Below, piece by piece: positions 1 to 64,000 of a stretch of DNA of 64,000 nt. Origin of the DNA: Glandiceps talaboti. Taxonomy: Eukaryota > Hemichordata > Enteropneusta > Spengelidae. The notes under the pieces were generated by a model that saw only the letters and a program-made list of their open reading frames with translations, ran no database searches and was not told the origin of the DNA. Within the stretch, counting starts at the first letter, position 1; each line of letters opens with the position of its first letter. The stretch lies in assembly GCF_964340395.1 (NCBI RefSeq), contig NC_135549.1, positions 14,220,842 to 14,284,841 on the forward strand, read 5' to 3'. The position numbers and the translations under genes were made by a program.

Positions 1-863
1 AATTGCAGTGTTTAAGACAAAGTGATATCATTGATGAATCAGTTATGATTAGCCTTTGTATATAGAATATCTAAAACTGTTGTTAATGCACACCCCTGCT
101 TTGACCTATAACCTTTCTTTCTGTAAAGTTCCATATTTTATGTTAGTCTCAATACTCAGGGTACTCATTTCAGGGACTACAGGTCAAAATGGGGGAGGGG
201 GGGTCGAGCTGATGCTAATTCTCTGACCTTCCCTCTGGCACACCCAAAGTCTAATAAATAAAATTAATGATTTATTTCACTTTCAAATCTACTTACATCA
301 GTTGAATATAATCCAAGTATACATCCTACACAAACAAGTTTATTCGGTGTAACTAAACACAAGACACACCTAAGAAAACTGACCTTTTCCTCAACATAAA
401 ACCATCCCTTTCACTTCCCAATAGTTCTTTTTGACCAATATATATTATAAATCACAACTAAAGTATTAAAAGTTTGACCCTTGAATTTAACAGTATGATA
501 AATGTGAATAGTAACTTTAATATTTCCACTTCTCCTCTGTTTTAATTGTTGTACAACACATACTAGCTATGAGATTTATGACAGAAACTAAAGATGCAAT
601 GTAAAAGCAACTAACATATCTCACGAGTATGCTGACAAAAGTCCTCCCAAATCTAATTAATCCAATTAAACTCATGAAATTTTATAGATTATGGTTGAGC
701 CAAATGGTAAAATGTAGTGCTGTTGGTAAGATTTTGTTGAGCTAGAAGGTAGAATTTAGCAATGTTGGTAAGATTTTTGTCAAGCCAGATAATGTTTTGT
801 TTCAGGTTTCATGGTTTTGATTGTACCCAGCAAGTAAAGTATCCATAACACATCCTGAGTGTA

Positions 864-1240
864 GATACAACTGCTGACATCAGACCATGGATGAACAGAA
901 CCTGTTACAAACAGGGAAAGTAGATAACTGAATTGGATTAATAATACTTGGCACAGCATGTTTGAAGTACAGAGACTTGAACTTACATTCCATCATTTGA
1001 TAAAAACAGTTTTATGGTCAAGTTACATAATAGTCCCCCCCTCCCCTTCACAAAACAGATTTCCAGTTCCCCTGCCATTTCATGTACACTCAAAACTGTT
1101 CTTGTCAAACCATGATATGTAATACAAGTCTCTATTGTTCCATTATGCTGAGCCAAGTGTTATTAATCCAATTCAGTTGTTTACTTTCCATGTTGGTAAC
1201 AGTTTCTGTTCATCTACGGTCTGATGTCAGCAGTTGTATC
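864..1240. mobile_element. Fold-back element family A, copy 1 (377 bp)
   Basis: The whole segment is an imperfect inverted repeat. The left end GATACAACTGCTGACATCAG pairs with the right end ending CTGATGTCAGCAGTTGTATC. Pairing continues inward through a TGTTACAAACAGGGAAAG-like block and AATTGGATTAATAATACTTG. No transposase is visible; it looks like a non-autonomous MITE-type element. It lies downstream of CUB exon 1355-1573, in what is probably the next intron of that gene. Copies 2 and 3 are at 6458-6833 and 44122-44485. Confidence 0.85.
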
Positions 1241-1354
1241 ATGGCTAGTGTTAATCCAGCAGCACATTTTTTAGGAGATTGTAGAAAATACACAGCCATG
1301 AACAACAGTGCATCGAGTCTAAGTCAGGATTCATCTCTACTGATTTATACTTAC

Positions 1355-4300
1355 TCCATTGTTGTCCACTTTTCTCCCAAACCTCGATATAATCATAGTT
1401 ACACTGCTCATGAGTGTCAGCTCCCTCCATTCTAAACACAGGAAAATTGATCTGAACGTTGTGATTTTCCGGAGCAACAATTGAAAATGTGCAGTTTAAA
1501 TCTGCTACGTAATTGCTAGGGTAATTTGGGGAATGAAAAGATCCGCTGCGACCACGAAGAGTGCTAGAACAACCTGTAATAAAAGATGACAAGGATTAGG
1601 TAGGAGTTAAACTTTGAAAAAGTCATGCATGTATGACACTCATAATGTCGTCAGTGAATTTTTGTGAACCAAGTTCAATGACCTTTTATATACCCTGTAC
1701 AGTTATGGAAACAGCATAAGGAAAAGGTATACTCTACAATGTATTATGTAAAGTTGACAAGCTGTCTTTCCCTTTAGGAAATAAACATAACCATTATCTT
1801 AAACCACGTGTGTCACACATATCATTATGCAAATAGTATACATGAAGTATGATTTTTTTTTTAAAGTTAGACAAGTCAATATGCAAGTAGTAGTAGTAGT
1901 AGTAGTAGTAGTACACATGAAATTTTAAGTTAGACAGATGTTAGTATTTAAATAGAACACACATAAGTTCAATAAAACAAACTTAGACATTCGTACCTGA
2001 TACGTAATTTGCCGAAAATCCTGTCCTTTGATCGGCATGATCTGAGACAAACCTAACATAAAGTAAATGACCACTGGAAGTTATCACTGGAGGTATATCA
2101 GTGCCACAATATCGACCAATCCGGTTAGAGCCTTCATGGCCTCCGTCACGAATCTCCACATAGTCAAACCTAGAAGAAATAATGAGTTCTGATTGTCAGT
2201 GAAGCTCATAAATACAAACCTGAAATAGACACAGTTTTGAACATGATGTCGTAAACTATAGACCTGGCTGTCTGGGGCAGGGGGTGGGGACTTGGGTGGG
2301 GGTGGGGTGGGGTGGGGTCACCCAGGGCTGATGTGAATGCTCTATGAGCTAACTTTTTAAACCATTTTGTAGATTTGTACAGCTGGGTATTGCATAAACA
2401 GCATGGATTCCAAGCTAAACACACACTGGTCATTTTGTTTCATGATAATAGTATCAATTTCAAGAATCGTGAGATTGTAAAATACAAACAATATTAATTC
2501 CCTGACTATTATTAGAATCCAACCCTCTGTTATCAGATTTACAGGAATTTCATTTCCTGAAGTAGACTCTACAATTCTATTTGCGGGAGGAAACGTAATG
2601 CCCTGTATTGAATGTGGGTTTTGAAGGCCACATGTAGCAGTGAAAGTATAATATTTATTGTAGGTATTATCTGTAACTGTAGTCTAACTTGAATACTTGC
2701 CCATTTCAAAACATTTAATATCTTTCCACCATAGATTCCTGTACTTGTGACTTTTTATGATGAAACCGTCACTTTCAAAGGAATTACAATACTTTCAATG
2801 ATATAATATACCAATACAAAATCAACCCTCTTGCCACTTGGGGTTAAATCAACCCTTTTGCCACTTGGGGTTAAATCAACCCCTTTGCCACTTGGGGTAA
2901 AATCAACCCTCTTGCCACTTGGGGTAAAATCAACACTCTTGCCACTTGGGGTAAAATCAACCCTTTTGCCACTTGGGGTAAAATCAACCCTCTTGCCACT
3001 TGGGGTAAAATCAACCCTCTTGCCACTTGGGGTAAAATCAACCCTTTTGCCACTTGGGGTAAAATCAACCCTCTTGTAGTCTGGATGCCAACTGTGGTTT
3101 CTAACCAAATGTGAGTGAAGGTATAAATCATAACGATACTGTATAGGAACTAGACTAACCCTCTTGCCACTTGGGGTAAAATTGGGCTAATAAAAACTCA
3201 ACTCTCTTGCCACTTGGGTTAAAAATATTGTGCCAACACAAAATCAACCCTTTTGCCATTTGAGGTAAAATGTGCCAAAAACTTCTGTTGTGCACCCAAT
3301 GAAATAATGAAGTACACAATATCTAAGAATTAGTCATTCTTTGCATCTATTTTTTTTAAAACTAATTCTGCTGAACTGTCTTAATTATTCTTGAGTACAT
3401 TCTACAAAATGCTCCATTCTGTTTTATACATTTCACTGCTGTATTTCACTATTAAATTGAACTCACTTGAGAAGCTGACATCATCGTCTAGAGTAAACAT
3501 GAATCCTTGTTCACTACAGGACATTTCATTTCCTTCCCTATATACATGTATACTGTGTAGAACTTCGTAGTCTGGAACTATATATTTCAAGACATAATCC
3601 ACGGGCTCCACCTTCACTCTCACTCCCAGGGGACACAATACTGAATGGTCAAATAATCCTGTGGGTCCACCCTCACCCCCAGGGACACAATACTGAATGG
3701 TTAAATAACCCTGTGGGGTCCACTCTCACCCCCAGGGACACAATACTGAATGGTCAAATAATCCTGTGGGGTCCACCCTCACCCCCAGCGACATAATACT
3801 GAATGGACAAAATACTGAATTTGAAACCAAATGATGTCATACCTGCATCTCCTACTGTCCTCCAATGAGAAAGCATCAAATGTGAGCGTTACATGATGGG
3901 ACTGCTCAGCTACTATAATCCACTCACAGTCACTAAATCTGTTGTACATCAATGGGTACTGAGGACTAGATATAGTACCAGATCCAGCACTCAGTCTCTG
4001 TCGACAACTTCTATCAGCTAGTATAATCTCACTAACATGGAGGAGAGAAACTGCAAACCTATATACACAAAAAGTCCAACCTTTAGTTCACAATTTGGAT
4101 ATCAAGCAATGACTAGACTTTATTGGAATTGAGACTTTTACTTCCATCATATAAAGCAATAACACTTTTTCATACTCGAAGTAATTTTCCTTGATACCTA
4201 TAATTTGTGTTAGTTTTTACTGTCTTGTCTGTAGCCAATCTGTAGTCTTGAAGGACTATTAACACTACTACACCATTTCAGCCATTTTGATTTTTAAAAT

Positions 4301-5314
4301 TTCATCCGTCCCAAATTTCAAAACTTGAAATCAAAATGGCAGTTAGGATATAACTGAAATAGTCTTAGTAATGTTAGTCCTTCAAGACTACAGGCTATCT
4401 TGTCTACTATTAAAAATGATATAAAGCTAACATTCTTTACACTGTCACTCAGTGTTTTATCTTTTTGTGGTTTCCTCCTCTATAGGTGTCTAAAATTTGA
4501 AAAACCATGACTCTTTTGAACAGTTGGAAGATTAGCCCTGATAATGACTACAACTGTTTTCAAACTAAAACAGCATGATTTTAAATATAAATTAAGAATG
4601 GACCACAAACTTTAACCACAAGTTTGCAAAACACTTATCATCTTTATCTTGAAACTCAAGTACAGCATCTTATATTACCAATTCCACAAGAAAAAGTCTA
4701 TTATGAATATTTTTGAATGCTGCACAACAGATTTGGATCACATATGACGGAGCTGAAATCATAACCTTTCTGAAAACATATACATTGCATCATGGAGACT
4801 CTTTATACATATAAGGTTACGAAAACATTTGACAATATTAAATGACAATTTTTTCCATGGTTGAGGGTAGTATAGTCCTACTTGCAGACTGAGTAAGTTG
4901 GGACTTGATTCTGACAATGTCACTTTCAGTCCCAAGCAGGACTGTGTTGAGGGTAGCTCTGGATGTATACACTACGGGAGGGGAGAAGACGTGTTGAAAT
5001 ACCATAGCATATACATCCAGAGCTATGTTGAGGGATGCCCGATAAACTGATGAGTGTGCTTTTACTTTGTTTTATGTGAATACATTGAAAATTACTCAAA
5101 ATTCAACCAATCATTCTTTGCTATTCAAACAATTTCTCTAAAACATGTGATGTGTTTTCTTTCTTGCAAACAATTTGTTCAAATCGACTACCCTTGACCT
5201 GTATGCATCCACGTCAGTAAACAAGGCAACTGTCACAAATTCAACTTGATCCCATACATAAAACAACTATTAGTATCATACTCACAGCAGTATCACAATG
5301 GAAACAGAAGCCAT
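1355..5314 (-). CDS. Secreted CUB-domain protein, 5' part (partial at left edge)
   Basis: Four coding exons were read on the minus strand: 5286-5314, 3843-4058, 1997-2169 and 1355-1573. All have AG acceptors and GT donors, and phases agree at each junction (2, 2, 1, then open phase 1). The 29-nt first exon starts with ATG and, with the start of exon 2, gives a signal peptide ending near ILA at residue 24. CUB1 spans about residues 28-138: it has SSPQYP, a CEW motif, RCRFDYVEIRDG and RYCG. The acidic residues LED, the D of FDY and SDH fit the calcium-binding CUB pattern. CUB2 begins at C141 with SPNYPSNY and YDYIEVWE, and breaks off at the phase-1 donor at 1353-1354. I found no exon for its second half in 1-1354, so the gene probably continues past the window. 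CUB domains mediate extracellular binding; the full protein type (tolloid, cubilin-like, receptor) cannot be told from this part. Confidence 0.85.
1885..1914. repeat. (AGT)n microsatellite
   Basis: An uninterrupted run of about nine AGT triplets lies in an intron of the CUB gene. Confidence 0.9.
2274..2324 (+). repeat. G-rich tract with quadruplex potential
   Basis: Several G4 and G5 runs separated by one to four bases (GGGGTGGGG type) lie in the intron between CUB exons 1997-2169 and 3843-4058. They meet the usual pattern for an intramolecular G-quadruplex on the plus strand. Confidence 0.7.
2823..3078. repeat. 27-bp minisatellite, about 9.5 units
   Basis: The tandem unit is roughly AATCAACCCTCTTGCCACTT followed by GGGGTAA, with few differences between units. 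Because 27 is a multiple of 3, several frames stay open on both strands, which creates repetitive false ORFs. Degenerate single units recur at about 3157-3180, 3200-3223 and 3240-3270, so the array was once longer or has been interrupted. Confidence 0.95.
3114..3165 (+). repeat. Fragment related to fold-back family G
   Basis: The stretch reading ATAAATCATAACGATA, then TATAGGAACTAGACTA, is shared with the element at 30672-30927. It sits between minisatellite units, which suggests an insertion into the array. Confidence 0.55.
3640..3812. repeat. Short tandem repeat, about 55-bp unit, 3 copies
   Basis: The unit is ACACAATACTGAATGGTCAA, then ATAATCCTGTGGGGTCCACC and CTCACCCCCAGGG. Three to four copies lie in the same CUB intron. 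An open minus-strand frame at 3402-3638 abuts it, but the neighbouring exons join in phase without it, so it is not coding in this gene model. Confidence 0.85.
4231..4398. mobile_element. Fold-back element family F (about 168 bp)
   Basis: Inverted arms: GTAGTCTTGAAGGACTATTA on the left pairs with TAGTCCTTCAAGACTAC on the right. An inner block CATTTTGATTT pairs with AAATCAAAATG. It is a short hairpin-type element in the first intron of the CUB gene. Confidence 0.75.
4944..5036. repeat. Short inverted repeat
   Basis: TTGAGGGTAGCTCTGGATGT and, inverted, ACATCCAGAGCTATGTTGAG flank about 45 bases containing GGGAGGGGAG. The ends carry the same TGTTGAGGG in direct orientation, possibly a target duplication. 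No larger structure was seen. Confidence 0.5.
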
Positions 5315-5399
5315 ACCAACTAGATGTCAGAGAGCTGAACAATCACGATGCGATGTGTCTTTCTTCTCCTACACACACTTGTAAAAAGACAGTTTGGAG

Positions 5400-6457
5400 T
5401 GGACTTCCTACTTTATCCCTAGCACCAAACAGGAAATGAGTGTGGGTAGATTACTTCATGTAACAGGATACATAGCATGATGTCAACATGTGACAAAATC
5501 AACCAGTAAATGTATATTTAATTACAAGCACAGTCTGGCAGTTCTTATAAACAATCCACTAGTCATCTGATAGTGCTTGTTTTCTCAGAAACAGGTCAGT
5601 GTGTGGTTTAACTTCTACATTCAATGGATATGAAATTCTAGCAGATATGTTCTCATCAGTGAGTCATTTTCTCACATAAAAAGTCTCAGCGAAACATATG
5701 TTGTACTCAAAAGATGCCTGCTAGTTTTTAATACCTCAATCAGCTTATCATGAAACCTTTACCGTAAAATAAATAGCTGGCACCCCGACTGTGTGTCCTA
5801 TTTGCTTCTGTATGGCCAAGAAAAGAAGTGCTTTGTTTTTCATCCCAGCATCACAGCTTTTTAAAAAATATTTCTTTTAAAACCTGCGAAGTACACACAC
5901 AAGATTATACATGTATTTGCCATGTGCACTGTATTAAACTATATCAAATCATCTAATTTATTTAATCAGCAGTGATAGATTTCTATCTCTGTTTTCTCTA
6001 TATATAATCCCATTTATCAGTATGGTGGAGCCAACAAAAAACAAACAAACAAAAATGAATACTGCATCACCATATCACTTTTGCATTTTCACTAGGACAA
6101 AACACAATACATTTTTTTCTTGGCCTAAGACATGATTTATTGGGTAATAACATTGAGTAATAGCATAGTTTAGTATGCAGTCATTGGTTGAACCACAGTC
6201 ACTTATACATTAAGGGAGGGAGTGTGTGGTTAAACTTATGCTTGGTGACTGGTACTGTGAGATTTTTCCATGAAAAGTTGAAACTTCTAAGAAAGCAGCA
6301 GGCTACCTGTACAGCAACCTTTATTATATAATGTATTAATTAAAAACACAACATATATATCACATACACCTACTTGTAACATCCTCTGTGTGAATACAGC
6401 TGTCTGTAATATTTGTTTACTTACAGCAGGAAGTAAGTATCACATCCTTTGACAGCA
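5400..6457. other. Intergenic sequence upstream of the CUB gene
   Basis: No ORF, RNA gene or repeat family was recognised here. The right-hand part is AT-rich with simple AAAC and TA runs near 6040 and 6350. The CUB promoter should lie within the first few hundred bases. Confidence 0.4.
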
Positions 6458-6833
6458 TACAACTGATGACATCAGACCGGTGACAAAATGGAACTCTTAC
6501 AATTAGGGGAAAGTAAGCAACTAAGATCACTAATAATACTTGCCACAGCATGTTGGAAGTAGCAGAGCCTTGTATTACACTCCATTATTCGATAAGAACA
6601 GTTGCATGATCACTTTACATAATAGTTCACCTTCACTAACAAATTTCCAGTTCTCCTGACATTTCCTGTACATATAAAGTGGCCATAAAACTGTTCTCAT
6701 CAAACCATGGTGTGTAATACAAGTCTCTGCTGTTTCAACACGCTGAGTAAAGTGTTATTAATCCAATTCATTTGTTTACTTTCCCTGTTTGTAACAGGTT
6801 CTGTTCGTCCACGGTCTGATGTCGGTAGTTGTA
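6458..6833. mobile_element. Fold-back element family A, copy 2 (376 bp)
   Basis: It has the same palindromic layout as the copy at 864-1240. The left end TACAACTGATGACATCAGAC pairs with the right end ending GTCTGATGTCGGTAGTTGTA. Inner blocks (AATAATACTTGCCACAGCAT, CATTATTCGATAAGAACAGT) are shared with copies 1 and 3. Confidence 0.85.
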
Positions 6834-7085
6834 GATCTCTACAGTCCTTGTATCTATCTATATAGACAAGGACAGTGTCAGTATTATCAATATATTGATT
6901 TTGATGAGATTCTTCTTGTCCATCAACAGATTTATTTATAACACATCATCTGCGTGAGTCGTGTTGCGATTGGTCAATGCCCTGTCACATGGTATGCGTA
7001 ATTTGAATACTGTTGCCCGGGAAATGACGATTTATTGCCCCATAGGGCAATAGTTCCATGAATGCATGAAAAGTAGAGTGGACTA

Positions 7086-7379
7086 TTGCCCGCCCATTGC
7101 GCATGCATGAGCGTCTTCCTTGCAGACAACAAATATTCAGACGGGTCAACGGCCATGGCGGCAAACGATAATTCACGTTTTTGGAAAGTGTCTGAAGAAG
7201 ATCTTGCAGAACTGGTGTCACACAAAGATGCTAGGAGCACAAAGTGTGTTATCAAAAATGCTGTGAGTAGTTTAGAAAAATACTGTGTGGAAGTAGGAAC
7301 GGTATTGCCTGTAGTGGAGGATAATCCTACACTGTGTACGCTACTGCGTAATTTTTATGCAGGCAGTTCGACGCTGTGA
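7086..7379 (+). CDS. Short ORF resembling the N-terminal domain of Crypton/ZMYM-QRICH-type recombinase proteins
   Basis: A 97-codon ORF. Its core, from about residue 31 (FWKVSEEDLAELVSHKD, then ARSTKCVIKNAV, then NPTLCTLLRNFYAG), matches the pattern I know from the domain ahead of the tyrosine-recombinase-like region in Crypton-derived proteins (DUF3504/ZMYM2/QRICH1 type): a short helix, the K/NxDSRSTK signature, and L..LLRNFYA. The ORF stops right after FYAG, where these proteins normally continue, so it is a detached domain, a first exon, or a decayed element. It starts at ATG 7086 or at ATG 7155. Inverted GGGCAATAG motifs occur on both sides (7048-7056 and 7419-7427). Function is unknown; the family call is from memory. 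Confidence 0.45.
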   Translation: MPAHCACMSVFLADNKYSDGSTAMAANDNSRFWKVSEEDLAELVSHKDARSTKCVIKNAVSSLEKYCVEVGTVLPVVEDNPTLCTLLRNFYAGSSTL

Positions 7380-7802
7380 GATGTGTTATAAAACAAATGT
7401 CAACTGGCCTCTTGTTCGGGCAATAGCATACGTCAGTTCCCCCCTCGGGCCTGTCGATCACCTCAACATCAACCTATTTCCCAAGGGCGAAGCACATATG
7501 TGTTTATAATTGAAATGGAACAAAGTAAAAAGCTAGATAATTATACAAATAAACAATGCTTTATCTCCTCAACACAATAATACTCCACAAGCAAACAAAG
7601 TTATTCCCCTCACATAATAAAAGTTCCAAACCCTACACACTCATAGATTACGCTAAAATACCGAAACACACTATCCCAACCCCTTGCATATAATGTCAAA
7701 TGCACAACCCCAAACCCTTATTCAGGTTTTTTGTATTTATGTGCGACTTACACATAATTTAGTCAAATAAAACTATGTATGTAGTCAAATACCTACAATG
7801 CA

Positions 7803-8010
7803 CTGCCCCGCAGCACTGTCACCACTGTACTACACTACTGTACACTACACTGAACTGCCCCGCAGCACTGTCACCACTGTACTATACTACTGTACACTAC
7901 ATTGAACTGCCCCGCAGCACTGTCACCACTGTACTATACTACTGTACACTACATTGAACTGCCCCGCAGCACCGTCACCACTGTACTATACTACTGTACA
8001 CTACATTGAA
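7803..8010. repeat. 52-bp tandem repeat, 4 units
   Basis: CTGCCCCGCAGCACTGTCAC starts units at about 7803, 7855, 7907 and 7959, giving an exact 52-bp period with very few substitutions. The flank at 8010-8100 continues with degenerate ACTGCACTGTA-type sequence. Confidence 0.95.
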
Positions 8011-8160
8011 CTGCTCTACACTCTACACTGCATTGCACAACATTTCACTGCACTGCACAGCACTTGTATTGGACTGTATTGTACAGCACACTATATTATT
8101 ATATAACACTATATAACACTATATATAACATAATAGAGATATATACTCACATACATGTAT

Positions 8161-8310
8161 TCACACACAACACACACGCACACACACACACACACCACAC
8201 AACACAACACAACACAACACAACACAACACAACACAACACAACACAACACAACAAAAACACAAACACACAGACACACAAACACACACACAAACACACACA
8301 CACACTCCTC
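8161..8310. repeat. Compound microsatellite (AC)n / (ACAAC)n / (ACAA)n
   Basis: AC dinucleotides are followed by about ten CAACA pentamers and then more AC and AAAC runs. ORFs of 60-106 codons here are low-complexity artefacts. Confidence 0.95.
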
Positions 8311-8319
8311 AACACAAAC

Positions 8320-9110
8320 ACCCGTGCACAAATGAACACAAAGACAGAACAATATCGAATGACATATCTTTATTGCAGATATGAAATGTGACTGCTTGAT
8401 TTACCACACAATAATAATATTACAATATATCTACTTGATTTTAAGCGGATCGAATTTTACAAAATAAAATCTGAAGGTAGTGAAAGATTTCTTGCTAACT
8501 ATCTTTTACCATCATTTTGTCAATCTCTTCATCAGACACTATATCATATCTGCCATCTACATTATCATGATTATAGTCTTGCAATAAACGGTGGAAAATG
8601 AAATATTACTAGTAATAGTTTTGTACACATACCGCAGTAGTTTTTGAGTGTAACTTTTGTCAAATTCATTTCAAAATTTGAGGAAAAATATTCCAATTCA
8701 GAAATTCTGAAAATTTTAGCTTTAGCTACAATATATGAAAAGTTTTCATTTTCAATACAACTGAAAATAAGTTTTAAAAAAAAGTACCCCAACTTACAGA
8801 ATTCGAAGTTAAATAGTCAATTCATTCATCTAAAAGTAACTCCCACGATTCAAAACTGATTTCCAGATATAACGCTTTCTTTTGGCAGTATGTAGGCAGT
8901 ACAATTTTTTTGGAAAACATCACATTTCATTTCATGATAATATTTTGTATATTTTGAATGCTTACATATCAAATTAAGGTCAAAAACTATAAGTAAATTA
9001 CTGTTAAGTTAGCTATCCATTGTAATATCATTACACAGTACACATTTGAATGTTTTGCAAATATATTATCTTAGTGTATGAATATGCAAATATCGTAAAG
9101 AGTTGTTTGT
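8320..9110. other. Intergenic sequence between satellites and the NOL8 stop codon
   Basis: AT-rich sequence without a recognisable gene. The part next to 9111 should include the NOL8 3' untranslated region, but I saw no convincing polyadenylation signal on the minus strand. Confidence 0.4.
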
Positions 9111-12100
9111 CTACCATTTCTTTCCTCTCCTATTGTTTGCAGCTTTTCTTGACAGCCGGCGTGCTTCTCTGTGTTGTTTACGATAGTCCTGCAGAAAACA
9201 AACAAAGTAATATTTCTATCAGAAAATACAAGGACTTGTGAGTAAAACGTTTCTATGACAACAAAAGGAACAAATCATACATAATGCTTGAAACCACGGT
9301 AGTTGTACATAAGTAGTTTCAATGATACTTTGTAATATAAAAGTTAACCTCTAGTTTTTTTATTAAACTTGCTTGCTTGCTTGTACAATTGCATATTCAC
9401 TGCGATATTTTTAATAATTTACTATTTAGTAACTGGTAATTTCATATTACTAATTCCGAAATACTGGCAGGTCAGGTCAGGTCGGGTCAGGTCAGATACT
9501 ACAAATAAGAATGAACCTGGGAAAAACAATTCTGAGAATATTTTACAAAGTAAATCACAAGTGTACTATCTTACATTTTGCAGGGTAGGTTTCAGTTCTT
9601 CCCATTTACTCTGCAGTTCATCTTCATTTGGCGGCCTACAAAACAAGCTAGGTCCTTCTGTAATCAAAAAACAATATATGTCTCTCAAGATAAAAAAATT
9701 CTGTCGGAAAATGAAGACAAGAACAAACCATCTTCTAGTAACTGTGTTTTAGCAGAGTTTTGGAACATAAGTAACAAAGAAGGGAAGTCTGGTACATTTT
9801 GCATCAATTTCTATATACCTTGTGTCATAATTTTGGTAGGGAATCCTGGTATACTACCAAACTAGAGAGATTTTAGAGTTTCAATTACGTGACACAACAT
9901 TTTTTTACACCTTAAATACAGTGTTTTTTTGTAACGACTTATACAACGAATATAGAGACTGAAAGCAGCCCATGCACATAAAATGTTACATTTTATCTGA
10001 CCGTGAACACAAATAAACAGGTTTGTGTTTGAATCTTTCTTGATTCATCCGACAGTGATATTGCTTTGTGTTCACAGTGACATAATATGTTATATGCTTG
10101 TGTGCTATCAGTGTCTGTATTTTGGAATTCATAACAAAAAACAAGTGAGGCGTAAAAAGAAAATGTCACTTTATTTGAAACTCTAAAGTCTCTCTAGTTT
10201 GGTAGTAAATGGTGAATCTAGATAGATTTTACCAACTTTAAAACAACCTTTCACAAAAACACTTGCCAAATATGATTTACTCATTCTTATAAAAAAAAAT
10301 CTTTGTTAAAAATGAAATTTATATATGCATCACATGTCAGCTGTAAACAAAGTAACACTTACCTGTTAATCTTGGGTCACTTTCTTGGAAGAAAAACGTT
10401 GGATGCTTTGGTGTAGATTTCATTACTTTCTGTTCTTCTGTTTTCATTTGAGATCTGGAATAGACAATACAATTGATGCGTGTTACAATGATTGCATAGT
10501 CTAATCAAACTAAAACAGGCCGTATCTGCTCAGATTAACTTTAAATCATTCATTTTATTTCACTGCATGAAGTTACAAATTGATGGCCTATTTTGTTCAC
10601 CTGCTCAGCATCATACTCCCCATTTGTTGATTTACTGATATGACACCATCTTGAGAATCTGAAAATACAGCTAAAATGATGTAGGCTTGGTGTTTCACTC
10701 ATGGGACATGACAATTAAGTAATGTAATTGTCATTCAACCAAGTAAAGACAGATATCATTTATGACTTGCTCTCAAATTAACCAAATTATTAATTAAAGA
10801 AATTATTAATTACAGCAAATTGTAATGATCACATTTTATTTATTTTTTTTTTTTTTGCTTTTGCCTGGAGTAAAGACTTTAACTTTGTATTTTGTTTAGT
10901 TTACTATTCTTTTGAGTATGTTTAATTTTGTATCCATAAAACTGTTCCTGTTTAAAAATCTTGGAAAAAAGTATTAAATTGATTTGGTTTTGCTTTTGAT
11001 TTGGTTTTTACTTTGATTTGGTTTTACTTAGATATTTTGGTTACACAGTGGGAGGAGTATAACAGAATTATGGGATGCCGAACAAGTGCGAACATGATTG
11101 TATAAATTAATCTTACAGTGATAGCTGTGGCTTGATAAATCCTTACAATCTATGGTTCTGTCTAAATACATAATAATGCAATGCCAGACATCTATCCTTC
11201 ACCTTTGAGCTGTAACTATCTACAGAAACTTGTATAAATCTACAACAATGCATCTCATTGTTGAGAACAGTGGATAGACTTTGTTCCTTAGTCTATTTAT
11301 CTTCTTAAAGAGTGGGTGGACTCTCTATGCCTCCTGTCTTTCATCTTTGTTACAGGACATTTACAATGAGCATGCAGTTTTGATTATTTGTGGTGTAAGT
11401 TCCATGACACTTTATGGTTTCATGTTGTAAGATAGCACACAACTATTGTTTTTAATCTATATTTGGTTCACGATGTAAATCGTAGCAGCATGCAAACTCA
11501 ATCTGATTAAAATCCGATGTAGTGTACATGGCGCGATTTCTTTTTGGCTGTTACGTTTACTGTCGTTCGTTCTTCTGTGAGCGTCCCTTGCATACATCTG
11601 ACACAATACCATACGTTTTCCTAAGCCACTCGAGAGTGCCAAGTGAATTCACTCAACGAATGAGACTGTGTAATGTGACGAAACATGTGGGTAGAGTACG
11701 CTCTGTTCAAAAAGAGCTCGAGTGCAGACAACGTTGTTATCATTTTTGTTTGTTGATTCTCTTTCTTTCAATTTCGAACACAGAGTGTTATATTGTAAGA
11801 CGGATTCTGATTGGCTACTCGTAAGTACAAGATTGGATTCAGGAAAACCTATGGTATTGTGTCAGATGTATGTATGAGGTGCTCATAAAAAGAACAAACG
11901 ACAGTAAACATAACAGCCAAAAAGAAATCATACCGTGTAACACTACATCGGATTTTAATCAGATTGCATGCACACTATAGTAGTTATAACATAAACAAAT
12001 AGTAGACTTGGTAGAATGTACATTGTTCAAACATTTCAAATATCCACCTTTGCTGTGACCACACCGACAAGGCAATGAAATGCTTTCACAGCAAAAAGGA

Positions 12101-15100
12101 CAATCTACCTTTAACTTAGTTTACCATAACATGAGACTTTGCAGTTAGTTTCACTGAATGTGATATCTCACACCACTGAAACTGCATGCTCATCTTGAAT
12201 CCCCGGTATACTCGGCTCAAAGTATGAGTCATCAGCATCCCGTCATCATGTCATTTCCTGGTCTACAAGATATCATGTTTCACTGTTAAAACCTGTTTCA
12301 CTTTTGCACAAAGTTCGGATTGGGTAACCCTACATTGTTGGCACAACACTTACAAATACATCAACTTGACCAGGTAGGTAAGTAATATCTTGAAGGTAGC
12401 ATCAATATGAAGCTACGGGCCATCAAATACATTTTTTTTTTAATGACAAATGATTTGTCTACAGTACAGGTCTTTCAAACTGAAACAAACACTTAACATG
12501 TAATTTATTACAGTACAGTGAATAAGATCACATGATACACTTTTCTAATAATTCATAGTTTTGCAAACATTCATTTTTTTGTGCGTACTTCCTGCACACC
12601 ATACTCTGACAAGCCCATTTCATTGAAACATTTCAAACACCCAGTTGACAAACTAGTCAATTTCCAAATTGTGTGGAAATTTTGTTTACAACAGTGGGAC
12701 TTGGATGGCAAAGAAGACCACATTCAACGACATACTGTGTATTACATAGTTTTGTACCAAGAACCTTTGCGATAACGTAAGTGTAAAACACAACGCACTT
12801 CATTTAAACTTTTTAAATGATTACCAAAAGTTGAAATATTTGATTTTAAGTTGCAATGGTTTGCTAAGTTTCACATTCCAGTGAGTGTGTTCCGAGTTTC
12901 AGATCAGTAAAAGTACACATGAAAATCACAACAGCTATCAGACCTTCCTTCTCTTCACTGAGACAACATTGTGTCTATATGCTGTAACCATTTCTATTTT
13001 GTTGGTATTTGTAAATATGCAATTCAATAAGTATTTATAAACATACGAAACCATTGTACATAAGATTCTAATTCAGCCATCTAATCAATTTATTCAAATC
13101 CTAGAAAATCTTTTATTTACCTACACCCCAACCAGTATTTGAGATAGAAGTATGTCCTGCAATGCTATTCATCTGTACTGTTTGTTAGTTTGGTTGAGTT
13201 TTTGCAATATTTCAATCTGGTTAGAATTAACCTTCAAAAAAAGTGTGAAAGATGTTTATTTTATCACAAGCAGGAAATATTTATTACATTTCGTCTAGAC
13301 TTGATTGACCTTCTTCAGTGGACTGAATGTTTTCACCTGGTCTTAATGACATCACATGGTTATTGTCAAGTACTTCAGAATTGAGAACGTGATGTGTGTG
13401 AAATCCCCCCCCCCCCCCCCATCAAGGTTCATGGTAGGCTTCTCTACACGTGTGATGTCATTATAAACACTCTGCGAAAACATTAAGTAAACTGAAGAAG
13501 TCAAAAGACAAAATATTTTGAAAAGGTAATATTTCCTGCTTGAGATAAAATAAGTTTCATTTACATCATGAATCCAATTCAATGAATCTCTTCACTTCTA
13601 TTCAAAAACGTATTTCACAAAAAAATGTCATACAAAATTTGATTTTTGTTTCTAAAATTGTCTATTGGTACAAAAGTGTGGATTATTTCTAGGTATGCAT
13701 CACAAAATGTATTTTATTACTTCCTCCTCAGTGTTCTGAAATATGTGTCTGTCAGCTACGATACATAACTAAGTAGATATCTTATGACCATTCAAATGAA
13801 CTTTGAACTGCTTATGCATTAAATCACCTGACTTTTCTGCTTTGTCACAAAGACTTTCCTGATTCGATATCTGTTACAGAAAGTACAGTTGGTGTATTAT
13901 CAGTTTGCAAGAGAAGCAAAGTACTGTAAATGTGAAAAAACAAAAAGGTAAGGTTTTTATCATGAAGTGTTTGAGTGCATGGTGATTGATATGGGAGCAA
14001 CAATCAAAATTTTGGTTTCATACTAAAATTGACACAGATTAAAGCATTGTTACAACATGTCGATATAAGCTATTTACAGTAGGTTGGACTTCCTGGTGTT
14101 GTGTACATTTCTTGGGGACTTTCAGTGTTTGACACTATCTTGATCACAGGGTGATTACATCCATACATTAGAGGCAACGATGCTATCACCCACTTGTGTA
14201 GTCACCACCACATCTAACCACAACAGTTTTAGTTTGTGTTTATCTTAGTAAGCCAAAACCTTGATTGCCACTGTTGCAAGATGGTAAAATCTGCTTAACT
14301 TCAGTGGGTATTTTACAAGGGTTCCCCACCAAAATTGTGGTCTGCTGTACGAAAATCTCTACAAATTTTACCAGATTTCCAATCTTGTTATCGGCGTTCT
14401 GAAAGTTTAGCAAATACACAAAGATGGACCATTTTGTTTGTCTCAAACAACAAGTGACCAGTCTAAAGCTACTCTTCATGATCCTAATCTCTCAAACTGA
14501 GCATTGAGAAATTTGCTGAAGTACGATCACAAAATTCAGCCAAAATGACATGTTGTGTTTATACATATCAAGTTTCAATGCATGTCACTGACATCTGAAT
14601 TGACAAACTCAAAAACTTCTGCTTTCCAGATTCATCGAGATGGCCAAACACTTCATATTTTCCATTCTGTTTGGGATGTACATGGTTTTCTGCTTCAAAT
14701 CGTGTTCATCTGAACCAGTCTGTAAAGTGTACAGCTACACTAAAGTTGACTGCGCAAATCGTAATTTCAAACATGTACCACCAAAGTTGCCATCAACTGC
14801 AACACATTTGGACATATCTTCGAATGTCATCACCAGTCTGCCATCACACAGTTTCGAAATGCTGACGAATCTGATAGAACTTGACCTCTCCTCAAACTGG
14901 ATTGCACAGCTTTCATCAGATTCCCTAACTGGATTGTCGTTACTGGAAACACTTGACCTGCGATCAAACCGATTGTTCACCATTCCTGATCGTACGTTTT
15001 CAAGCCTCAAAAACTTGAACTCACTCAACATTTCAGTCAACTTGCTTGTGAACTTGTCCCCATTAACATTTCATGGTTTAAGTAATTTACAAACACTTGA

Positions 15101-18100
15101 GTTAGGTTCGAATTTCATATCTGAATTATCAGATGATGCGTTCCAATATCTGACAAATTTGAAACACCTCTACATGGAAAGTAACATGCTGTCATGTTTT
15201 CCATACAAAGCACTGCTAAGATTGACAAATATTGAAGTTATCTTTTTCGATCTGAATGTAAACTTGGGAAACTGTTCTGCCATCAAACTGCAGGGTTTGC
15301 GAAAACTGCGTCACCTATCACTAAGTAGCTGCGGCATGCACGACGACAGTCTGCTTACATTCGAACCTGGGGATGCTCCCCTTCAAGAACTTGACCTGAC
15401 GTACAATGACATCAAAGGTATAGCTTCTGGAACATTCACTAAAATACGAAATATACCAGCACTTTACCTGGCACGGAATACTATGACAGCAGATACCATA
15501 GAAACATCACTGTACGACTTCCAGGAGTCTGACATCAAGGTCCTCAGTTTGGATGGACAAGTTGAACCTATGCTTGTCATCACAAACACAACTTTCAAAG
15601 GACTAGAAACTACATTATTGGAAGAACTATACTTTCCATCCAATGACTTACTAAATCTTCCTGATGGTGTATTTCAATGGCTACCACAATTGAAACTGTT
15701 GGATCTCAGTCGTAATAATTTCAACAGTCTATCCAGAAGAGTATTTGCAGGGCTCCACAATTTAACCACTTTAAGAATGGAAGTAAACCATTTTCAGAAT
15801 ATTACAGAATTATTACAGAGTTTATACGAATTACCATCTCTACAAGAGCTTTTTCTGCTGGATAACCAACTGAAAGGAGAGATTCCTGCCAAATCTTTCG
15901 CTAAACTTGGATCACTTCGCCAACTTGATCTATCCTATAACACACTCACTCTCAACTCCGACAGTTTCAATAATTTATCACAACTTCAAACTCTGGATCT
16001 TTCTCAGAATTCTTTGGCTTATTTACCACACAAAGTATTTTCAGATTTGGTGTCGCTAAAATCCCTCAATTTGAAAGGTAATGAACTGAAGGACAATGAC
16101 TTTGTGTATACCAACCATCCTTTTGACAACCTAGCAAGAGTTACGACTTTAAAGTTGAGCAATCCACGAATACAGTTTCTCCATCTAGAGGATTTACAAT
16201 CTCTTCAGGTGTTGAACATTTTTGGTAGCGATTACCAAATGGAATTTTGTTATGATGATCTGAACTTTAACGACTTGTCAAAAGCAAACTTGTCGAATCT
16301 TGCTGAACTTTATATTCACACCATGTGCATAACCACAGTCTCTGGTTCTGGTGTCACAGACATGTTTCCAAGCATGCGTGTTCTTTTCATGAAAGATGTA
16401 CCACTACATGACAAGACCACAAATGATTTCTCAACATTTCTTGGTACATTTGAGAACTTACAAGAGATTTATCTTAAATATTGTGAGGTTCGTCTCTTTG
16501 AAATGATTCCGTACACATTGAGTAAATTACACACACTCGACTTATCTCACAACAGTATATCGCATATCACATCAAAACAAATCCAATCTCACCCTCACCT
16601 ACGATTTCTAAATATCCAGAACAATCTCTTCCACTGTTCTGATTGCAAAATGAAAGATTTTGTGGAGTGGATGAAAACTGATGATGTTATACAACTAAAA
16701 AATGCCCAACAATATTCATGTGCATCGCCAATCAGTAAAGATGGCACTTTGCTCTACAACCTAGCTTTTGGACTAGAATGTAATTTAATATTTATGGTAG
16801 CCATTCCTGTATCAGCTGCTCTTATATTTCTAGCACTCTGTATTTCTCTCTGTATTTACTTTCGTTGGCGGATAAGATATCTCATTTTCCAGATCAAACT
16901 AAAATTCGGTGGTTATGAACCACTTCCCAATGAAGAATCAGCTGAACGGCAACCACTCGACAAACAATATGATGCTTTTGTTTGTTACAACAAAAATGAC
17001 AGATCCTGGGTCATGCAACAATTAGTTCCAAATTTGGAGAAAATTGATCCACCAAATTTCAAACTCTGTCTGCATGAACGTGACTTCATACCCGGCATGG
17101 ACAACTTTGAAAATATTCTGGAGAGTATTGAGAAAAGTCACAAAACTATGTTGATACTGTCACCTGGCTTTGCACAAAGTGAGTGGTGTTATTTTGAGAT
17201 GAGAATGGCACTAGACAAACTATTCACTGGCAACAGAGATGTTCTTCTTTTGGTGATGTTGGAAGATATCCCAGACGACAAACTGCCAAGAGTTTTACGA
17301 ACAATCTTTCTGACCAGGAAGTATATAAAATGGCCAGAGAATGAGTCTGGAAGACAATTATTCTGGGAGGAACTGAAAGTTGCACTAAGAAGTGACAACA
17401 AGGTGAACAGAGTGACCGATATTTAAAAGATTGGCTATCAATGTCTTCACTCTTTACCTTCAAGGTAGTACTCAAAATATTACTTCAAGCACAAAGCTCA
17501 ACTTAAAACAACTTATTCTTGATTCCAATTTTCAATAGCAAACAAAGTGATCTAAAGACACTAGCGATTGCTCAAGCATCACACAAATTTTCCAAATATG
17601 GGCATCACTTGATTCCAAATATGGGCATCACTTGATTCCAAATATGGGCATCACTTGATTTCAAATATGGGCTTCACTTGATTCCAAATATGGGCATCAC
17701 TTGAATCCAAATATTGGCCTCACTTGAGAGCAAAGTGTGTTCAGAATATATATGACACAAAGCACATGGAGATATTTCAGTTTAGTCTGTTTTTGTAATC
17801 TATAAGATTGCATCACATTTTATGTACAGTATTTCATTTTTAAGACAAGCTAATTTTACTAGCACTTGTCTGCTAGTTAAAAACTTCGAAGTCACTTCAT
17901 GCTCTACACTGTATATACAGAAGTTATGTACTTGTCATTTTGTAGTCTGTTAGAAAACTTTTGCATCATATAATACCCCAGTAGCAAGTTATGCAAGTCA
18001 AAAAATCAGTAACACATCAATACGTCAACAAGTTCAAACCAGTCTACTCTACAAACAGAAGCTGGTATCTTTATTTGAAACTATGAAAAATTTCTGAAAA

Positions 18101-21100
18101 TTTTCATTACTATTATCAAATTTGACAAATTGGAAATATTTGCTTTTGTTTGTAAGCAGTATTTCTCCTGAGCCAGATTTCTTTCAGTTTTCACTTTGCA
18201 GAGTGTTTCTTTTTAATAGTGGATATTTTTACACAATTCTATTAGTCTGTAAGATACAATGTGTCATGCTGCCATATCAGCCAGCACTTGTGTAATGACA
18301 GTCAGTCATGATTTCGGCTGATTGACACTGATGAGATGACAATAAACTGAGACTTTCAGGCACAAGATCAGTTTATCCACTGAGTAATGTCAAATACTGT
18401 ATGACAAAACCCTAGGATGTATGAGTGTAAGTGTGGCGTACTTGAGGTATTGACATGAGTAGTTGCAGTTCTCTGTGGCTGTGTACTTTTCTCAACCATA
18501 ATTTGGCTTATTTGCACAATGCCTATAATTTCGCAAGAGGCAAAAATCTTTCATAAATTGTGTAAGTTTTGCTTCAAAACATAATTTTGTTTGTGTGTCC
18601 CTAGTTACTGGCTAGGTTTATGTAGTGTGGGAACCTAGGGCACTAAATGTGTGCATCAAACAATTGCTGCACTTCAGCACTGCAGCAATTCTCACTATTA
18701 ACCCTCTAGGTGTTAGACCCTTGAGCAATTCTGCTGAATTTAAAAGCGAACATAGGTCGAGGACTGGAGTTGTGCGCAAGAGGTACACTAACAGTCATAC
18801 TTTAGTTTCTTGTTTGGCAACTTTCCAAGCACAGATCCGAGGTCTTACTACACAACTACCCTGAAAATTTACACTGTAATTGCCACTATTTACCCTTTAC
18901 TTCCATATTACAGCAACTGAGTGTAAACCTAGATATTTTCACTGCTAGAAAATTTTGTTATTTTACCGTCTTCAGCTAGTTCTCAGAGACTAATTTTTAA
19001 AAAATTACCAGACTAGCATTGTTTTCATGTACAAGAAGGCATTTTAATCACTATTTATTTTTGCGTTTTTAGCAAAATTAGTGAAAATAAGTTTTTAGCA
19101 AAAATTTCCAGTTTTACAGTATTAACACCTATGACTACCACAACACACATCAGTTTAAACAACTTACTTGTCAGTTCCAGTTTCCATAGTTTCTGCTATC
19201 TCTTTATCTACATCTTCATCATCATCATCACTACTACTATCATAACGGAAAACTTTCGGTTGCCATGGTGCTTTCATCAAGGGAACAGAAACAGGTGGTT
19301 CTTCTTCCTTCAAGTTATTATCAACGTCAGCTTCTATGGAGAAGACAATATGACATTCATAATGTATGGTAGTATGTCAAACGTCCTTGACTGGTTTCTA
19401 ACCCATCAAGAAATTTGAATACAGTTACCAGTATGTTAAAAAACACAAATAATGACTTTCAGAATAGTATTTCTGTTCCTACTTTGGTTTTTGAACCAAT
19501 AGAAGGAAGGATTGACACTGTGCATTACAATGAACGTGAACAGATTCTGAGTAGTTTATCAAATTATTACAGTTCAAATAAATTGGGATATGTAACTTAC
19601 AACTATGTGTGTATGAAATCATGAATGTAATATTCTCATGTTCTAAAAGAAATGAAAAATAAAATTTCAGGGTTGCGAGTTTTAATAGCTAAACTTTCTT
19701 AATATCAATAAATTCACCTTTGGAAATTTGGACTGACAATAATGTAATCTACTTGACTAACAAGTAAGAGTTTTTGAGAAGAATTAATGATAATAATAGT
19801 AATAATAACCTATAATTTGTCCAAATAAATTCAGTAATTTGTTGAATGGTCACCATAAGAGCTGCGCCCTAGTGTTCAAGAAGCAGGAGGAACCAGAATA
19901 CCCTGGGAAAACTTATGTTGTTCGACAGGGTGAAACTGAGCATCACCCTTCTTACATGTAGACTTGGTTATACATTTTAATCAAACCCAGCCGACACTTC
20001 GCAGGTTTGAACCCCAGACTGCAGAGGCAAGAGGCGTACGTGCTAACTGCTCGGCCACCAACAACCCTTGTGGTTGAATGTACAGAGAATTTGTAAAATT
20101 TAGTCCTATTTTAATGAAATTTTGAATGCCTTAAAATGTGGCAAAACTTGGCAAAAAGTCAACACGAACGAAAGCCCTGCAGTTTTTACCAATAGTTTTA
20201 TCTTTGTCGTCGTTGAAGAAACCAAAACTGAATCCTTTGTCTTCATCAAAGACTTCTTTCAGATTTTCACTGACTTCAAAAAATTTCTCTTCAGACACTT
20301 CAGGTAATTCCTCCTCCTTTTGTTCCTTCTTGTCTGCTTTCTTCTCACTTAACAGAAATTAAAACAAAACAATTGAACAGAAATTCATGAGGATTATTTA
20401 TATGAAACTACCCTGTAGTGCGTGTATGGAAAACAGATCTTTCTCACCCAAAAATATCCAACTTATGGAGACCAAAAGACTTGTAAACTTATTTCACACA
20501 AGCAGTTGTACTTATGATGAATGCATGCCTGAGCTTTCGATGATTCGTCACTTGCTATACACCTGATCCACCCAATTGTCATTAAATATACAAGCTCTGT
20601 ATTCTTCTTGTTTTCTGTCATCCAAAATAGCATCACACAAGAAGTCACTGAGCAGAGGCACACAAAGACCTAACATGACATCAAGAATCGCTTTGAAATC
20701 AAACCAGGAAAAACTGCATGATTACACCATCTTGAACAGCGCCCTCTATCCAAATATGTGAGAAATACCTACCTCATTTTCTGATCCTTTTTGCCTGTTT
20801 CATATTGTTCATGGTCTTTCTTGGTGGGGTCAAAATGTAATTTAGTGATATCCCTAGGAGAAATTCAGATAGAGTGTTAAATTGTTTTCCATTGCATCAT
20901 ATGCTGTACTTTTATATGCTATAAACTGTGTTTAAAATACAGAAGACTACATCCATAAGTGTACATGGATGGTTTGTAGATACTTTAGCATATTACCTCA
21001 TAATCTGCATGTAAGCTTTGAGGTCAACACATTTTTCATTATTACATATTTTGTGTAAAAAAAAAATACTACTTCGTATTCAAAGGAAATTTTCAGAATC

Positions 21101-24100
21101 AGCTGTCATACATGTGTAAGACAGTATTTCACAACAAAAGAAAAGAAGTAACTAAATCAAGAACAAACACTTTTTGTTGAAAATATAAAAAAGATTCTAA
21201 ATGTTTATCAAGTTTGGTCCAACTGTTCATGTGTCTTACTTGAAATTACTTTTCTTGACAGTAGTAGATGTGCTAAGGAAGGCTTTAGTTCCTATAACTT
21301 GTTGTAAAATTGACATTTCTTTGCTTTTTTCTTCTGCCAGGTTGTAGTCCTCCATTTCTGCAGTGCTATCACCATCGTCATCATTTGTGTCAGTTTTAGT
21401 TTTGTTCTCATCAGACTCTGAATCTAGTTACGTAAAGACACGGATGTAAACGTGATAATTTACAGTCAATGGATTCAGAGCATGAGAACAGAATGTCATA
21501 TACACAATATTAAACCTGCATGTGCTGTAACTTGGGTGTTATTCTTTGATCAAACAACCAATAATAAATTCACTGAAAATAGTTAAAGTGGCCATATTGG
21601 ATGAGGAATGGGCATTTATTTTGGATTTTTAATGTATAAAACAATTTTATCATGGCTTCTTACTTGAAAAATCAGTGTGCAACAACAAAGAACAAGTCTG
21701 TGTTTGTCACTCATTACACAGTAAAAAGCTAAAAAAAAATGTGTAAAATGTATGTTATTATACGTACAATAACAAACATTTTACCTATTTATTGATCTTT
21801 TGTAATTTATTGAGTTACAAACACAGACATGGCATATGTTATTTCAAATTGATTTTTCAAGTAGGACGTCATGATAAAATTGTTTTATAAATTAAAAATC
21901 CAGAATGAATACCCAATTCTCATCCATATGGCCACTTTAACATATCAATAATTAGACACTGTATGTGTCAGTTAGAGATCTACTTTAGCTATACGTGGTA
22001 TGTTGAAATCGTGATTCACTGGGGGCACTGAAACCCAAAAATCAATTTGACTGGATATATTACACTATACTATGTATACAGCTACACATATGTTTTACCA
22101 ACATGTGATTCAATACTGTGCAGGATTTATGATATTACAATTTAGTCATTGTATCTCACAAAATTTTTCCTCCAAAAAATATTCCAGTTGCAGCTAGTGC
22201 AGCCTTAAATACAAATAGCTGTAACTGACATGTTTTAAATTTAATGTAACTATTAACTGATTCTCACCCTCTTCGTCACTATCAAGGAACCGTTCATCTA
22301 ATTTGAATCTTTCATCTCTGGAAAAGCGTTCTTGTAACTTCATAAGCTGGTGGAAAAAGAGGACAAACCATACTTTACAAAACAGCATCTTTGTATATTA
22401 CATCATCACGTCGTCGTCATAGCAGCTTGGTATTTAACAAACACAGAATATTGATATCTAAGTTCTAATCACGTTCTCTGTCACAAACATGAAGAAATAG
22501 TTCATTTTCATAACAAGGTCTTCTTTATCAATTGTACCAGTGCTATCAGGAAATGGTGTTCTTTATTACTTGTACCAGTGCTATCAGAATATGTGGTTTT
22601 ATATCAGTGTCACCTGTCAAAAGTTGTATATTTCACCATAAATAACTGGAATTCTAAATGCTATTACGGAGTGGCACTGGAATGTCAACACATGCTAAAG
22701 AAAGCATAACCCTCTCCTTAATATCACTTCAAGTTCATACTGTAGATATCATGTCACTTACATTTTACATCTTAAAGTAGTTTAATACAGAGAGGCCAGT
22801 TCTTACACTTGGTTGATTAGACGAAGTATAAATACTTGCTTCAAGACAAACATACATTCAAATAATTTCAGGCACTGTGTAGAATTCTCTACAAACAGTG
22901 ATTGCATCAGCCATTGATGATTGATAAAATTACCTTCTGTTGAAACCAAACATACCTTTTGACCTGATTTGCCCTCGTACTGAGCTTTGATTTCAAACCT
23001 GTCAATATCACTATGGTTACCATCCTCATCACTGTTATCATCATCACTATCAAAGAGTGTCATCTTTTCCTTTCCATCCTTCTTCAGCTTCTCTTTCTTA
23101 TCAGATTCCATTGGTTCCTTAGCAACAGAAAAAAAGGGATGAAATACACTGTAAACATCTAATAAACATAAAATAAGAACAGCAGACACTTTTGGAGTTT
23201 TTTGAGATTTTGATGTTATGGTTGCCATGGACACTTGTGTTCTCAATTCTTGCTTCACTTGTACACAAATAAATCTTCATAGCATTCTCTCACTGACCTA
23301 ATACATAACAAAACATGAATTTTCGATCTACAAATGATTCTACTTCTCACCTTGTCTGCATTTTCACTACTCTTCTTTTCTTCTTGTCCTGTGTCGTCTG
23401 CACTGTCTTCACCATCAGAACCAAAAAAGACATGTTTACCTGAACTCTGTTTGGAATCCTACAAAGTCAAACCATACAACACTTTAATACACAAATTTAC
23501 TTGTAATACAGGATTAATTTCAACATTGTACAGATTTTTGTAAAATATGGAAGAGCAATTTTGATGTTTTGAGTTTGAAATGGGCATTGACTTTTATGCA
23601 TATCTCTTTTTTTCTGTATACCTTCCTTTCTTTAGCAAATGGTAAGACAAATCACACCAAAAGTTTATGAAATTTAGACAAATAAAGTAAACATCCAGTA
23701 CAACAGAACTGATGACATAAACATCCACTTTAACGATGTACAACTATAGAACTGATGACATACATAGAAACTGTTGTGATGCAGAACTACAGAATTGATG
23801 ACATAAACATCCACTTTCATGATGTACAACTACAAAACTGATGACATACACACACCTTACTTGAGTGACCAATGTGAGTACAAATCTAAAACTTTTGGCT
23901 TGACCAGTTTAACGTGCTATCTGTTTGTCACTACATACGGCCCAAGGACAACATTTAAATAACCAATATAAAGACTATTATAATGCAAGGTACATCTCAT
24001 GTGACAGTTAGTGATAACAACCTAAATCTCAATTTACAACCATTCATTTTAGAGAACTATGAGCAGCCTCCTATCTACATGACAAATTTGAGAAGATGAA

Positions 24101-27100
24101 ATAAGGTTGATGACTTACCACACTAGCCAGAGCTTCTTTAATCAGCATCTTCTGTTTTTGTAAACTTTCTTGTTTCTCACGTAAAGATTCCAGACGTTTC
24201 TGATTGGATAAAACATGTTTGTCTTGCTTAGTTTTTATCTTCTTTTTCTCCTTCTCTTTTGTTTTGTCTTTCTTTTTCTTTTTCCCTTTGTCAGCTTGAT
24301 CAGCATTTTCCTCACCTTGTGTTTTATCACTAGTATCATCTTGTGTGCTGCCAGCATCTGATGGTTTGTCGACTTCTGTTTCTGCTAAATCGTTTGCTTC
24401 ATCGGGTGTTTCAATATCTTTCTTCTTAGAAACTGGTGTTTGTAAGTCTTCATCTAAAGTTCGTCTCTGATCTTTAGTTCTTTCAATCAGGTTCTCCTCA
24501 CTGTCCACCTTGTTGCTAGGTGAAGTGTTTTGGTTGCTAGGTGGCACTTTCTGGTCACTAGGTGTATTTTTTGTGTTACTACACACATTTTTGACTGACT
24601 GACAAATGTTGTCAGTGTCAGCAGAGCCAACAGATTCAACATCAGATTCCTCTAACTTCTCTGTATGACTTTTCGTAGCCTTCTCAGAAGTTTTGGTCTT
24701 TGGTGTAGCTTTCCTCTCACCAGGAGTCATAGTCATTGACTCACTGATTTCAGAATCACTCTTTTCTGTCAAGTCGGATTTTTTGACAAGCTTTGATTTC
24801 TTTTCTTTCTTTTTCTTCTTAGTGTTAGTTTCTGGAGTGTCATTTTCAGTAGGTACAGTTTTAATTTCATCTGTATCTATTCTTTTTTTCTTTTTGACAC
24901 TTTTTACAGATGTACAAATTTCATCAGTATCGGCTGATCCACATGATTCAACATCCGAGTCTTTCCCATCAACTCCAGTTTTAGTTCTTTTCTTACTTTC
25001 TGATAATTTACTTTTCTTTGGTTTCATTTCTTTAGGTGTAACATTTTCACTAACAACTTCAAGGGAATTATTTTCATCGTTGTCATCTTTATGGATGGCT
25101 GACATATTTTCAAGTCTCTCCTTCAAAGACTTGTCATATTCCAACCGATCTAACAGATCTTCTTCTCTTGCAAAGAAATCATCTTTGAAATCATAAAACT
25201 TTGACACAGATGACACATGCTTCTCTTCAGTTTCTTGAAATGTTTCTTTTTCAATGTCTGAATTAGTTTGTCTCTGCACATCCTCACAGACTGTTTCAGT
25301 AACCATGGTAACATCTTTATCAGTTATTGTCTTGTCTAGTATCAGAAAGTCACTTTCATCTAAACTTTCACCTGTTTTCATACTTTCTGTCTTTCTCAAA
25401 GTTTTGGTTTTAGGTGTGCTTTTATCAACATCAGATTCTTTCAGTTTTTCCATACGACTTTTTGTTGTCTTCTCCAAAGTTTTGGTTTTTATTGTAGCTT
25501 TACCCTCACCTGGAGTCATAGTCACTGACTCACTGATTTCAGCATCACTCTTTTCTGTCAAGTCGGATTTTTTGACAAGCTTTGATTTCTTTTCTTTCTT
25601 TTTCTTCTTAGTTTTAGTTTCTGGAGTGTCCTTTTCAGTAGGTACAGTTTTAATTTCATCTGTATCTATTCTTTTTTTCTTCTTGACACTTTTTACAGAT
25701 GTACAAATGTCATCAGTGTCAGCTGATCCACATGATTCAACATCCGAATCTTTCCCATCAACTCCAGTTTTAGTTCTTTTCTTACTTTCTGATAATTTAC
25801 TTTTCTTTGGTTTCATTTCTTTAGGTGTAACATTTTCACTAACAACTTCAAGGGAATCATTTTCATCATTGTCATCTTTATGGACTGTTGACATATTTTC
25901 AAGTCTCTCCTTCAAAGACTTGTCATATTCCAACCGATCTAACAGATCTTCTTCTCTTGCAAAGAAATCATCTTTAAAATCATAAAACTTTGACATAGAT
26001 GACACAAGCTTCTCTTCAGTTTCTTGAAATGTTTCTTTTTCAATGTCTGAATTAGTTTGTCTCTGCACATCCTCACAGACTGTTTCAGTAACCATGGTAA
26101 CATCTTTATTAGTTACTGTCTTGTCTAGTATCAGAAAGTCACTTTCATCTAAATTTTCACCTGTTTTCATACTTTCTGTCATTCTCAAAGTTTTGGTTTT
26201 AGGTGTGCTTTTTCTCTCACTTGGTGTACTTTTAACTGACTCAATAACATCTTCAGTATTGGTTGATTTCACATTATCAACATCAGACTCTCTCAGTTTT
26301 TCTGTACGTCTTTTTGTTGTCTTCTCCAAAGTTTTGGTTTTTATTGTAGCTTTACCCTCACCTGGAGTCATACTCACTGACTCACTGATTTCAGCATCAC
26401 TCTTTTCTGTCTTGTCGGATTTTTTGGCAAGCTTTGGTTTCTTTTCTTTCTTTTTCTTCTTAGTTTTAGTTTCTGGAGTGTCATTTTCAGTAGGTACAGT
26501 TTTAATTTCATCTGTATCTATTCTTTTTTTCTTCTTGACACTTTTTACAGATGTACAAATGTCATCAGTGTCGGCTGATCCACATGATTCAACATCTGAG
26601 TCTTTCCCATCAACTCCAGTTTTAGTTCTTTTCTTACTTTCTGATAATTTACTTTTCTTTGGTTTCATTTCTTTAGGTGTAACATTTTCACTAACAACTT
26701 CAAAGGAATCATTTTCATCATTGTCATCTTTATGGACTGTTGACATATTTTCAAGTCTCTCCTTCAAAGACTTGTCATATTCCAACCGATCTAACAGATC
26801 TTCTTCTCTTGCAAAGAAATCATCTTTGAAATCATAAAACTTTGACATAGATGACATATATTCCTTTTCAGTTTGTTGAAATGTTTCTGTGTCTGAATAA
26901 GTTTGTCTTTCTACATCTTCGCATGCAGTTTCAGTAACCATGGCAACATCTTCATCAGGAATTGTCCGGTCTAGTATCAAACAGTCACTTTCCTCTACAT
27001 CTTCACTTGACTTTACCCTTTTTGGAGTCTTTTCCTTTCTTAAAAGTTTTCTTTTTTCCTTTGTCTTCCCTTTCTTGATCTTCTCTCCGGTTGATCCAGA

Positions 27101-30100
27101 AACACTGAGGTCTTCATCTTCCCTCTTTCGAATTCCAGTATCATCCTCAGACATGTCAACTTCTTCCACATTTCCATTTTCTTTCCCATACCTTGATTCC
27201 CTGTCTTCTAATTCCCACGTCAAATCTTCCAGGCTGACATCAGTGACTTCCTGGCTATCTAGTTTTTTAAGTTGATGTGAATGCTGAGATGGGTCGTACT
27301 TGAAGATTTTCTTTTTGTCTTTTCTTCTTATATGAACAATGGGAAGAACACGGCCAAATTTACCAACCACCCAGTTCTGTATAAGTAACACAATAAAACT
27401 AAAAATTAACAAATTTACAATTGTAAATTCTACCAAATTCAAAAAATTAAATCAAAAAAATTTGCAAAGTAACATGAGGAATAGTGCGATTTGAAGACAT
27501 CATCGCCTCATGTGATCAAAACAACATGGTGGAATGCAGAGTACCATATAATGTCTTCTGCATACAGTACAGAAAGTGTGATCACATCAATGATTTAAAA
27601 AAAAAATCCTACCTACTCATCCTATTTTGAAATTGAACGTTATCAGAACCACACATTTTTTTTATATTTGGCCTTATTGTTGCTAGAAATTGATACTGTG
27701 GCGGTTATCACATCACTTGTATGGGTAAGCAGTAACATCCCTACAATTTCCCAATAAGACTTTACATTCTGCAGTCAACACATAAGCCATCACTGCTTTA
27801 AGACTATGAAGAGAGTTCCTTCTGCAGCTAACAAAATGAACAATAAAAGAAACCTTGACAATTGCTTGTTGAAGTATACTAAATCAAACAAAAGTGTATT
27901 TGCATGACTATTTGTGAATCATTTTGCCACAAAATTAAGGTTACAATTTCATCAAAAGGGTGCTCTGAAATGAACCCCTGTTACCTCACGGGGGAAAACT
28001 ACAGACACTTTATCACACTAGCTGCTTACAAACAACAATATTAGGGATATAATCACCAACCTTTTCACCAGGAATTGGGGTTCCAGGCACAGCTCCTTTC
28101 TTGACAAAATTGTGTACACCAGCTGCTGCTAAATTCTTCTCTAGTGTTGACTCAGTAACTTGTTCTGATGATTCTGCTAAAGCAGACTGTCTTTCTTTTT
28201 TCAATCTGTCAATCAAAAATATATAGGGTAAGTATACAGTAGTCAGTATATACAACTGTGTGATTCCAGGAAATGTTGTAAGGGGAAAAACATACAGGCT
28301 TTAATTAAATACATGCCTCAATCAAACATGAAGTATTACATGTAAGTGAAATTTTTAGAGACATTAATACATGGGTAAATTTCTCTTTACCACTCAGAAC
28401 TCTATAGGGCCAATTTTTTTCTCCAGGCTCAATTCTCTTGTAATTTAACATCTACCCATCATACAGAATCAGTGGAGTTTTGGAAATTCACTCTTCCTAT
28501 ATATGACCTAAACACCATCATCTCCAACCCAATGGGGTGCCCACCTGTCATCCCTTTCTCTGACCAATTTGTTGAATGTACATGGTAATTTGTCACTTTC
28601 ACTACATGGCATATTTGACCATCTGATGTAATTTTCTACCTGAGTTCAAGCTATTAATTACTGCATGTATTGACAGACATACAAATTCAAAATAAGGCAA
28701 CTAACGATAATTTTGAAATAATTAACAGTTAATAACAACCACAACATCAACTTCTACACTTGGTACTCAGATTTTCAAACTTAACCAAGTGAACAGTTTC
28801 GGCTACAATTTTATATTGGTTTTCTATTGGTTTAACTTACTCCAAACTTATACATTTGGTAGTATGTGCCCTGGACTACGGCTAATTCAGTGCCCTGAAC
28901 ATGGAAATATAGATGAAATCAAGTTCACCTACCTTGATATGAAGTCTTCCTTAGCTGTCTGAATAACCATCTGATGTCCTTTCCACTTGGTATTATTATA
29001 CACAGAAAAACCTACAAATAGGATATAAAAACAAATTACATTGGTTACTGGGGGTAGTGTGGTAAAACATGATTTCCTAATCAAAGTAAAAACCACTCCA
29101 TACTTTTTAATTTAAAATGAAATTAAAGTGTACCTGGCACTGTCATATATGCATTGCGAATGCTTTAAAACATGTTTTGTGTTTGTGCAATGCATATTTT
29201 TTCTGCAAAAACAGTAGTGCATTTGGCTTTTTGTGAAAGCTGACATTCTTTAGACTCGTCAGCTAGTACTTCATTTGTATATCTGCTCTCTATCATTTTT
29301 TTGTCACCTACACTTTTGTTTTCAAAGTTTCATAAAATCTTTTTACTAATGTATATACTATATTTATAACTTGTTATAAACAAATATATGCTAGCTAAGA
29401 TCAAAATGGTACATGTATAAGTTTGAACACCTGAATTACATCAGAATTGCAACAAAGCATTAAATGCCTACATTTAATGGCAAAATTTACTCCTTGTTCT
29501 TACAGTAAATATCACATAAATGCAAACTAACACTGTTCCTACATTTTAAAACATCCTTAATATCCATGTATGACAGTTGTAGCTAAATGTTAATTCATTC
29601 TGTACACAGAAAAGAGTTTCTTACATGTCCCAATATGAACAAGAAGAGATAGAAATCTTGCCAGAATGTTACAATATACTATAGATACAAGATACTATGG
29701 CTTCAACTTGTATACTGAATGTAATAGTACGGCAAAATTTATTTTCTACTTACACTTCTTGAGATCATTTTCTGTTGTCTTCATGCTGACATAGGCAAAT
29801 GTCTTTGCTGTCTCACCTAAGTAGAGTAAATAGAACATCAAAGAGTGAAAAATAAAACAGGTCATCAAATTCCTTCTCAAGAATCACTATCTCAATTGTC
29901 ATGTGTGATATTATTGTCATGTGTAATATTGTTTGTCACGTGTAATATTATTGTCTTTGACAAAACTAGATTTACATTTTGTACTATTCATATCTAGTGT
30001 ATGACCTCACACGTTATGTACAGTGTTCTCCCCAGACAGACTACAAAGAAGGTGGCTAATTTGCATAACAATCTTCATATCAGTAACATGGTAATTTACA

Positions 30101-30596
30101 TAATGATTTGCATAATGAGAATATTGGACTATTTGCATAACGTGTGCAACAGCTATCACTGTATCAGAAACATTCCCACCTTCTTGATTCTGATCATACA
30201 ATCATTTCTGGGTGGGTTGTGAAAGAAACTTACCATGCAACAGACTAGTATGCAGGAACCATAATTTTGAGATTACTGGACCATCAGACATGTATATAAA
30301 TGAAATAGTGATGATTGCCACATGGGAAATGTGCTAATTTATGTTGCTTACAATCCCTCTAATATATAGTACACTTGTAATTCATAGATTGGGGATTATC
30401 TAAGTTTTGAAGATGACAAATCATGCAGCCAATAATAAAATATTAGTGCGATCTGTGACTTACCTGTGTCATTTTTTCTGGATTTAATTTCAACTGACAG
30501 TACTTGACCGAATTTACCAAACTTCTCATTCAGATCATTTTCTTGTACTCTGTCAGATAATCCACCAATGTATAATCGCTTTTCTATATTTGCCAT
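9111..30596 (-). CDS. NOL8: Nucleolar protein 8 (NOL8), complete, 15 coding exons
   Basis: Coding exons (minus): 30464-30596, 29754-29816, 28933-29011, 28061-28205, 24119-27376, 23351-23458, 22956-23117, 22268-22346, 21240-21423, 20773-20853, 20190-20347, 19168-19333, 10363-10454, 9575-9657, 9111-9188. Phases match at all 14 junctions; 4869 nt encode 1622 residues. An N-terminal RRM (about 5-85) has RNP2 LYIGGL and RNP1-like KTFAYVSM. NOL8 marker blocks follow: TKWKGHQM, NWVVGKFGRVLP, IFKYDPS, LTWELE, then in the C-terminal half VFFGSDGED, LFDSDDD, RFEIKAQYEGKSGQK, RFKLDERFLDSDEE, LHFDPTKKDHEQYE, TFFFQESDPRL and a basic tail. NOL8 acts in the nucleolus in rRNA processing (family knowledge). 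It is about 450 residues longer than the human protein because of a triplicated acidic/basic block in the large exon. The start ATG has a good context (ACCATGG) six bases after an acceptor. Confidence 0.95.
9853..10206. mobile_element. Fold-back element family E (354 bp)
   Basis: Terminal inverted repeats: ACTACCAAACTAGAGAGATT with TTAGAGTTTCAA on the left, against TTGAAACTCTAAAG and TCTCTCTAGTTTGGTAGT on the right. No ORF. It lies in the NOL8 intron between the exons at 9575-9657 and 10363-10454. Confidence 0.85.
11499..11966. mobile_element. Fold-back element family B, long copy (468 bp)
   Basis: The termini CAATCTGATTAAAATCCGAT (left) and ATCGGATTTTAATCAGATTG (right) are exact inverts. 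Arms of about 130 bp continue with TTTTTGGCTGTTACGTTTAC against its inverse and GACACAATACCATA against TATGGTATTGTGTC. The 190-bp centre is not palindromic. The termini match those of the 162-bp copy at 36794-36955. It lies in the large NOL8 intron that also holds the TLR gene. Confidence 0.9.
13256..13553. mobile_element. Fold-back element family I (about 298 bp) with a poly-C loop
   Basis: The left arm TTATTTTATCACAAGCAGGA pairs with the right arm ending TCCTGCTTGAGATAAAATAA. Inner pairs are CTTCTTCAGT with ACTGAAGAAG, AATGTTTTC with GAAAACATT, and AATGACATCACA with TGTGATGTCATT. A run of about 17 C (around 13406) lies in the central loop. Confidence 0.8.
14640..17426 (+). CDS. Toll-like receptor, intronless coding region, nested in a NOL8 intron
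   Basis: A 928-residue type I membrane receptor. Signal peptide about residues 1-24; LRRNT-like start around C28/C38; some 20 leucine-rich repeats (for example LTNLIELDLSSNWI, LPQLKLLDLSRNNF). One LRRCT with HCSDC (about 663-705), without a second cysteine cluster, makes it the single-cysteine-cluster type common in deuterostomes. One transmembrane helix lies at about 716-741. The cytoplasmic TIR domain (about 776-915) has box 1 YDAFVCYN, box 2 LHERDFIPGM with the BB-loop proline, and box 3 FWEEL. TLRs sense microbial or endogenous ligands and signal through TIR adaptors such as MyD88 (family knowledge); the ligand cannot be predicted. An acceptor CTTTCCAG at 14622-14629, ten bases before the ATG, implies a 5' UTR intron. 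An AATAAA lies at 18341-18346. Confidence 0.95.
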   Translation: MAKHFIFSILFGMYMVFCFKSCSSEPVCKVYSYTKVDCANRNFKHVPPKLPSTATHLDISSNVITSLPSHSFEMLTNLIELDLSSNWIAQLSSDSLTGLSLLETLDLRSNRLFTIPDRTFSSLKNLNSLNISVNLLVNLSPLTFHGLSNLQTLELGSNFISELSDDAFQYLTNLKHLYMESNMLSCFPYKALLRLTNIEVIFFDLNVNLGNCSAIKLQGLRKLRHLSLSSCGMHDDSLLTFEPGDAPLQELDLTYNDIKGIASGTFTKIRNIPALYLARNTMTADTIETSLYDFQESDIKVLSLDGQVEPMLVITNTTFKGLETTLLEELYFPSNDLLNLPDGVFQWLPQLKLLDLSRNNFNSLSRRVFAGLHNLTTLRMEVNHFQNITELLQSLYELPSLQELFLLDNQLKGEIPAKSFAKLGSLRQLDLSYNTLTLNSDSFNNLSQLQTLDLSQNSLAYLPHKVFSDLVSLKSLNLKGNELKDNDFVYTNHPFDNLARVTTLKLSNPRIQFLHLEDLQSLQVLNIFGSDYQMEFCYDDLNFNDLSKANLSNLAELYIHTMCITTVSGSGVTDMFPSMRVLFMKDVPLHDKTTNDFSTFLGTFENLQEIYLKYCEVRLFEMIPYTLSKLHTLDLSHNSISHITSKQIQSHPHLRFLNIQNNLFHCSDCKMKDFVEWMKTDDVIQLKNAQQYSCASPISKDGTLLYNLAFGLECNLIFMVAIPVSAALIFLALCISLCIYFRWRIRYLIFQIKLKFGGYEPLPNEESAERQPLDKQYDAFVCYNKNDRSWVMQQLVPNLEKIDPPNFKLCLHERDFIPGMDNFENILESIEKSHKTMLILSPGFAQSEWCYFEMRMALDKLFTGNRDVLLLVMLEDIPDDKLPRVLRTIFLTRKYIKWPENESGRQLFWEELKVALRSDNKVNRVTDI
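17586..17730. repeat. 23-bp tandem repeat in the TLR 3' region, 6 units
   Basis: The unit TTCCAAATATGGGCATCACT plus TGA repeats six times with a few substitutions, starting 160 bases after the TLR stop codon. It probably lies in the 3' UTR. Confidence 0.9.
18341..18346 (+). terminator. Candidate polyadenylation signal for the TLR gene
   Basis: An AATAAA hexamer about 915 bases after the stop codon, on the TLR strand. It is only a candidate; no cleavage-site element was checked. Confidence 0.35.
19790..20072 (-). mobile_element. tRNA-derived SINE
   Basis: On the minus strand, TGGCCGAGCAGTTAGCAC (A box, about 20041-20058) and GGTTCAAACC (B box, 20004-20013) are spaced as in an RNA polymerase III type 2 promoter. 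They lie in a tRNA Leu/Ser-like head. A body with CAGGGTATTCTGGTTCCTCC and CACTAGGGCGC follows, then a 3' end of ATTATTATTA-type repeats. The head does not fold as a full tRNA and the body is non-tRNA, so it is a SINE, not a tRNA gene. It sits in a NOL8 intron in the same orientation as NOL8. Confidence 0.8.
21582..21941. mobile_element. Fold-back element family C, full copy (360 bp)
   Basis: The left end GTTAAAGTGGCCATATTGGA and the right end ending CCATATGGCCACTTTAAC are inverted. Pairing continues through AAAACAATTTTATCATG, CTTGAAAAATCA and TGTGTTTGT blocks into a TA-rich centre around TATTATACGTACAATAA. It lies in a NOL8 intron. A second, left-truncated copy is at 45371-45660. Confidence 0.9.
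22530..22595. repeat. Small direct duplication
   Basis: TTGTACCAGTGCTATCAG occurs twice about 38 bases apart, in a NOL8 intron. Confidence 0.6.
23690..23860. repeat. Degenerate tandem repeat, about 60-bp unit
   Basis: AACTGATGACATAAACATCC, CACTTT and GATGTACAACTA blocks recur about three times in the NOL8 intron between the exons at 23351-23458 and 24119-27376. Confidence 0.7.
24600..26990 (-). repeat. Coding tandem triplication inside NOL8 large exon (about 852 and 789-bp periods)
   Basis: Three long, nearly identical blocks each begin with ESDxLILDxT...DVxMVTETxCEDVxRQT, run through KFYDFKDDFFAREEDLLDRL and GKDSDVESCGSADTD, and end in KTLEKTTK/EKLxESDV. KFYDF starts at about 26842, 25990 and 25201. 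The middle unit lacks about 21 residues (63 nt) near its end that are present in unit 1. Frame is preserved in all units. The low divergence suggests recent duplication or ongoing gene conversion. Confidence 0.9.
27606..27680. repeat. Dispersed repeat fragment (copy of 50190-50275)
   Basis: CCTACCTACTCATCCTATTT, then GAAATTGAACGTTATCAGAA and CCACACATTTTTTTTATATT, is clearly related to 50190-50275. It is a fragment of an unidentified interspersed family. It lies in a NOL8 intron. Confidence 0.65.
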
Positions 30597-30671
30597 GGTG
30601 ATCTAAAAACAAAAAATATCACATTTTAAAATTCTATCTCTCAGTATAATTTTTGTTAACTACATGAAACC

Positions 30672-30927
30672 ATAGACAGTGGAGGGCTTGTCTGGATTGT
30701 AACATGGTCTATAACTAAACCAGAGTGGAGGTGTAAATCATAACGATATCATATAGGAACTAGACTAGTGTAGTGGAGGGGATACCAGGAAGTTAATCCA
30801 TTTATGAGCTAGGTGATAAAGGGATCCCAACAGACATTATTTCAAACACAGACAAGCTTTGTTGTCTGTACTTCAAAGGATATGCCTTGATATATGTTGA
30901 GCGTCCTTTTCCCCTCCACTGTCTATA
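30672..30927. mobile_element. Fold-back or TIR element family G (256 bp)
   Basis: The ends ATAGACAGTGGAGGG and CCCTCCACTGTCTAT are inverted repeats. The interior shares a block with the fragment at 3114-3165. It lies in the first NOL8 intron, about 75 bases upstream of the start-codon exon. Confidence 0.75.
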
Positions 30928-31482
30928 ACAAAATATCAGTCTGTATTGATGGCTGAAGACAGACTCAGTACTACTTAACTATTGACAAAGTCATTTATTT
31001 GAGGAACTCTCCTTCACTAAGTCATGTTTCAATCGACAAATTTTTAATAACAGACTGATTCTAACTCAATAAGTGCCAGAATTAAATCTCTAGTATTTCA
31101 TTTACAAGCAGTCTTGTTTATTGACTGAATCTGTGACTATAGGGCACTCAAATATTGTGAAAGGGTTTAGCCAAGTCACAGATTCAGCCAAGCAATGTAC
31201 TATGGTTTAATGATTTCCCACAACTACAGATCCTTGGGACTTCATGGGTTTTATGCAATGGGAAACAGCCGTGTCCAAATAAATTATATACTAATGTACG
31301 CATAGTAGTGTACAATATCTTAGATACTAGAGAGAACAAGACAAGAATTGTTCTGTACCTTGGTATTTTATTTGCACACAATGTAGGTCAAGCAATTCAT
31401 AAAATTAAACCGCTATAGAGTAGACACTTGACATTATTCAGATGTGTACTACACTCTCAAGAATTAAAGATGCATGGTGGTC

Positions 31483-31869
31483 TTACATTGTATATAAACC
31501 AAATGGGGGTTGGGTGCCATTAGAGGGTAATTTATAAAATGGGGTATTGGGCAAGTGTTCTGGAAGGCTGGTATTTTTAGTAAAACACACACTGGTATTT
31601 TGTGAAACATACTCTGGGAGTTTATACATCCATACAATATTAGTACAATTTGTAAATTGAACTGCCAAGTTGTGAAACTTTCCTTCTTCCTCTCGGTAAA
31701 CTGCACCACCACATACATAATAGTCCCCAACCTTACAGTTACTGGTTTCAAGTGAGAATGTACCTCGATTGTTATAGAAACTAAACTTATAGTTATACAG
31801 AATTGTGTCGTTGGGCCTTTTAAACCTCGGAGTTGGAAGCATGGCGAGGTACACCCATATCCCTTGCAC
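31483..31869 (-). CDS. Hypothetical 128-codon ORF in NOL8 intron 1
   Basis: An uninterrupted frame on the NOL8 strand with protein-like composition: six cysteines, several NxS/T sites, and a stretch FSLETSNCKVGDYYVCGG that loosely recalls the last strands of an Ig-like domain. No signal peptide and no clear splice sites joining it to another exon. It may be a relic of a retrocopied extracellular protein or chance. I do not recognise it. Confidence 0.25.
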   Translation of the reverse strand: MQGIWVYLAMLPTPRFKRPNDTILYNYKFSFYNNRGTFSLETSNCKVGDYYVCGGAVYREEEGKFHNLAVQFTNCTNIVWMYKLPEYVSQNTSVCFTKNTSLPEHLPNTPFYKLPSNGTQPPFGLYTM

Positions 31870-31991
31870 TATATAATTCCTCTTTCGCCTTCATCACTTT
31901 TTGGTATACAGGTGGCAAAAGCTGTTAATCTTTTCCCTTCAAATACATTAACTTAGTACGTATAATAACAGACTAAGCTTAAAATATCTAC

Positions 31992-32075
31992 CTTCTTCGA
32001 TAACACACGTGGTGTCCGCTATCCCCTAGGAAGCAGCCATATTGTAAACTTCGCCGAGAGCGACGCCCTCTACGC
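31992..32075 (-). other. Probable non-coding first exon of NOL8, with a mini uORF
   Basis: Read on the minus strand, GATAGCGGACACCACGTGTG leads to CGAAGAAG and a donor GTAGATAT at 31990-31991. The acceptor for the start-codon exon is at 30603-30604. The uORF at 32026-32040 reads ATGGCTGCTTCCTAG (MAAS, stop). The right boundary, the transcription start, is a guess. The sequence is locally GC-rich compared with its surroundings, which fits a promoter-proximal exon. Confidence 0.55.
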
Positions 32076-32079
32076 TCAT

Positions 32080-33500
32080 ACAACAACATACATCTCCTTT
32101 CGTTCTTTGAAGTTGAACGTGTATTCCGAACCGTAGAATGACAAGTTTTTTTCATGCTCTCATCGGAACCCCCTAAATGGTTTGGCGGTTGGTTGATAGA
32201 AAATTTTTTTCAAGAAACAGTCGCCCTGCCCAACTTTCAAATCACAACTAGAATAATGCTTCTGTAGCCTAGGCTTCTCTTTGATTGCTATTATTCTTCC
32301 AAAATATATTTCTACCCATGGGATACGGGAATGTAATAGTGTACCATACTTTACTTGTCTATAATGTTATTTTTGGCCAAGAAACATTCCAAAATTTTCT
32401 CTACATTACAGATTTTCTACTCTCTGTTGACATGACTATTTTATACTTCAACAGATGATCATTCCCTGCATGAAACTCTGTCCAAAGTAACAAACATTCT
32501 TCACTGACATGTATACACAACATTCTACAGAGACTTTGTTCAAAGTTTGGTCATATGTTTAATTAATAACAAGAACATGATAGTAAGCAGCAACATCGAA
32601 AAAAATCACTGAAAACAGTGAAATAACAAATTGGAATATTTGGTATCCGACAGTATATACTACCACACTGAAAACTTTGTCAACTGTATCAGCCTTAGAC
32701 TTTTACGGTAGAATGTGCCTTGGGAACAATTCCCTTAAAAATTAAAGTTATCTAAATCTTTAATAAAAAAAATGAACGTAGCCATATGAAAGCTTGTTCC
32801 TGTTTTTTTCCCAACATAGTATTAAAGATTCCCCATCTTGCTTTCAAGCAAATCAAAAATCATTTATTTTCCCCCCTTTTGTATTTAGCAGCCATATTGG
32901 ATTAAATGGCTTGATTTTGATGCATTTTTGTCCAAATGATGCCAGATTTATTTCTTCTTGATTTTAAATGTGAATGGATTTGAGTTTTCTAGACAAAAGT
33001 AACAACAAAAGTCTAAGACACATTCTATTTCAGATAAAAACAAATAACAAAATATCATTACATGACATTTCACAACAGAAGTTTCTGCTTCGTTTCCAGA
33101 TTTTAGGTTTCATGATGACTTTGAGCTTCAAAGGAATGAAAATGCTGTGCTTACAAATTACAACCTATAACCCAATTGATAAACCATACTTCATATAGTC
33201 AGTACTTTTAAAGTAACGAAAAAATACAAAATGAACAATAATGTTTCAGAGTGAAAACAATCTTGTCTCTCAAATAACTCTCATAATTGTAATAATCCTA
33301 GGGTGCATTAACGTCAAGTGTTTCATTCACAAGTCCAGAAGTTTTTCAACTAAAACCCAAAATGTGGCAAGCCCAGAAAGTGTACAAATAATAAAATATA
33401 CTTGTACTGGTAACACAATACAGCAGATAAATAACAGAAACAAATAAGAAAATAACAATAAATATCTTTTGATCTAGTCTATTAAACTGAAAGGTTTTAC
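32080..33500. other. Intergenic region between the NOL8 promoter and the TRIM gene
   Basis: AT-rich; the open frames at 32974-33198 and 33241-33447 look random. The first 100-200 bases should hold the NOL8 promoter. No TATA box was obvious. Confidence 0.4.
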
Positions 33501-33582
33501 AGTAAAATTGTCAACTTTCTTTCAAAAAACAATATAAAGTGACAGAAAGCGTCAAACAGATGGACAAACAGCCAAATGGACA

Positions 33583-33585
<3 letters not shown>

Positions 33586-33641
<56 letters not shown>

Positions 33642-33650
33642 ACACACAGA
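33586..33650. repeat. (CA)n microsatellite
   Basis: About 27 CA units with one interruption (CATA), just downstream of the TRIM stop codon. Confidence 0.95.
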
Positions 33651-33714
33651 TAGGTTGACACAGACAGGAAGACATGAGATGGCTCTCTTTTGTCATGAAA
33701 TCAAAGAAATCGTT

Positions 33715-35058
33715 TCACATCATTCTAGGAGTACGAGATGAAGGCCATTTGCTCTCTTTCTTTCTCTCCACTGCACCTAGCTGACACTCAGAATCTGAGA
33801 TTTCTCTATCAGTAATTGTAAAATCACCACTCCCAGTTGTGTTGAATGCAGCACCATGACAACCATGTCCAGAGACTCCAAACTTCTGGGAATACTGAAC
33901 ACTCCCTTGATGTGGATGAAGTCTTTCATCTTCCCCAGAATAATAACTCTTCTTTTCATCATCAGTGTTTCCATCAAAAGATTGCTTGACTGGCGGTTTT
34001 GGCCATTTGAATGGTGTTTTCTTCTCTGGCTTCATATTCAACCTCTCGATAGAACTTTCCAGTTCTTTCAGCTCCACAGGGTTAGGTTCTGGTAGACAAT
34101 TTTTGAACCTCTTTTCATCAAACTTTGGTAAGAAGCTTGTTGCCATGTACAACTGACATAATCTTTCCATAATTTCTTTCTTGTACACCAATATTTCACT
34201 TGCGTTGTTACCATTTCTGACCATTTTATCAGCAAAATCACAGCAGTGGTTGATCAGACTCTCCCCCACATACATACTATGTTTCTCAACTTGCAAGTAC
34301 TTTTGCTTCTGATAACAACTTTCTTGGATTTTCAGTACCAATGATTCTTCATACTTTTCTAACTCATGATGTAACTTATCAAATGTACTCTGGATTTCTC
34401 TAATCTTTACCTGTTTTTCTTTCTGTAGTATCTCTGACACAGTTTCAATGTCTCTGGCAGTTTTTTGCAAGGAATCAATTTGATGCTTACACTTCTCAGT
34501 GGCTTCCTTGATGTCACTAGCTGCGTCCCCACTGCAGTCTTCTATGCCAAACACAACATGCTTGTCATGGGCTGACTGACAGTCTTGACAGAGAAGCTCA
34601 TCACATATTTGACAGAATGACTCACATGACTGGTAATGTTCAGAACACTTTAATGTACACTTATTAGTCTGGTTTCTGCCCAGGCTGTCATGAGCTACAA
34701 AGCTGTGGAGTGGGTTGTTGTATTTGTGTGTGACCTCACAGTTGCTGCACAGCTTCAAAGCACAATCAAAACATTCATAAATGGGTGGCTTTTTCTTACA
34801 ATCTTGGCACAATGTTACATCCTTGGATTTCACCACAGTGTTGTTTTTCAGCGCTCTCAATCCACCATCTGGTATAACAGTCTTGTGATCACAGACTGGA
34901 CAAATAATTTCCCTTTTCCCCTCAGTACTTACACACTCTTTCAAGCATGACAAGCAGAAAGTATGGAGGCAGGACAGTAGTTTGGGAATTCTGAAACTGC
35001 CAAAGCATATACCACACAACTGTTCAATGGTAGCGGGTGTCTTGAAACAGATGGCCAT
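33715..35058 (-). CDS. TRIM-family protein: RING, two B-boxes, coiled coil; intronless coding region
   Basis: 447 residues from ATG 35058. The ATG has a Kozak-like context and lies six bases after an AG acceptor (35065-35066), so the in-frame upstream ATG at 35073 is intronic. RING residues 15-56: CGIC, CLHTFC, LSC and CPVC, with the usual C3HC4 spacing. B-box 1 about 82-118 (LCQDC, YECFDC, LCSNCE, TH); B-box 2 about 131-170 (CSEH, CQICDELLCQDC, SAHDKH). A coiled coil follows (about 180-300). The C-terminal 120 residues are polar, with no NHL, filamin or PRY-SPRY domain. TRIMs are usually E3 ubiquitin ligases (family knowledge); the substrate is unknown. It ends at TGA 33715-33717, before a CA repeat. 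It sits between NOL8 and CENPP, head to head with CENPP. Confidence 0.9.
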   Translation of the reverse strand: MAICFKTPATIEQLCGICFGSFRIPKLLSCLHTFCLSCLKECVSTEGKREIICPVCDHKTVIPDGGLRALKNNTVVKSKDVTLCQDCKKKPPIYECFDCALKLCSNCEVTHKYNNPLHSFVAHDSLGRNQTNKCTLKCSEHYQSCESFCQICDELLCQDCQSAHDKHVVFGIEDCSGDAASDIKEATEKCKHQIDSLQKTARDIETVSEILQKEKQVKIREIQSTFDKLHHELEKYEESLVLKIQESCYQKQKYLQVEKHSMYVGESLINHCCDFADKMVRNGNNASEILVYKKEIMERLCQLYMATSFLPKFDEKRFKNCLPEPNPVELKELESSIERLNMKPEKKTPFKWPKPPVKQSFDGNTDDEKKSYYSGEDERLHPHQGSVQYSQKFGVSGHGCHGAAFNTTGSGDFTITDREISDSECQLGAVERKKESKWPSSRTPRMM

Positions 35059-35792
35059 GGTGGTCTGAAACAATCCAACAAATCAAGGGTTACCCAATAT
35101 GGTTTTTGATATGCTTTTTCTCTTTCTTTTTAAGTTGCATGTTTCTTCTCAAAGATGTTGTAATTGTCTGGAACAGTGAGTTATAAGATAAAAAGTGTAT
35201 GAATATTTGGTGTTGTACAATATGAAATGACAAAACTCAAAACTTTAATCAATGAATGGCATCCATCTATATTTCTTTTAACAAACAATGTGACTGGGTG
35301 TGCGTCCTACATCTAAGATTAGGCAATGCACTCTTTTTCTTGTCCATGGGCAATGTAATGACTACAAATAAGGCCAAAATGTTCCCCAAATCAAATGAAT
35401 CAATTTTTTTTAAGGTGGAAATAATCCATAAAGACATTTGTGTGATGTCATCACATTTTCCTGATATACTATGATGTATGACGCAATTTTTAAAAGTTAT
35501 AATCCGTCTGCAAGTTTTATTATTGCGTATGGATCTCCAGGCCCAGGGTCACGAATGTCCCTGTTAAATGCCAGACATATATAAAATACAAGTACATTTT
35601 GTAGTTACACACATTAGAGTGAAAGTGACGTAATCTAGAACTTTAATAGAAGCATTGTTTCCAAGAAAGTGATTTCGTCAGTTTGACTTATCTAGTAAAT
35701 ATAGAGCTAATATATTACTGTATTACTCGGCTGTAGATGTAATGCTCATACTGCCAAGATAACTGGACAAACTTTCCGACATCAACTCTTAC

Positions 35793-35900
35793 CTTTCTTG
35801 AAACAATGATGTCTTCACTTGAAATGGAAGTGACTGCGTTCACGCACATGTGAAACAACCGCCACGCCTCGCATCTGTGAGCAAAATGAGTGCGCCCTCA
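35793..35900 (-). other. Probable 5' UTR exon of the TRIM gene
   Basis: On the minus strand, ATTGTTTCAAGAAAG is followed by a donor GTAAGAGT at 35785-35792, which can join the acceptor at 35065-35066. The right boundary is estimated. Confidence 0.5.
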
Positions 35901-36171
35901 CACTTCACACTTCAACTTTGCAGCTTCGAGCATTTCGATTCCCCAAAACTCTGACCATTTACAGGATTTAGTCTGTATATATTGTTTCTATTTTAGTGGA
36001 CTGAAAATGAACAATCCAAACTGGGTAAAAAGAGGAGAAAGGCCTCAATCGATTACATTATCACTGGAGGATTGACATAACAAACACACACACGCATTAC
36101 AAATTTTAATGGCGGACAGTTTGAAACGTTAGTCGTCGACTAAAATAGTGAAAATCTTGCAGATTGGTGAC
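35850..36171. promoter_or_regulatory. Presumed shared (bidirectional) promoter region of TRIM and CENPP
   Basis: The inferred TRIM 5' exon and the CENPP start codon face away from each other with about 300-380 bases between them. The stretch is locally less AT-rich (CACGCACATG, CGCCACGCCTCGCATC). It also contains a 7-codon uORF on the CENPP side at 36109-36132. No TATA box was seen. Confidence 0.45.
36109..36132 (+). promoter_or_regulatory. Upstream ORF in the CENPP leader
   Basis: ATGGCGGACAGTTTGAAACG then TTAG: seven codons and a stop, in an AATGGCGG context, 40 bases before the CENPP start. It is translated only if the transcript starts upstream of 36109. Confidence 0.4.
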
Positions 36172-39100
36172 ATGGAGGGCTCTTCTGAAGCTGATCTCAT
36201 CTCTCATGTAAATAAATCGATCCAGGAGTAAGTATGACTTTTTATTGGAGTAATTTCTGTACGAACGTAGAAAGTGTAACTGATCGACTGCGCTGCTGTG
36301 CTGGAGAGGGAGCCCAGCCCAGGAACCGTGTTTACATGTAATAAAAATCAAATGAGTAAAAATAAACCTACGCAAGCAAACAAAACTTGTGTGGGTAAAT
36401 GAAAATACCATAAACACATGAAAAAATAAGTATACATGATGTATATACGGGCCTGTATCCTAAACTAAGTTTCCATTATATTGCGCCATATCAAAACTTA
36501 TAATAATAAGGGTAGTTACCCCAGTTACTGGTACGGGCTAACCATAGACCCTGACGTTCGTGTAGGGTCTGTAGGCTAACGAAGACGTGTCGGACTGAAC
36601 GGAGCGCATATTTCCAGAACTAGGTTTATAGGAAAGGCATGAATATTTCGGGCAGCTGATTAGCAATGTACACAGATAAATTATTCCTGACAGAGAATTC
36701 AGTAAGGCTTTAATAATAGGTATCACTTAAGTTTGTCAACATTGAACACAACCCCCAAAAAAGACAAAAAACGAAAAGAAAATCACCCTGTAGCAATCTG
36801 ATTAAAATCTGATGTAGATGTCGGCTAATCGAAATCGTTCATTGCTATTTTACCTTCGTTATTTTGCCTGAATTGACCTTCTTGGTACATGTTAACATTT
36901 TTTAGCCTGAACAATTACGATTAGCCGACATCTACATCGGATTTTAATCAGATTGCAATATGAGGAAACTCTTTGTGTCACTGTTACTAAGTTACCATTG
37001 CAGGTGTTTTCCAGTGCATATTACATGCATATTACGTATACATAGGTCCCCTGTACACAATGAAAATCAATACATGCACATAGCTCTGTGTGAAGATCTT
37101 CAAAATCATGTATTAAATTCTAAATGGTCCATTGTGATGTCTCTTGAAGGGTAGCAACATTGTTACAGATTCATGTTGGGTCCTTGCATTACCCTCATCA
37201 TAATCATCGTCATTGAAGTTAGCAATTATGTATGATCTCCTGGCATATGATGAATTATTTATTTCTGTACTTTAGCCACATGTAGTACAAATAAGTTCTG
37301 AACAAATATATATCGTCAGGCACAGAAACAAAAGTGAACTATGCTCATTATTTCAAATCGATGTCACGTTGTGTAGTATTGTCAGCAAAACTGTGTTTGT
37401 GAAAAAAGTTATAATTTTTTTTTGTTTCCAGTTTTCCTGTGGCAGAATCTGGCAGTGAGTTGGACTCTGTGACCAAATTTATTGATAGCATCACCAAACA
37501 AATGTCCCCACAACGTGTAGACTTAGGGCACATACCAAATTTGCCATTGGAAGACAGTGACCAAACAGCAACATTGTCAAATCAAGACTTGGCTACCTTG
37601 AAGGAGCAATACAGACAAGAAATTGACAAATTAACCAGGGAGATATCCATGTTAGAAGATGAGGTACAGAGACAAGAAGATGAAACACTGGAATTCAAGG
37701 ATACAGAATTACAGGAAATCATGTAAGAATATATTGTAAAAAATTTGATGAATTAGCCTTATTGAAATATCAGTTGAATTGTTGACTTGATAGGTCCTCT
37801 GCTGTAGGACAGAAGATTCACTCAAAGACATTGATCTGGCATTTATTTTTATTATTAATAATTTACTCTTAATTACTAATTTGAGCTGGGTGAACTATAG
37901 TCTCGTTATTTTTGTTAGTTGAGTAAAGACTCTTATGACATTGCCAGAAACAAATAAATGTTTTTTGAGTACAGGTGTATTTCTGTTTGAAGTACTGATG
38001 CACACAGCCAGCAAGGTAATGACATGATGTTTTTACAGTACGAAATGCAATGAAAAATAATGAAATGTGTGGTTTATTTTTTGCTCATTTTGTTTTACCT
38101 TAGGAAACGTTTGCATGATGTTGCTGATTTGAATGAAGTAAGCAAAGAAAGTTCTAAAGTGAGTACTTGTAAGATTGTAATCAAAGTAGGTAGTAGGGCT
38201 GTACATGCCTCTCAGGTTCCAACCAACTTGAATTTAGTTTAGTAGTATATGCATTAGAGTAGAGTTCACTGTAGGAAAGTTCTCTTTGTTGGTTTACTGC
38301 AGCCATCATTTTGTGTTCAAGTAGAAATTTACAAATGACCTTTCCCCTAATGAACTCTGACCCTTTGCATATTGCAAATACATGTACTGATGATCCCAGA
38401 CCTGAGAGACATGTGTCTGTGTTGCTCTAGTAATACCCCTCAACTAGTAGTACCTAACTGTACTCCTTACTACCTGACTTGAAGAAAATGATGTGTCTAT
38501 TGCACAATTATGCTTTTGTTCCCCCCTCCTCCCTTCTGTACGAATACACCCTAGACTATCTCACCAGTCCTCAGGAGCATCGCTATTAGCTGTTTTGTAT
38601 GTACCAATATCTACCGAATAATTGTACTAGAATATCCTTGTACTGTGGGCCTTCATAAACTACATAGGACTAATCATTTGTTGATGTGTTACTGCGACTC
38701 CATGGTATTGCGATGCCCAGCAGCAACACGCCAACAAATGATTAGCCCTGTGCAGTCGATGAGGCCCCACAGTATAAGGATATTGGAGTACAATTATGCG
38801 ATGGATAACAGCATGTACAAAACAGCCCTTTTAGCGATGCGATGCTCCAACTGTGAGAGAGTGAGAGAGTCTAAGATACACCCATATACACTCTTAATTT
38901 ACTTATTCCATTCATTGGTTTCTTTCTTTCAGTTGAAAATGACATCCATGTTTACAGAGATACACCTGACAGATGTGACCAGAAAAGTCATACAACGTTC
39001 AAAGAGAAAAACTAAACAAAGACAAACATTATGGGGTCAAAGTTATGGCTTGACATTTCAACTTGACTTTGATGTACAGGAGACTCAGGTAAATATTGTT

Positions 39101-42100
39101 AGAACAAAGAAGGTGTCAAAAAATGTAGGTTATACAGTCCTGTAAGATGTTAAATGTGCTTCACATTTTGAGCAATAACTCTTTCTTGAAACAGAAGTTA
39201 AGGTTAGACAACTAAAGAGTCAGTGATTCCTAACATAAAGCATTTTCATGACGTTAGGATTGATTGACTTTTTTTTGTCTAACTTTAGTATCCACTTTTG
39301 ATATAGAGTTGTTGCTCAAAACATTATGTGACTGTACATCTTAAAGGACTGCTTTGTCTGTTATTCTCAATCTCTTTTAATACAGTCCTAGCAGCATTTA
39401 TTTAACTAAATAATGTTAGAATAATATCCCTTCTCAGTTGCAAGTACAATTTCTTTTACAATTTAGACATTTAACAAATTGTAGAACTTGAATCCGTAAG
39501 TTACATGTATAAATTATGAAATCATGACACACTGTCCAGGCTATTTCACTAACGTTTGCAATTCTCAGTATTTGTAATATTTACCATTCCTCACCTCATG
39601 CTAGAAGATCTAAATAAAATAAGAAGGGTCTGACTGGTCAACTTATTCTGACAAACCTATAGTTGCATGTGTCGTGCATAGAGCAAAAAGAAATGTTATT
39701 TCTATGATGTGCCTCGGGAATCATTTCAGGTAATAATAAGTATGTATTGATTGTTCTAGTGTATCTGCTTTACATACCATCTCAAAATAACCATGTACAT
39801 GTAGCACTTGTTTCTACCCAGTACTGTAATTGCTATGTTTCATCACAAGGGGGCGCTGTTCATGTCATATTTGCCTAACCATTACAAGAAATTTATTGAT
39901 AAGTTCAATATCTAATTTCTTTCTTTCTTATAGATGAAAAGAAAGAAAAGAATAGATTCTGAATCTTCTGATGACATCACTCACAGTAAAGCTTGCATCA
40001 CAAGATTACAAGTCACTGTTGATAATCAAATTGAAAATGAAATGAGAGAATTTATCCAGAAAGTCCAAGAAGAGAAAAATCTGCAATCGTTTTTCCGTGG
40101 TTTTGAAAGTTGTGCACAGTGTTTTCAGTACAGGCAGAAGACCTTTGAGTATTTTAAGGTATATGTTATGTTTTTACTGTCATAGAAAATAGGATTTTAG
40201 TATTACTGTCGTCTGATATTTTCTTCAACATTACCAATGTAGTACTAGGACATAATGTACATCAAATAGGGTCATCATTTATTGCTGGTCCAGTGACATC
40301 GATGGCTTATTTTGCCTGCATTTGTTTTCATGATTATATTCCAAATGTAAGAGCTATGTGTCAGGTTGTTGCATTCTCCCCAAAGGTTATTTTGTTCATG
40401 GATTAGAGAATGGCTTATTCAGTTACTGAAATTCTTGTTCACATTGGCCACATTTTTTCTGTTAATGTTTAGGCTGAAAAATGATAATGTCAAAATATCA
40501 CATCCATCAAAGATGCACTTGCCAGCCATATGGCATATACTTGTAACACTCACTGACCAGCACAAAAAATATGAAACTTAATACGTGTACTATGTTACTG
40601 AATATGTGGGTCAGATTGAGAGTTCAAAATCATCAATTTCCGAAGAAAAAGTTTGACATTTAGTGGAGAACTCTCATTAGTAGTAATACATATGTAAATT
40701 AATTTCAATTAGAAATGTGCAAGCTTTCATCATACTGGCCATTTTATATTACAAAGAGTTATGAAATTTCATTTTGGTAAATAATATTGTAATATGAATG
40801 AAAGAGATAGGTATACCCTATAAGCTAATGCAATAACTTGACAAGTGGTGCAAAACCGACATACTTCATGTATACAAATGAAAAATGTTACCTCCTACAT
40901 TCCTCTTATTATTATCAATCTCATGTATGTGATACATTATACCTCACGCAAGCCAAGTTGAACATATTCAAACTAAGAAATATTGGATTTATGCCCTGGT
41001 TCTATATCACAACATATGTCTGGTTCTGTGATATTCAAAATATGAATCAAAACATTACAAATTGCTAGTATCTTCCTAATTTTTCATAATTTATACATAG
41101 GAGGTATAAATTATAATTATATTATTTCCCAATATTTTTCTTCATTCAGCCTAAAAACACTCATGATAGAAGTATTTTGTCACTACTCGTCTTTTGACTT
41201 GTAGTGTCAACACCCTTAGACTTACTTAGGTCACTTGTGTTTTCCTTGGCAGAACAAGAATGAATACTATCCTATTGTAACAGCTGAGACTTGGTTTATC
41301 CAGTCAGACTGTTCTCATTAAATCATCTCCCTCTTCCAGTTCTGTATTTCTGTATAGTTTTATATACAGGTAAAAGTTGTACAAATTTAAACATATGGTC
41401 ATTTTCATATGTCCATACCATAGGACTTACTGTCAGAAAAGTTCAAAACAAAAAAAGTAAACTAAAATAAACTACATAGTGAAACACACAAACATCATAT
41501 TTTGTTTTCCCATGTGGGGCCCCCTTCATCTAAGTTATGATCTAATAAATAGTCTCCTGATATGCTCTTCCTTTCTTTAATCTTATCTCCCATGTACAAC
41601 ATAGACTAATAATTCATTGAGAAATATAGAATTATTATTAACAAATGTGAAATTTGATGGATGACCAGCTGTATAGTCTTAGCAGTTTTCTGATGATGAC
41701 ATGGAAGTATACAGCCATTTGAAATGAATACTGTTGATGAACTTTTTAGACAGTGCTGGATAGCATATCTATAATGTACATTGATGTAATGGATATCTCA
41801 CTTTCTCTCCAAAAACATCTGGAGAATTTATCAAGAACTTATGCTGCTCTGTCATACATTTCATATGAACATTTCAACGACAGAAAACAATATATCTGTC
41901 TTGTGTAGACATTTTAGCGCTATCCATGTATTCAGAGATGAAGTATTTCCAAATTTTTTCATAAATCAAATCCAAGTTTATTATCTTGCAAATGTGAAAT
42001 CTTAAGTATATATAAAACAATATATCTGTCTTGTGTAGACATTTTAGCGCTATCCATGTATTCAGCAATGAAGTATTTCCAATTTTTTTCATAAATCAAA

Positions 42101-45100
42101 TCCAAGTTTTTGTATTTTACAAATGTGAAATCATAAGTATTTTTTTGTAAATTTGCGGATGAAAATAATTCTTGATTTTTCACTGTCTTGTTTCAAAGTA
42201 AAAGTGTAAAAATGACAGATTTGTAATGCTGTGAGACAGACAGTAATTCACAGAAATAACAAAGCATTAAGCAATTTTAGATATGACATTAGCTTTAAAT
42301 CAAAACTTTGTATTTGTGTGGCCATTGAGATATTCAGACAGACAACCTGACATCATATTACTATCAATAAAACTGAGTGTCATTTACGTGACCTTAGGGT
42401 GACCTTTAGGTGTATAGCTTACTTTCTTCCCAGGCTGTGCAAATTAATTATCACATTAACTAGGGGTATCGATTGTGATATCAGGTATTAAATAGTCAAA
42501 CTTAGGAAAAGAAAAGAAATGTGAGCAAGTATCACTGATGCAGGAGTTGCAGCTATGTCTGTTCAAATTCTACTCAAAGTGTCCTGCTGACAAAGCAATT
42601 GATTCAACTGGTTGATGACATGACTTTGACCCATTATGGCATTATCCTCCCACCCTCCATCCCCCATGGACATCTCATCATCCAAGGAATTAGCCTCCTA
42701 GAGACTAGCCATTGACTTTCAAATCTGTCAATCCATTCCCGGTCCAAGAGATCTTCAGATTTTAAAAGCCAACAGATAGCCTCTAGACTACCAACAGATC
42801 ACAAAGTGATCATCATGGGTAAATCACTAAGGTTATCAGATTACAGTTCAGAATATGAAACCTAACAAATCATTTCTAGTGGATGGGATATGCATCTTAA
42901 TTTTAAGTTCACTTTCATACTTGCTTAATTAAAAGGACTTTTCCTTTGAAAATTTTTCATACAAAAATGTACATTTACCAAAGATGTTGCTGCATGTCGG
43001 GGGTTGGTAATTGTACAGTGAAACAACTACCAAAAAACAAAAAAATATTAAAAGTTGCCAAAAATCAGTTGCATTGAAACGCTATTGGTTTACTTGGACA
43101 AAATAAAACATTTTGTTAATTGTCTCCTGATGATTGTCTCATTTGCTGTAACAATCAACAATATTGTCTGTCTGTATGTCTAGTATTCTCATACTACCAG
43201 TATACCTGTCAGCTTTTGATTTAATGGGAAAGGGTTTTATTCGAAATGAATGATTTTCACTTCCTGGCATATGTGACAACCCCAGACATAACTTACATTA
43301 TTTAGCTGTACTGATTTTAATATATGAGATAGTTAGCATAGTGTACCCTAGAGTTCAGTGTAGTTGTATGTTTATTCCTGTTTATCTTCCATGTTTACAG
43401 CAACTTTACCCTAAAGTGGTGAGGTTGGTTGGTGGTCCGGTGAGCAACACACTACAGTTCATTCATCCAACACGTCCAGGGTAAGCTAAACGTCTACTCA
43501 GCTTCTTCAAAACTCATGAACCGATTAATTGTGAAAAATGAAATATCTGTAAGCATCAATGACATTGTTAGTCATCACTCAGTTACCATGTATATTAAGA
43601 TTAATGAAATTTCAACAAACTAGTAACTACACCAACTTCTTTCCCACCAAAATTATTTTGACTACACATTGTTTTCATGTAACATTTTTACCAAATTATT
43701 ATGACATAAAGTTTTGTTTTCATTTAATTTTTTGGCACATCTCACTTTATTTTTAGACTGAATCTACATATATAAAGTTTATGTATAAATTTGTACCAAA
43801 TTATGTTGAAAAATATGACATTTATACTAAATTATTATGAAAATAAAATTACAATATTTTTTTGCATGTTTCTATGATTTTGATGAGGTTTAAGTTTGCC
43901 AAAAGTTCTTTCCCGCCAAAATTATTTTGAATACACATTGTTTTCACGTAACATTTTTACCAAATTATTATGAAAATAGAATTGCAATATTTTTTTTCCA
44001 TGCTTTGAAGGGGTTCAAGTTTGCCAAAACTTTTCTTTAGATTAAATAATTTGTGTTCATAATGTTTCTTGTCATTAGAAAAAAAGAAGAAACATAAACA
44101 AAAGAAAAGTAGAAGGACATTTACAACCAGTGACAGACAAGCATTTACAAGTGGAACTTGTTACAAACAGGGAATGTAAATAAATGAATTTATACCACTT
44201 GGCTCAGCATGTTGGAAGTACAGAGACAAATATTACATTCCATCATTTGATAAGAATGGTTTTATGGACTCTTTACACAATAGCTCACATTCACAAATAC
44301 ATTTCAAGTTCACCTGGCATTTCATGTCCAAGTAAAGAAGCCATAAAATTGTTCTTATCAAAGCATTTACTAGGTCTCGGCTGTTCAAACATGATGGGCC
44401 AAGTTATATTAATCCAATTCAGTTGTTTACTTTTCCCTGTTTGGAACAAGTTCTGCTTGTAAATGCTTGCCTGTCACTGGCTGTATTATTTCTAGTTTCT
44501 CTCACACACACAAAAACACATCATGATGCTAAATCCGATAAAAAAATTGTTGATATAAATGTGACTACTAGTATTTTACTCTTTTAGTTCTACTTATTAG
44601 GGTTTATAGTGCTATAACCAGAGTGTTGTGTAAAAAGCAATGAATTACAGTTTTTATTGTAGTAGTTTGTTATTCAATGAAATAAACAAAATATAAAACT
44701 AGAGCTGCAAATATTTAGGAAGTATTTACTTGTCAGTTCCGTTTTCCATGAAGTCAAACTGAATACTCAGTGATGTAAATAAAGGCTGTTAGCTGACAAA
44801 AACTTGCGACTACTCCACACTTGCTTGCTGACTTCACTTTCAGGAATTAGGGTTCCAAAATTCTTTGGTTCATCCATTGTTTTTTAGATTCGTTTGTCTC
44901 CCTCAGTCATACTGGGTAGATATTACTGCCTGCTTTTCCAATTTTACCTACATTGTTTAGCTACATCCCTGCATGCTAGAAGTTGTTAAAATCCCTTTTG
45001 AAGTAATTTTGTATCAAAGCTTACCATGTCATTTATCAGAAATATTTTTTAAAAAAAGAAATAAATGTCACCAACATCTTCTTGTCCTGGTAAATTGACA

Positions 45101-46887
45101 AATTTGGCATTGAGTAAACAGTTAGTTGACCATTTTAATCAAAATGAGAATATCCTTGAGCAAGTATATTACTTTTATCCATGAATTGCAAGGTGACATC
45201 TGAAACAAACTAAAAAACTAACTACCATTAATAGCTCCCAAAGTTGACAAAACTTATAAAACCTCACTTATTGTGATGTCCTGTTACTCAATTTTATTAA
45301 TTCCAATATCATCAGTTATTGTGACTTCAACGAGTACTAGGATGCTTCGAAGACTCCAGGGTCTTTGCAACAATTTATCACGGCTTCCTACTTGAAAAAT
45401 CAATGTGAAATGACATCGACAAAGTTTGTGTTTGTAACTTAATACCAAGCAAAAAGCTAAAAAATATAATGTGTTTGTTATTGTACGTTATTGTACATTT
45501 AACACATTTATTATGCTTTTCCAATGTATTGAGTTACAAACACAGACTTGGTCTATGTTGTTTCACATTGATTTTTCAAGTAGGAAGCCATGATAGAATT
45601 GTTTTATTAATTAAATATCCAAATTAAATACCCAATCCTCATCCATATGGCCAGTTTAATATAATATTTGTAATAAGTGACTATTTTTAAAAAATTATTT
45701 TCTGTACAGACCTATATTCAAAGTACAATGGCAGACAACCCTGACATCCAACAACAGGCTGGTACCCACCATAGATCTCTTCATCAAAGTACCCAAGGAA
45801 TGTGAGTACAACTATTTCTATGAAATTCTAGAATGTTTTCCTCATTGACTGCCTTCTCTATAACAGACTGACAGGAAACGATGCGACACCAACTGTCTGT
45901 ATATGATATATGCTTGTTTTTCATAAAGGAAATGACCCCAGAATTGTAATTTCCTTGTAAGAATGGTTTGGTTCACCACAAAATATACATCAGATGTTTG
46001 GGAGTAAAGATATCACTTTATCGGTCAAGACCAACTGATTGCTCTGATAGCAAACAGTTTCTTTGTTTTTCCAGAACTATTTTGAGCTTTATGTCTGCAT
46101 TTTCAGTATATTACTAGGGTTTAATGTATTCCGATTTTATGAAAACTGAAGTCAAATCAATTGAAATCAACACAAATGGAGAAAAAAATTCAGTGTAACT
46201 ATTTTTTTAATTAAAAACTTATCACCAAAACAAATTATTATCAATAACTGAAATCAATGAATAAGGAGTAAAACATTGTCAAGTCACATTGAAATATTGA
46301 GGTTGATCCAAGACTTTTTATTTCATAAAACTCATAAAATAATAATAATAGTAATAATAAAGCTATTTGTGTTCCACTGGAATTTGACAGGAGGATCAGT
46401 TACAGTCTGCTGCAGTATTGAAATCTTGATGAGAAAGAACACTCTAGAAGTCACAGTGTGACACATATTTCATGTGTCATAAACTACTCAATAACTATTT
46501 ATAACTAACAAGTACTTTCACACCTGAATTTACATATATTGAAGCTAACCTTTTCACACCTCTGGTTTAATACTCAACACCTCCAGTAAATTTGGATCAT
46601 TCTGTCAGATCCAGTTAGACACTGAAGAAGGACAAGTGATTTGTTTCAAACATGTATGTTTCTCAATCAAAAGTGGAAGAGAACTTGTTTATGAACTATT
46701 TATGTACATGATATCAATTTATTGATTTATAGATTTATTTTAAAAATCCTATTTTTGTATTTCAGTAGGTAGACTTGATAGGAAGGGTACGCTGAAATCT
46801 GCACCGGCTAAGTTTAGACATATGGTGAAACATCTTGGTATAGAGAGAGCTATTGATACAATGGTTCAAATGACATGTACATACTGA
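36172..46887 (+). CDS. CENPP: Centromere protein P (CENP-P), complete, 8 coding exons
   Basis: Exons: 36172-36227, 37432-37722, 38104-38158, 38933-39088, 39934-40158, 43401-43480, 45710-45801, 46766-46887. Phases agree at all seven junctions; 1077 nt encode 358 residues (human is about 290). The N-terminal half has a predicted coiled coil (LKEQYRQEIDKLTREISML). The C-terminal part has CENP-P landmarks: LTDVTRKVIQRSKRKTK, YGLTFQLDFDVQETQ, FFRGFESCAQCFQYRQKTFEYFK, YPKVVRLVGGPVSNTLQFI, RPG, LVPTIDLFIKVPKE and the C-terminal FRHMVKHLGIERAIDTMVQ. CENP-P pairs with CENP-O in the CENP-O/P/Q/U/R group of the inner kinetochore (family knowledge). An AATAAA lies 35 bases after the stop. Intron 5 is 3.2 kb. 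Several introns hold fold-back elements. Confidence 0.95.
36794..36955. mobile_element. Fold-back element family B, short copy (162 bp)
   Basis: Left CAATCTGATTAAAATCTGAT and right ATCGGATTTTAATCAGATTG are the same termini as the element at 11499-11966. The rest (GTAGATGTCGGCTAATCG against CGATTAGCCGACATCTAC) is a different arm sequence. It lies in CENPP intron 1. Confidence 0.9.
38537..38890. mobile_element. Fold-back element family H (about 350 bp)
   Basis: Long inverted arms: GGAGCATCGC with GCGATGCTCC, AATATCCTTGTACTGTGGGC with the inverse at 38764-38785, and GACTAATCATTTGTTG with CAACAAATGATTAG. Pairing extends outward to TAGACTATCTCACC. It lies in CENPP intron 3, ending about 45 bases before the exon 4 acceptor. 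Part of it is read as a false N-terminal extension of the exon 4 frame. Confidence 0.85.
41878..42145. repeat. 131-bp tandem duplication
   Basis: AAAACAATATATCTGTCTTG to AATCAAATCCAAGTTT occurs twice in direct orientation at about 131-bp spacing with few differences. CENPP intron 5. Confidence 0.9.
43633..44000. repeat. Direct repeat pair in CENPP intron 6
   Basis: CCAAAATTATTTTGACTACA with CATTGTTTTCATGTAACATT and TTTACCAAATTATTATGA at 43648-43702 recurs at 43916-43972 with a few changes. A weaker third copy of the last part lies between them. AT-rich intronic repeat of unknown origin. Confidence 0.7.
44122..44485. mobile_element. Fold-back element family A, copy 3 (364 bp)
   Basis: It is the same palindromic architecture and interior as the copies at 864-1240 and 6458-6833 (TTGTTACAAACAGGGAATGT, CATCATTTGATAAGAATGGT, TTAATCCAATTCAGTTGTTT). 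The outermost 30 bases differ: TACAACCAGTGACAGACAAG, inverted at the right end as CTTGCCTGTCACTGGCTGTA. CENPP intron 6. Confidence 0.85.
45371..45660. mobile_element. Fold-back element family C, left-truncated copy (290 bp)
   Basis: It aligns with the element at 21582-21941 from CAATTTATCACGGCTTCCTA to CTCATCCATATGGCCAGTTT; the left terminal 70-80 bases are missing. CENPP intron 6, ending about 50 bases before exon 7. Confidence 0.85.
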
Positions 46888-46921
46888 AAAGACGTCAGTG
46901 AATTACCATTTTTATGTGTAT

Positions 46922-46927
46922 AATAAA
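46922..46927 (+). terminator. CENPP polyadenylation signal
   Basis: AATAAA 35 bases after the CENPP stop codon, directly before the degenerate satellite. This implies a very short 3' UTR. Confidence 0.6.
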
Positions 46928-46944
46928 GAGGGTGATGAGTTGAC

Positions 46945-48065
46945 CTCAGAATATATACTGAAGACAGTGATATGGAGCCATGATGTGGACTTGCTGAAGA
47001 CAGCCATGTGAAGCTATGTGTACATACGACAGACAGCCATTTGAAGCTATGCACATATACCATAGACAGCCATTTTGAAGCTATGTGTACATACTATAGA
47101 GAGCCATTTGAAGCTATGTGCACATACTATAGGTAGCCATTTGAAGCTATGTGCACATACCATGGATGGCAATGTGAAACTATATGTACATACTGGTGAG
47201 CCATGAAAAGCTATGTGTACATACTATAGACAGCCATTTGAAGCTATATGCACATACCATGGATGGCAATGTGAAACTATATGTACATACTGGTGAGCCA
47301 TGTAAAGCTATGTGTACATACTATAGACAGCCATTTGAAGCTTTGTGTACATACCATGCATAGACAGCAATGTGAAACTGTACATACCAGAGAGCCATAT
47401 GAAGCTGTGTGTACATACTGAAGACAGAATGTGAAGCTATATGTACATACTGAAGACAGAATGTGAAGCTATGTGTACATACCATAGACAGCAATGTGAA
47501 ACTGTAAATACCAGAGAGCCATATGAAGGTATATGTACATACATTACTAAAGACAGCCATGTCATGATGTGAAGCTATGTGAAGCTGTGTACATACTGAA
47601 GACCGAAATGTGAAGCTGTGTACATACTGAAGATAGCCATGTGAAGCTGTGTACATACTGAAGACCGAAATGTGAAACTATGTGTACATACCAAAGCCAG
47701 TTGTGAATATATGTGCACATACCAAAAAGAGTGGTGTGCAATCATGATGTATACATAACAAAGACAGAGATGCTAAGCTATGTGTACATACTGAAAACAG
47801 CTGTGGGAAGCTATGTGTAAATACCAAAGCCAGTTATGTGAATCTATGTCCACATAGTGAAGACAGTGATGTGTAGCCATGCTGTGTACTTGCTAAAGTT
47901 AAAGTAAGGCTATTAGTATGGAAGGCAGCCATGTGAAGATATGTGCATATATCTAATAGAGGCTGTGAGCTACATTTGTATGTGAAGCTATGTGTACATA
48001 TAGTGAAGACAGTCATATGTGGTCTAATGTCACAGTCTGTATATGCTAAAGACAGCCATGAAAAG
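46945..48065. repeat. Degenerate satellite downstream of CENPP
   Basis: Around 30 degenerate copies of an approximately 28-36-bp unit (CATACTGAAGACAGCCATGT, GAAGCTATGTGTA) fill more than 1 kb. Higher-order units of about 100 bp are visible near 47160-47330, where the pattern GGATGGCAATGTGAAACTAT recurs. Open frames here are low-complexity artefacts. Confidence 0.9.
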
Positions 48066-48840
48066 TCACGTGTAATTACATGTTGGTGTTCAAAAGTGAT
48101 GTATACATATTGATTGAATTATAACATGTGGTGTACTGTATTGAAGACTGCTACCAGTATGAAGTCTGTTACAACAGTATGTGGTTCTTAATGTGTTTAT
48201 ACTTGAGAGTCTGCCTTTGTTGAGCTGCGGTAATAATGATTTGAAACCATAATTTATACAAATTTATACAAATTTATACAAAACATGAAATTCACAGACA
48301 TTTTTTAATATAATGTCTGGTATACTGACACATCACCAGTCTAATTTTTAGAAAAATAACTATTGTTGAACTATCTTCTTGTTTTAGTATTACCAACAGT
48401 ACTGTGATGAGCAGCCCAATTCAGTTCAATTGAAATCTGAGACACCACCATCATTCATTCAAATATAACAAAGTGTTGTCTCCGATGCTTCTTCAATACA
48501 TTATCTTAGAACCCAGCAATGATATCACTGCCACTGAAACACTGAGATTTAAGTATGAGATACTAGTAACACCCCTAGGGTCCTCTCTCTCTCCTACTAT
48601 TTCAAGGCCTGCAGTACAAACAATACATGTGGCTCACCCATTAACAGCTGTTATCTCAAGTGAATAAAACAAACACAGCACAATAGAATATAGAACACCA
48701 CATCCTAGCAATATTTGAAACAGTTGCCAGCATGATCAAATTTCTAGTCTCATTCACTCATCCCATTCCTTTCCAAAAGACAATGTGATATTATATATTA
48801 AAAAGTTCAGAATAAAATATTTCATCAAATTTGGTGCTTT

Positions 48841-49190
48841 AAAGGGGAACCCCACGCCAGAAAATAAATGTACTTTCATAAACTTTGGGTTGTGTAGAAT
48901 CATTTCATGATTTCATAGCGCGTAAATTTTACATAATTGCTGAGACACACCAAATCGAAACTCTATTTCACTGTTGTTGTTCTCACAGGTGCATCATGGG
49001 ACTTAGCAAACATACATATGTATTAGATGCACAATGAATATTCATGACCCTTTATATCTAATGGTAATAGGCATTTTAGGAGTCTAAATGCAGGAGTCAA
49101 AATTTATGTGATGTGAAATTATGAAATTACTCTCTTTCACCCACAGTTTATGAGAGTGCCTTTATTTCGTGGAGAGGCATTTCCATTTAA
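48841..49190. mobile_element. Fold-back element family D (about 350 bp)
   Basis: The left arm AAAGGGGAACCCCACGCCAG then AAAATAAATGTACTTTCATAAACTTTGGG (in part) pairs with the right arm AGTTTATGAGAGTGCCTTTA and TTTCGTGGAGAGGCATTTCC. The inner pair is TTTCATGATTTCA with GAAATTATGAAAT. No ORF. Confidence 0.8.
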
Positions 49191-49794
49191 TATAGAATTT
49201 GTTTGTTCCCAGATTACATATAATACTTGAGTGTGAATGTCCAACTGTAATATATGTACATATGTGATAATACAAATGTAGTAACTCTATGTAGTAACTC
49301 TTAATGCTTAATTTACTATATATATTGATAATTATTATTAAACTTTAAAGAGCCTCAGTGTGGGATTTGCACTGCAGTTACAATACTGAAAACATTATTG
49401 CATGCCCTGTATGCAAATGAGTTTGTGAGTAGTAATAGTGAAGTTACCTTATTGAAATCTAGTTTTTGAAACGACTACGTAGCTATTGTTCGAATCACTC
49501 AGATGTGTGTGAGTGTTCCATGTAAATGAAATCTTATGACTGCATAGTTATATTTTTATGAAATTTGCTGTTTCAGATAATCAAATGTTATAATAACAGA
49601 CCCCCATGACCCTTGATCTTGAGTGCGAGTAGAGGGTATTTGCATTTGTGCTTGCAGTGTCTTCTGCCTCACTTTCACTCGTGATATTAAGAATGGCACA
49701 ATTTAATAAAATGAAGACAGTCTAGTCTAGTCTTACAGTATTTATCATGTCATTGTAGTGTATTTTTTATATCCCTGATCTAATCAACCTGAAA

Positions 49795-49932
49795 GCGTCA
49801 TCCAGAGTTCTCTGATCAAATGACAAAATCCTACTTCATGTACCACGGAGTAACCAGAAGACCTGTGGTGATCGTGCTTTCTCGCGCCATTGAACATTAC
49901 TAAGTAGTGGAGTTTGGCACTATGTAAAACTC

Positions 49933-49982
<50 letters not shown>
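49795..49982 (+). mobile_element. 3' remnant of a non-LTR retrotransposon with (GATT)n tail
   Basis: A plus-strand frame reads KTCGDRAFSR (about 49857-49887), which matches the conserved C-terminal region of CR1/L2-type reverse transcriptase ORFs (RxxGDRAFSxAAPxLWN). The frame is then broken. The sequence ends in a GATT repeat (49934-49982), a common 3' tail for such elements and their SINEs. No RT core upstream, so it is a short truncated copy. Confidence 0.55.
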
Positions 49983-50189
49983 CCCTAATGAGAATTACAC
50001 ATTTACTGTCAGTACTTTAGAAATCCAACCGTTACTGTAATTCCATGATTTTAAAGACAATGCTACCAGTCCCAATATCTTGATTTTCCCATCTAACTCT
50101 CATGGCCAATGTACTGTGGTAAGAGTGTTAACTTTTAGTCATTGATGACAGCTATAAGGCCTTAAAAAAATAATTGTTTGGTTCCGGTT

Positions 50190-50290
50190 AAATCTACCTA
50201 CCCCACCTATTCTAAAACTGAGTGTAATCGGAACCACACAGGTTTTTTTATTAGGCCTATCGGGCCCATGTTATCGGAAACATACAACTA
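50190..50290. repeat. Dispersed repeat fragment (copy of 27606-27680)
   Basis: CTACCTACCCCACCTATTCT, AAAACTGAGTGTAATCGGAA and CCACACAGGTTTTTTTATTA parallel the fragment at 27606-27680. Family unknown. Confidence 0.65.
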
Positions 50291-50904
50291 TTTTTTTCTC
50301 CTTATGTGTGTATATATTCAACTTATAAAAGAAACCTGGAAAAGAGATATATAAAATATAACTCAGATAACCAAGAATGTTGTACACTGTATTTCATAAA
50401 TGGTTATAGTCCTCTATCCACTACTCTGTCAAAAAGTCATTTTTCCTGACTGATTACCATTTTTGATTTTTGATGACAGATATTTCCTTTTGGTATGTTT
50501 TATGACTTCCCTTTTATTAAAAAAAACCTCAAATTAATACTTAATCATGACTGTGTCATTCATTTCACTTAAAGACCTAGTCATCCATGCCTACATTGTC
50601 TTTCTTTGGAAATTCCACGCCTACTATCTCATATACACATTCTATATTGAGGGTTTCCTAAATAGTAAATAGTGGTCTGGTATGAAATTACAGCTATTTT
50701 TGTCAAAGGTCAAAGTCTTATGATCCATCAGGATGTTTGAAATAGAATCTGGGTTATACTTTTTATAGCCAACACTTCTGACGTGTGTGTAATGGTTCAG
50801 AGATCATTAATATTTGTTTTAGATCTATGTTGCTAGATTTTAGCATTTCAGCACCTATTAACACATTCTCGCCAAAATTATTTTTTTAAATGTTAGTTAG
50901 ACTT

Positions 50905-51505
50905 TCCCCCCTCCCCCTAGGTGGCTATAACAATGGCTCCCTCTGTGTGTGTGTGTGTGTGTGTGTGTCTGTCTGTCTGTCCCTAATATTTCATTTCTCT
51001 GCTGACATGCAACATCCCATTTCATTCAAACCTGGCGCAAAGGTGACATATCATGTGGACACTATTTACTGCATAACTCAAAACCTTTAATACATAGAGA
51101 CGCCATTCAAGTGTTTCCTCCATATTATCAGGGGCAATCTTTCTTGGTGACACACTGACCTTGACCTTCAGGGTCATTTCTCAAAATTGAGCCATTTCTT
51201 GCCTATCACATACACTTTGTCATATTTGTCTCCTTTTTTCTTTTAAGTCATGTTTACAGGTAATGTAGAAGAAAAGAAATACACACAATATTATTAGGTG
51301 CAATCTTGCTTTATGGCTTTTTGACCTTCAGGGTCAATTATCAAAATCAATCTATTTCTTGCATATTGCAGACACTTTCTGGAATTTAAGTGTGACTAAT
51401 CTTATGTTAAATCTTGGGTGTACATATGCACTTATTTACGCCATTAGTCACAGAGAAGTAAAGTGGGGGGGGGGGGGGGACTGTGTCTTCTCCAAAGACT
51501 TGTTT
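50905..51505 (+). repeat. Interspersed repeat family J, copy 1
   Basis: It shares with 51775-52625 the block AAACCTGGCGCAAAGGTGAC, the block GACxCCATTCAAGTGT, TGACCTTCAGGGTCA motifs, and a 3' end GGGGGACTGTGTCTTC/AAGACTTGTTTT. It also contains a (GT)n/(CT)n tract at 50942-50980 and a poly-G tract at about 51464-51479. It has no ORF. Confidence 0.7.
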
Positions 51506-51774
51506 TATGTAACTCATTACCAAATCTCAAATCAGTTTTAGACTAATTCTAGAAATGAATCTTTTTAAATTCATTATATCAAAAGTTTGGATTAAATGAT
51601 TATATGAAATTTTTCATAGAAATGTAGCAGGCATATTTCACCAGCCATGTTTTGTCAGCTCATGTTGGGTGGTGTAAGTGGTTAATATACTCTGTAAATT
51701 GTAAATATTTTTAATAAACATTTTGATAGGCTTCAAACATATCATGTTTTCTGTGTTTTCTTGGTGTTTTTAGC

Positions 51775-52625
51775 CCCCAACAGGCACTGCCAAGAGGGCT
51801 TATAAATATGCTGGGTTCTGTCCATCTGTCCATGAGTGTATTCACCCTCATATCTGTAGCATGAATGAACTGATCTTAACCAAACCTGGCACAAAGGTAA
51901 CATACTATGTGAGTCATATGCACGTCACTTTGTTTTGTGACTGAATCAAATATGACCAATGGCAGCCATATTTGTTGTCAAGTTTCACAATTTGCATCAT
52001 AACTTAGGAGATATAATATGTAGTGACACCCTCCAAGTGCCTACACCCATATTATCAAATATATAAGCTTTCTCTTAAGACTTTGACCTTGAAAGTCTTC
52101 TTCAAGATCATATAGCCAAATTTGGGTTATCTTCACAGCTTTTTGAATCAAACATTTCAAGTCATGATATTTTAATCATGACTTGAGTTGAGTATGTGAA
52201 GCACATCACTTAATTTCATGACCTTGATCTGTTTAAAAAAATGGTGGTCATATCTGTTCTAAAAAGGCACATTTTACCCATTATCTCCAAAAGTGTGATA
52301 CATATATATAGACACCATTCAAGTATCTACCCACATATTATCAATGATGATCTTTCTAACAAGACCTTGATGTTTGACTTTGACAATCACTTTCAAGGTG
52401 AAATGACCAAAATCTATGTTTCTACATTAAGTCAAGAAGTTGAATACACAAAGACTCCAAAAGATAAGCTTTCTTTTTTACACCTTGACCTTTGACATTG
52501 ACCCCCATATTCAAGGTCACATAGCAAATTATCAATAAATTATTTAAGTTTTGTATCTGGAGACAACTTTGTCATACAACACACCAGTTGGGGACTATGT
52601 CTTTTATGAAGGCTTGTTTTGTTGT
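51775..52625 (+). repeat. Interspersed repeat family J, copy 2
   Basis: It begins AGCCCCCAACAGGCACTGCC and ends GGGGACTATGTCTTTTATGA/AGGCTTGTTTT. Internally, about 250-bp monomers each carry 'ATTCAAGTRTCTAC...ATATTATCA' followed by a TTGACCTTGA-type motif. The family is unidentified; similar element types are abundant in some marine invertebrates (recollection only). Confidence 0.7.
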
Positions 52626-52894
52626 TTGTGTACATGTTTTGGGGGAATTGTTTTTTATCATTGATTTGTCCTTTTTACCACAAATTAAAACAAAGATCAT
52701 TGATCAAAAGTAGCAACACCTTGTAATCAGTATAATACATTGTCACCTTTATATCCTATCTTTGGATTCCATTAAAGTAGCCTACATAAATTGGAAGCAG
52801 TTACTGAAATATTTCTAAAAAAATCAAATGCCTAACATTCTCGCAAACCAGGGCTGTTATTTCCTTTACGACACTGCGAAGCGGTGCGTCTTGG

Positions 52895-53560
52895 ACGGTG
52901 CCGTAAAAGAGGCTGTGGTTTACGACGATGATGCCTAATGAAATCAACAGTATGAAATGGATAAGTGCCGTAAAAGGGGTTGTGGTTTACGACGATGATG
53001 CCTAATGAAATCAAAAGTATGAAATGGATAAGTGCCGTAAAAGAGGCTGTGGTTTACGACGATGATGCCTAATGAAATCAAAAGTATGAAATGGATAAGT
53101 GCCGTAAAAGAGGCTGTGGTTTACGACAATGATGCCTAATGAAATCAAAAGTATGAAATGGATAAGTGCCGTAAAAGAGGTTGTGGTTTACGACGATGAT
53201 GCCTATTGAAATCAAAAGTATGAAATGGATAAGTGCCGTAAAAGAGGTTGTGGTTTACGACGATGATGCCTAATGAAATCAAAAGTATGAAATGGATAAG
53301 TGCCGTAAAAGAGGTTGTGGTTTACGACGATGATGCCTAATGAAATCAAAAGTATGAAATGGATAAGTGCCGTAAAAGAGGTTGTGGTTTACGACGATGA
53401 TGCCTAATGAAATCAAAAGTATGAAATGGATAAGTGCCGTAAAAGAGGTTGTGGTTTACGACGATGATGCCTAATGAAATCAAAAGTATGAAATGGATAA
53501 GTGCCGTAAAAGAGGTTGTGGTTTACGACGATGATGCCTAATGAAATAAACAGTATGAAA
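52895..53560. repeat. 67-bp tandem repeat (about 10 units)
   Basis: The unit is GTGCCGTAAAAGAGGTTGTG, GTTTACGACGATGATGCCTA, ATGAAATCAAAAGTATGAAA, TGGATAA. Copies are almost identical; the first two and the last carry a few private changes (ATCAACAG or ATAAACAG). Each unit contains CCGTAAA and TTTACGA in opposite orientations. No spacers, so it is not CRISPR-like. Confidence 0.95.
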
Positions 53561-53564
53561 TGGA

Positions 53565-56500
53565 TAGATTACAACACATACCTTGGACTGGTATACATAT
53601 CTGTTTTGATACACTTTGCACTTAAAATAAACCTTTGATTTCCATTTATTTGAAAATAGATTTGGCTATTACACTCTTCATATTGACAGAAAAAGACACA
53701 TAAATAGAGTGGAAGTATTTACCGACTTCTACCCGCAAATGTTATTTTTACAGAAAGAGATATGAGTTGAGATGGAGTTCTCTTAAAAATAGAATGCCAG
53801 AAGTATTTCATTTCTGATTTGATCTCATATTTTTGTTGTCCATAGAAATTTCAATAATCGCAATTACCATTCTGAGCCTATTCCAGTGTGTTACTTCTCT
53901 CTAAAGTGTTCACTTTATGGTGTAGAACTACTGTTCTTAATTTAATATCGACCCAGATATTTGTTTTCGTCATGCATTGAACCTTCTATTAATTAGCCCT
54001 ATTGAATGATGTATATATAGCATAGGTCATACTCTGACTTGACCCAATGTGACACCAACACCACGTCAGTTATCACTTGGTTCTTCGTCCTCTACATTCC
54101 TCGTTAAACTAGGTTTCTGTTAATATGCAGCAGCTGCGACGTACTTTTGACACAGGGTTAGCGGGAGTTCTAACTTTGATGACTCAATATCATTCTCTCA
54201 TCGTGCCGTTCATTACGTATATATATATCAGCTGGTATATGTCTTCAGAAAAGATAAAAGTACATAAACGTAACTGGAACTCAATGTCACCATCCTTAGT
54301 CCTCGATGTCACTATCCTTAGTCCGCGATGTCAGCTATCATTGACGAGGTTGACATTACTTTATTGGTTTATGAACTTTCCGTTTTATAAGGAAAAGATG
54401 TGAACAATTCACAAGATATATTACAAAATGTTTACGTATTTGCTTTTACATTCCAAATGTCCCCTTTACTTCACTGTGGCCATTCTTTCGTTCAACGATA
54501 TTTTCAATTATTGCAAACGGTTTATTTTTAGGGTTGCGTAAGCTAAAATAAACTAACCAACTATGTTAATTTACTAAACACTTAACAGCTTCCGCATTTT
54601 ATTTTGACACTCATCAAGATTTTTGTCGTTATCAAGTAGTTTCAGTATTTTATTCAGAATTGAATGTTTTTTAATAACAACGTTACTTCACGTATTATGA
54701 CAAAAATATAGCTCTAGAGAGATTGTTGTTGATTGTAGCTGATACAATTCCAATATAAAACTCAAATACTATATTTCATGAGATTTGATTTTCACCAAAA
54801 GAGAATTTTGCTATTTTTCCTGGACCTAATTTACACTGAGATAGGAAAGTGTGCATGGTATCTATGCATCTATGTATGAATGGAATGTATTTCAAGTGGG
54901 TGAGGGTATTTAGCAGAAAAAAAACACACCGGTGAAAACTGAAAATAAATTTCTAGTGACAATTAAGAATTTAACTGTAGTCTGTGCGAGATGTAGTATC
55001 AACCACGGCTTCCGACGGAACTCTTATTTTTTTACGGTTTGATTTTGTCTCGGTGTTGTTGAATCTTCAAAAGAAAGATACAAATTCAAGGTGGAACTTC
55101 CGTTACATTTGTAAAATGTGAATAAAAAGTACAACATGTGTTGTACTGTAACAATACTACCGTCAAACCATCATCGATTAGTCACAAAACCAGACGAATA
55201 TTTCTTTCAATGTAGTACAATCTACAATACCACAGTGATTAATTTGATTATGATAGAATTCGTTCATCAAACATCACACTTTCTTAAATCACCGCAATTT
55301 CTCCCATGACCATTACAAATGACTAATTGTGTTGATTCAACGACACCTTTAAAGCAAAGCGGTTGCGATCAAGATTGATTTACAGTTTATCAGGCTTATC
55401 TACAATTTCTCTTCTTTAAAAAAAATTGCGTCAGCTATAAACTTAACTATTAATGTTGTATGCGCCTTAGACATAAGAATTTTTAACATTTGCTGCATTT
55501 TAAATAATCTTTGCCTTATTTATAGTATCGATACCAAGGTATCGTTCTAGAAAACCCGAGCCTATTCTCAGAGAAAACCCGAACCCATTCTCAGTTCAAG
55601 AAAGAAAGCTGTCACGTGGTCACCGTACAAACTTTTTAAAAAAAGAGATCAAAATGATATTGAAATAAAAGCCGTTTTAGAATCTAAATATGACCACTGA
55701 ATACGGTGTTAACTTTGGGAAAATATAAAAAAGACCGTCGATTTCCTTGAAAACAAGCCGGCTGACCCCCAAATTTCTTTTATAATTCAAAAAAGAGGAT
55801 TAAGAAAAATCTTTCATATGGTAAAGTTTGGAGATATTTAATATAACTTTGACTTTCAGATAAATTGATCCCCGATACGCATTCTACCGTAAGCATATCT
55901 ACCGCAATCATGCAAAATTTCGCTTATTCCTCCGTCCCCAACAAAGTTTTGTGAGTTTAATATTCGGTGTTGTGTGACTTTGATATGTGATCAAAATATT
56001 TTCAAGGACCGGTACCGTTGTGTTGTATATATCATGGAGTTGTGTTGTTTACCTTACTTAGTTTCGATACCAAAGTAAAGTTCGGGAAACACTGTGTCTG
56101 AAGTACTGTCTACCGGACATTCCAATCGTGGTTTTGGCAACCACCGGCACAATCGCAGGAAGCCATCTATCAACGCGGGAATAAAGGATAGATGTTTCAC
56201 ATAGTCTGCAAAATAATTGTAATGTTACGTACCGTTCTTATTGTATGTACCAGACGATTTAAATTCCATTTGTTAATTTGATTTCTATGCGTTGTTCCTA
56301 TGTCAAAAACTGTAGTGGATATTTGCAGGTGGGGCGTCGTTTTAACCTTTGAAGGATCTGAAAAGAATCTCTCTTGCGGTGTGCCGTTTTCCGGTACCGC
56401 TTCTACAAAACGATTCGAAGTATTGTTGTAACTTGTAGATGTTTGAAGATAGCAATTTAAAGGAGCCCTAGGGGAATGGTAAATGTCGGTTACAGAAAAA

Positions 56501-57480
56501 GGGACAAACAGCAAAGAGACAAAGTCAGAAAGTGTTATTTCAACGATGCACAGTAAACATTACTCACGACACTATAAAGCGGTGAACGAACGAAGCTTGT
56601 TACTTGTAAGAGAGAGCATAGTTTGTCTCTACGTCAGTTTACACTCAGGTAATTATTTGAAATAAATATGATCTATTATAACACCATAAAACAGATTACA
56701 AGAAAACTATACGTTAACAAGTTATTTGAAGAAAAGATTATTACATACGAGAGGAAATACTTGGTATATCAACGGCGAGTGACAAGACGTGCAACTATGC
56801 GTTAAATTCGCATCCTTCTTAAATAAACGTCGTGTGAAGTTGACCTAGACAGTTGCTCACACACGTGGCCCATGTTAAGTTGTAAACGACCTTATGGAAA
56901 CCGTGTCGACACTGCTAATCACATGGGATAATCATCATCATTTTTGTGAAGTGAGTGTGAAGAACTTTGTCAACAAACAAGACACAAATAAGGGAGGAAA
57001 ACTATGCTCTGAAAAGCAAAACAGTCGGATATACCAAACTAATGATGTGGCTGTTGCGAATATTTCCATCTGCGAAGCTCGTATTTGTGATAAGTCGTTC
57101 ATCTAGATGTACTTCTAAATGATGACCCAATCATCTGGTCTTCAATAATTTTGAGAATGCAAAAACAAAACCGTTTAACCTTCCAATTAACTAGGTTAAA
57201 GGGCTTTACACAGTTTTTTCATATTTGACAGATTATAAAAATGCCATGACCGAATTACTTCCTAGCGTTTCTGAACTTTTAGTCCCGTTGTCATCTTGCA
57301 TTATCCATTCTAGTGTATGTTGATTAATTTACTGTCGTACGCTTTTCATTTAGTCCCAGTCAACGTTCTCAATCGTGACACGTACCAGATACATATTTAT
57401 ATCTAAACACACTCCTCCTTCGTCATAACAAATTCGTAGATTCAATCAGAATACCATTCCGACCATTCAATAATTCACCC
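53565..57480. other. Long intergenic stretch without a recognised gene
   Basis: ORFs of 60-105 codons at 54125-54403, 55118-55309 and 56197-56514 show no family signature. The one at 56197-56514 (minus, 105 codons) has the most protein-like composition but no clear splice partner. A duplicated AGAAAACCCGARCC motif lies at 55550-55590. Confidence 0.4.
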
Positions 57481-57538
57481 AATAATTCATTCAACAATTC
57501 ATTCATTCATTCACTCACTCATTTTTCTCGTCAATTCG

Positions 57539-57572
57539 TCCATCCATCCATCCATCCATCCATCCATCCATC
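57539..57572. repeat. (CATC)n microsatellite
   Basis: Eight CATC units, preceded by an ATTC/ACTC-rich stretch. Confidence 0.9.
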
Positions 57573-57737
57573 CGTAAATTCTGACTATCGTGATCTACGA
57601 ATGACAACAATCTGGATTGACCTATAACCTCTAGGTGTCGTACAAAGAACTAGTTACGTCACACGATTTTCATATATTATTTTGATTCGCACACTAGTCA
57701 GAACCACAGGGCACTCAAGCTTGGTTAGTTATGTTTT

Positions 57738-57842
57738 ACGAAAACAAACAAACAAACAAACAAACAAACAAATAAATAAATAAATAATACATAAATAAAA
57801 CAAGCAAACAATAAATAAATAATTGAATAAATAAATAAATAC
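57738..57842. repeat. (AAAC)n/(AAAT)n microsatellite
   Basis: AAAC then AAAT tetramers. An inverse (TTTG)n stretch at about 58065-58130 makes the pair a 400-bp inverted simple repeat around 57889-57980. Confidence 0.9.
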
Positions 57843-57888
57843 TAACAAACATCAACAAAAGGGTAATTACAAATCATTATCAACTACC

Positions 57889-57980
57889 AGAATTACTATA
57901 TGTTTTCCTATATGTGAAATGGTCACAATGGTATATACTGTGGTGACTATATCGCATATAGGAAAACATATAGCAATTCT
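57889..57980 (+). repeat. 92-nt near-perfect hairpin
   Basis: The left arm AGAATTACTATATGTTTTCC TATATG pairs with the right arm CATATAGGAAAACATATAGC AATTCT with one mismatch; pairing continues through GTCAC/GTGAC to a short loop. The size and shape are those of a microRNA precursor or a tiny fold-back element; nothing shows which. Confidence 0.6.
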
Positions 57981-58139
57981 TGTGATATTAACACATGATT
58001 TAAAACTACTCACTTCAGTGTTGATGCGTATCAGTATTTATTTATTTATTCATTCATTAACTTATTGTTTGTTTGTTTGCTTGTTTGTTTGTTGGTTTGT
58101 TTGTTTGTTTTTGTTTTTGTTGTTTTTGTAAACAAAATT

Positions 58140-60020
58140 AACTAAGCCTGACTGCCCTTTGGTCAGAACTGTCTGAACTGATTCTTTTTGAATACCGTGG
58201 ATCATCTGATCCATATTTCCTTTGGTGAGTTGTCGTAGATCTGTTGGACGGATATTCCCAGGGTAGTACTACCGGGAGGTTAACATAACTATACATGGAA
58301 GTATGAGTATGGCTATGTAGGAAATTTTGTGGTTTGATACTTTTGTTATTTGTTATTCCCAACTGTGAATCTAAACATTGTTTGGACATACTATGGAGGA
58401 CAATACTTTGTCTGTGAAATGATTGAACAACGAAAGATTTTGATCAAGATGTATTATCACTTTCACATGATTGTATATATAATTTATCATACATCAAAAG
58501 ATGTTCTACCTAAAGACCAACATACGGGATATTTTGACCACTATATGTGCTTTGATGATGCTTGGAGCGTTATGTATTTAAAGAAACATGACGAGTTTAT
58601 ACTTTAATACAAGTTAATACAAAGCTGCATGTGCATTCAATAAAAGTCAGTTTTAAAAATACAGTAAAGACATGAAGTCATAACTCTCATTAGCTTATAC
58701 CCGATGTACATGTATATACATATTTTGTATTAGTTCTGTACTCAGGGTGTCAATAATTTACCTACTGGATACTCTACTAGGTAATTATTTACGTTCTGTA
58801 AGAATTCGGAACTTATACAAAATATTATTCTAGACCAAAGTTTTTTGTTGTATATACATACTTCTCCCGAGAGTACATTGAGAGACCTGAACCGGGCATA
58901 AACCCTGAGGTGAATACGTCAGCTATTATGATGGAAACCCGTTGTTTTATGTTCCAATAAACCAGATATTAAACCCTGGGTCGTGAAACGACCAGTCTAC
59001 ACAAAAGTACCAAGGTGTCCTTGTCGCACTGGATCATGGAGACAAAACGCTCAGTACTTTCCCTCTAACATTGTCATTTCACTAAGACCGACAAATTATT
59101 GCGTCAAAACTATAGTTTTTACACGTAACAATGACTTGGCAGTACAACAACATGGCCTTCCATATACGTCATCGACCGTCTCGCCCTATGTTAAGACCTA
59201 TCAACATTACCATGCTGGGTGAGATGCCATAAGTTGAACAATGTCTGTGACGCATACAGTTCTATGCCACATTTGTACATGTCACATACCTTCACGTATT
59301 GTTGCTGTTATTTTTGCTTGAACATTTAGATGAGAAAGTGTCGTACATTGCTGTGGAAAGTTTTGGAACACTCCACTTTCTTACGTGCACTGAGTCAGAA
59401 GTCTGTGTTTTCAAATCTCGGTGTTTTTTTTGCGCAGAGTGTTTCGGATGACGGGAAGGCATCCTTTGTGAGTAAGCCGTTTGGGTACCACCTTAATACT
59501 ACACCGATCACTCACATTGTTACAATTTTCTCGCTCTACGTGAAGCCACAGATGCAAAGCGATCTGCCGTGACATCAGCTGCCAGTAATATTTTATGTCA
59601 AGCAAACAGAGACAACACAGTCGAGTTCAGTTTAGAGCAAAATAATTTTGTGAACGACACGACACGTGTGTATTTTAGAGCCTAGAGAGTGGATTTACAG
59701 CGACTCTATTGATTGGAGGATTGGTGTGTTTGTTGGTGTGAATGTATTAATGCGTGAGAGGCGATTCCTACCGGATTACTCATTGGGTAGTATATCAGGA
59801 ACTGGCGAAATTGACACGCCAATTGGTCTGAAATAGACATCCAATGCTGATGCATTCTCCTCACGTCTTGGGCCCTAGTCAGCTATGCCAACAATTTTAA
59901 CCCGTTGAAAACATCCATTTTACTGGTGTTGGCTTTGAATTTCATTAGACCTAACTTACTTGAACGACATTGTTTGAAGACCACTACTCTGGGAACTTCG
60001 GTGACTTGGACACGAGAGAA
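58140..60020. other. Intergenic stretch upstream of the candidate exon at 60021
   Basis: Frames at 58350-58607, 58983-59222 and 59330-59572 have no recognisable motif or splice context. The last 300 bases (59640-60020) are less AT-rich and could hold the promoter and leader of the exon at 60021. Confidence 0.35.
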
Positions 60021-60207
60021 ATGGCAGACGATAAAAGCAGAGAAGAATCTCTGACTATACTGGACTCGCCAACGACAGAAACCCAAGCTGGTGATCTGAT
60101 TAACTATAACTACGAAAGTGACTCAGAAACATCGCAAGACTACAACAAATATATGTTTCATTCGTCCAAGATGGATTTATCACTAAAAATACTAAAAGAG
60201 GAATTGG
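60021..60207 (+). CDS. Candidate first coding exon of an unidentified gene (possibly LURAP1/FAM89-like)
   Basis: ATG GCA GAC opens a 62-codon frame (MADDKSREESLTILDSP, acidic and serine-rich, then MDLSLKILKEEL). It ends at a strong donor GTAAGTGT. The last residues, an amphipathic xxxLKILKEEL before 'V', recall the start of the conserved helix of LURAP1/FAM89 proteins (KIxxLKxELxxLRxxD), which would continue in the next exon. I found no second exon in 60208-64000, so the gene would run off the right edge or have a long first intron. An in-frame upstream ATG at 59970 is also possible. The family idea is weak. Confidence 0.35.
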
Positions 60208-60209
60208 TA

Positions 60210-62730
60210 AGTGTCAGAATATTTTCTCACGGTATGAACTATTCCTAATAATTGAGTACTTACGGCATAATGGCATTATTATCTTCTATATTGTATTCAG
60301 TTCGATAGAAGAGAGGCCTACCTCGGGTCTTTCAAGTTAAACTTCTTCGATGTCATACATTTAATGAAGTGTATTAATCTGGAATTCAACATTTACTTTT
60401 TTTATTGATGCTTCGTTAACATGGTGTCTGAAACCAGACATTAGTTTTGTGAAACCGACATCTTTAATTGCACCGAAACGAGACCATTTTCTATTTACTT
60501 TCTACCATTGTGGTCATATCACTGGACGGAAACGTCCCGGGACTAAAACCAAGATACTAACTTGTATGCTATTTATAAGACCTTCCAAGGCGTGGAAGTC
60601 CACACTCGTGGTGAAGATCACGGAACTAGGAAGGAAACCTATCCTGTGAATGGTCCCATCAAAGGTTATTATAAGTGTCGAAGGTTTATAAAACTCTGTG
60701 ACCTACGTAGTGAAAAGTAATATATATTGGATAAACAAGTCTGTCATACCAGTGTTTAGACTGAAAGTTATGCTTAAAATATATACCGTTCGGCTTTTAC
60801 AGTAAAAGTCTTTGCTAATTGACTTGATAAAGTGTCTACCCGGTTTAACTGGGATAAATAGGGCATTTGTAAGTTCTATACGGTGGCGTTTTTCTTTAGC
60901 ATTTCAAAGGGGTATATGTAATGGATCATATGCCTACTTGGTATGGACCAACCTTGGTGTGGGGTATCATGTTTAGGGTAATTATGTACGACGAGGGGGT
61001 CATGATCACGACCAGTTTGTGGATTTCTCTGCTCGACATCCAACACCATGAAAACGGCAGAAAGCCAAACGAATTCTCTACAGTGAGGACTTTGACACGA
61101 GAGATGTTCACGGTACAGCGATTTTCTACAAAACGGGGCGAACAAATTACAAAGTTGACAATAGAGTACCTTGATCCAGGTGGATCAATCCCGTAAATGG
61201 TCAATCACCACTTGTTGTGTAGGCACCGCTGCTTTAACTTCACTTCACTTTAGGGGCCAACGCCAACGCGCATATTTAATAATTTAATTGCGTTTGAGTT
61301 TTTCACCTAAGTTGATCATTTACCTCTAACTACCTTGTAACACCTGACCTGTCTTAGTTCGCAGACAGTATACACTGTCGTCAACTGTTTGCAATCAATG
61401 GAACACCTTTGATATAAAGAGTATGCGTCAGCAACAGGTCCACAAAAGTATTGAATGTACGGCTTTGCGTCTCAAATTGGTGGCAGTGCTTTCTAAATGT
61501 GTTCTTTGTTGACTTCAACATAGAGGATATCCCAGGCTTTATCTACTTTGTCTACCCATTCAATTCACCTCTGTGTATAGTGCATTTGGAGGGGTCTTAA
61601 GGTTTCAGTGACTGGCATTGGGCAACTTCTCCGCTTTGCAATTCAAGTGAACAGTGGTATTATATTTACTGGCCCAAATTTACTACTGAAATAATGTGTA
61701 CTGGGTTACAAACTCGTAGTATGCCAAGTTGAGAGGCATACTCTGCTGCCGTCTTTAGAAGTTTTCAGTTGAACAATGCATATGTATACTAGTATCATGT
61801 TTATACAAAGTATTCTCCTTGTGACGAAGTTAAATTTGACAGGCAAGAATCAAACTTTTCACACAAGACATCTGCGCGTCTGTTAAAACAAATTGTTTGG
61901 TCTCCTTAAGTATGAAACACATCATAAAATTTTCCCATTCAATTTAATTTCAGCATAATGCAGGGTGACCCATGCGTGCTGCTTCAGTTGTATCAACGAT
62001 GGAAATTCGCCATACTGTTACTGTAAATAAGATATGTTCATACATAGACCTAAATATTAGTATAACAAATTCTAATTGGCAAAATATCAAGAAACAAATG
62101 AAAGGTGATCCCCCGCGGTGCACCCTTCCTTCCTATTAAAAAAAATCGAAAATTTGTGAGTTCATATGATGAGCAATCGTCAATTTATGGACCACTAGTC
62201 TAAACTCCTCAAGAAATCAGAACTGAAAAAAACGAAGTCAGCTTAGATGTGTATGTGCTAAGGTCTACTAATAACTTTAAGATGTGTATATTTTGTAAAA
62301 GCTTCTTGTAACATCAATTGGGTCATAAACAACGAAACTATGACTAAATTGTAGATGTTTATAGACAGTTCCTTTCTTTTCAGTACGGGTATCTCATTTC
62401 TCATCATAACCCAGGTTGATATCATCATTTCCCTTAGACGGCCCCCTTCTCCCGTTACATGTAAAAGATATGAGGTGCGTCTATGAAGACACATATACCC
62501 CGCAGTGTTTTATACAATCATAAAGTACAAGCCCATAGTGAGAGTTGTGATTTACAATTGTGTCATAAAGAGAATTGGGTTTTACCCATAAATCAATTCT
62601 GGTGATACAGAATGACGTATTTGGAGCACACACGTCACAATTAAAAATGTCTGAATGTGAAGGTCGTCGGTATTGAAGAAATCTAGCGAAGAAAATAACT
62701 GAATGAAACATAATACATTTACATTGTAAC
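60210..62730. other. Possible long first intron or intergenic sequence
   Basis: The overlapping frames at 60876-61204 on both strands and others near 62258-62494 carry no family signature. I see no exon I can support. Confidence 0.3.
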
Positions 62731-62732
62731 AG

Positions 62733-62736
<4 letters not shown>

Positions 62737-62781
<45 letters not shown>

Positions 62782-62782
62782 C
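62737..62782. repeat. (CAA)n microsatellite
   Basis: About 15 CAA/AAC triplets; the poly-Cys and poly-Val frames on the minus strand are artefacts of it. Confidence 0.95.
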
Positions 62783-62789
62783 GGGTGTC

Positions 62790-64000
62790 AAAGACTAAAA
62801 CAAATCGAAGTAAATGCGAAATTCCAACATCTTGCATGGTATACTTTTTACTTTGTGTGTGTTTTTAGATTAACATGTAATTAAACTGTTTAACTGGATT
62901 TTCAATTTTCCGTATTTTCGGTTCTAATCGACTTGTCCATATATTGTTGTAATTGCTTCTTAATGGGCATTTACTATTGCTTTGTGATCAAACCTTGTAT
63001 CACCCCATACATTTATAATTTGTTGACAAACAAGGAAATGATCGGTACCTTTGTCACAACTGTTTACACAAGGACATCAAGTCGCTGTAGACAGTACCGT
63101 CGATGACGAGTAAAGAGGCAATTCAGCCAATTAGAATCTTTCGATCGTTTCATACACATTATTGATTTAGTTCATAAAGCAAAAATTCAACAACATTAGT
63201 GAAAAATTACTGATATAGGGGTTTAAAAATACATAATGTTGATATTAGTGTTTTTTATCACAGTGACTGATGACACGTTGATACTATTTCTTCATCAAAT
63301 CATTGATAAAGGGGACGATGGTCATGGCCATATTGATGGTGGTTTGGTATTCAATGTATAGTAGTAGTACTTGGTGATATAAAGGACTTGTTGGACTTGC
63401 ACAAGGAAATAGTTGCCGAGTCTGAGGAAGTGTGTGTGTAGTATTAAAGAAGGAACAGGGAAGACATCTTTACATCCGGGCTATGACAACACAAAGTTGC
63501 AACTGGCCTAATTTCAAAATTGTTCTTATACTGTGCTGCTGTTACTATATGTAACTGCTGTAGCCATGATGGTTGCTGTTTCTGCTTCTGCTTCTCAATA
63601 GTCACTGGGGCTGGTTTTGGTGGTCAGCATCTTGTTTTTGTTTCATTCTTGTATAAACTGTCCTTGAGTAAATCATTAGGCAGAAAAGCATGAAAAAATA
63701 AAGGGTTTATGAAAATATCAAATGTCTGAGTTTTGTGACAAATAATATATCACATGCATTTATTTGGAGAGTTGTGCACTCTACATTCCGAATGTAACAA
63801 CCGTGACATCTTTCACGTGTTTCTGGTTGTTGCATTTCTAAATCGTTGAAACTAAATCGCCCATCTACGTCAATCAAGAGTGTATTTTTTTCCATTCTTA
63901 AGCTTATACTGTCTTCGATCTTCTAAAGAATCTGGGTTGGGTTGTATGATGTCATTAAACTGGAGAAAACAATATCCATTTAGGATTAATTGATGGCACT
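62790..64000. other. Right end of the window, no recognised gene
   Basis: A minus-strand frame of 62 codons at 63707-63895 has several cysteines (RERCHGCYIRNVECTT) but no known motif or splice context. Nothing else supported. Confidence 0.3.

Follow-up and report, generated by a model that had tools for sequence, protein, structure and literature searches.

In the hemichordate Glandiceps talaboti, NOL8 and CENPP are divergent neighbours whose start codons lie 5,576 bp apart, and cytosolic IARS1 is located nearby. The window (the whole stretch of 64,000 bp that was analyzed) carried NOL8 on the minus strand and CENPP on the plus strand, with a TRIM gene between the two start codons. The two genes are unrelated: NOL8 serves ribosome assembly, CENPP chromosome separation. 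Their pairing looks inherited and very old. The chance that two randomly placed loci fall within 5.6 kb of each other in a 590-Mb genome is about 2e-5 by our arithmetic.

The minus-strand gene was modelled as follows, with exon boundaries picked by eye and from simple splice scores:

9111 to 30596, minus strand: NOL8 coding region, 15 coding exons, 1622 amino acids
30596-30464, 29816-29754, 29011-28933, 28205-28061, 27376-24119, 23458-23351, 23117-22956 and 22346-22268, minus strand: NOL8 exons 1 to 8
21423-21240, 20853-20773, 20347-20190, 19333-19168, 10454-10363, 9657-9575 and 9188-9111, minus strand: NOL8 exons 9 to 15

The model is in phase and open along its full length, with GT-AG introns, from a start codon at 30596 (minus) to a stop codon ending at 9111 (minus), the end that had been given for the gene before. 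At the N terminus an RRM was recognized (RRM_1, E = 2.8e-8, with a query two residues short of the final model). In a comparison to pieces of human NOL8 not taken from a database, the N-terminal alignment had 97 identities in 193 positions and the C-terminal one 143 in 458. The pieces matched at E = 1.8e-61 and 1.9e-36, whereas the best of 1000 shuffled pieces in the control reached E = 0.004. The C-terminal part matched no Pfam family and no solved chain in the Pfam and PDB searches. Judged by its sequence the minus-strand gene is NOL8; this identity rests on the RRM and the non-database human reference, because the libraries used contain no NOL8 family profile.

The plus-strand gene was composed of eight exons:

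36172 to 46887, plus strand: CENPP coding region, 8 exons, 355 amino acids
36172-36227, 37432-37722, 38104-38158, 38933-39088, 39934-40158, 43401-43480, 46587-46672 and 46769-46887, plus strand: CENPP exons

It extends from a start codon at 36172 (plus) to a stop codon ending at 46887 (plus), again the end given earlier. The junction of exon 7, with the weak donor AAA/GTGGAA, is the least certain of the model. In Pfam the predicted protein matched CENP-P (PF13096, E = 2.6e-22, 79.8 bits with a cut-off of 25), residues 163-348 of 355 corresponding to profile positions 1-176 of 177. Similarity extending to the C terminus was found as well with solved chains named Centromere protein P, which we take to be human (E = 1.4e-22, residues 150-354 aligned to chain residues 90-284). 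Residues 1-149 had no CENP-P match of their own in the Pfam and PDB comparisons. A search of the genome with PF13096 scored four candidates, and the single match reported was an exon of this gene. Going by these matches, the plus-strand gene is CENPP.

Profile, PDB and human-reference matches agree with the identities that a sequence-only reading had assigned, and the gene models with the divergent orientation. That either gene has been mis-identified is most improbable: such an error could hide in the reliance of NOL8 on its RRM and a non-database reference, or in the 149 unmatched residues of CENPP, but the CENP-P E-values lie near 1e-22 and those of the two NOL8 pieces are far lower.

A third neighbour, cytosolic IARS1, starts 43.6 kb past the CENPP stop codon on the plus strand. 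It was identified by PF19302 (E = 4e-10), by the PDB chain "Isoleucine--tRNA ligase, cytoplasmic", presumably of human origin (E = 5.2e-30), and by 21 plus-strand matches in collinear order to a human IARS1 reference not taken from a database, the first at position 14311343 of contig C1. In mammals (human 9q22, mouse chr13, dog chr1) the three genes are close together as they are here. There IARS1 lies beyond NOL8, whereas here it lies beyond CENPP. We take mammalian NOL8 and CENPP to be divergent too, and if the mammalian orientations are as we take them, the two genes have been inverted together with respect to IARS1.

A table entry for mouse chr13 reads "...Bicd2, Cenpp, Ecm2, Aspn. Omd, Ogn, Nol8, Iars" (PMC4204525) and one for dog chr1 "CENPP, ASPN, OMD, OGN, U6, NOL8, IARS1, ..." (PMC11851536); the legend of a vertebrate linkage figure also names NOL8 and CENPP (PMC6293640). 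Ancient microsynteny, understood as shared genes that are linked in a distant animal, is thus seen for NOL8, CENPP and IARS1 between this genome and the mouse and dog lists, in a comparison that covers one genome outside mammals. Since the back-to-back layout is as in mammals and IARS1 is a third common neighbour, the pairing looks very old, as had been proposed from the sequence. NOL8-CENPP is a further example of an already known phenomenon, deep microsynteny. Ancient animal microsynteny, reportedly treated by Irimia et al. in 2012, likewise concerns unrelated genes held together since a deep animal ancestor.

Judged by titles, abstract openings and selected passages, the literature surveyed on CENPP with NOL8, IARS, bidirectional promoters and microsynteny contained nothing on the NOL8-CENPP pair outside vertebrates. 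A comparison of eight species, in which the invertebrates were fly and worm, described divergent gene pairs as having been split up and reshuffled between invertebrates and vertebrates (PMC3403606). The patchy distribution of CpG in this genome suggests a non-vertebrate animal, and protein divergence likewise places it far from mammals; in an invertebrate, NOL8-CENPP is a counter-example to the breakage stated there. With IARS1 as a third member, the neighbourhood becomes easier to trace across animals.

The interval between the start codons at 30596 (minus) and 36172 (plus), which the sequence-only reading had correctly put at 5.6 kb and found to hold a TRIM gene, contained or adjoined the following features:

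33715 to 35058, minus strand: TRIM gene with RING and B-boxes, one exon, 447 amino acids (zf-B_box E = 8.7e-7, zf-C3HC4 E = 1.6e-6)
30597 to 30622, minus strand: NOL8 splice acceptor, tttttgtttttag/atcaccATG, first exon base 30602, 6 nt upstream of the start codon
31601 to 32500, minus strand: CpG-rich run with the densest CpG cluster in 22.7-52.5 kb, candidate NOL8 promoter; a candidate leader exon would end at donor 31992
35301 to 37220, strand not assigned: CpG-rich run around the CENPP start, containing the 35793 donor, candidate two-way promoter

The NOL8 acceptor scored 1.9, within the range of the acceptors of both gene models (-0.6 to 7.7). Because it lies 6 nt ahead of the ATG, a non-coding leader exon is expected upstream. 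Two minus-strand donors between the starts are of relevance here: AAG/GTAGAT at 31992 with a score of 8.0 (rank 5) and AAG/GTAAGA at 35793 with 11.6 (rank 1). Minus-strand donors scoring at least 8 occurred 1.3 times per kb, and the 31992 donor is unexceptional. The TRIM gene likewise has an acceptor 6 nt upstream of its ATG (first exon base 35064, score 0.6), and AATAAA at 32952 and 32868 could terminate TRIM ahead of the CpG-rich run at 32 kb. None of ten ORFs from 7-61 kb that were scanned against Pfam, among them 31486-31890, gave a match.

Twelve CpG-rich runs were called in the whole window; between 22.7 and 52.5 kb there were only the two at 31.6-32.5 kb and 35.3-37.2 kb. The densest cluster of this interval, 31990-32239, contains 15 CpG, and 31750-32350 occurred only once in the genome in a DNA search. 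The first run fits a separate NOL8 start; the second spans the start of CENPP together with a possible leader exon of TRIM, and is a candidate two-way promoter that would serve CENPP and TRIM, or NOL8 in addition to both. Some runs fit no known start, among them 11201-12120 within an intron of NOL8 and 8801-9540 where NOL8 ends. As a control, the CpG ratio around IARS1 was followed in 2-kb bins: it was 0.87-0.96 at 82-88 kb, went down to 0.61 and then to 0.15-0.28 at 90-106 kb, the first coding exon lying at 90.5 kb. This control is unclean, since the upstream part is a broad CpG-rich block and not an island; bins at 106 and 116 kb reach 0.65 and 0.75 ahead of the last IARS1 exon near 124.5 kb (read by eye).

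Two motifs were considered and rejected. ATGGC-type motifs near 32.04 and 36.11 kb occurred in the window somewhat more often than shuffled sequence would predict (5 copies compared to 1.3, and 7 compared to 1.7), with further copies falling outside any promoter. CACGTG was not enriched (9 against 6.2 expected).

Alternatively, a shared promoter may be intact near 36 kb. The NOL8 leader exon would then end at 35793 and join the acceptor at 30602 by splicing across TRIM, placing TRIM, on that leader exon or another, inside the first NOL8 intron. The leader exon expected from the NOL8 acceptor speaks for this, as does the position of the top donor (11.6 compared to 8.0 at 31992) within the CpG-rich run of the CENPP start. 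However, the densest CpG cluster would be left without a role, and TRIM has its own acceptor, so that TRIM alone can explain the 35793 donor. We regard this arrangement as possible but doubtful.

The sequence-only reading had held that a shared promoter must have been split by TRIM. A split is plausible, as two CpG-rich runs are present and a separate NOL8 start fits, but "must" is too strong because a NOL8 leader exon may lie beyond TRIM (35.79 kb). Its suggestion of shared regulation or of a constraint on rearrangement stays a hypothesis; the present anatomy points to two separate start regions, and a shared core promoter is therefore unlikely to hold the genes together in this animal today. 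Bidirectional (head-to-head) pairs resemble this one in that both genes are widely required, point away from each other and begin in CpG-rich regions. They are commonly defined by transcription starts at most 1000 bp apart (PMC2648788), whereas here 5.6 kb and another gene separate the start codons; a leader exon at 35793 would restore the fit. With TRIM between its starts, the locus offers a natural experiment on whether the pair depends on a shared promoter to stay linked.

Retention without regulatory or functional constraint, the linkage merely being unbroken, has in our estimate close to an even chance. It is compatible with an inherited neighbourhood, a reading that does not depend on why the pair was retained. 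In its favour, the two start regions look separate, a TRIM gene stands between them, and the looser IARS1 linkage survived as well without adjacency. Moreover, functional relevance of the paired genes has been excluded as the driving force preserving divergent pairs (PMC3403606). Against this, the two genes stayed together when their position with respect to IARS1 changed, a single event that presupposes the mammalian orientations given above. In addition, variants at the locus act in human kidney as QTLs of NOL8 as well as of CENPP (PMC11464144). It is rather improbable that a shared control element other than the core promoter holds the genes linked, even inverting as a unit, after TRIM split the common promoter by taking over the NOL8 side of the start region at CENPP.

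As a whole, we consider the following history moderately probable. NOL8 and CENPP would have been divergent and adjacent, near IARS1, in the common ancestor of G. talaboti and mammals. An inversion relative to IARS1 presumably followed in one lineage or the other and moved the pair as a unit, unbroken. A TRIM gene would have ended up between the starts. Transcription of NOL8 most likely begins today in a CpG-rich region of its own near 32.0-32.2 kb, and CENPP and TRIM probably share the CpG-rich region near 36 kb. The gene identities, positions and orientations in this genome and the proximity of IARS1 are observed; the transcription start sites, the later arrival of TRIM and the date of the pairing are what we infer. 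Support for the history is tempered because the IARS1 control was not clean and the 31992 donor is unexceptional.

Within CENPP the ORF list contained only one minus-strand ORF of at least 90 amino acids (36106-36459), so no counterpart of mammalian Ogn, Omd, Aspn or Ecm2 was noticed in that list. The neighbourhood described here also differs from the mammalian one in the TRIM gene that separates the starts and in a Toll-like receptor gene nested in NOL8, which lies antisense in the 8.7-kb NOL8 intron 19167-10455:

14640 to 17426, plus strand: Toll-like receptor gene with LRR and TIR, one exon (TIR E = 1.8e-17, LRR_8 E = 4.8e-71)

The coding regions predicted as NOL8 and CENPP extend from a stop codon at 9111 to one at 46887, exactly the interval given by the sequence-only reading. 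A distance of 5,576 bp separates their start codons (5.6 kb in that reading), and the TRIM gene that it placed between them was found as well. The window itself covers C1:14220842-14284841.

Genes of the NOL8-CENPP region (window numbering except for IARS1)
30596 to 9111, minus strand: NOL8 coding region, ATG to stop; 15 coding exons, phase consistent, 1622 aa
36172 to 46887, plus strand: CENPP coding region, ATG to stop; 8-exon model, 355 aa
35058 to 33715, minus strand: TRIM gene, one-exon ORF with RING and B-boxes, between the NOL8 and CENPP starts
14640-17426, antisense to NOL8: Toll-like receptor gene, one exon, intact, with LRR and TIR
from C1:14311343, plus strand: cytosolic IARS1, beyond the window, 43.6 kb past the CENPP stop

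As judged from its predicted protein, the plus-strand gene is CENP-P. The model matched Pfam PF13096 (E=2.6e-22, residues 163-348) as well as solved chains annotated as Centromere protein P (E=1.4e-22, residues 150-354), which we take to be human; residues 1-149 gave weak coiled-coil-type matches only. A PF13096 profile search of the genome (590 Mb in 47 contigs, with 35.9 Mb in contig C1) returned one match among the best candidates scored, an exon of this gene. The least certain junction of the model follows exon 7, since its donor is weak. Shortly after the stop codon a tandem array with a 33-bp unit family was present (46998-47881), and a second array consisted of 10 copies of a 67-bp unit with 98% matches (52898-53566).

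The minus-strand gene is NOL8, again as proposed by the sequence-only reading. Its model carried an N-terminal RRM (E=2.8e-8). Pfam and solved-chain searches with the model found no NOL8-specific profile or chain, and therefore a human NOL8 sequence not taken from a database record served as reference. The similarity to it was strong, with identity at 97 of 193 aligned positions in the N-terminal piece and at 143 of 458 in the C-terminal one (best E=0.004 among 1000 shuffled control pieces). The long exon at 24559-27024 contained three copies of a repeated unit at a spacing of 789-852 bp, 72-98% identical by stretch and 89-96% in their 300-nt cores, which makes the middle of the protein a triplication. 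The Toll-like receptor gene is nested in the 8.7-kb intron 19167-10455 on the opposite strand. Downstream of NOL8, CUB domains at 1251-4087 and calcium-binding EGF domains beyond the left end of the window (L007), all on the minus strand, perhaps belong to one extracellular protein gene. An exon of a BTG-family protein was located ~40 kb left of the window (L004:3-458, E=4.2e-42).

TRIM and NOL8 are arranged in tandem; TRIM and CENPP stand head to head, their start codons 1,114 bp apart. A splice acceptor is located 6 nt upstream of the NOL8 start codon, and a non-coding leader exon is therefore expected, for which two candidate sites were found. The CpG-rich run at 31.6-32.5 kb contains the densest CpG cluster of 22.7-52.5 kb (15 CpG in 250 bp), which ends at the minus-strand donor 31992 (score 8.0); the stretch 31750-32350 occurred once in the genome by DNA search. 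Just one further CpG-rich run was called in that interval, at 35.3-37.2 kb; it spans the CENPP start and holds the best minus-strand donor between the two starts (35793, score 11.6), as would suit a NOL8 leader exon that lies at 35.8 kb and is joined to the coding exons by splicing across TRIM. The TRIM ATG is likewise preceded by a splice acceptor, at a distance of 6 nt, so that donor 35793 can belong to TRIM. Separate starts, for NOL8 at ~32.0-32.2 kb and for CENPP together with TRIM at ~36 kb, are considered about twice as probable as the NOL8 leader exon at 35.8 kb.

Several observations argue against separate starts. Minus-strand donors as good as 31992 occurred at 1.3/kb, and 31992 ranks fifth between the starts; of the 12 CpG-rich runs called in the window, some were without a known start. 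IARS1 serves as a partial control. The CpG ratio was 0.87-0.96 at 82-88 kb, 0.61 at 88-90 kb and 0.15-0.28 at 90-106 kb, and the first coding exon of IARS1 lies at 90.5 kb. The control is imperfect: a broad CpG-rich block of ~37 kb upstream of IARS1 (~52.5 to 90 kb, window end and L008-L010 to its right; ratio 0.61-1.13 in 2-kb bins) separates the CpG-poor CENPP and IARS1 and ends just before this exon, and bins at 106 kb (0.65) and 116 kb (0.75) precede the last IARS1 exon (L014, called by eye). The earlier statement that a shared promoter must have been split is plausible but too firm, as a NOL8 leader exon may lie beyond TRIM; the gene arrangement as it now stands argues against a core promoter shared by the pair today.

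IARS1 was identified by one exon matching a cytoplasmic isoleucine-tRNA ligase chain (E=5.2e-30) and PF19302 (E=4e-10), and by 21 collinear matches to a human sequence, likewise not taken from a database record, covering human residues 1-953. Between CENPP and IARS1 at least two other long uninterrupted ORFs were found, L008:6192-9365 (1058 aa) and L009:5604-7676 (691 aa), and neither matched a Pfam family at E 0.01. With IARS1 fixed, the order here is NOL8(-) CENPP(+) IARS1(+). For mammals we assume CENPP(-) NOL8(+) IARS1(+); relative to this arrangement the NOL8-CENPP pair would be inverted as a unit.

A mouse chr13 table gives Bicd2, Cenpp, Ecm2, Aspn, Omd, Ogn, Nol8, Iars in this order (PMC4204525); the four genes between Cenpp and Nol8 are leucine-rich ones. 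A dog chr1 table reads CENPP, ASPN, OMD, OGN, U6, NOL8, IARS1, with ASPN, OMD and OGN between the pair (PMC11851536), and a figure legend on vertebrate OGN linkage names NOL8 and CENPP together (PMC6293640). Chance alone would not be expected to keep three unrelated genes so close together in two distant genomes, and IARS1 nearby together with both lists supports the suggestion that the pairing is old. According to an eight-species survey, divergent pairs have been broken up and shuffled between invertebrates and vertebrates (PMC3403606); if the animal is an invertebrate, as its patchy CpG pattern suggests, NOL8-CENPP would be an exception to this statement. In human kidney, variants of the locus are given as QTLs for both NOL8 and CENPP (PMC11464144), which is some evidence for joint control in humans.
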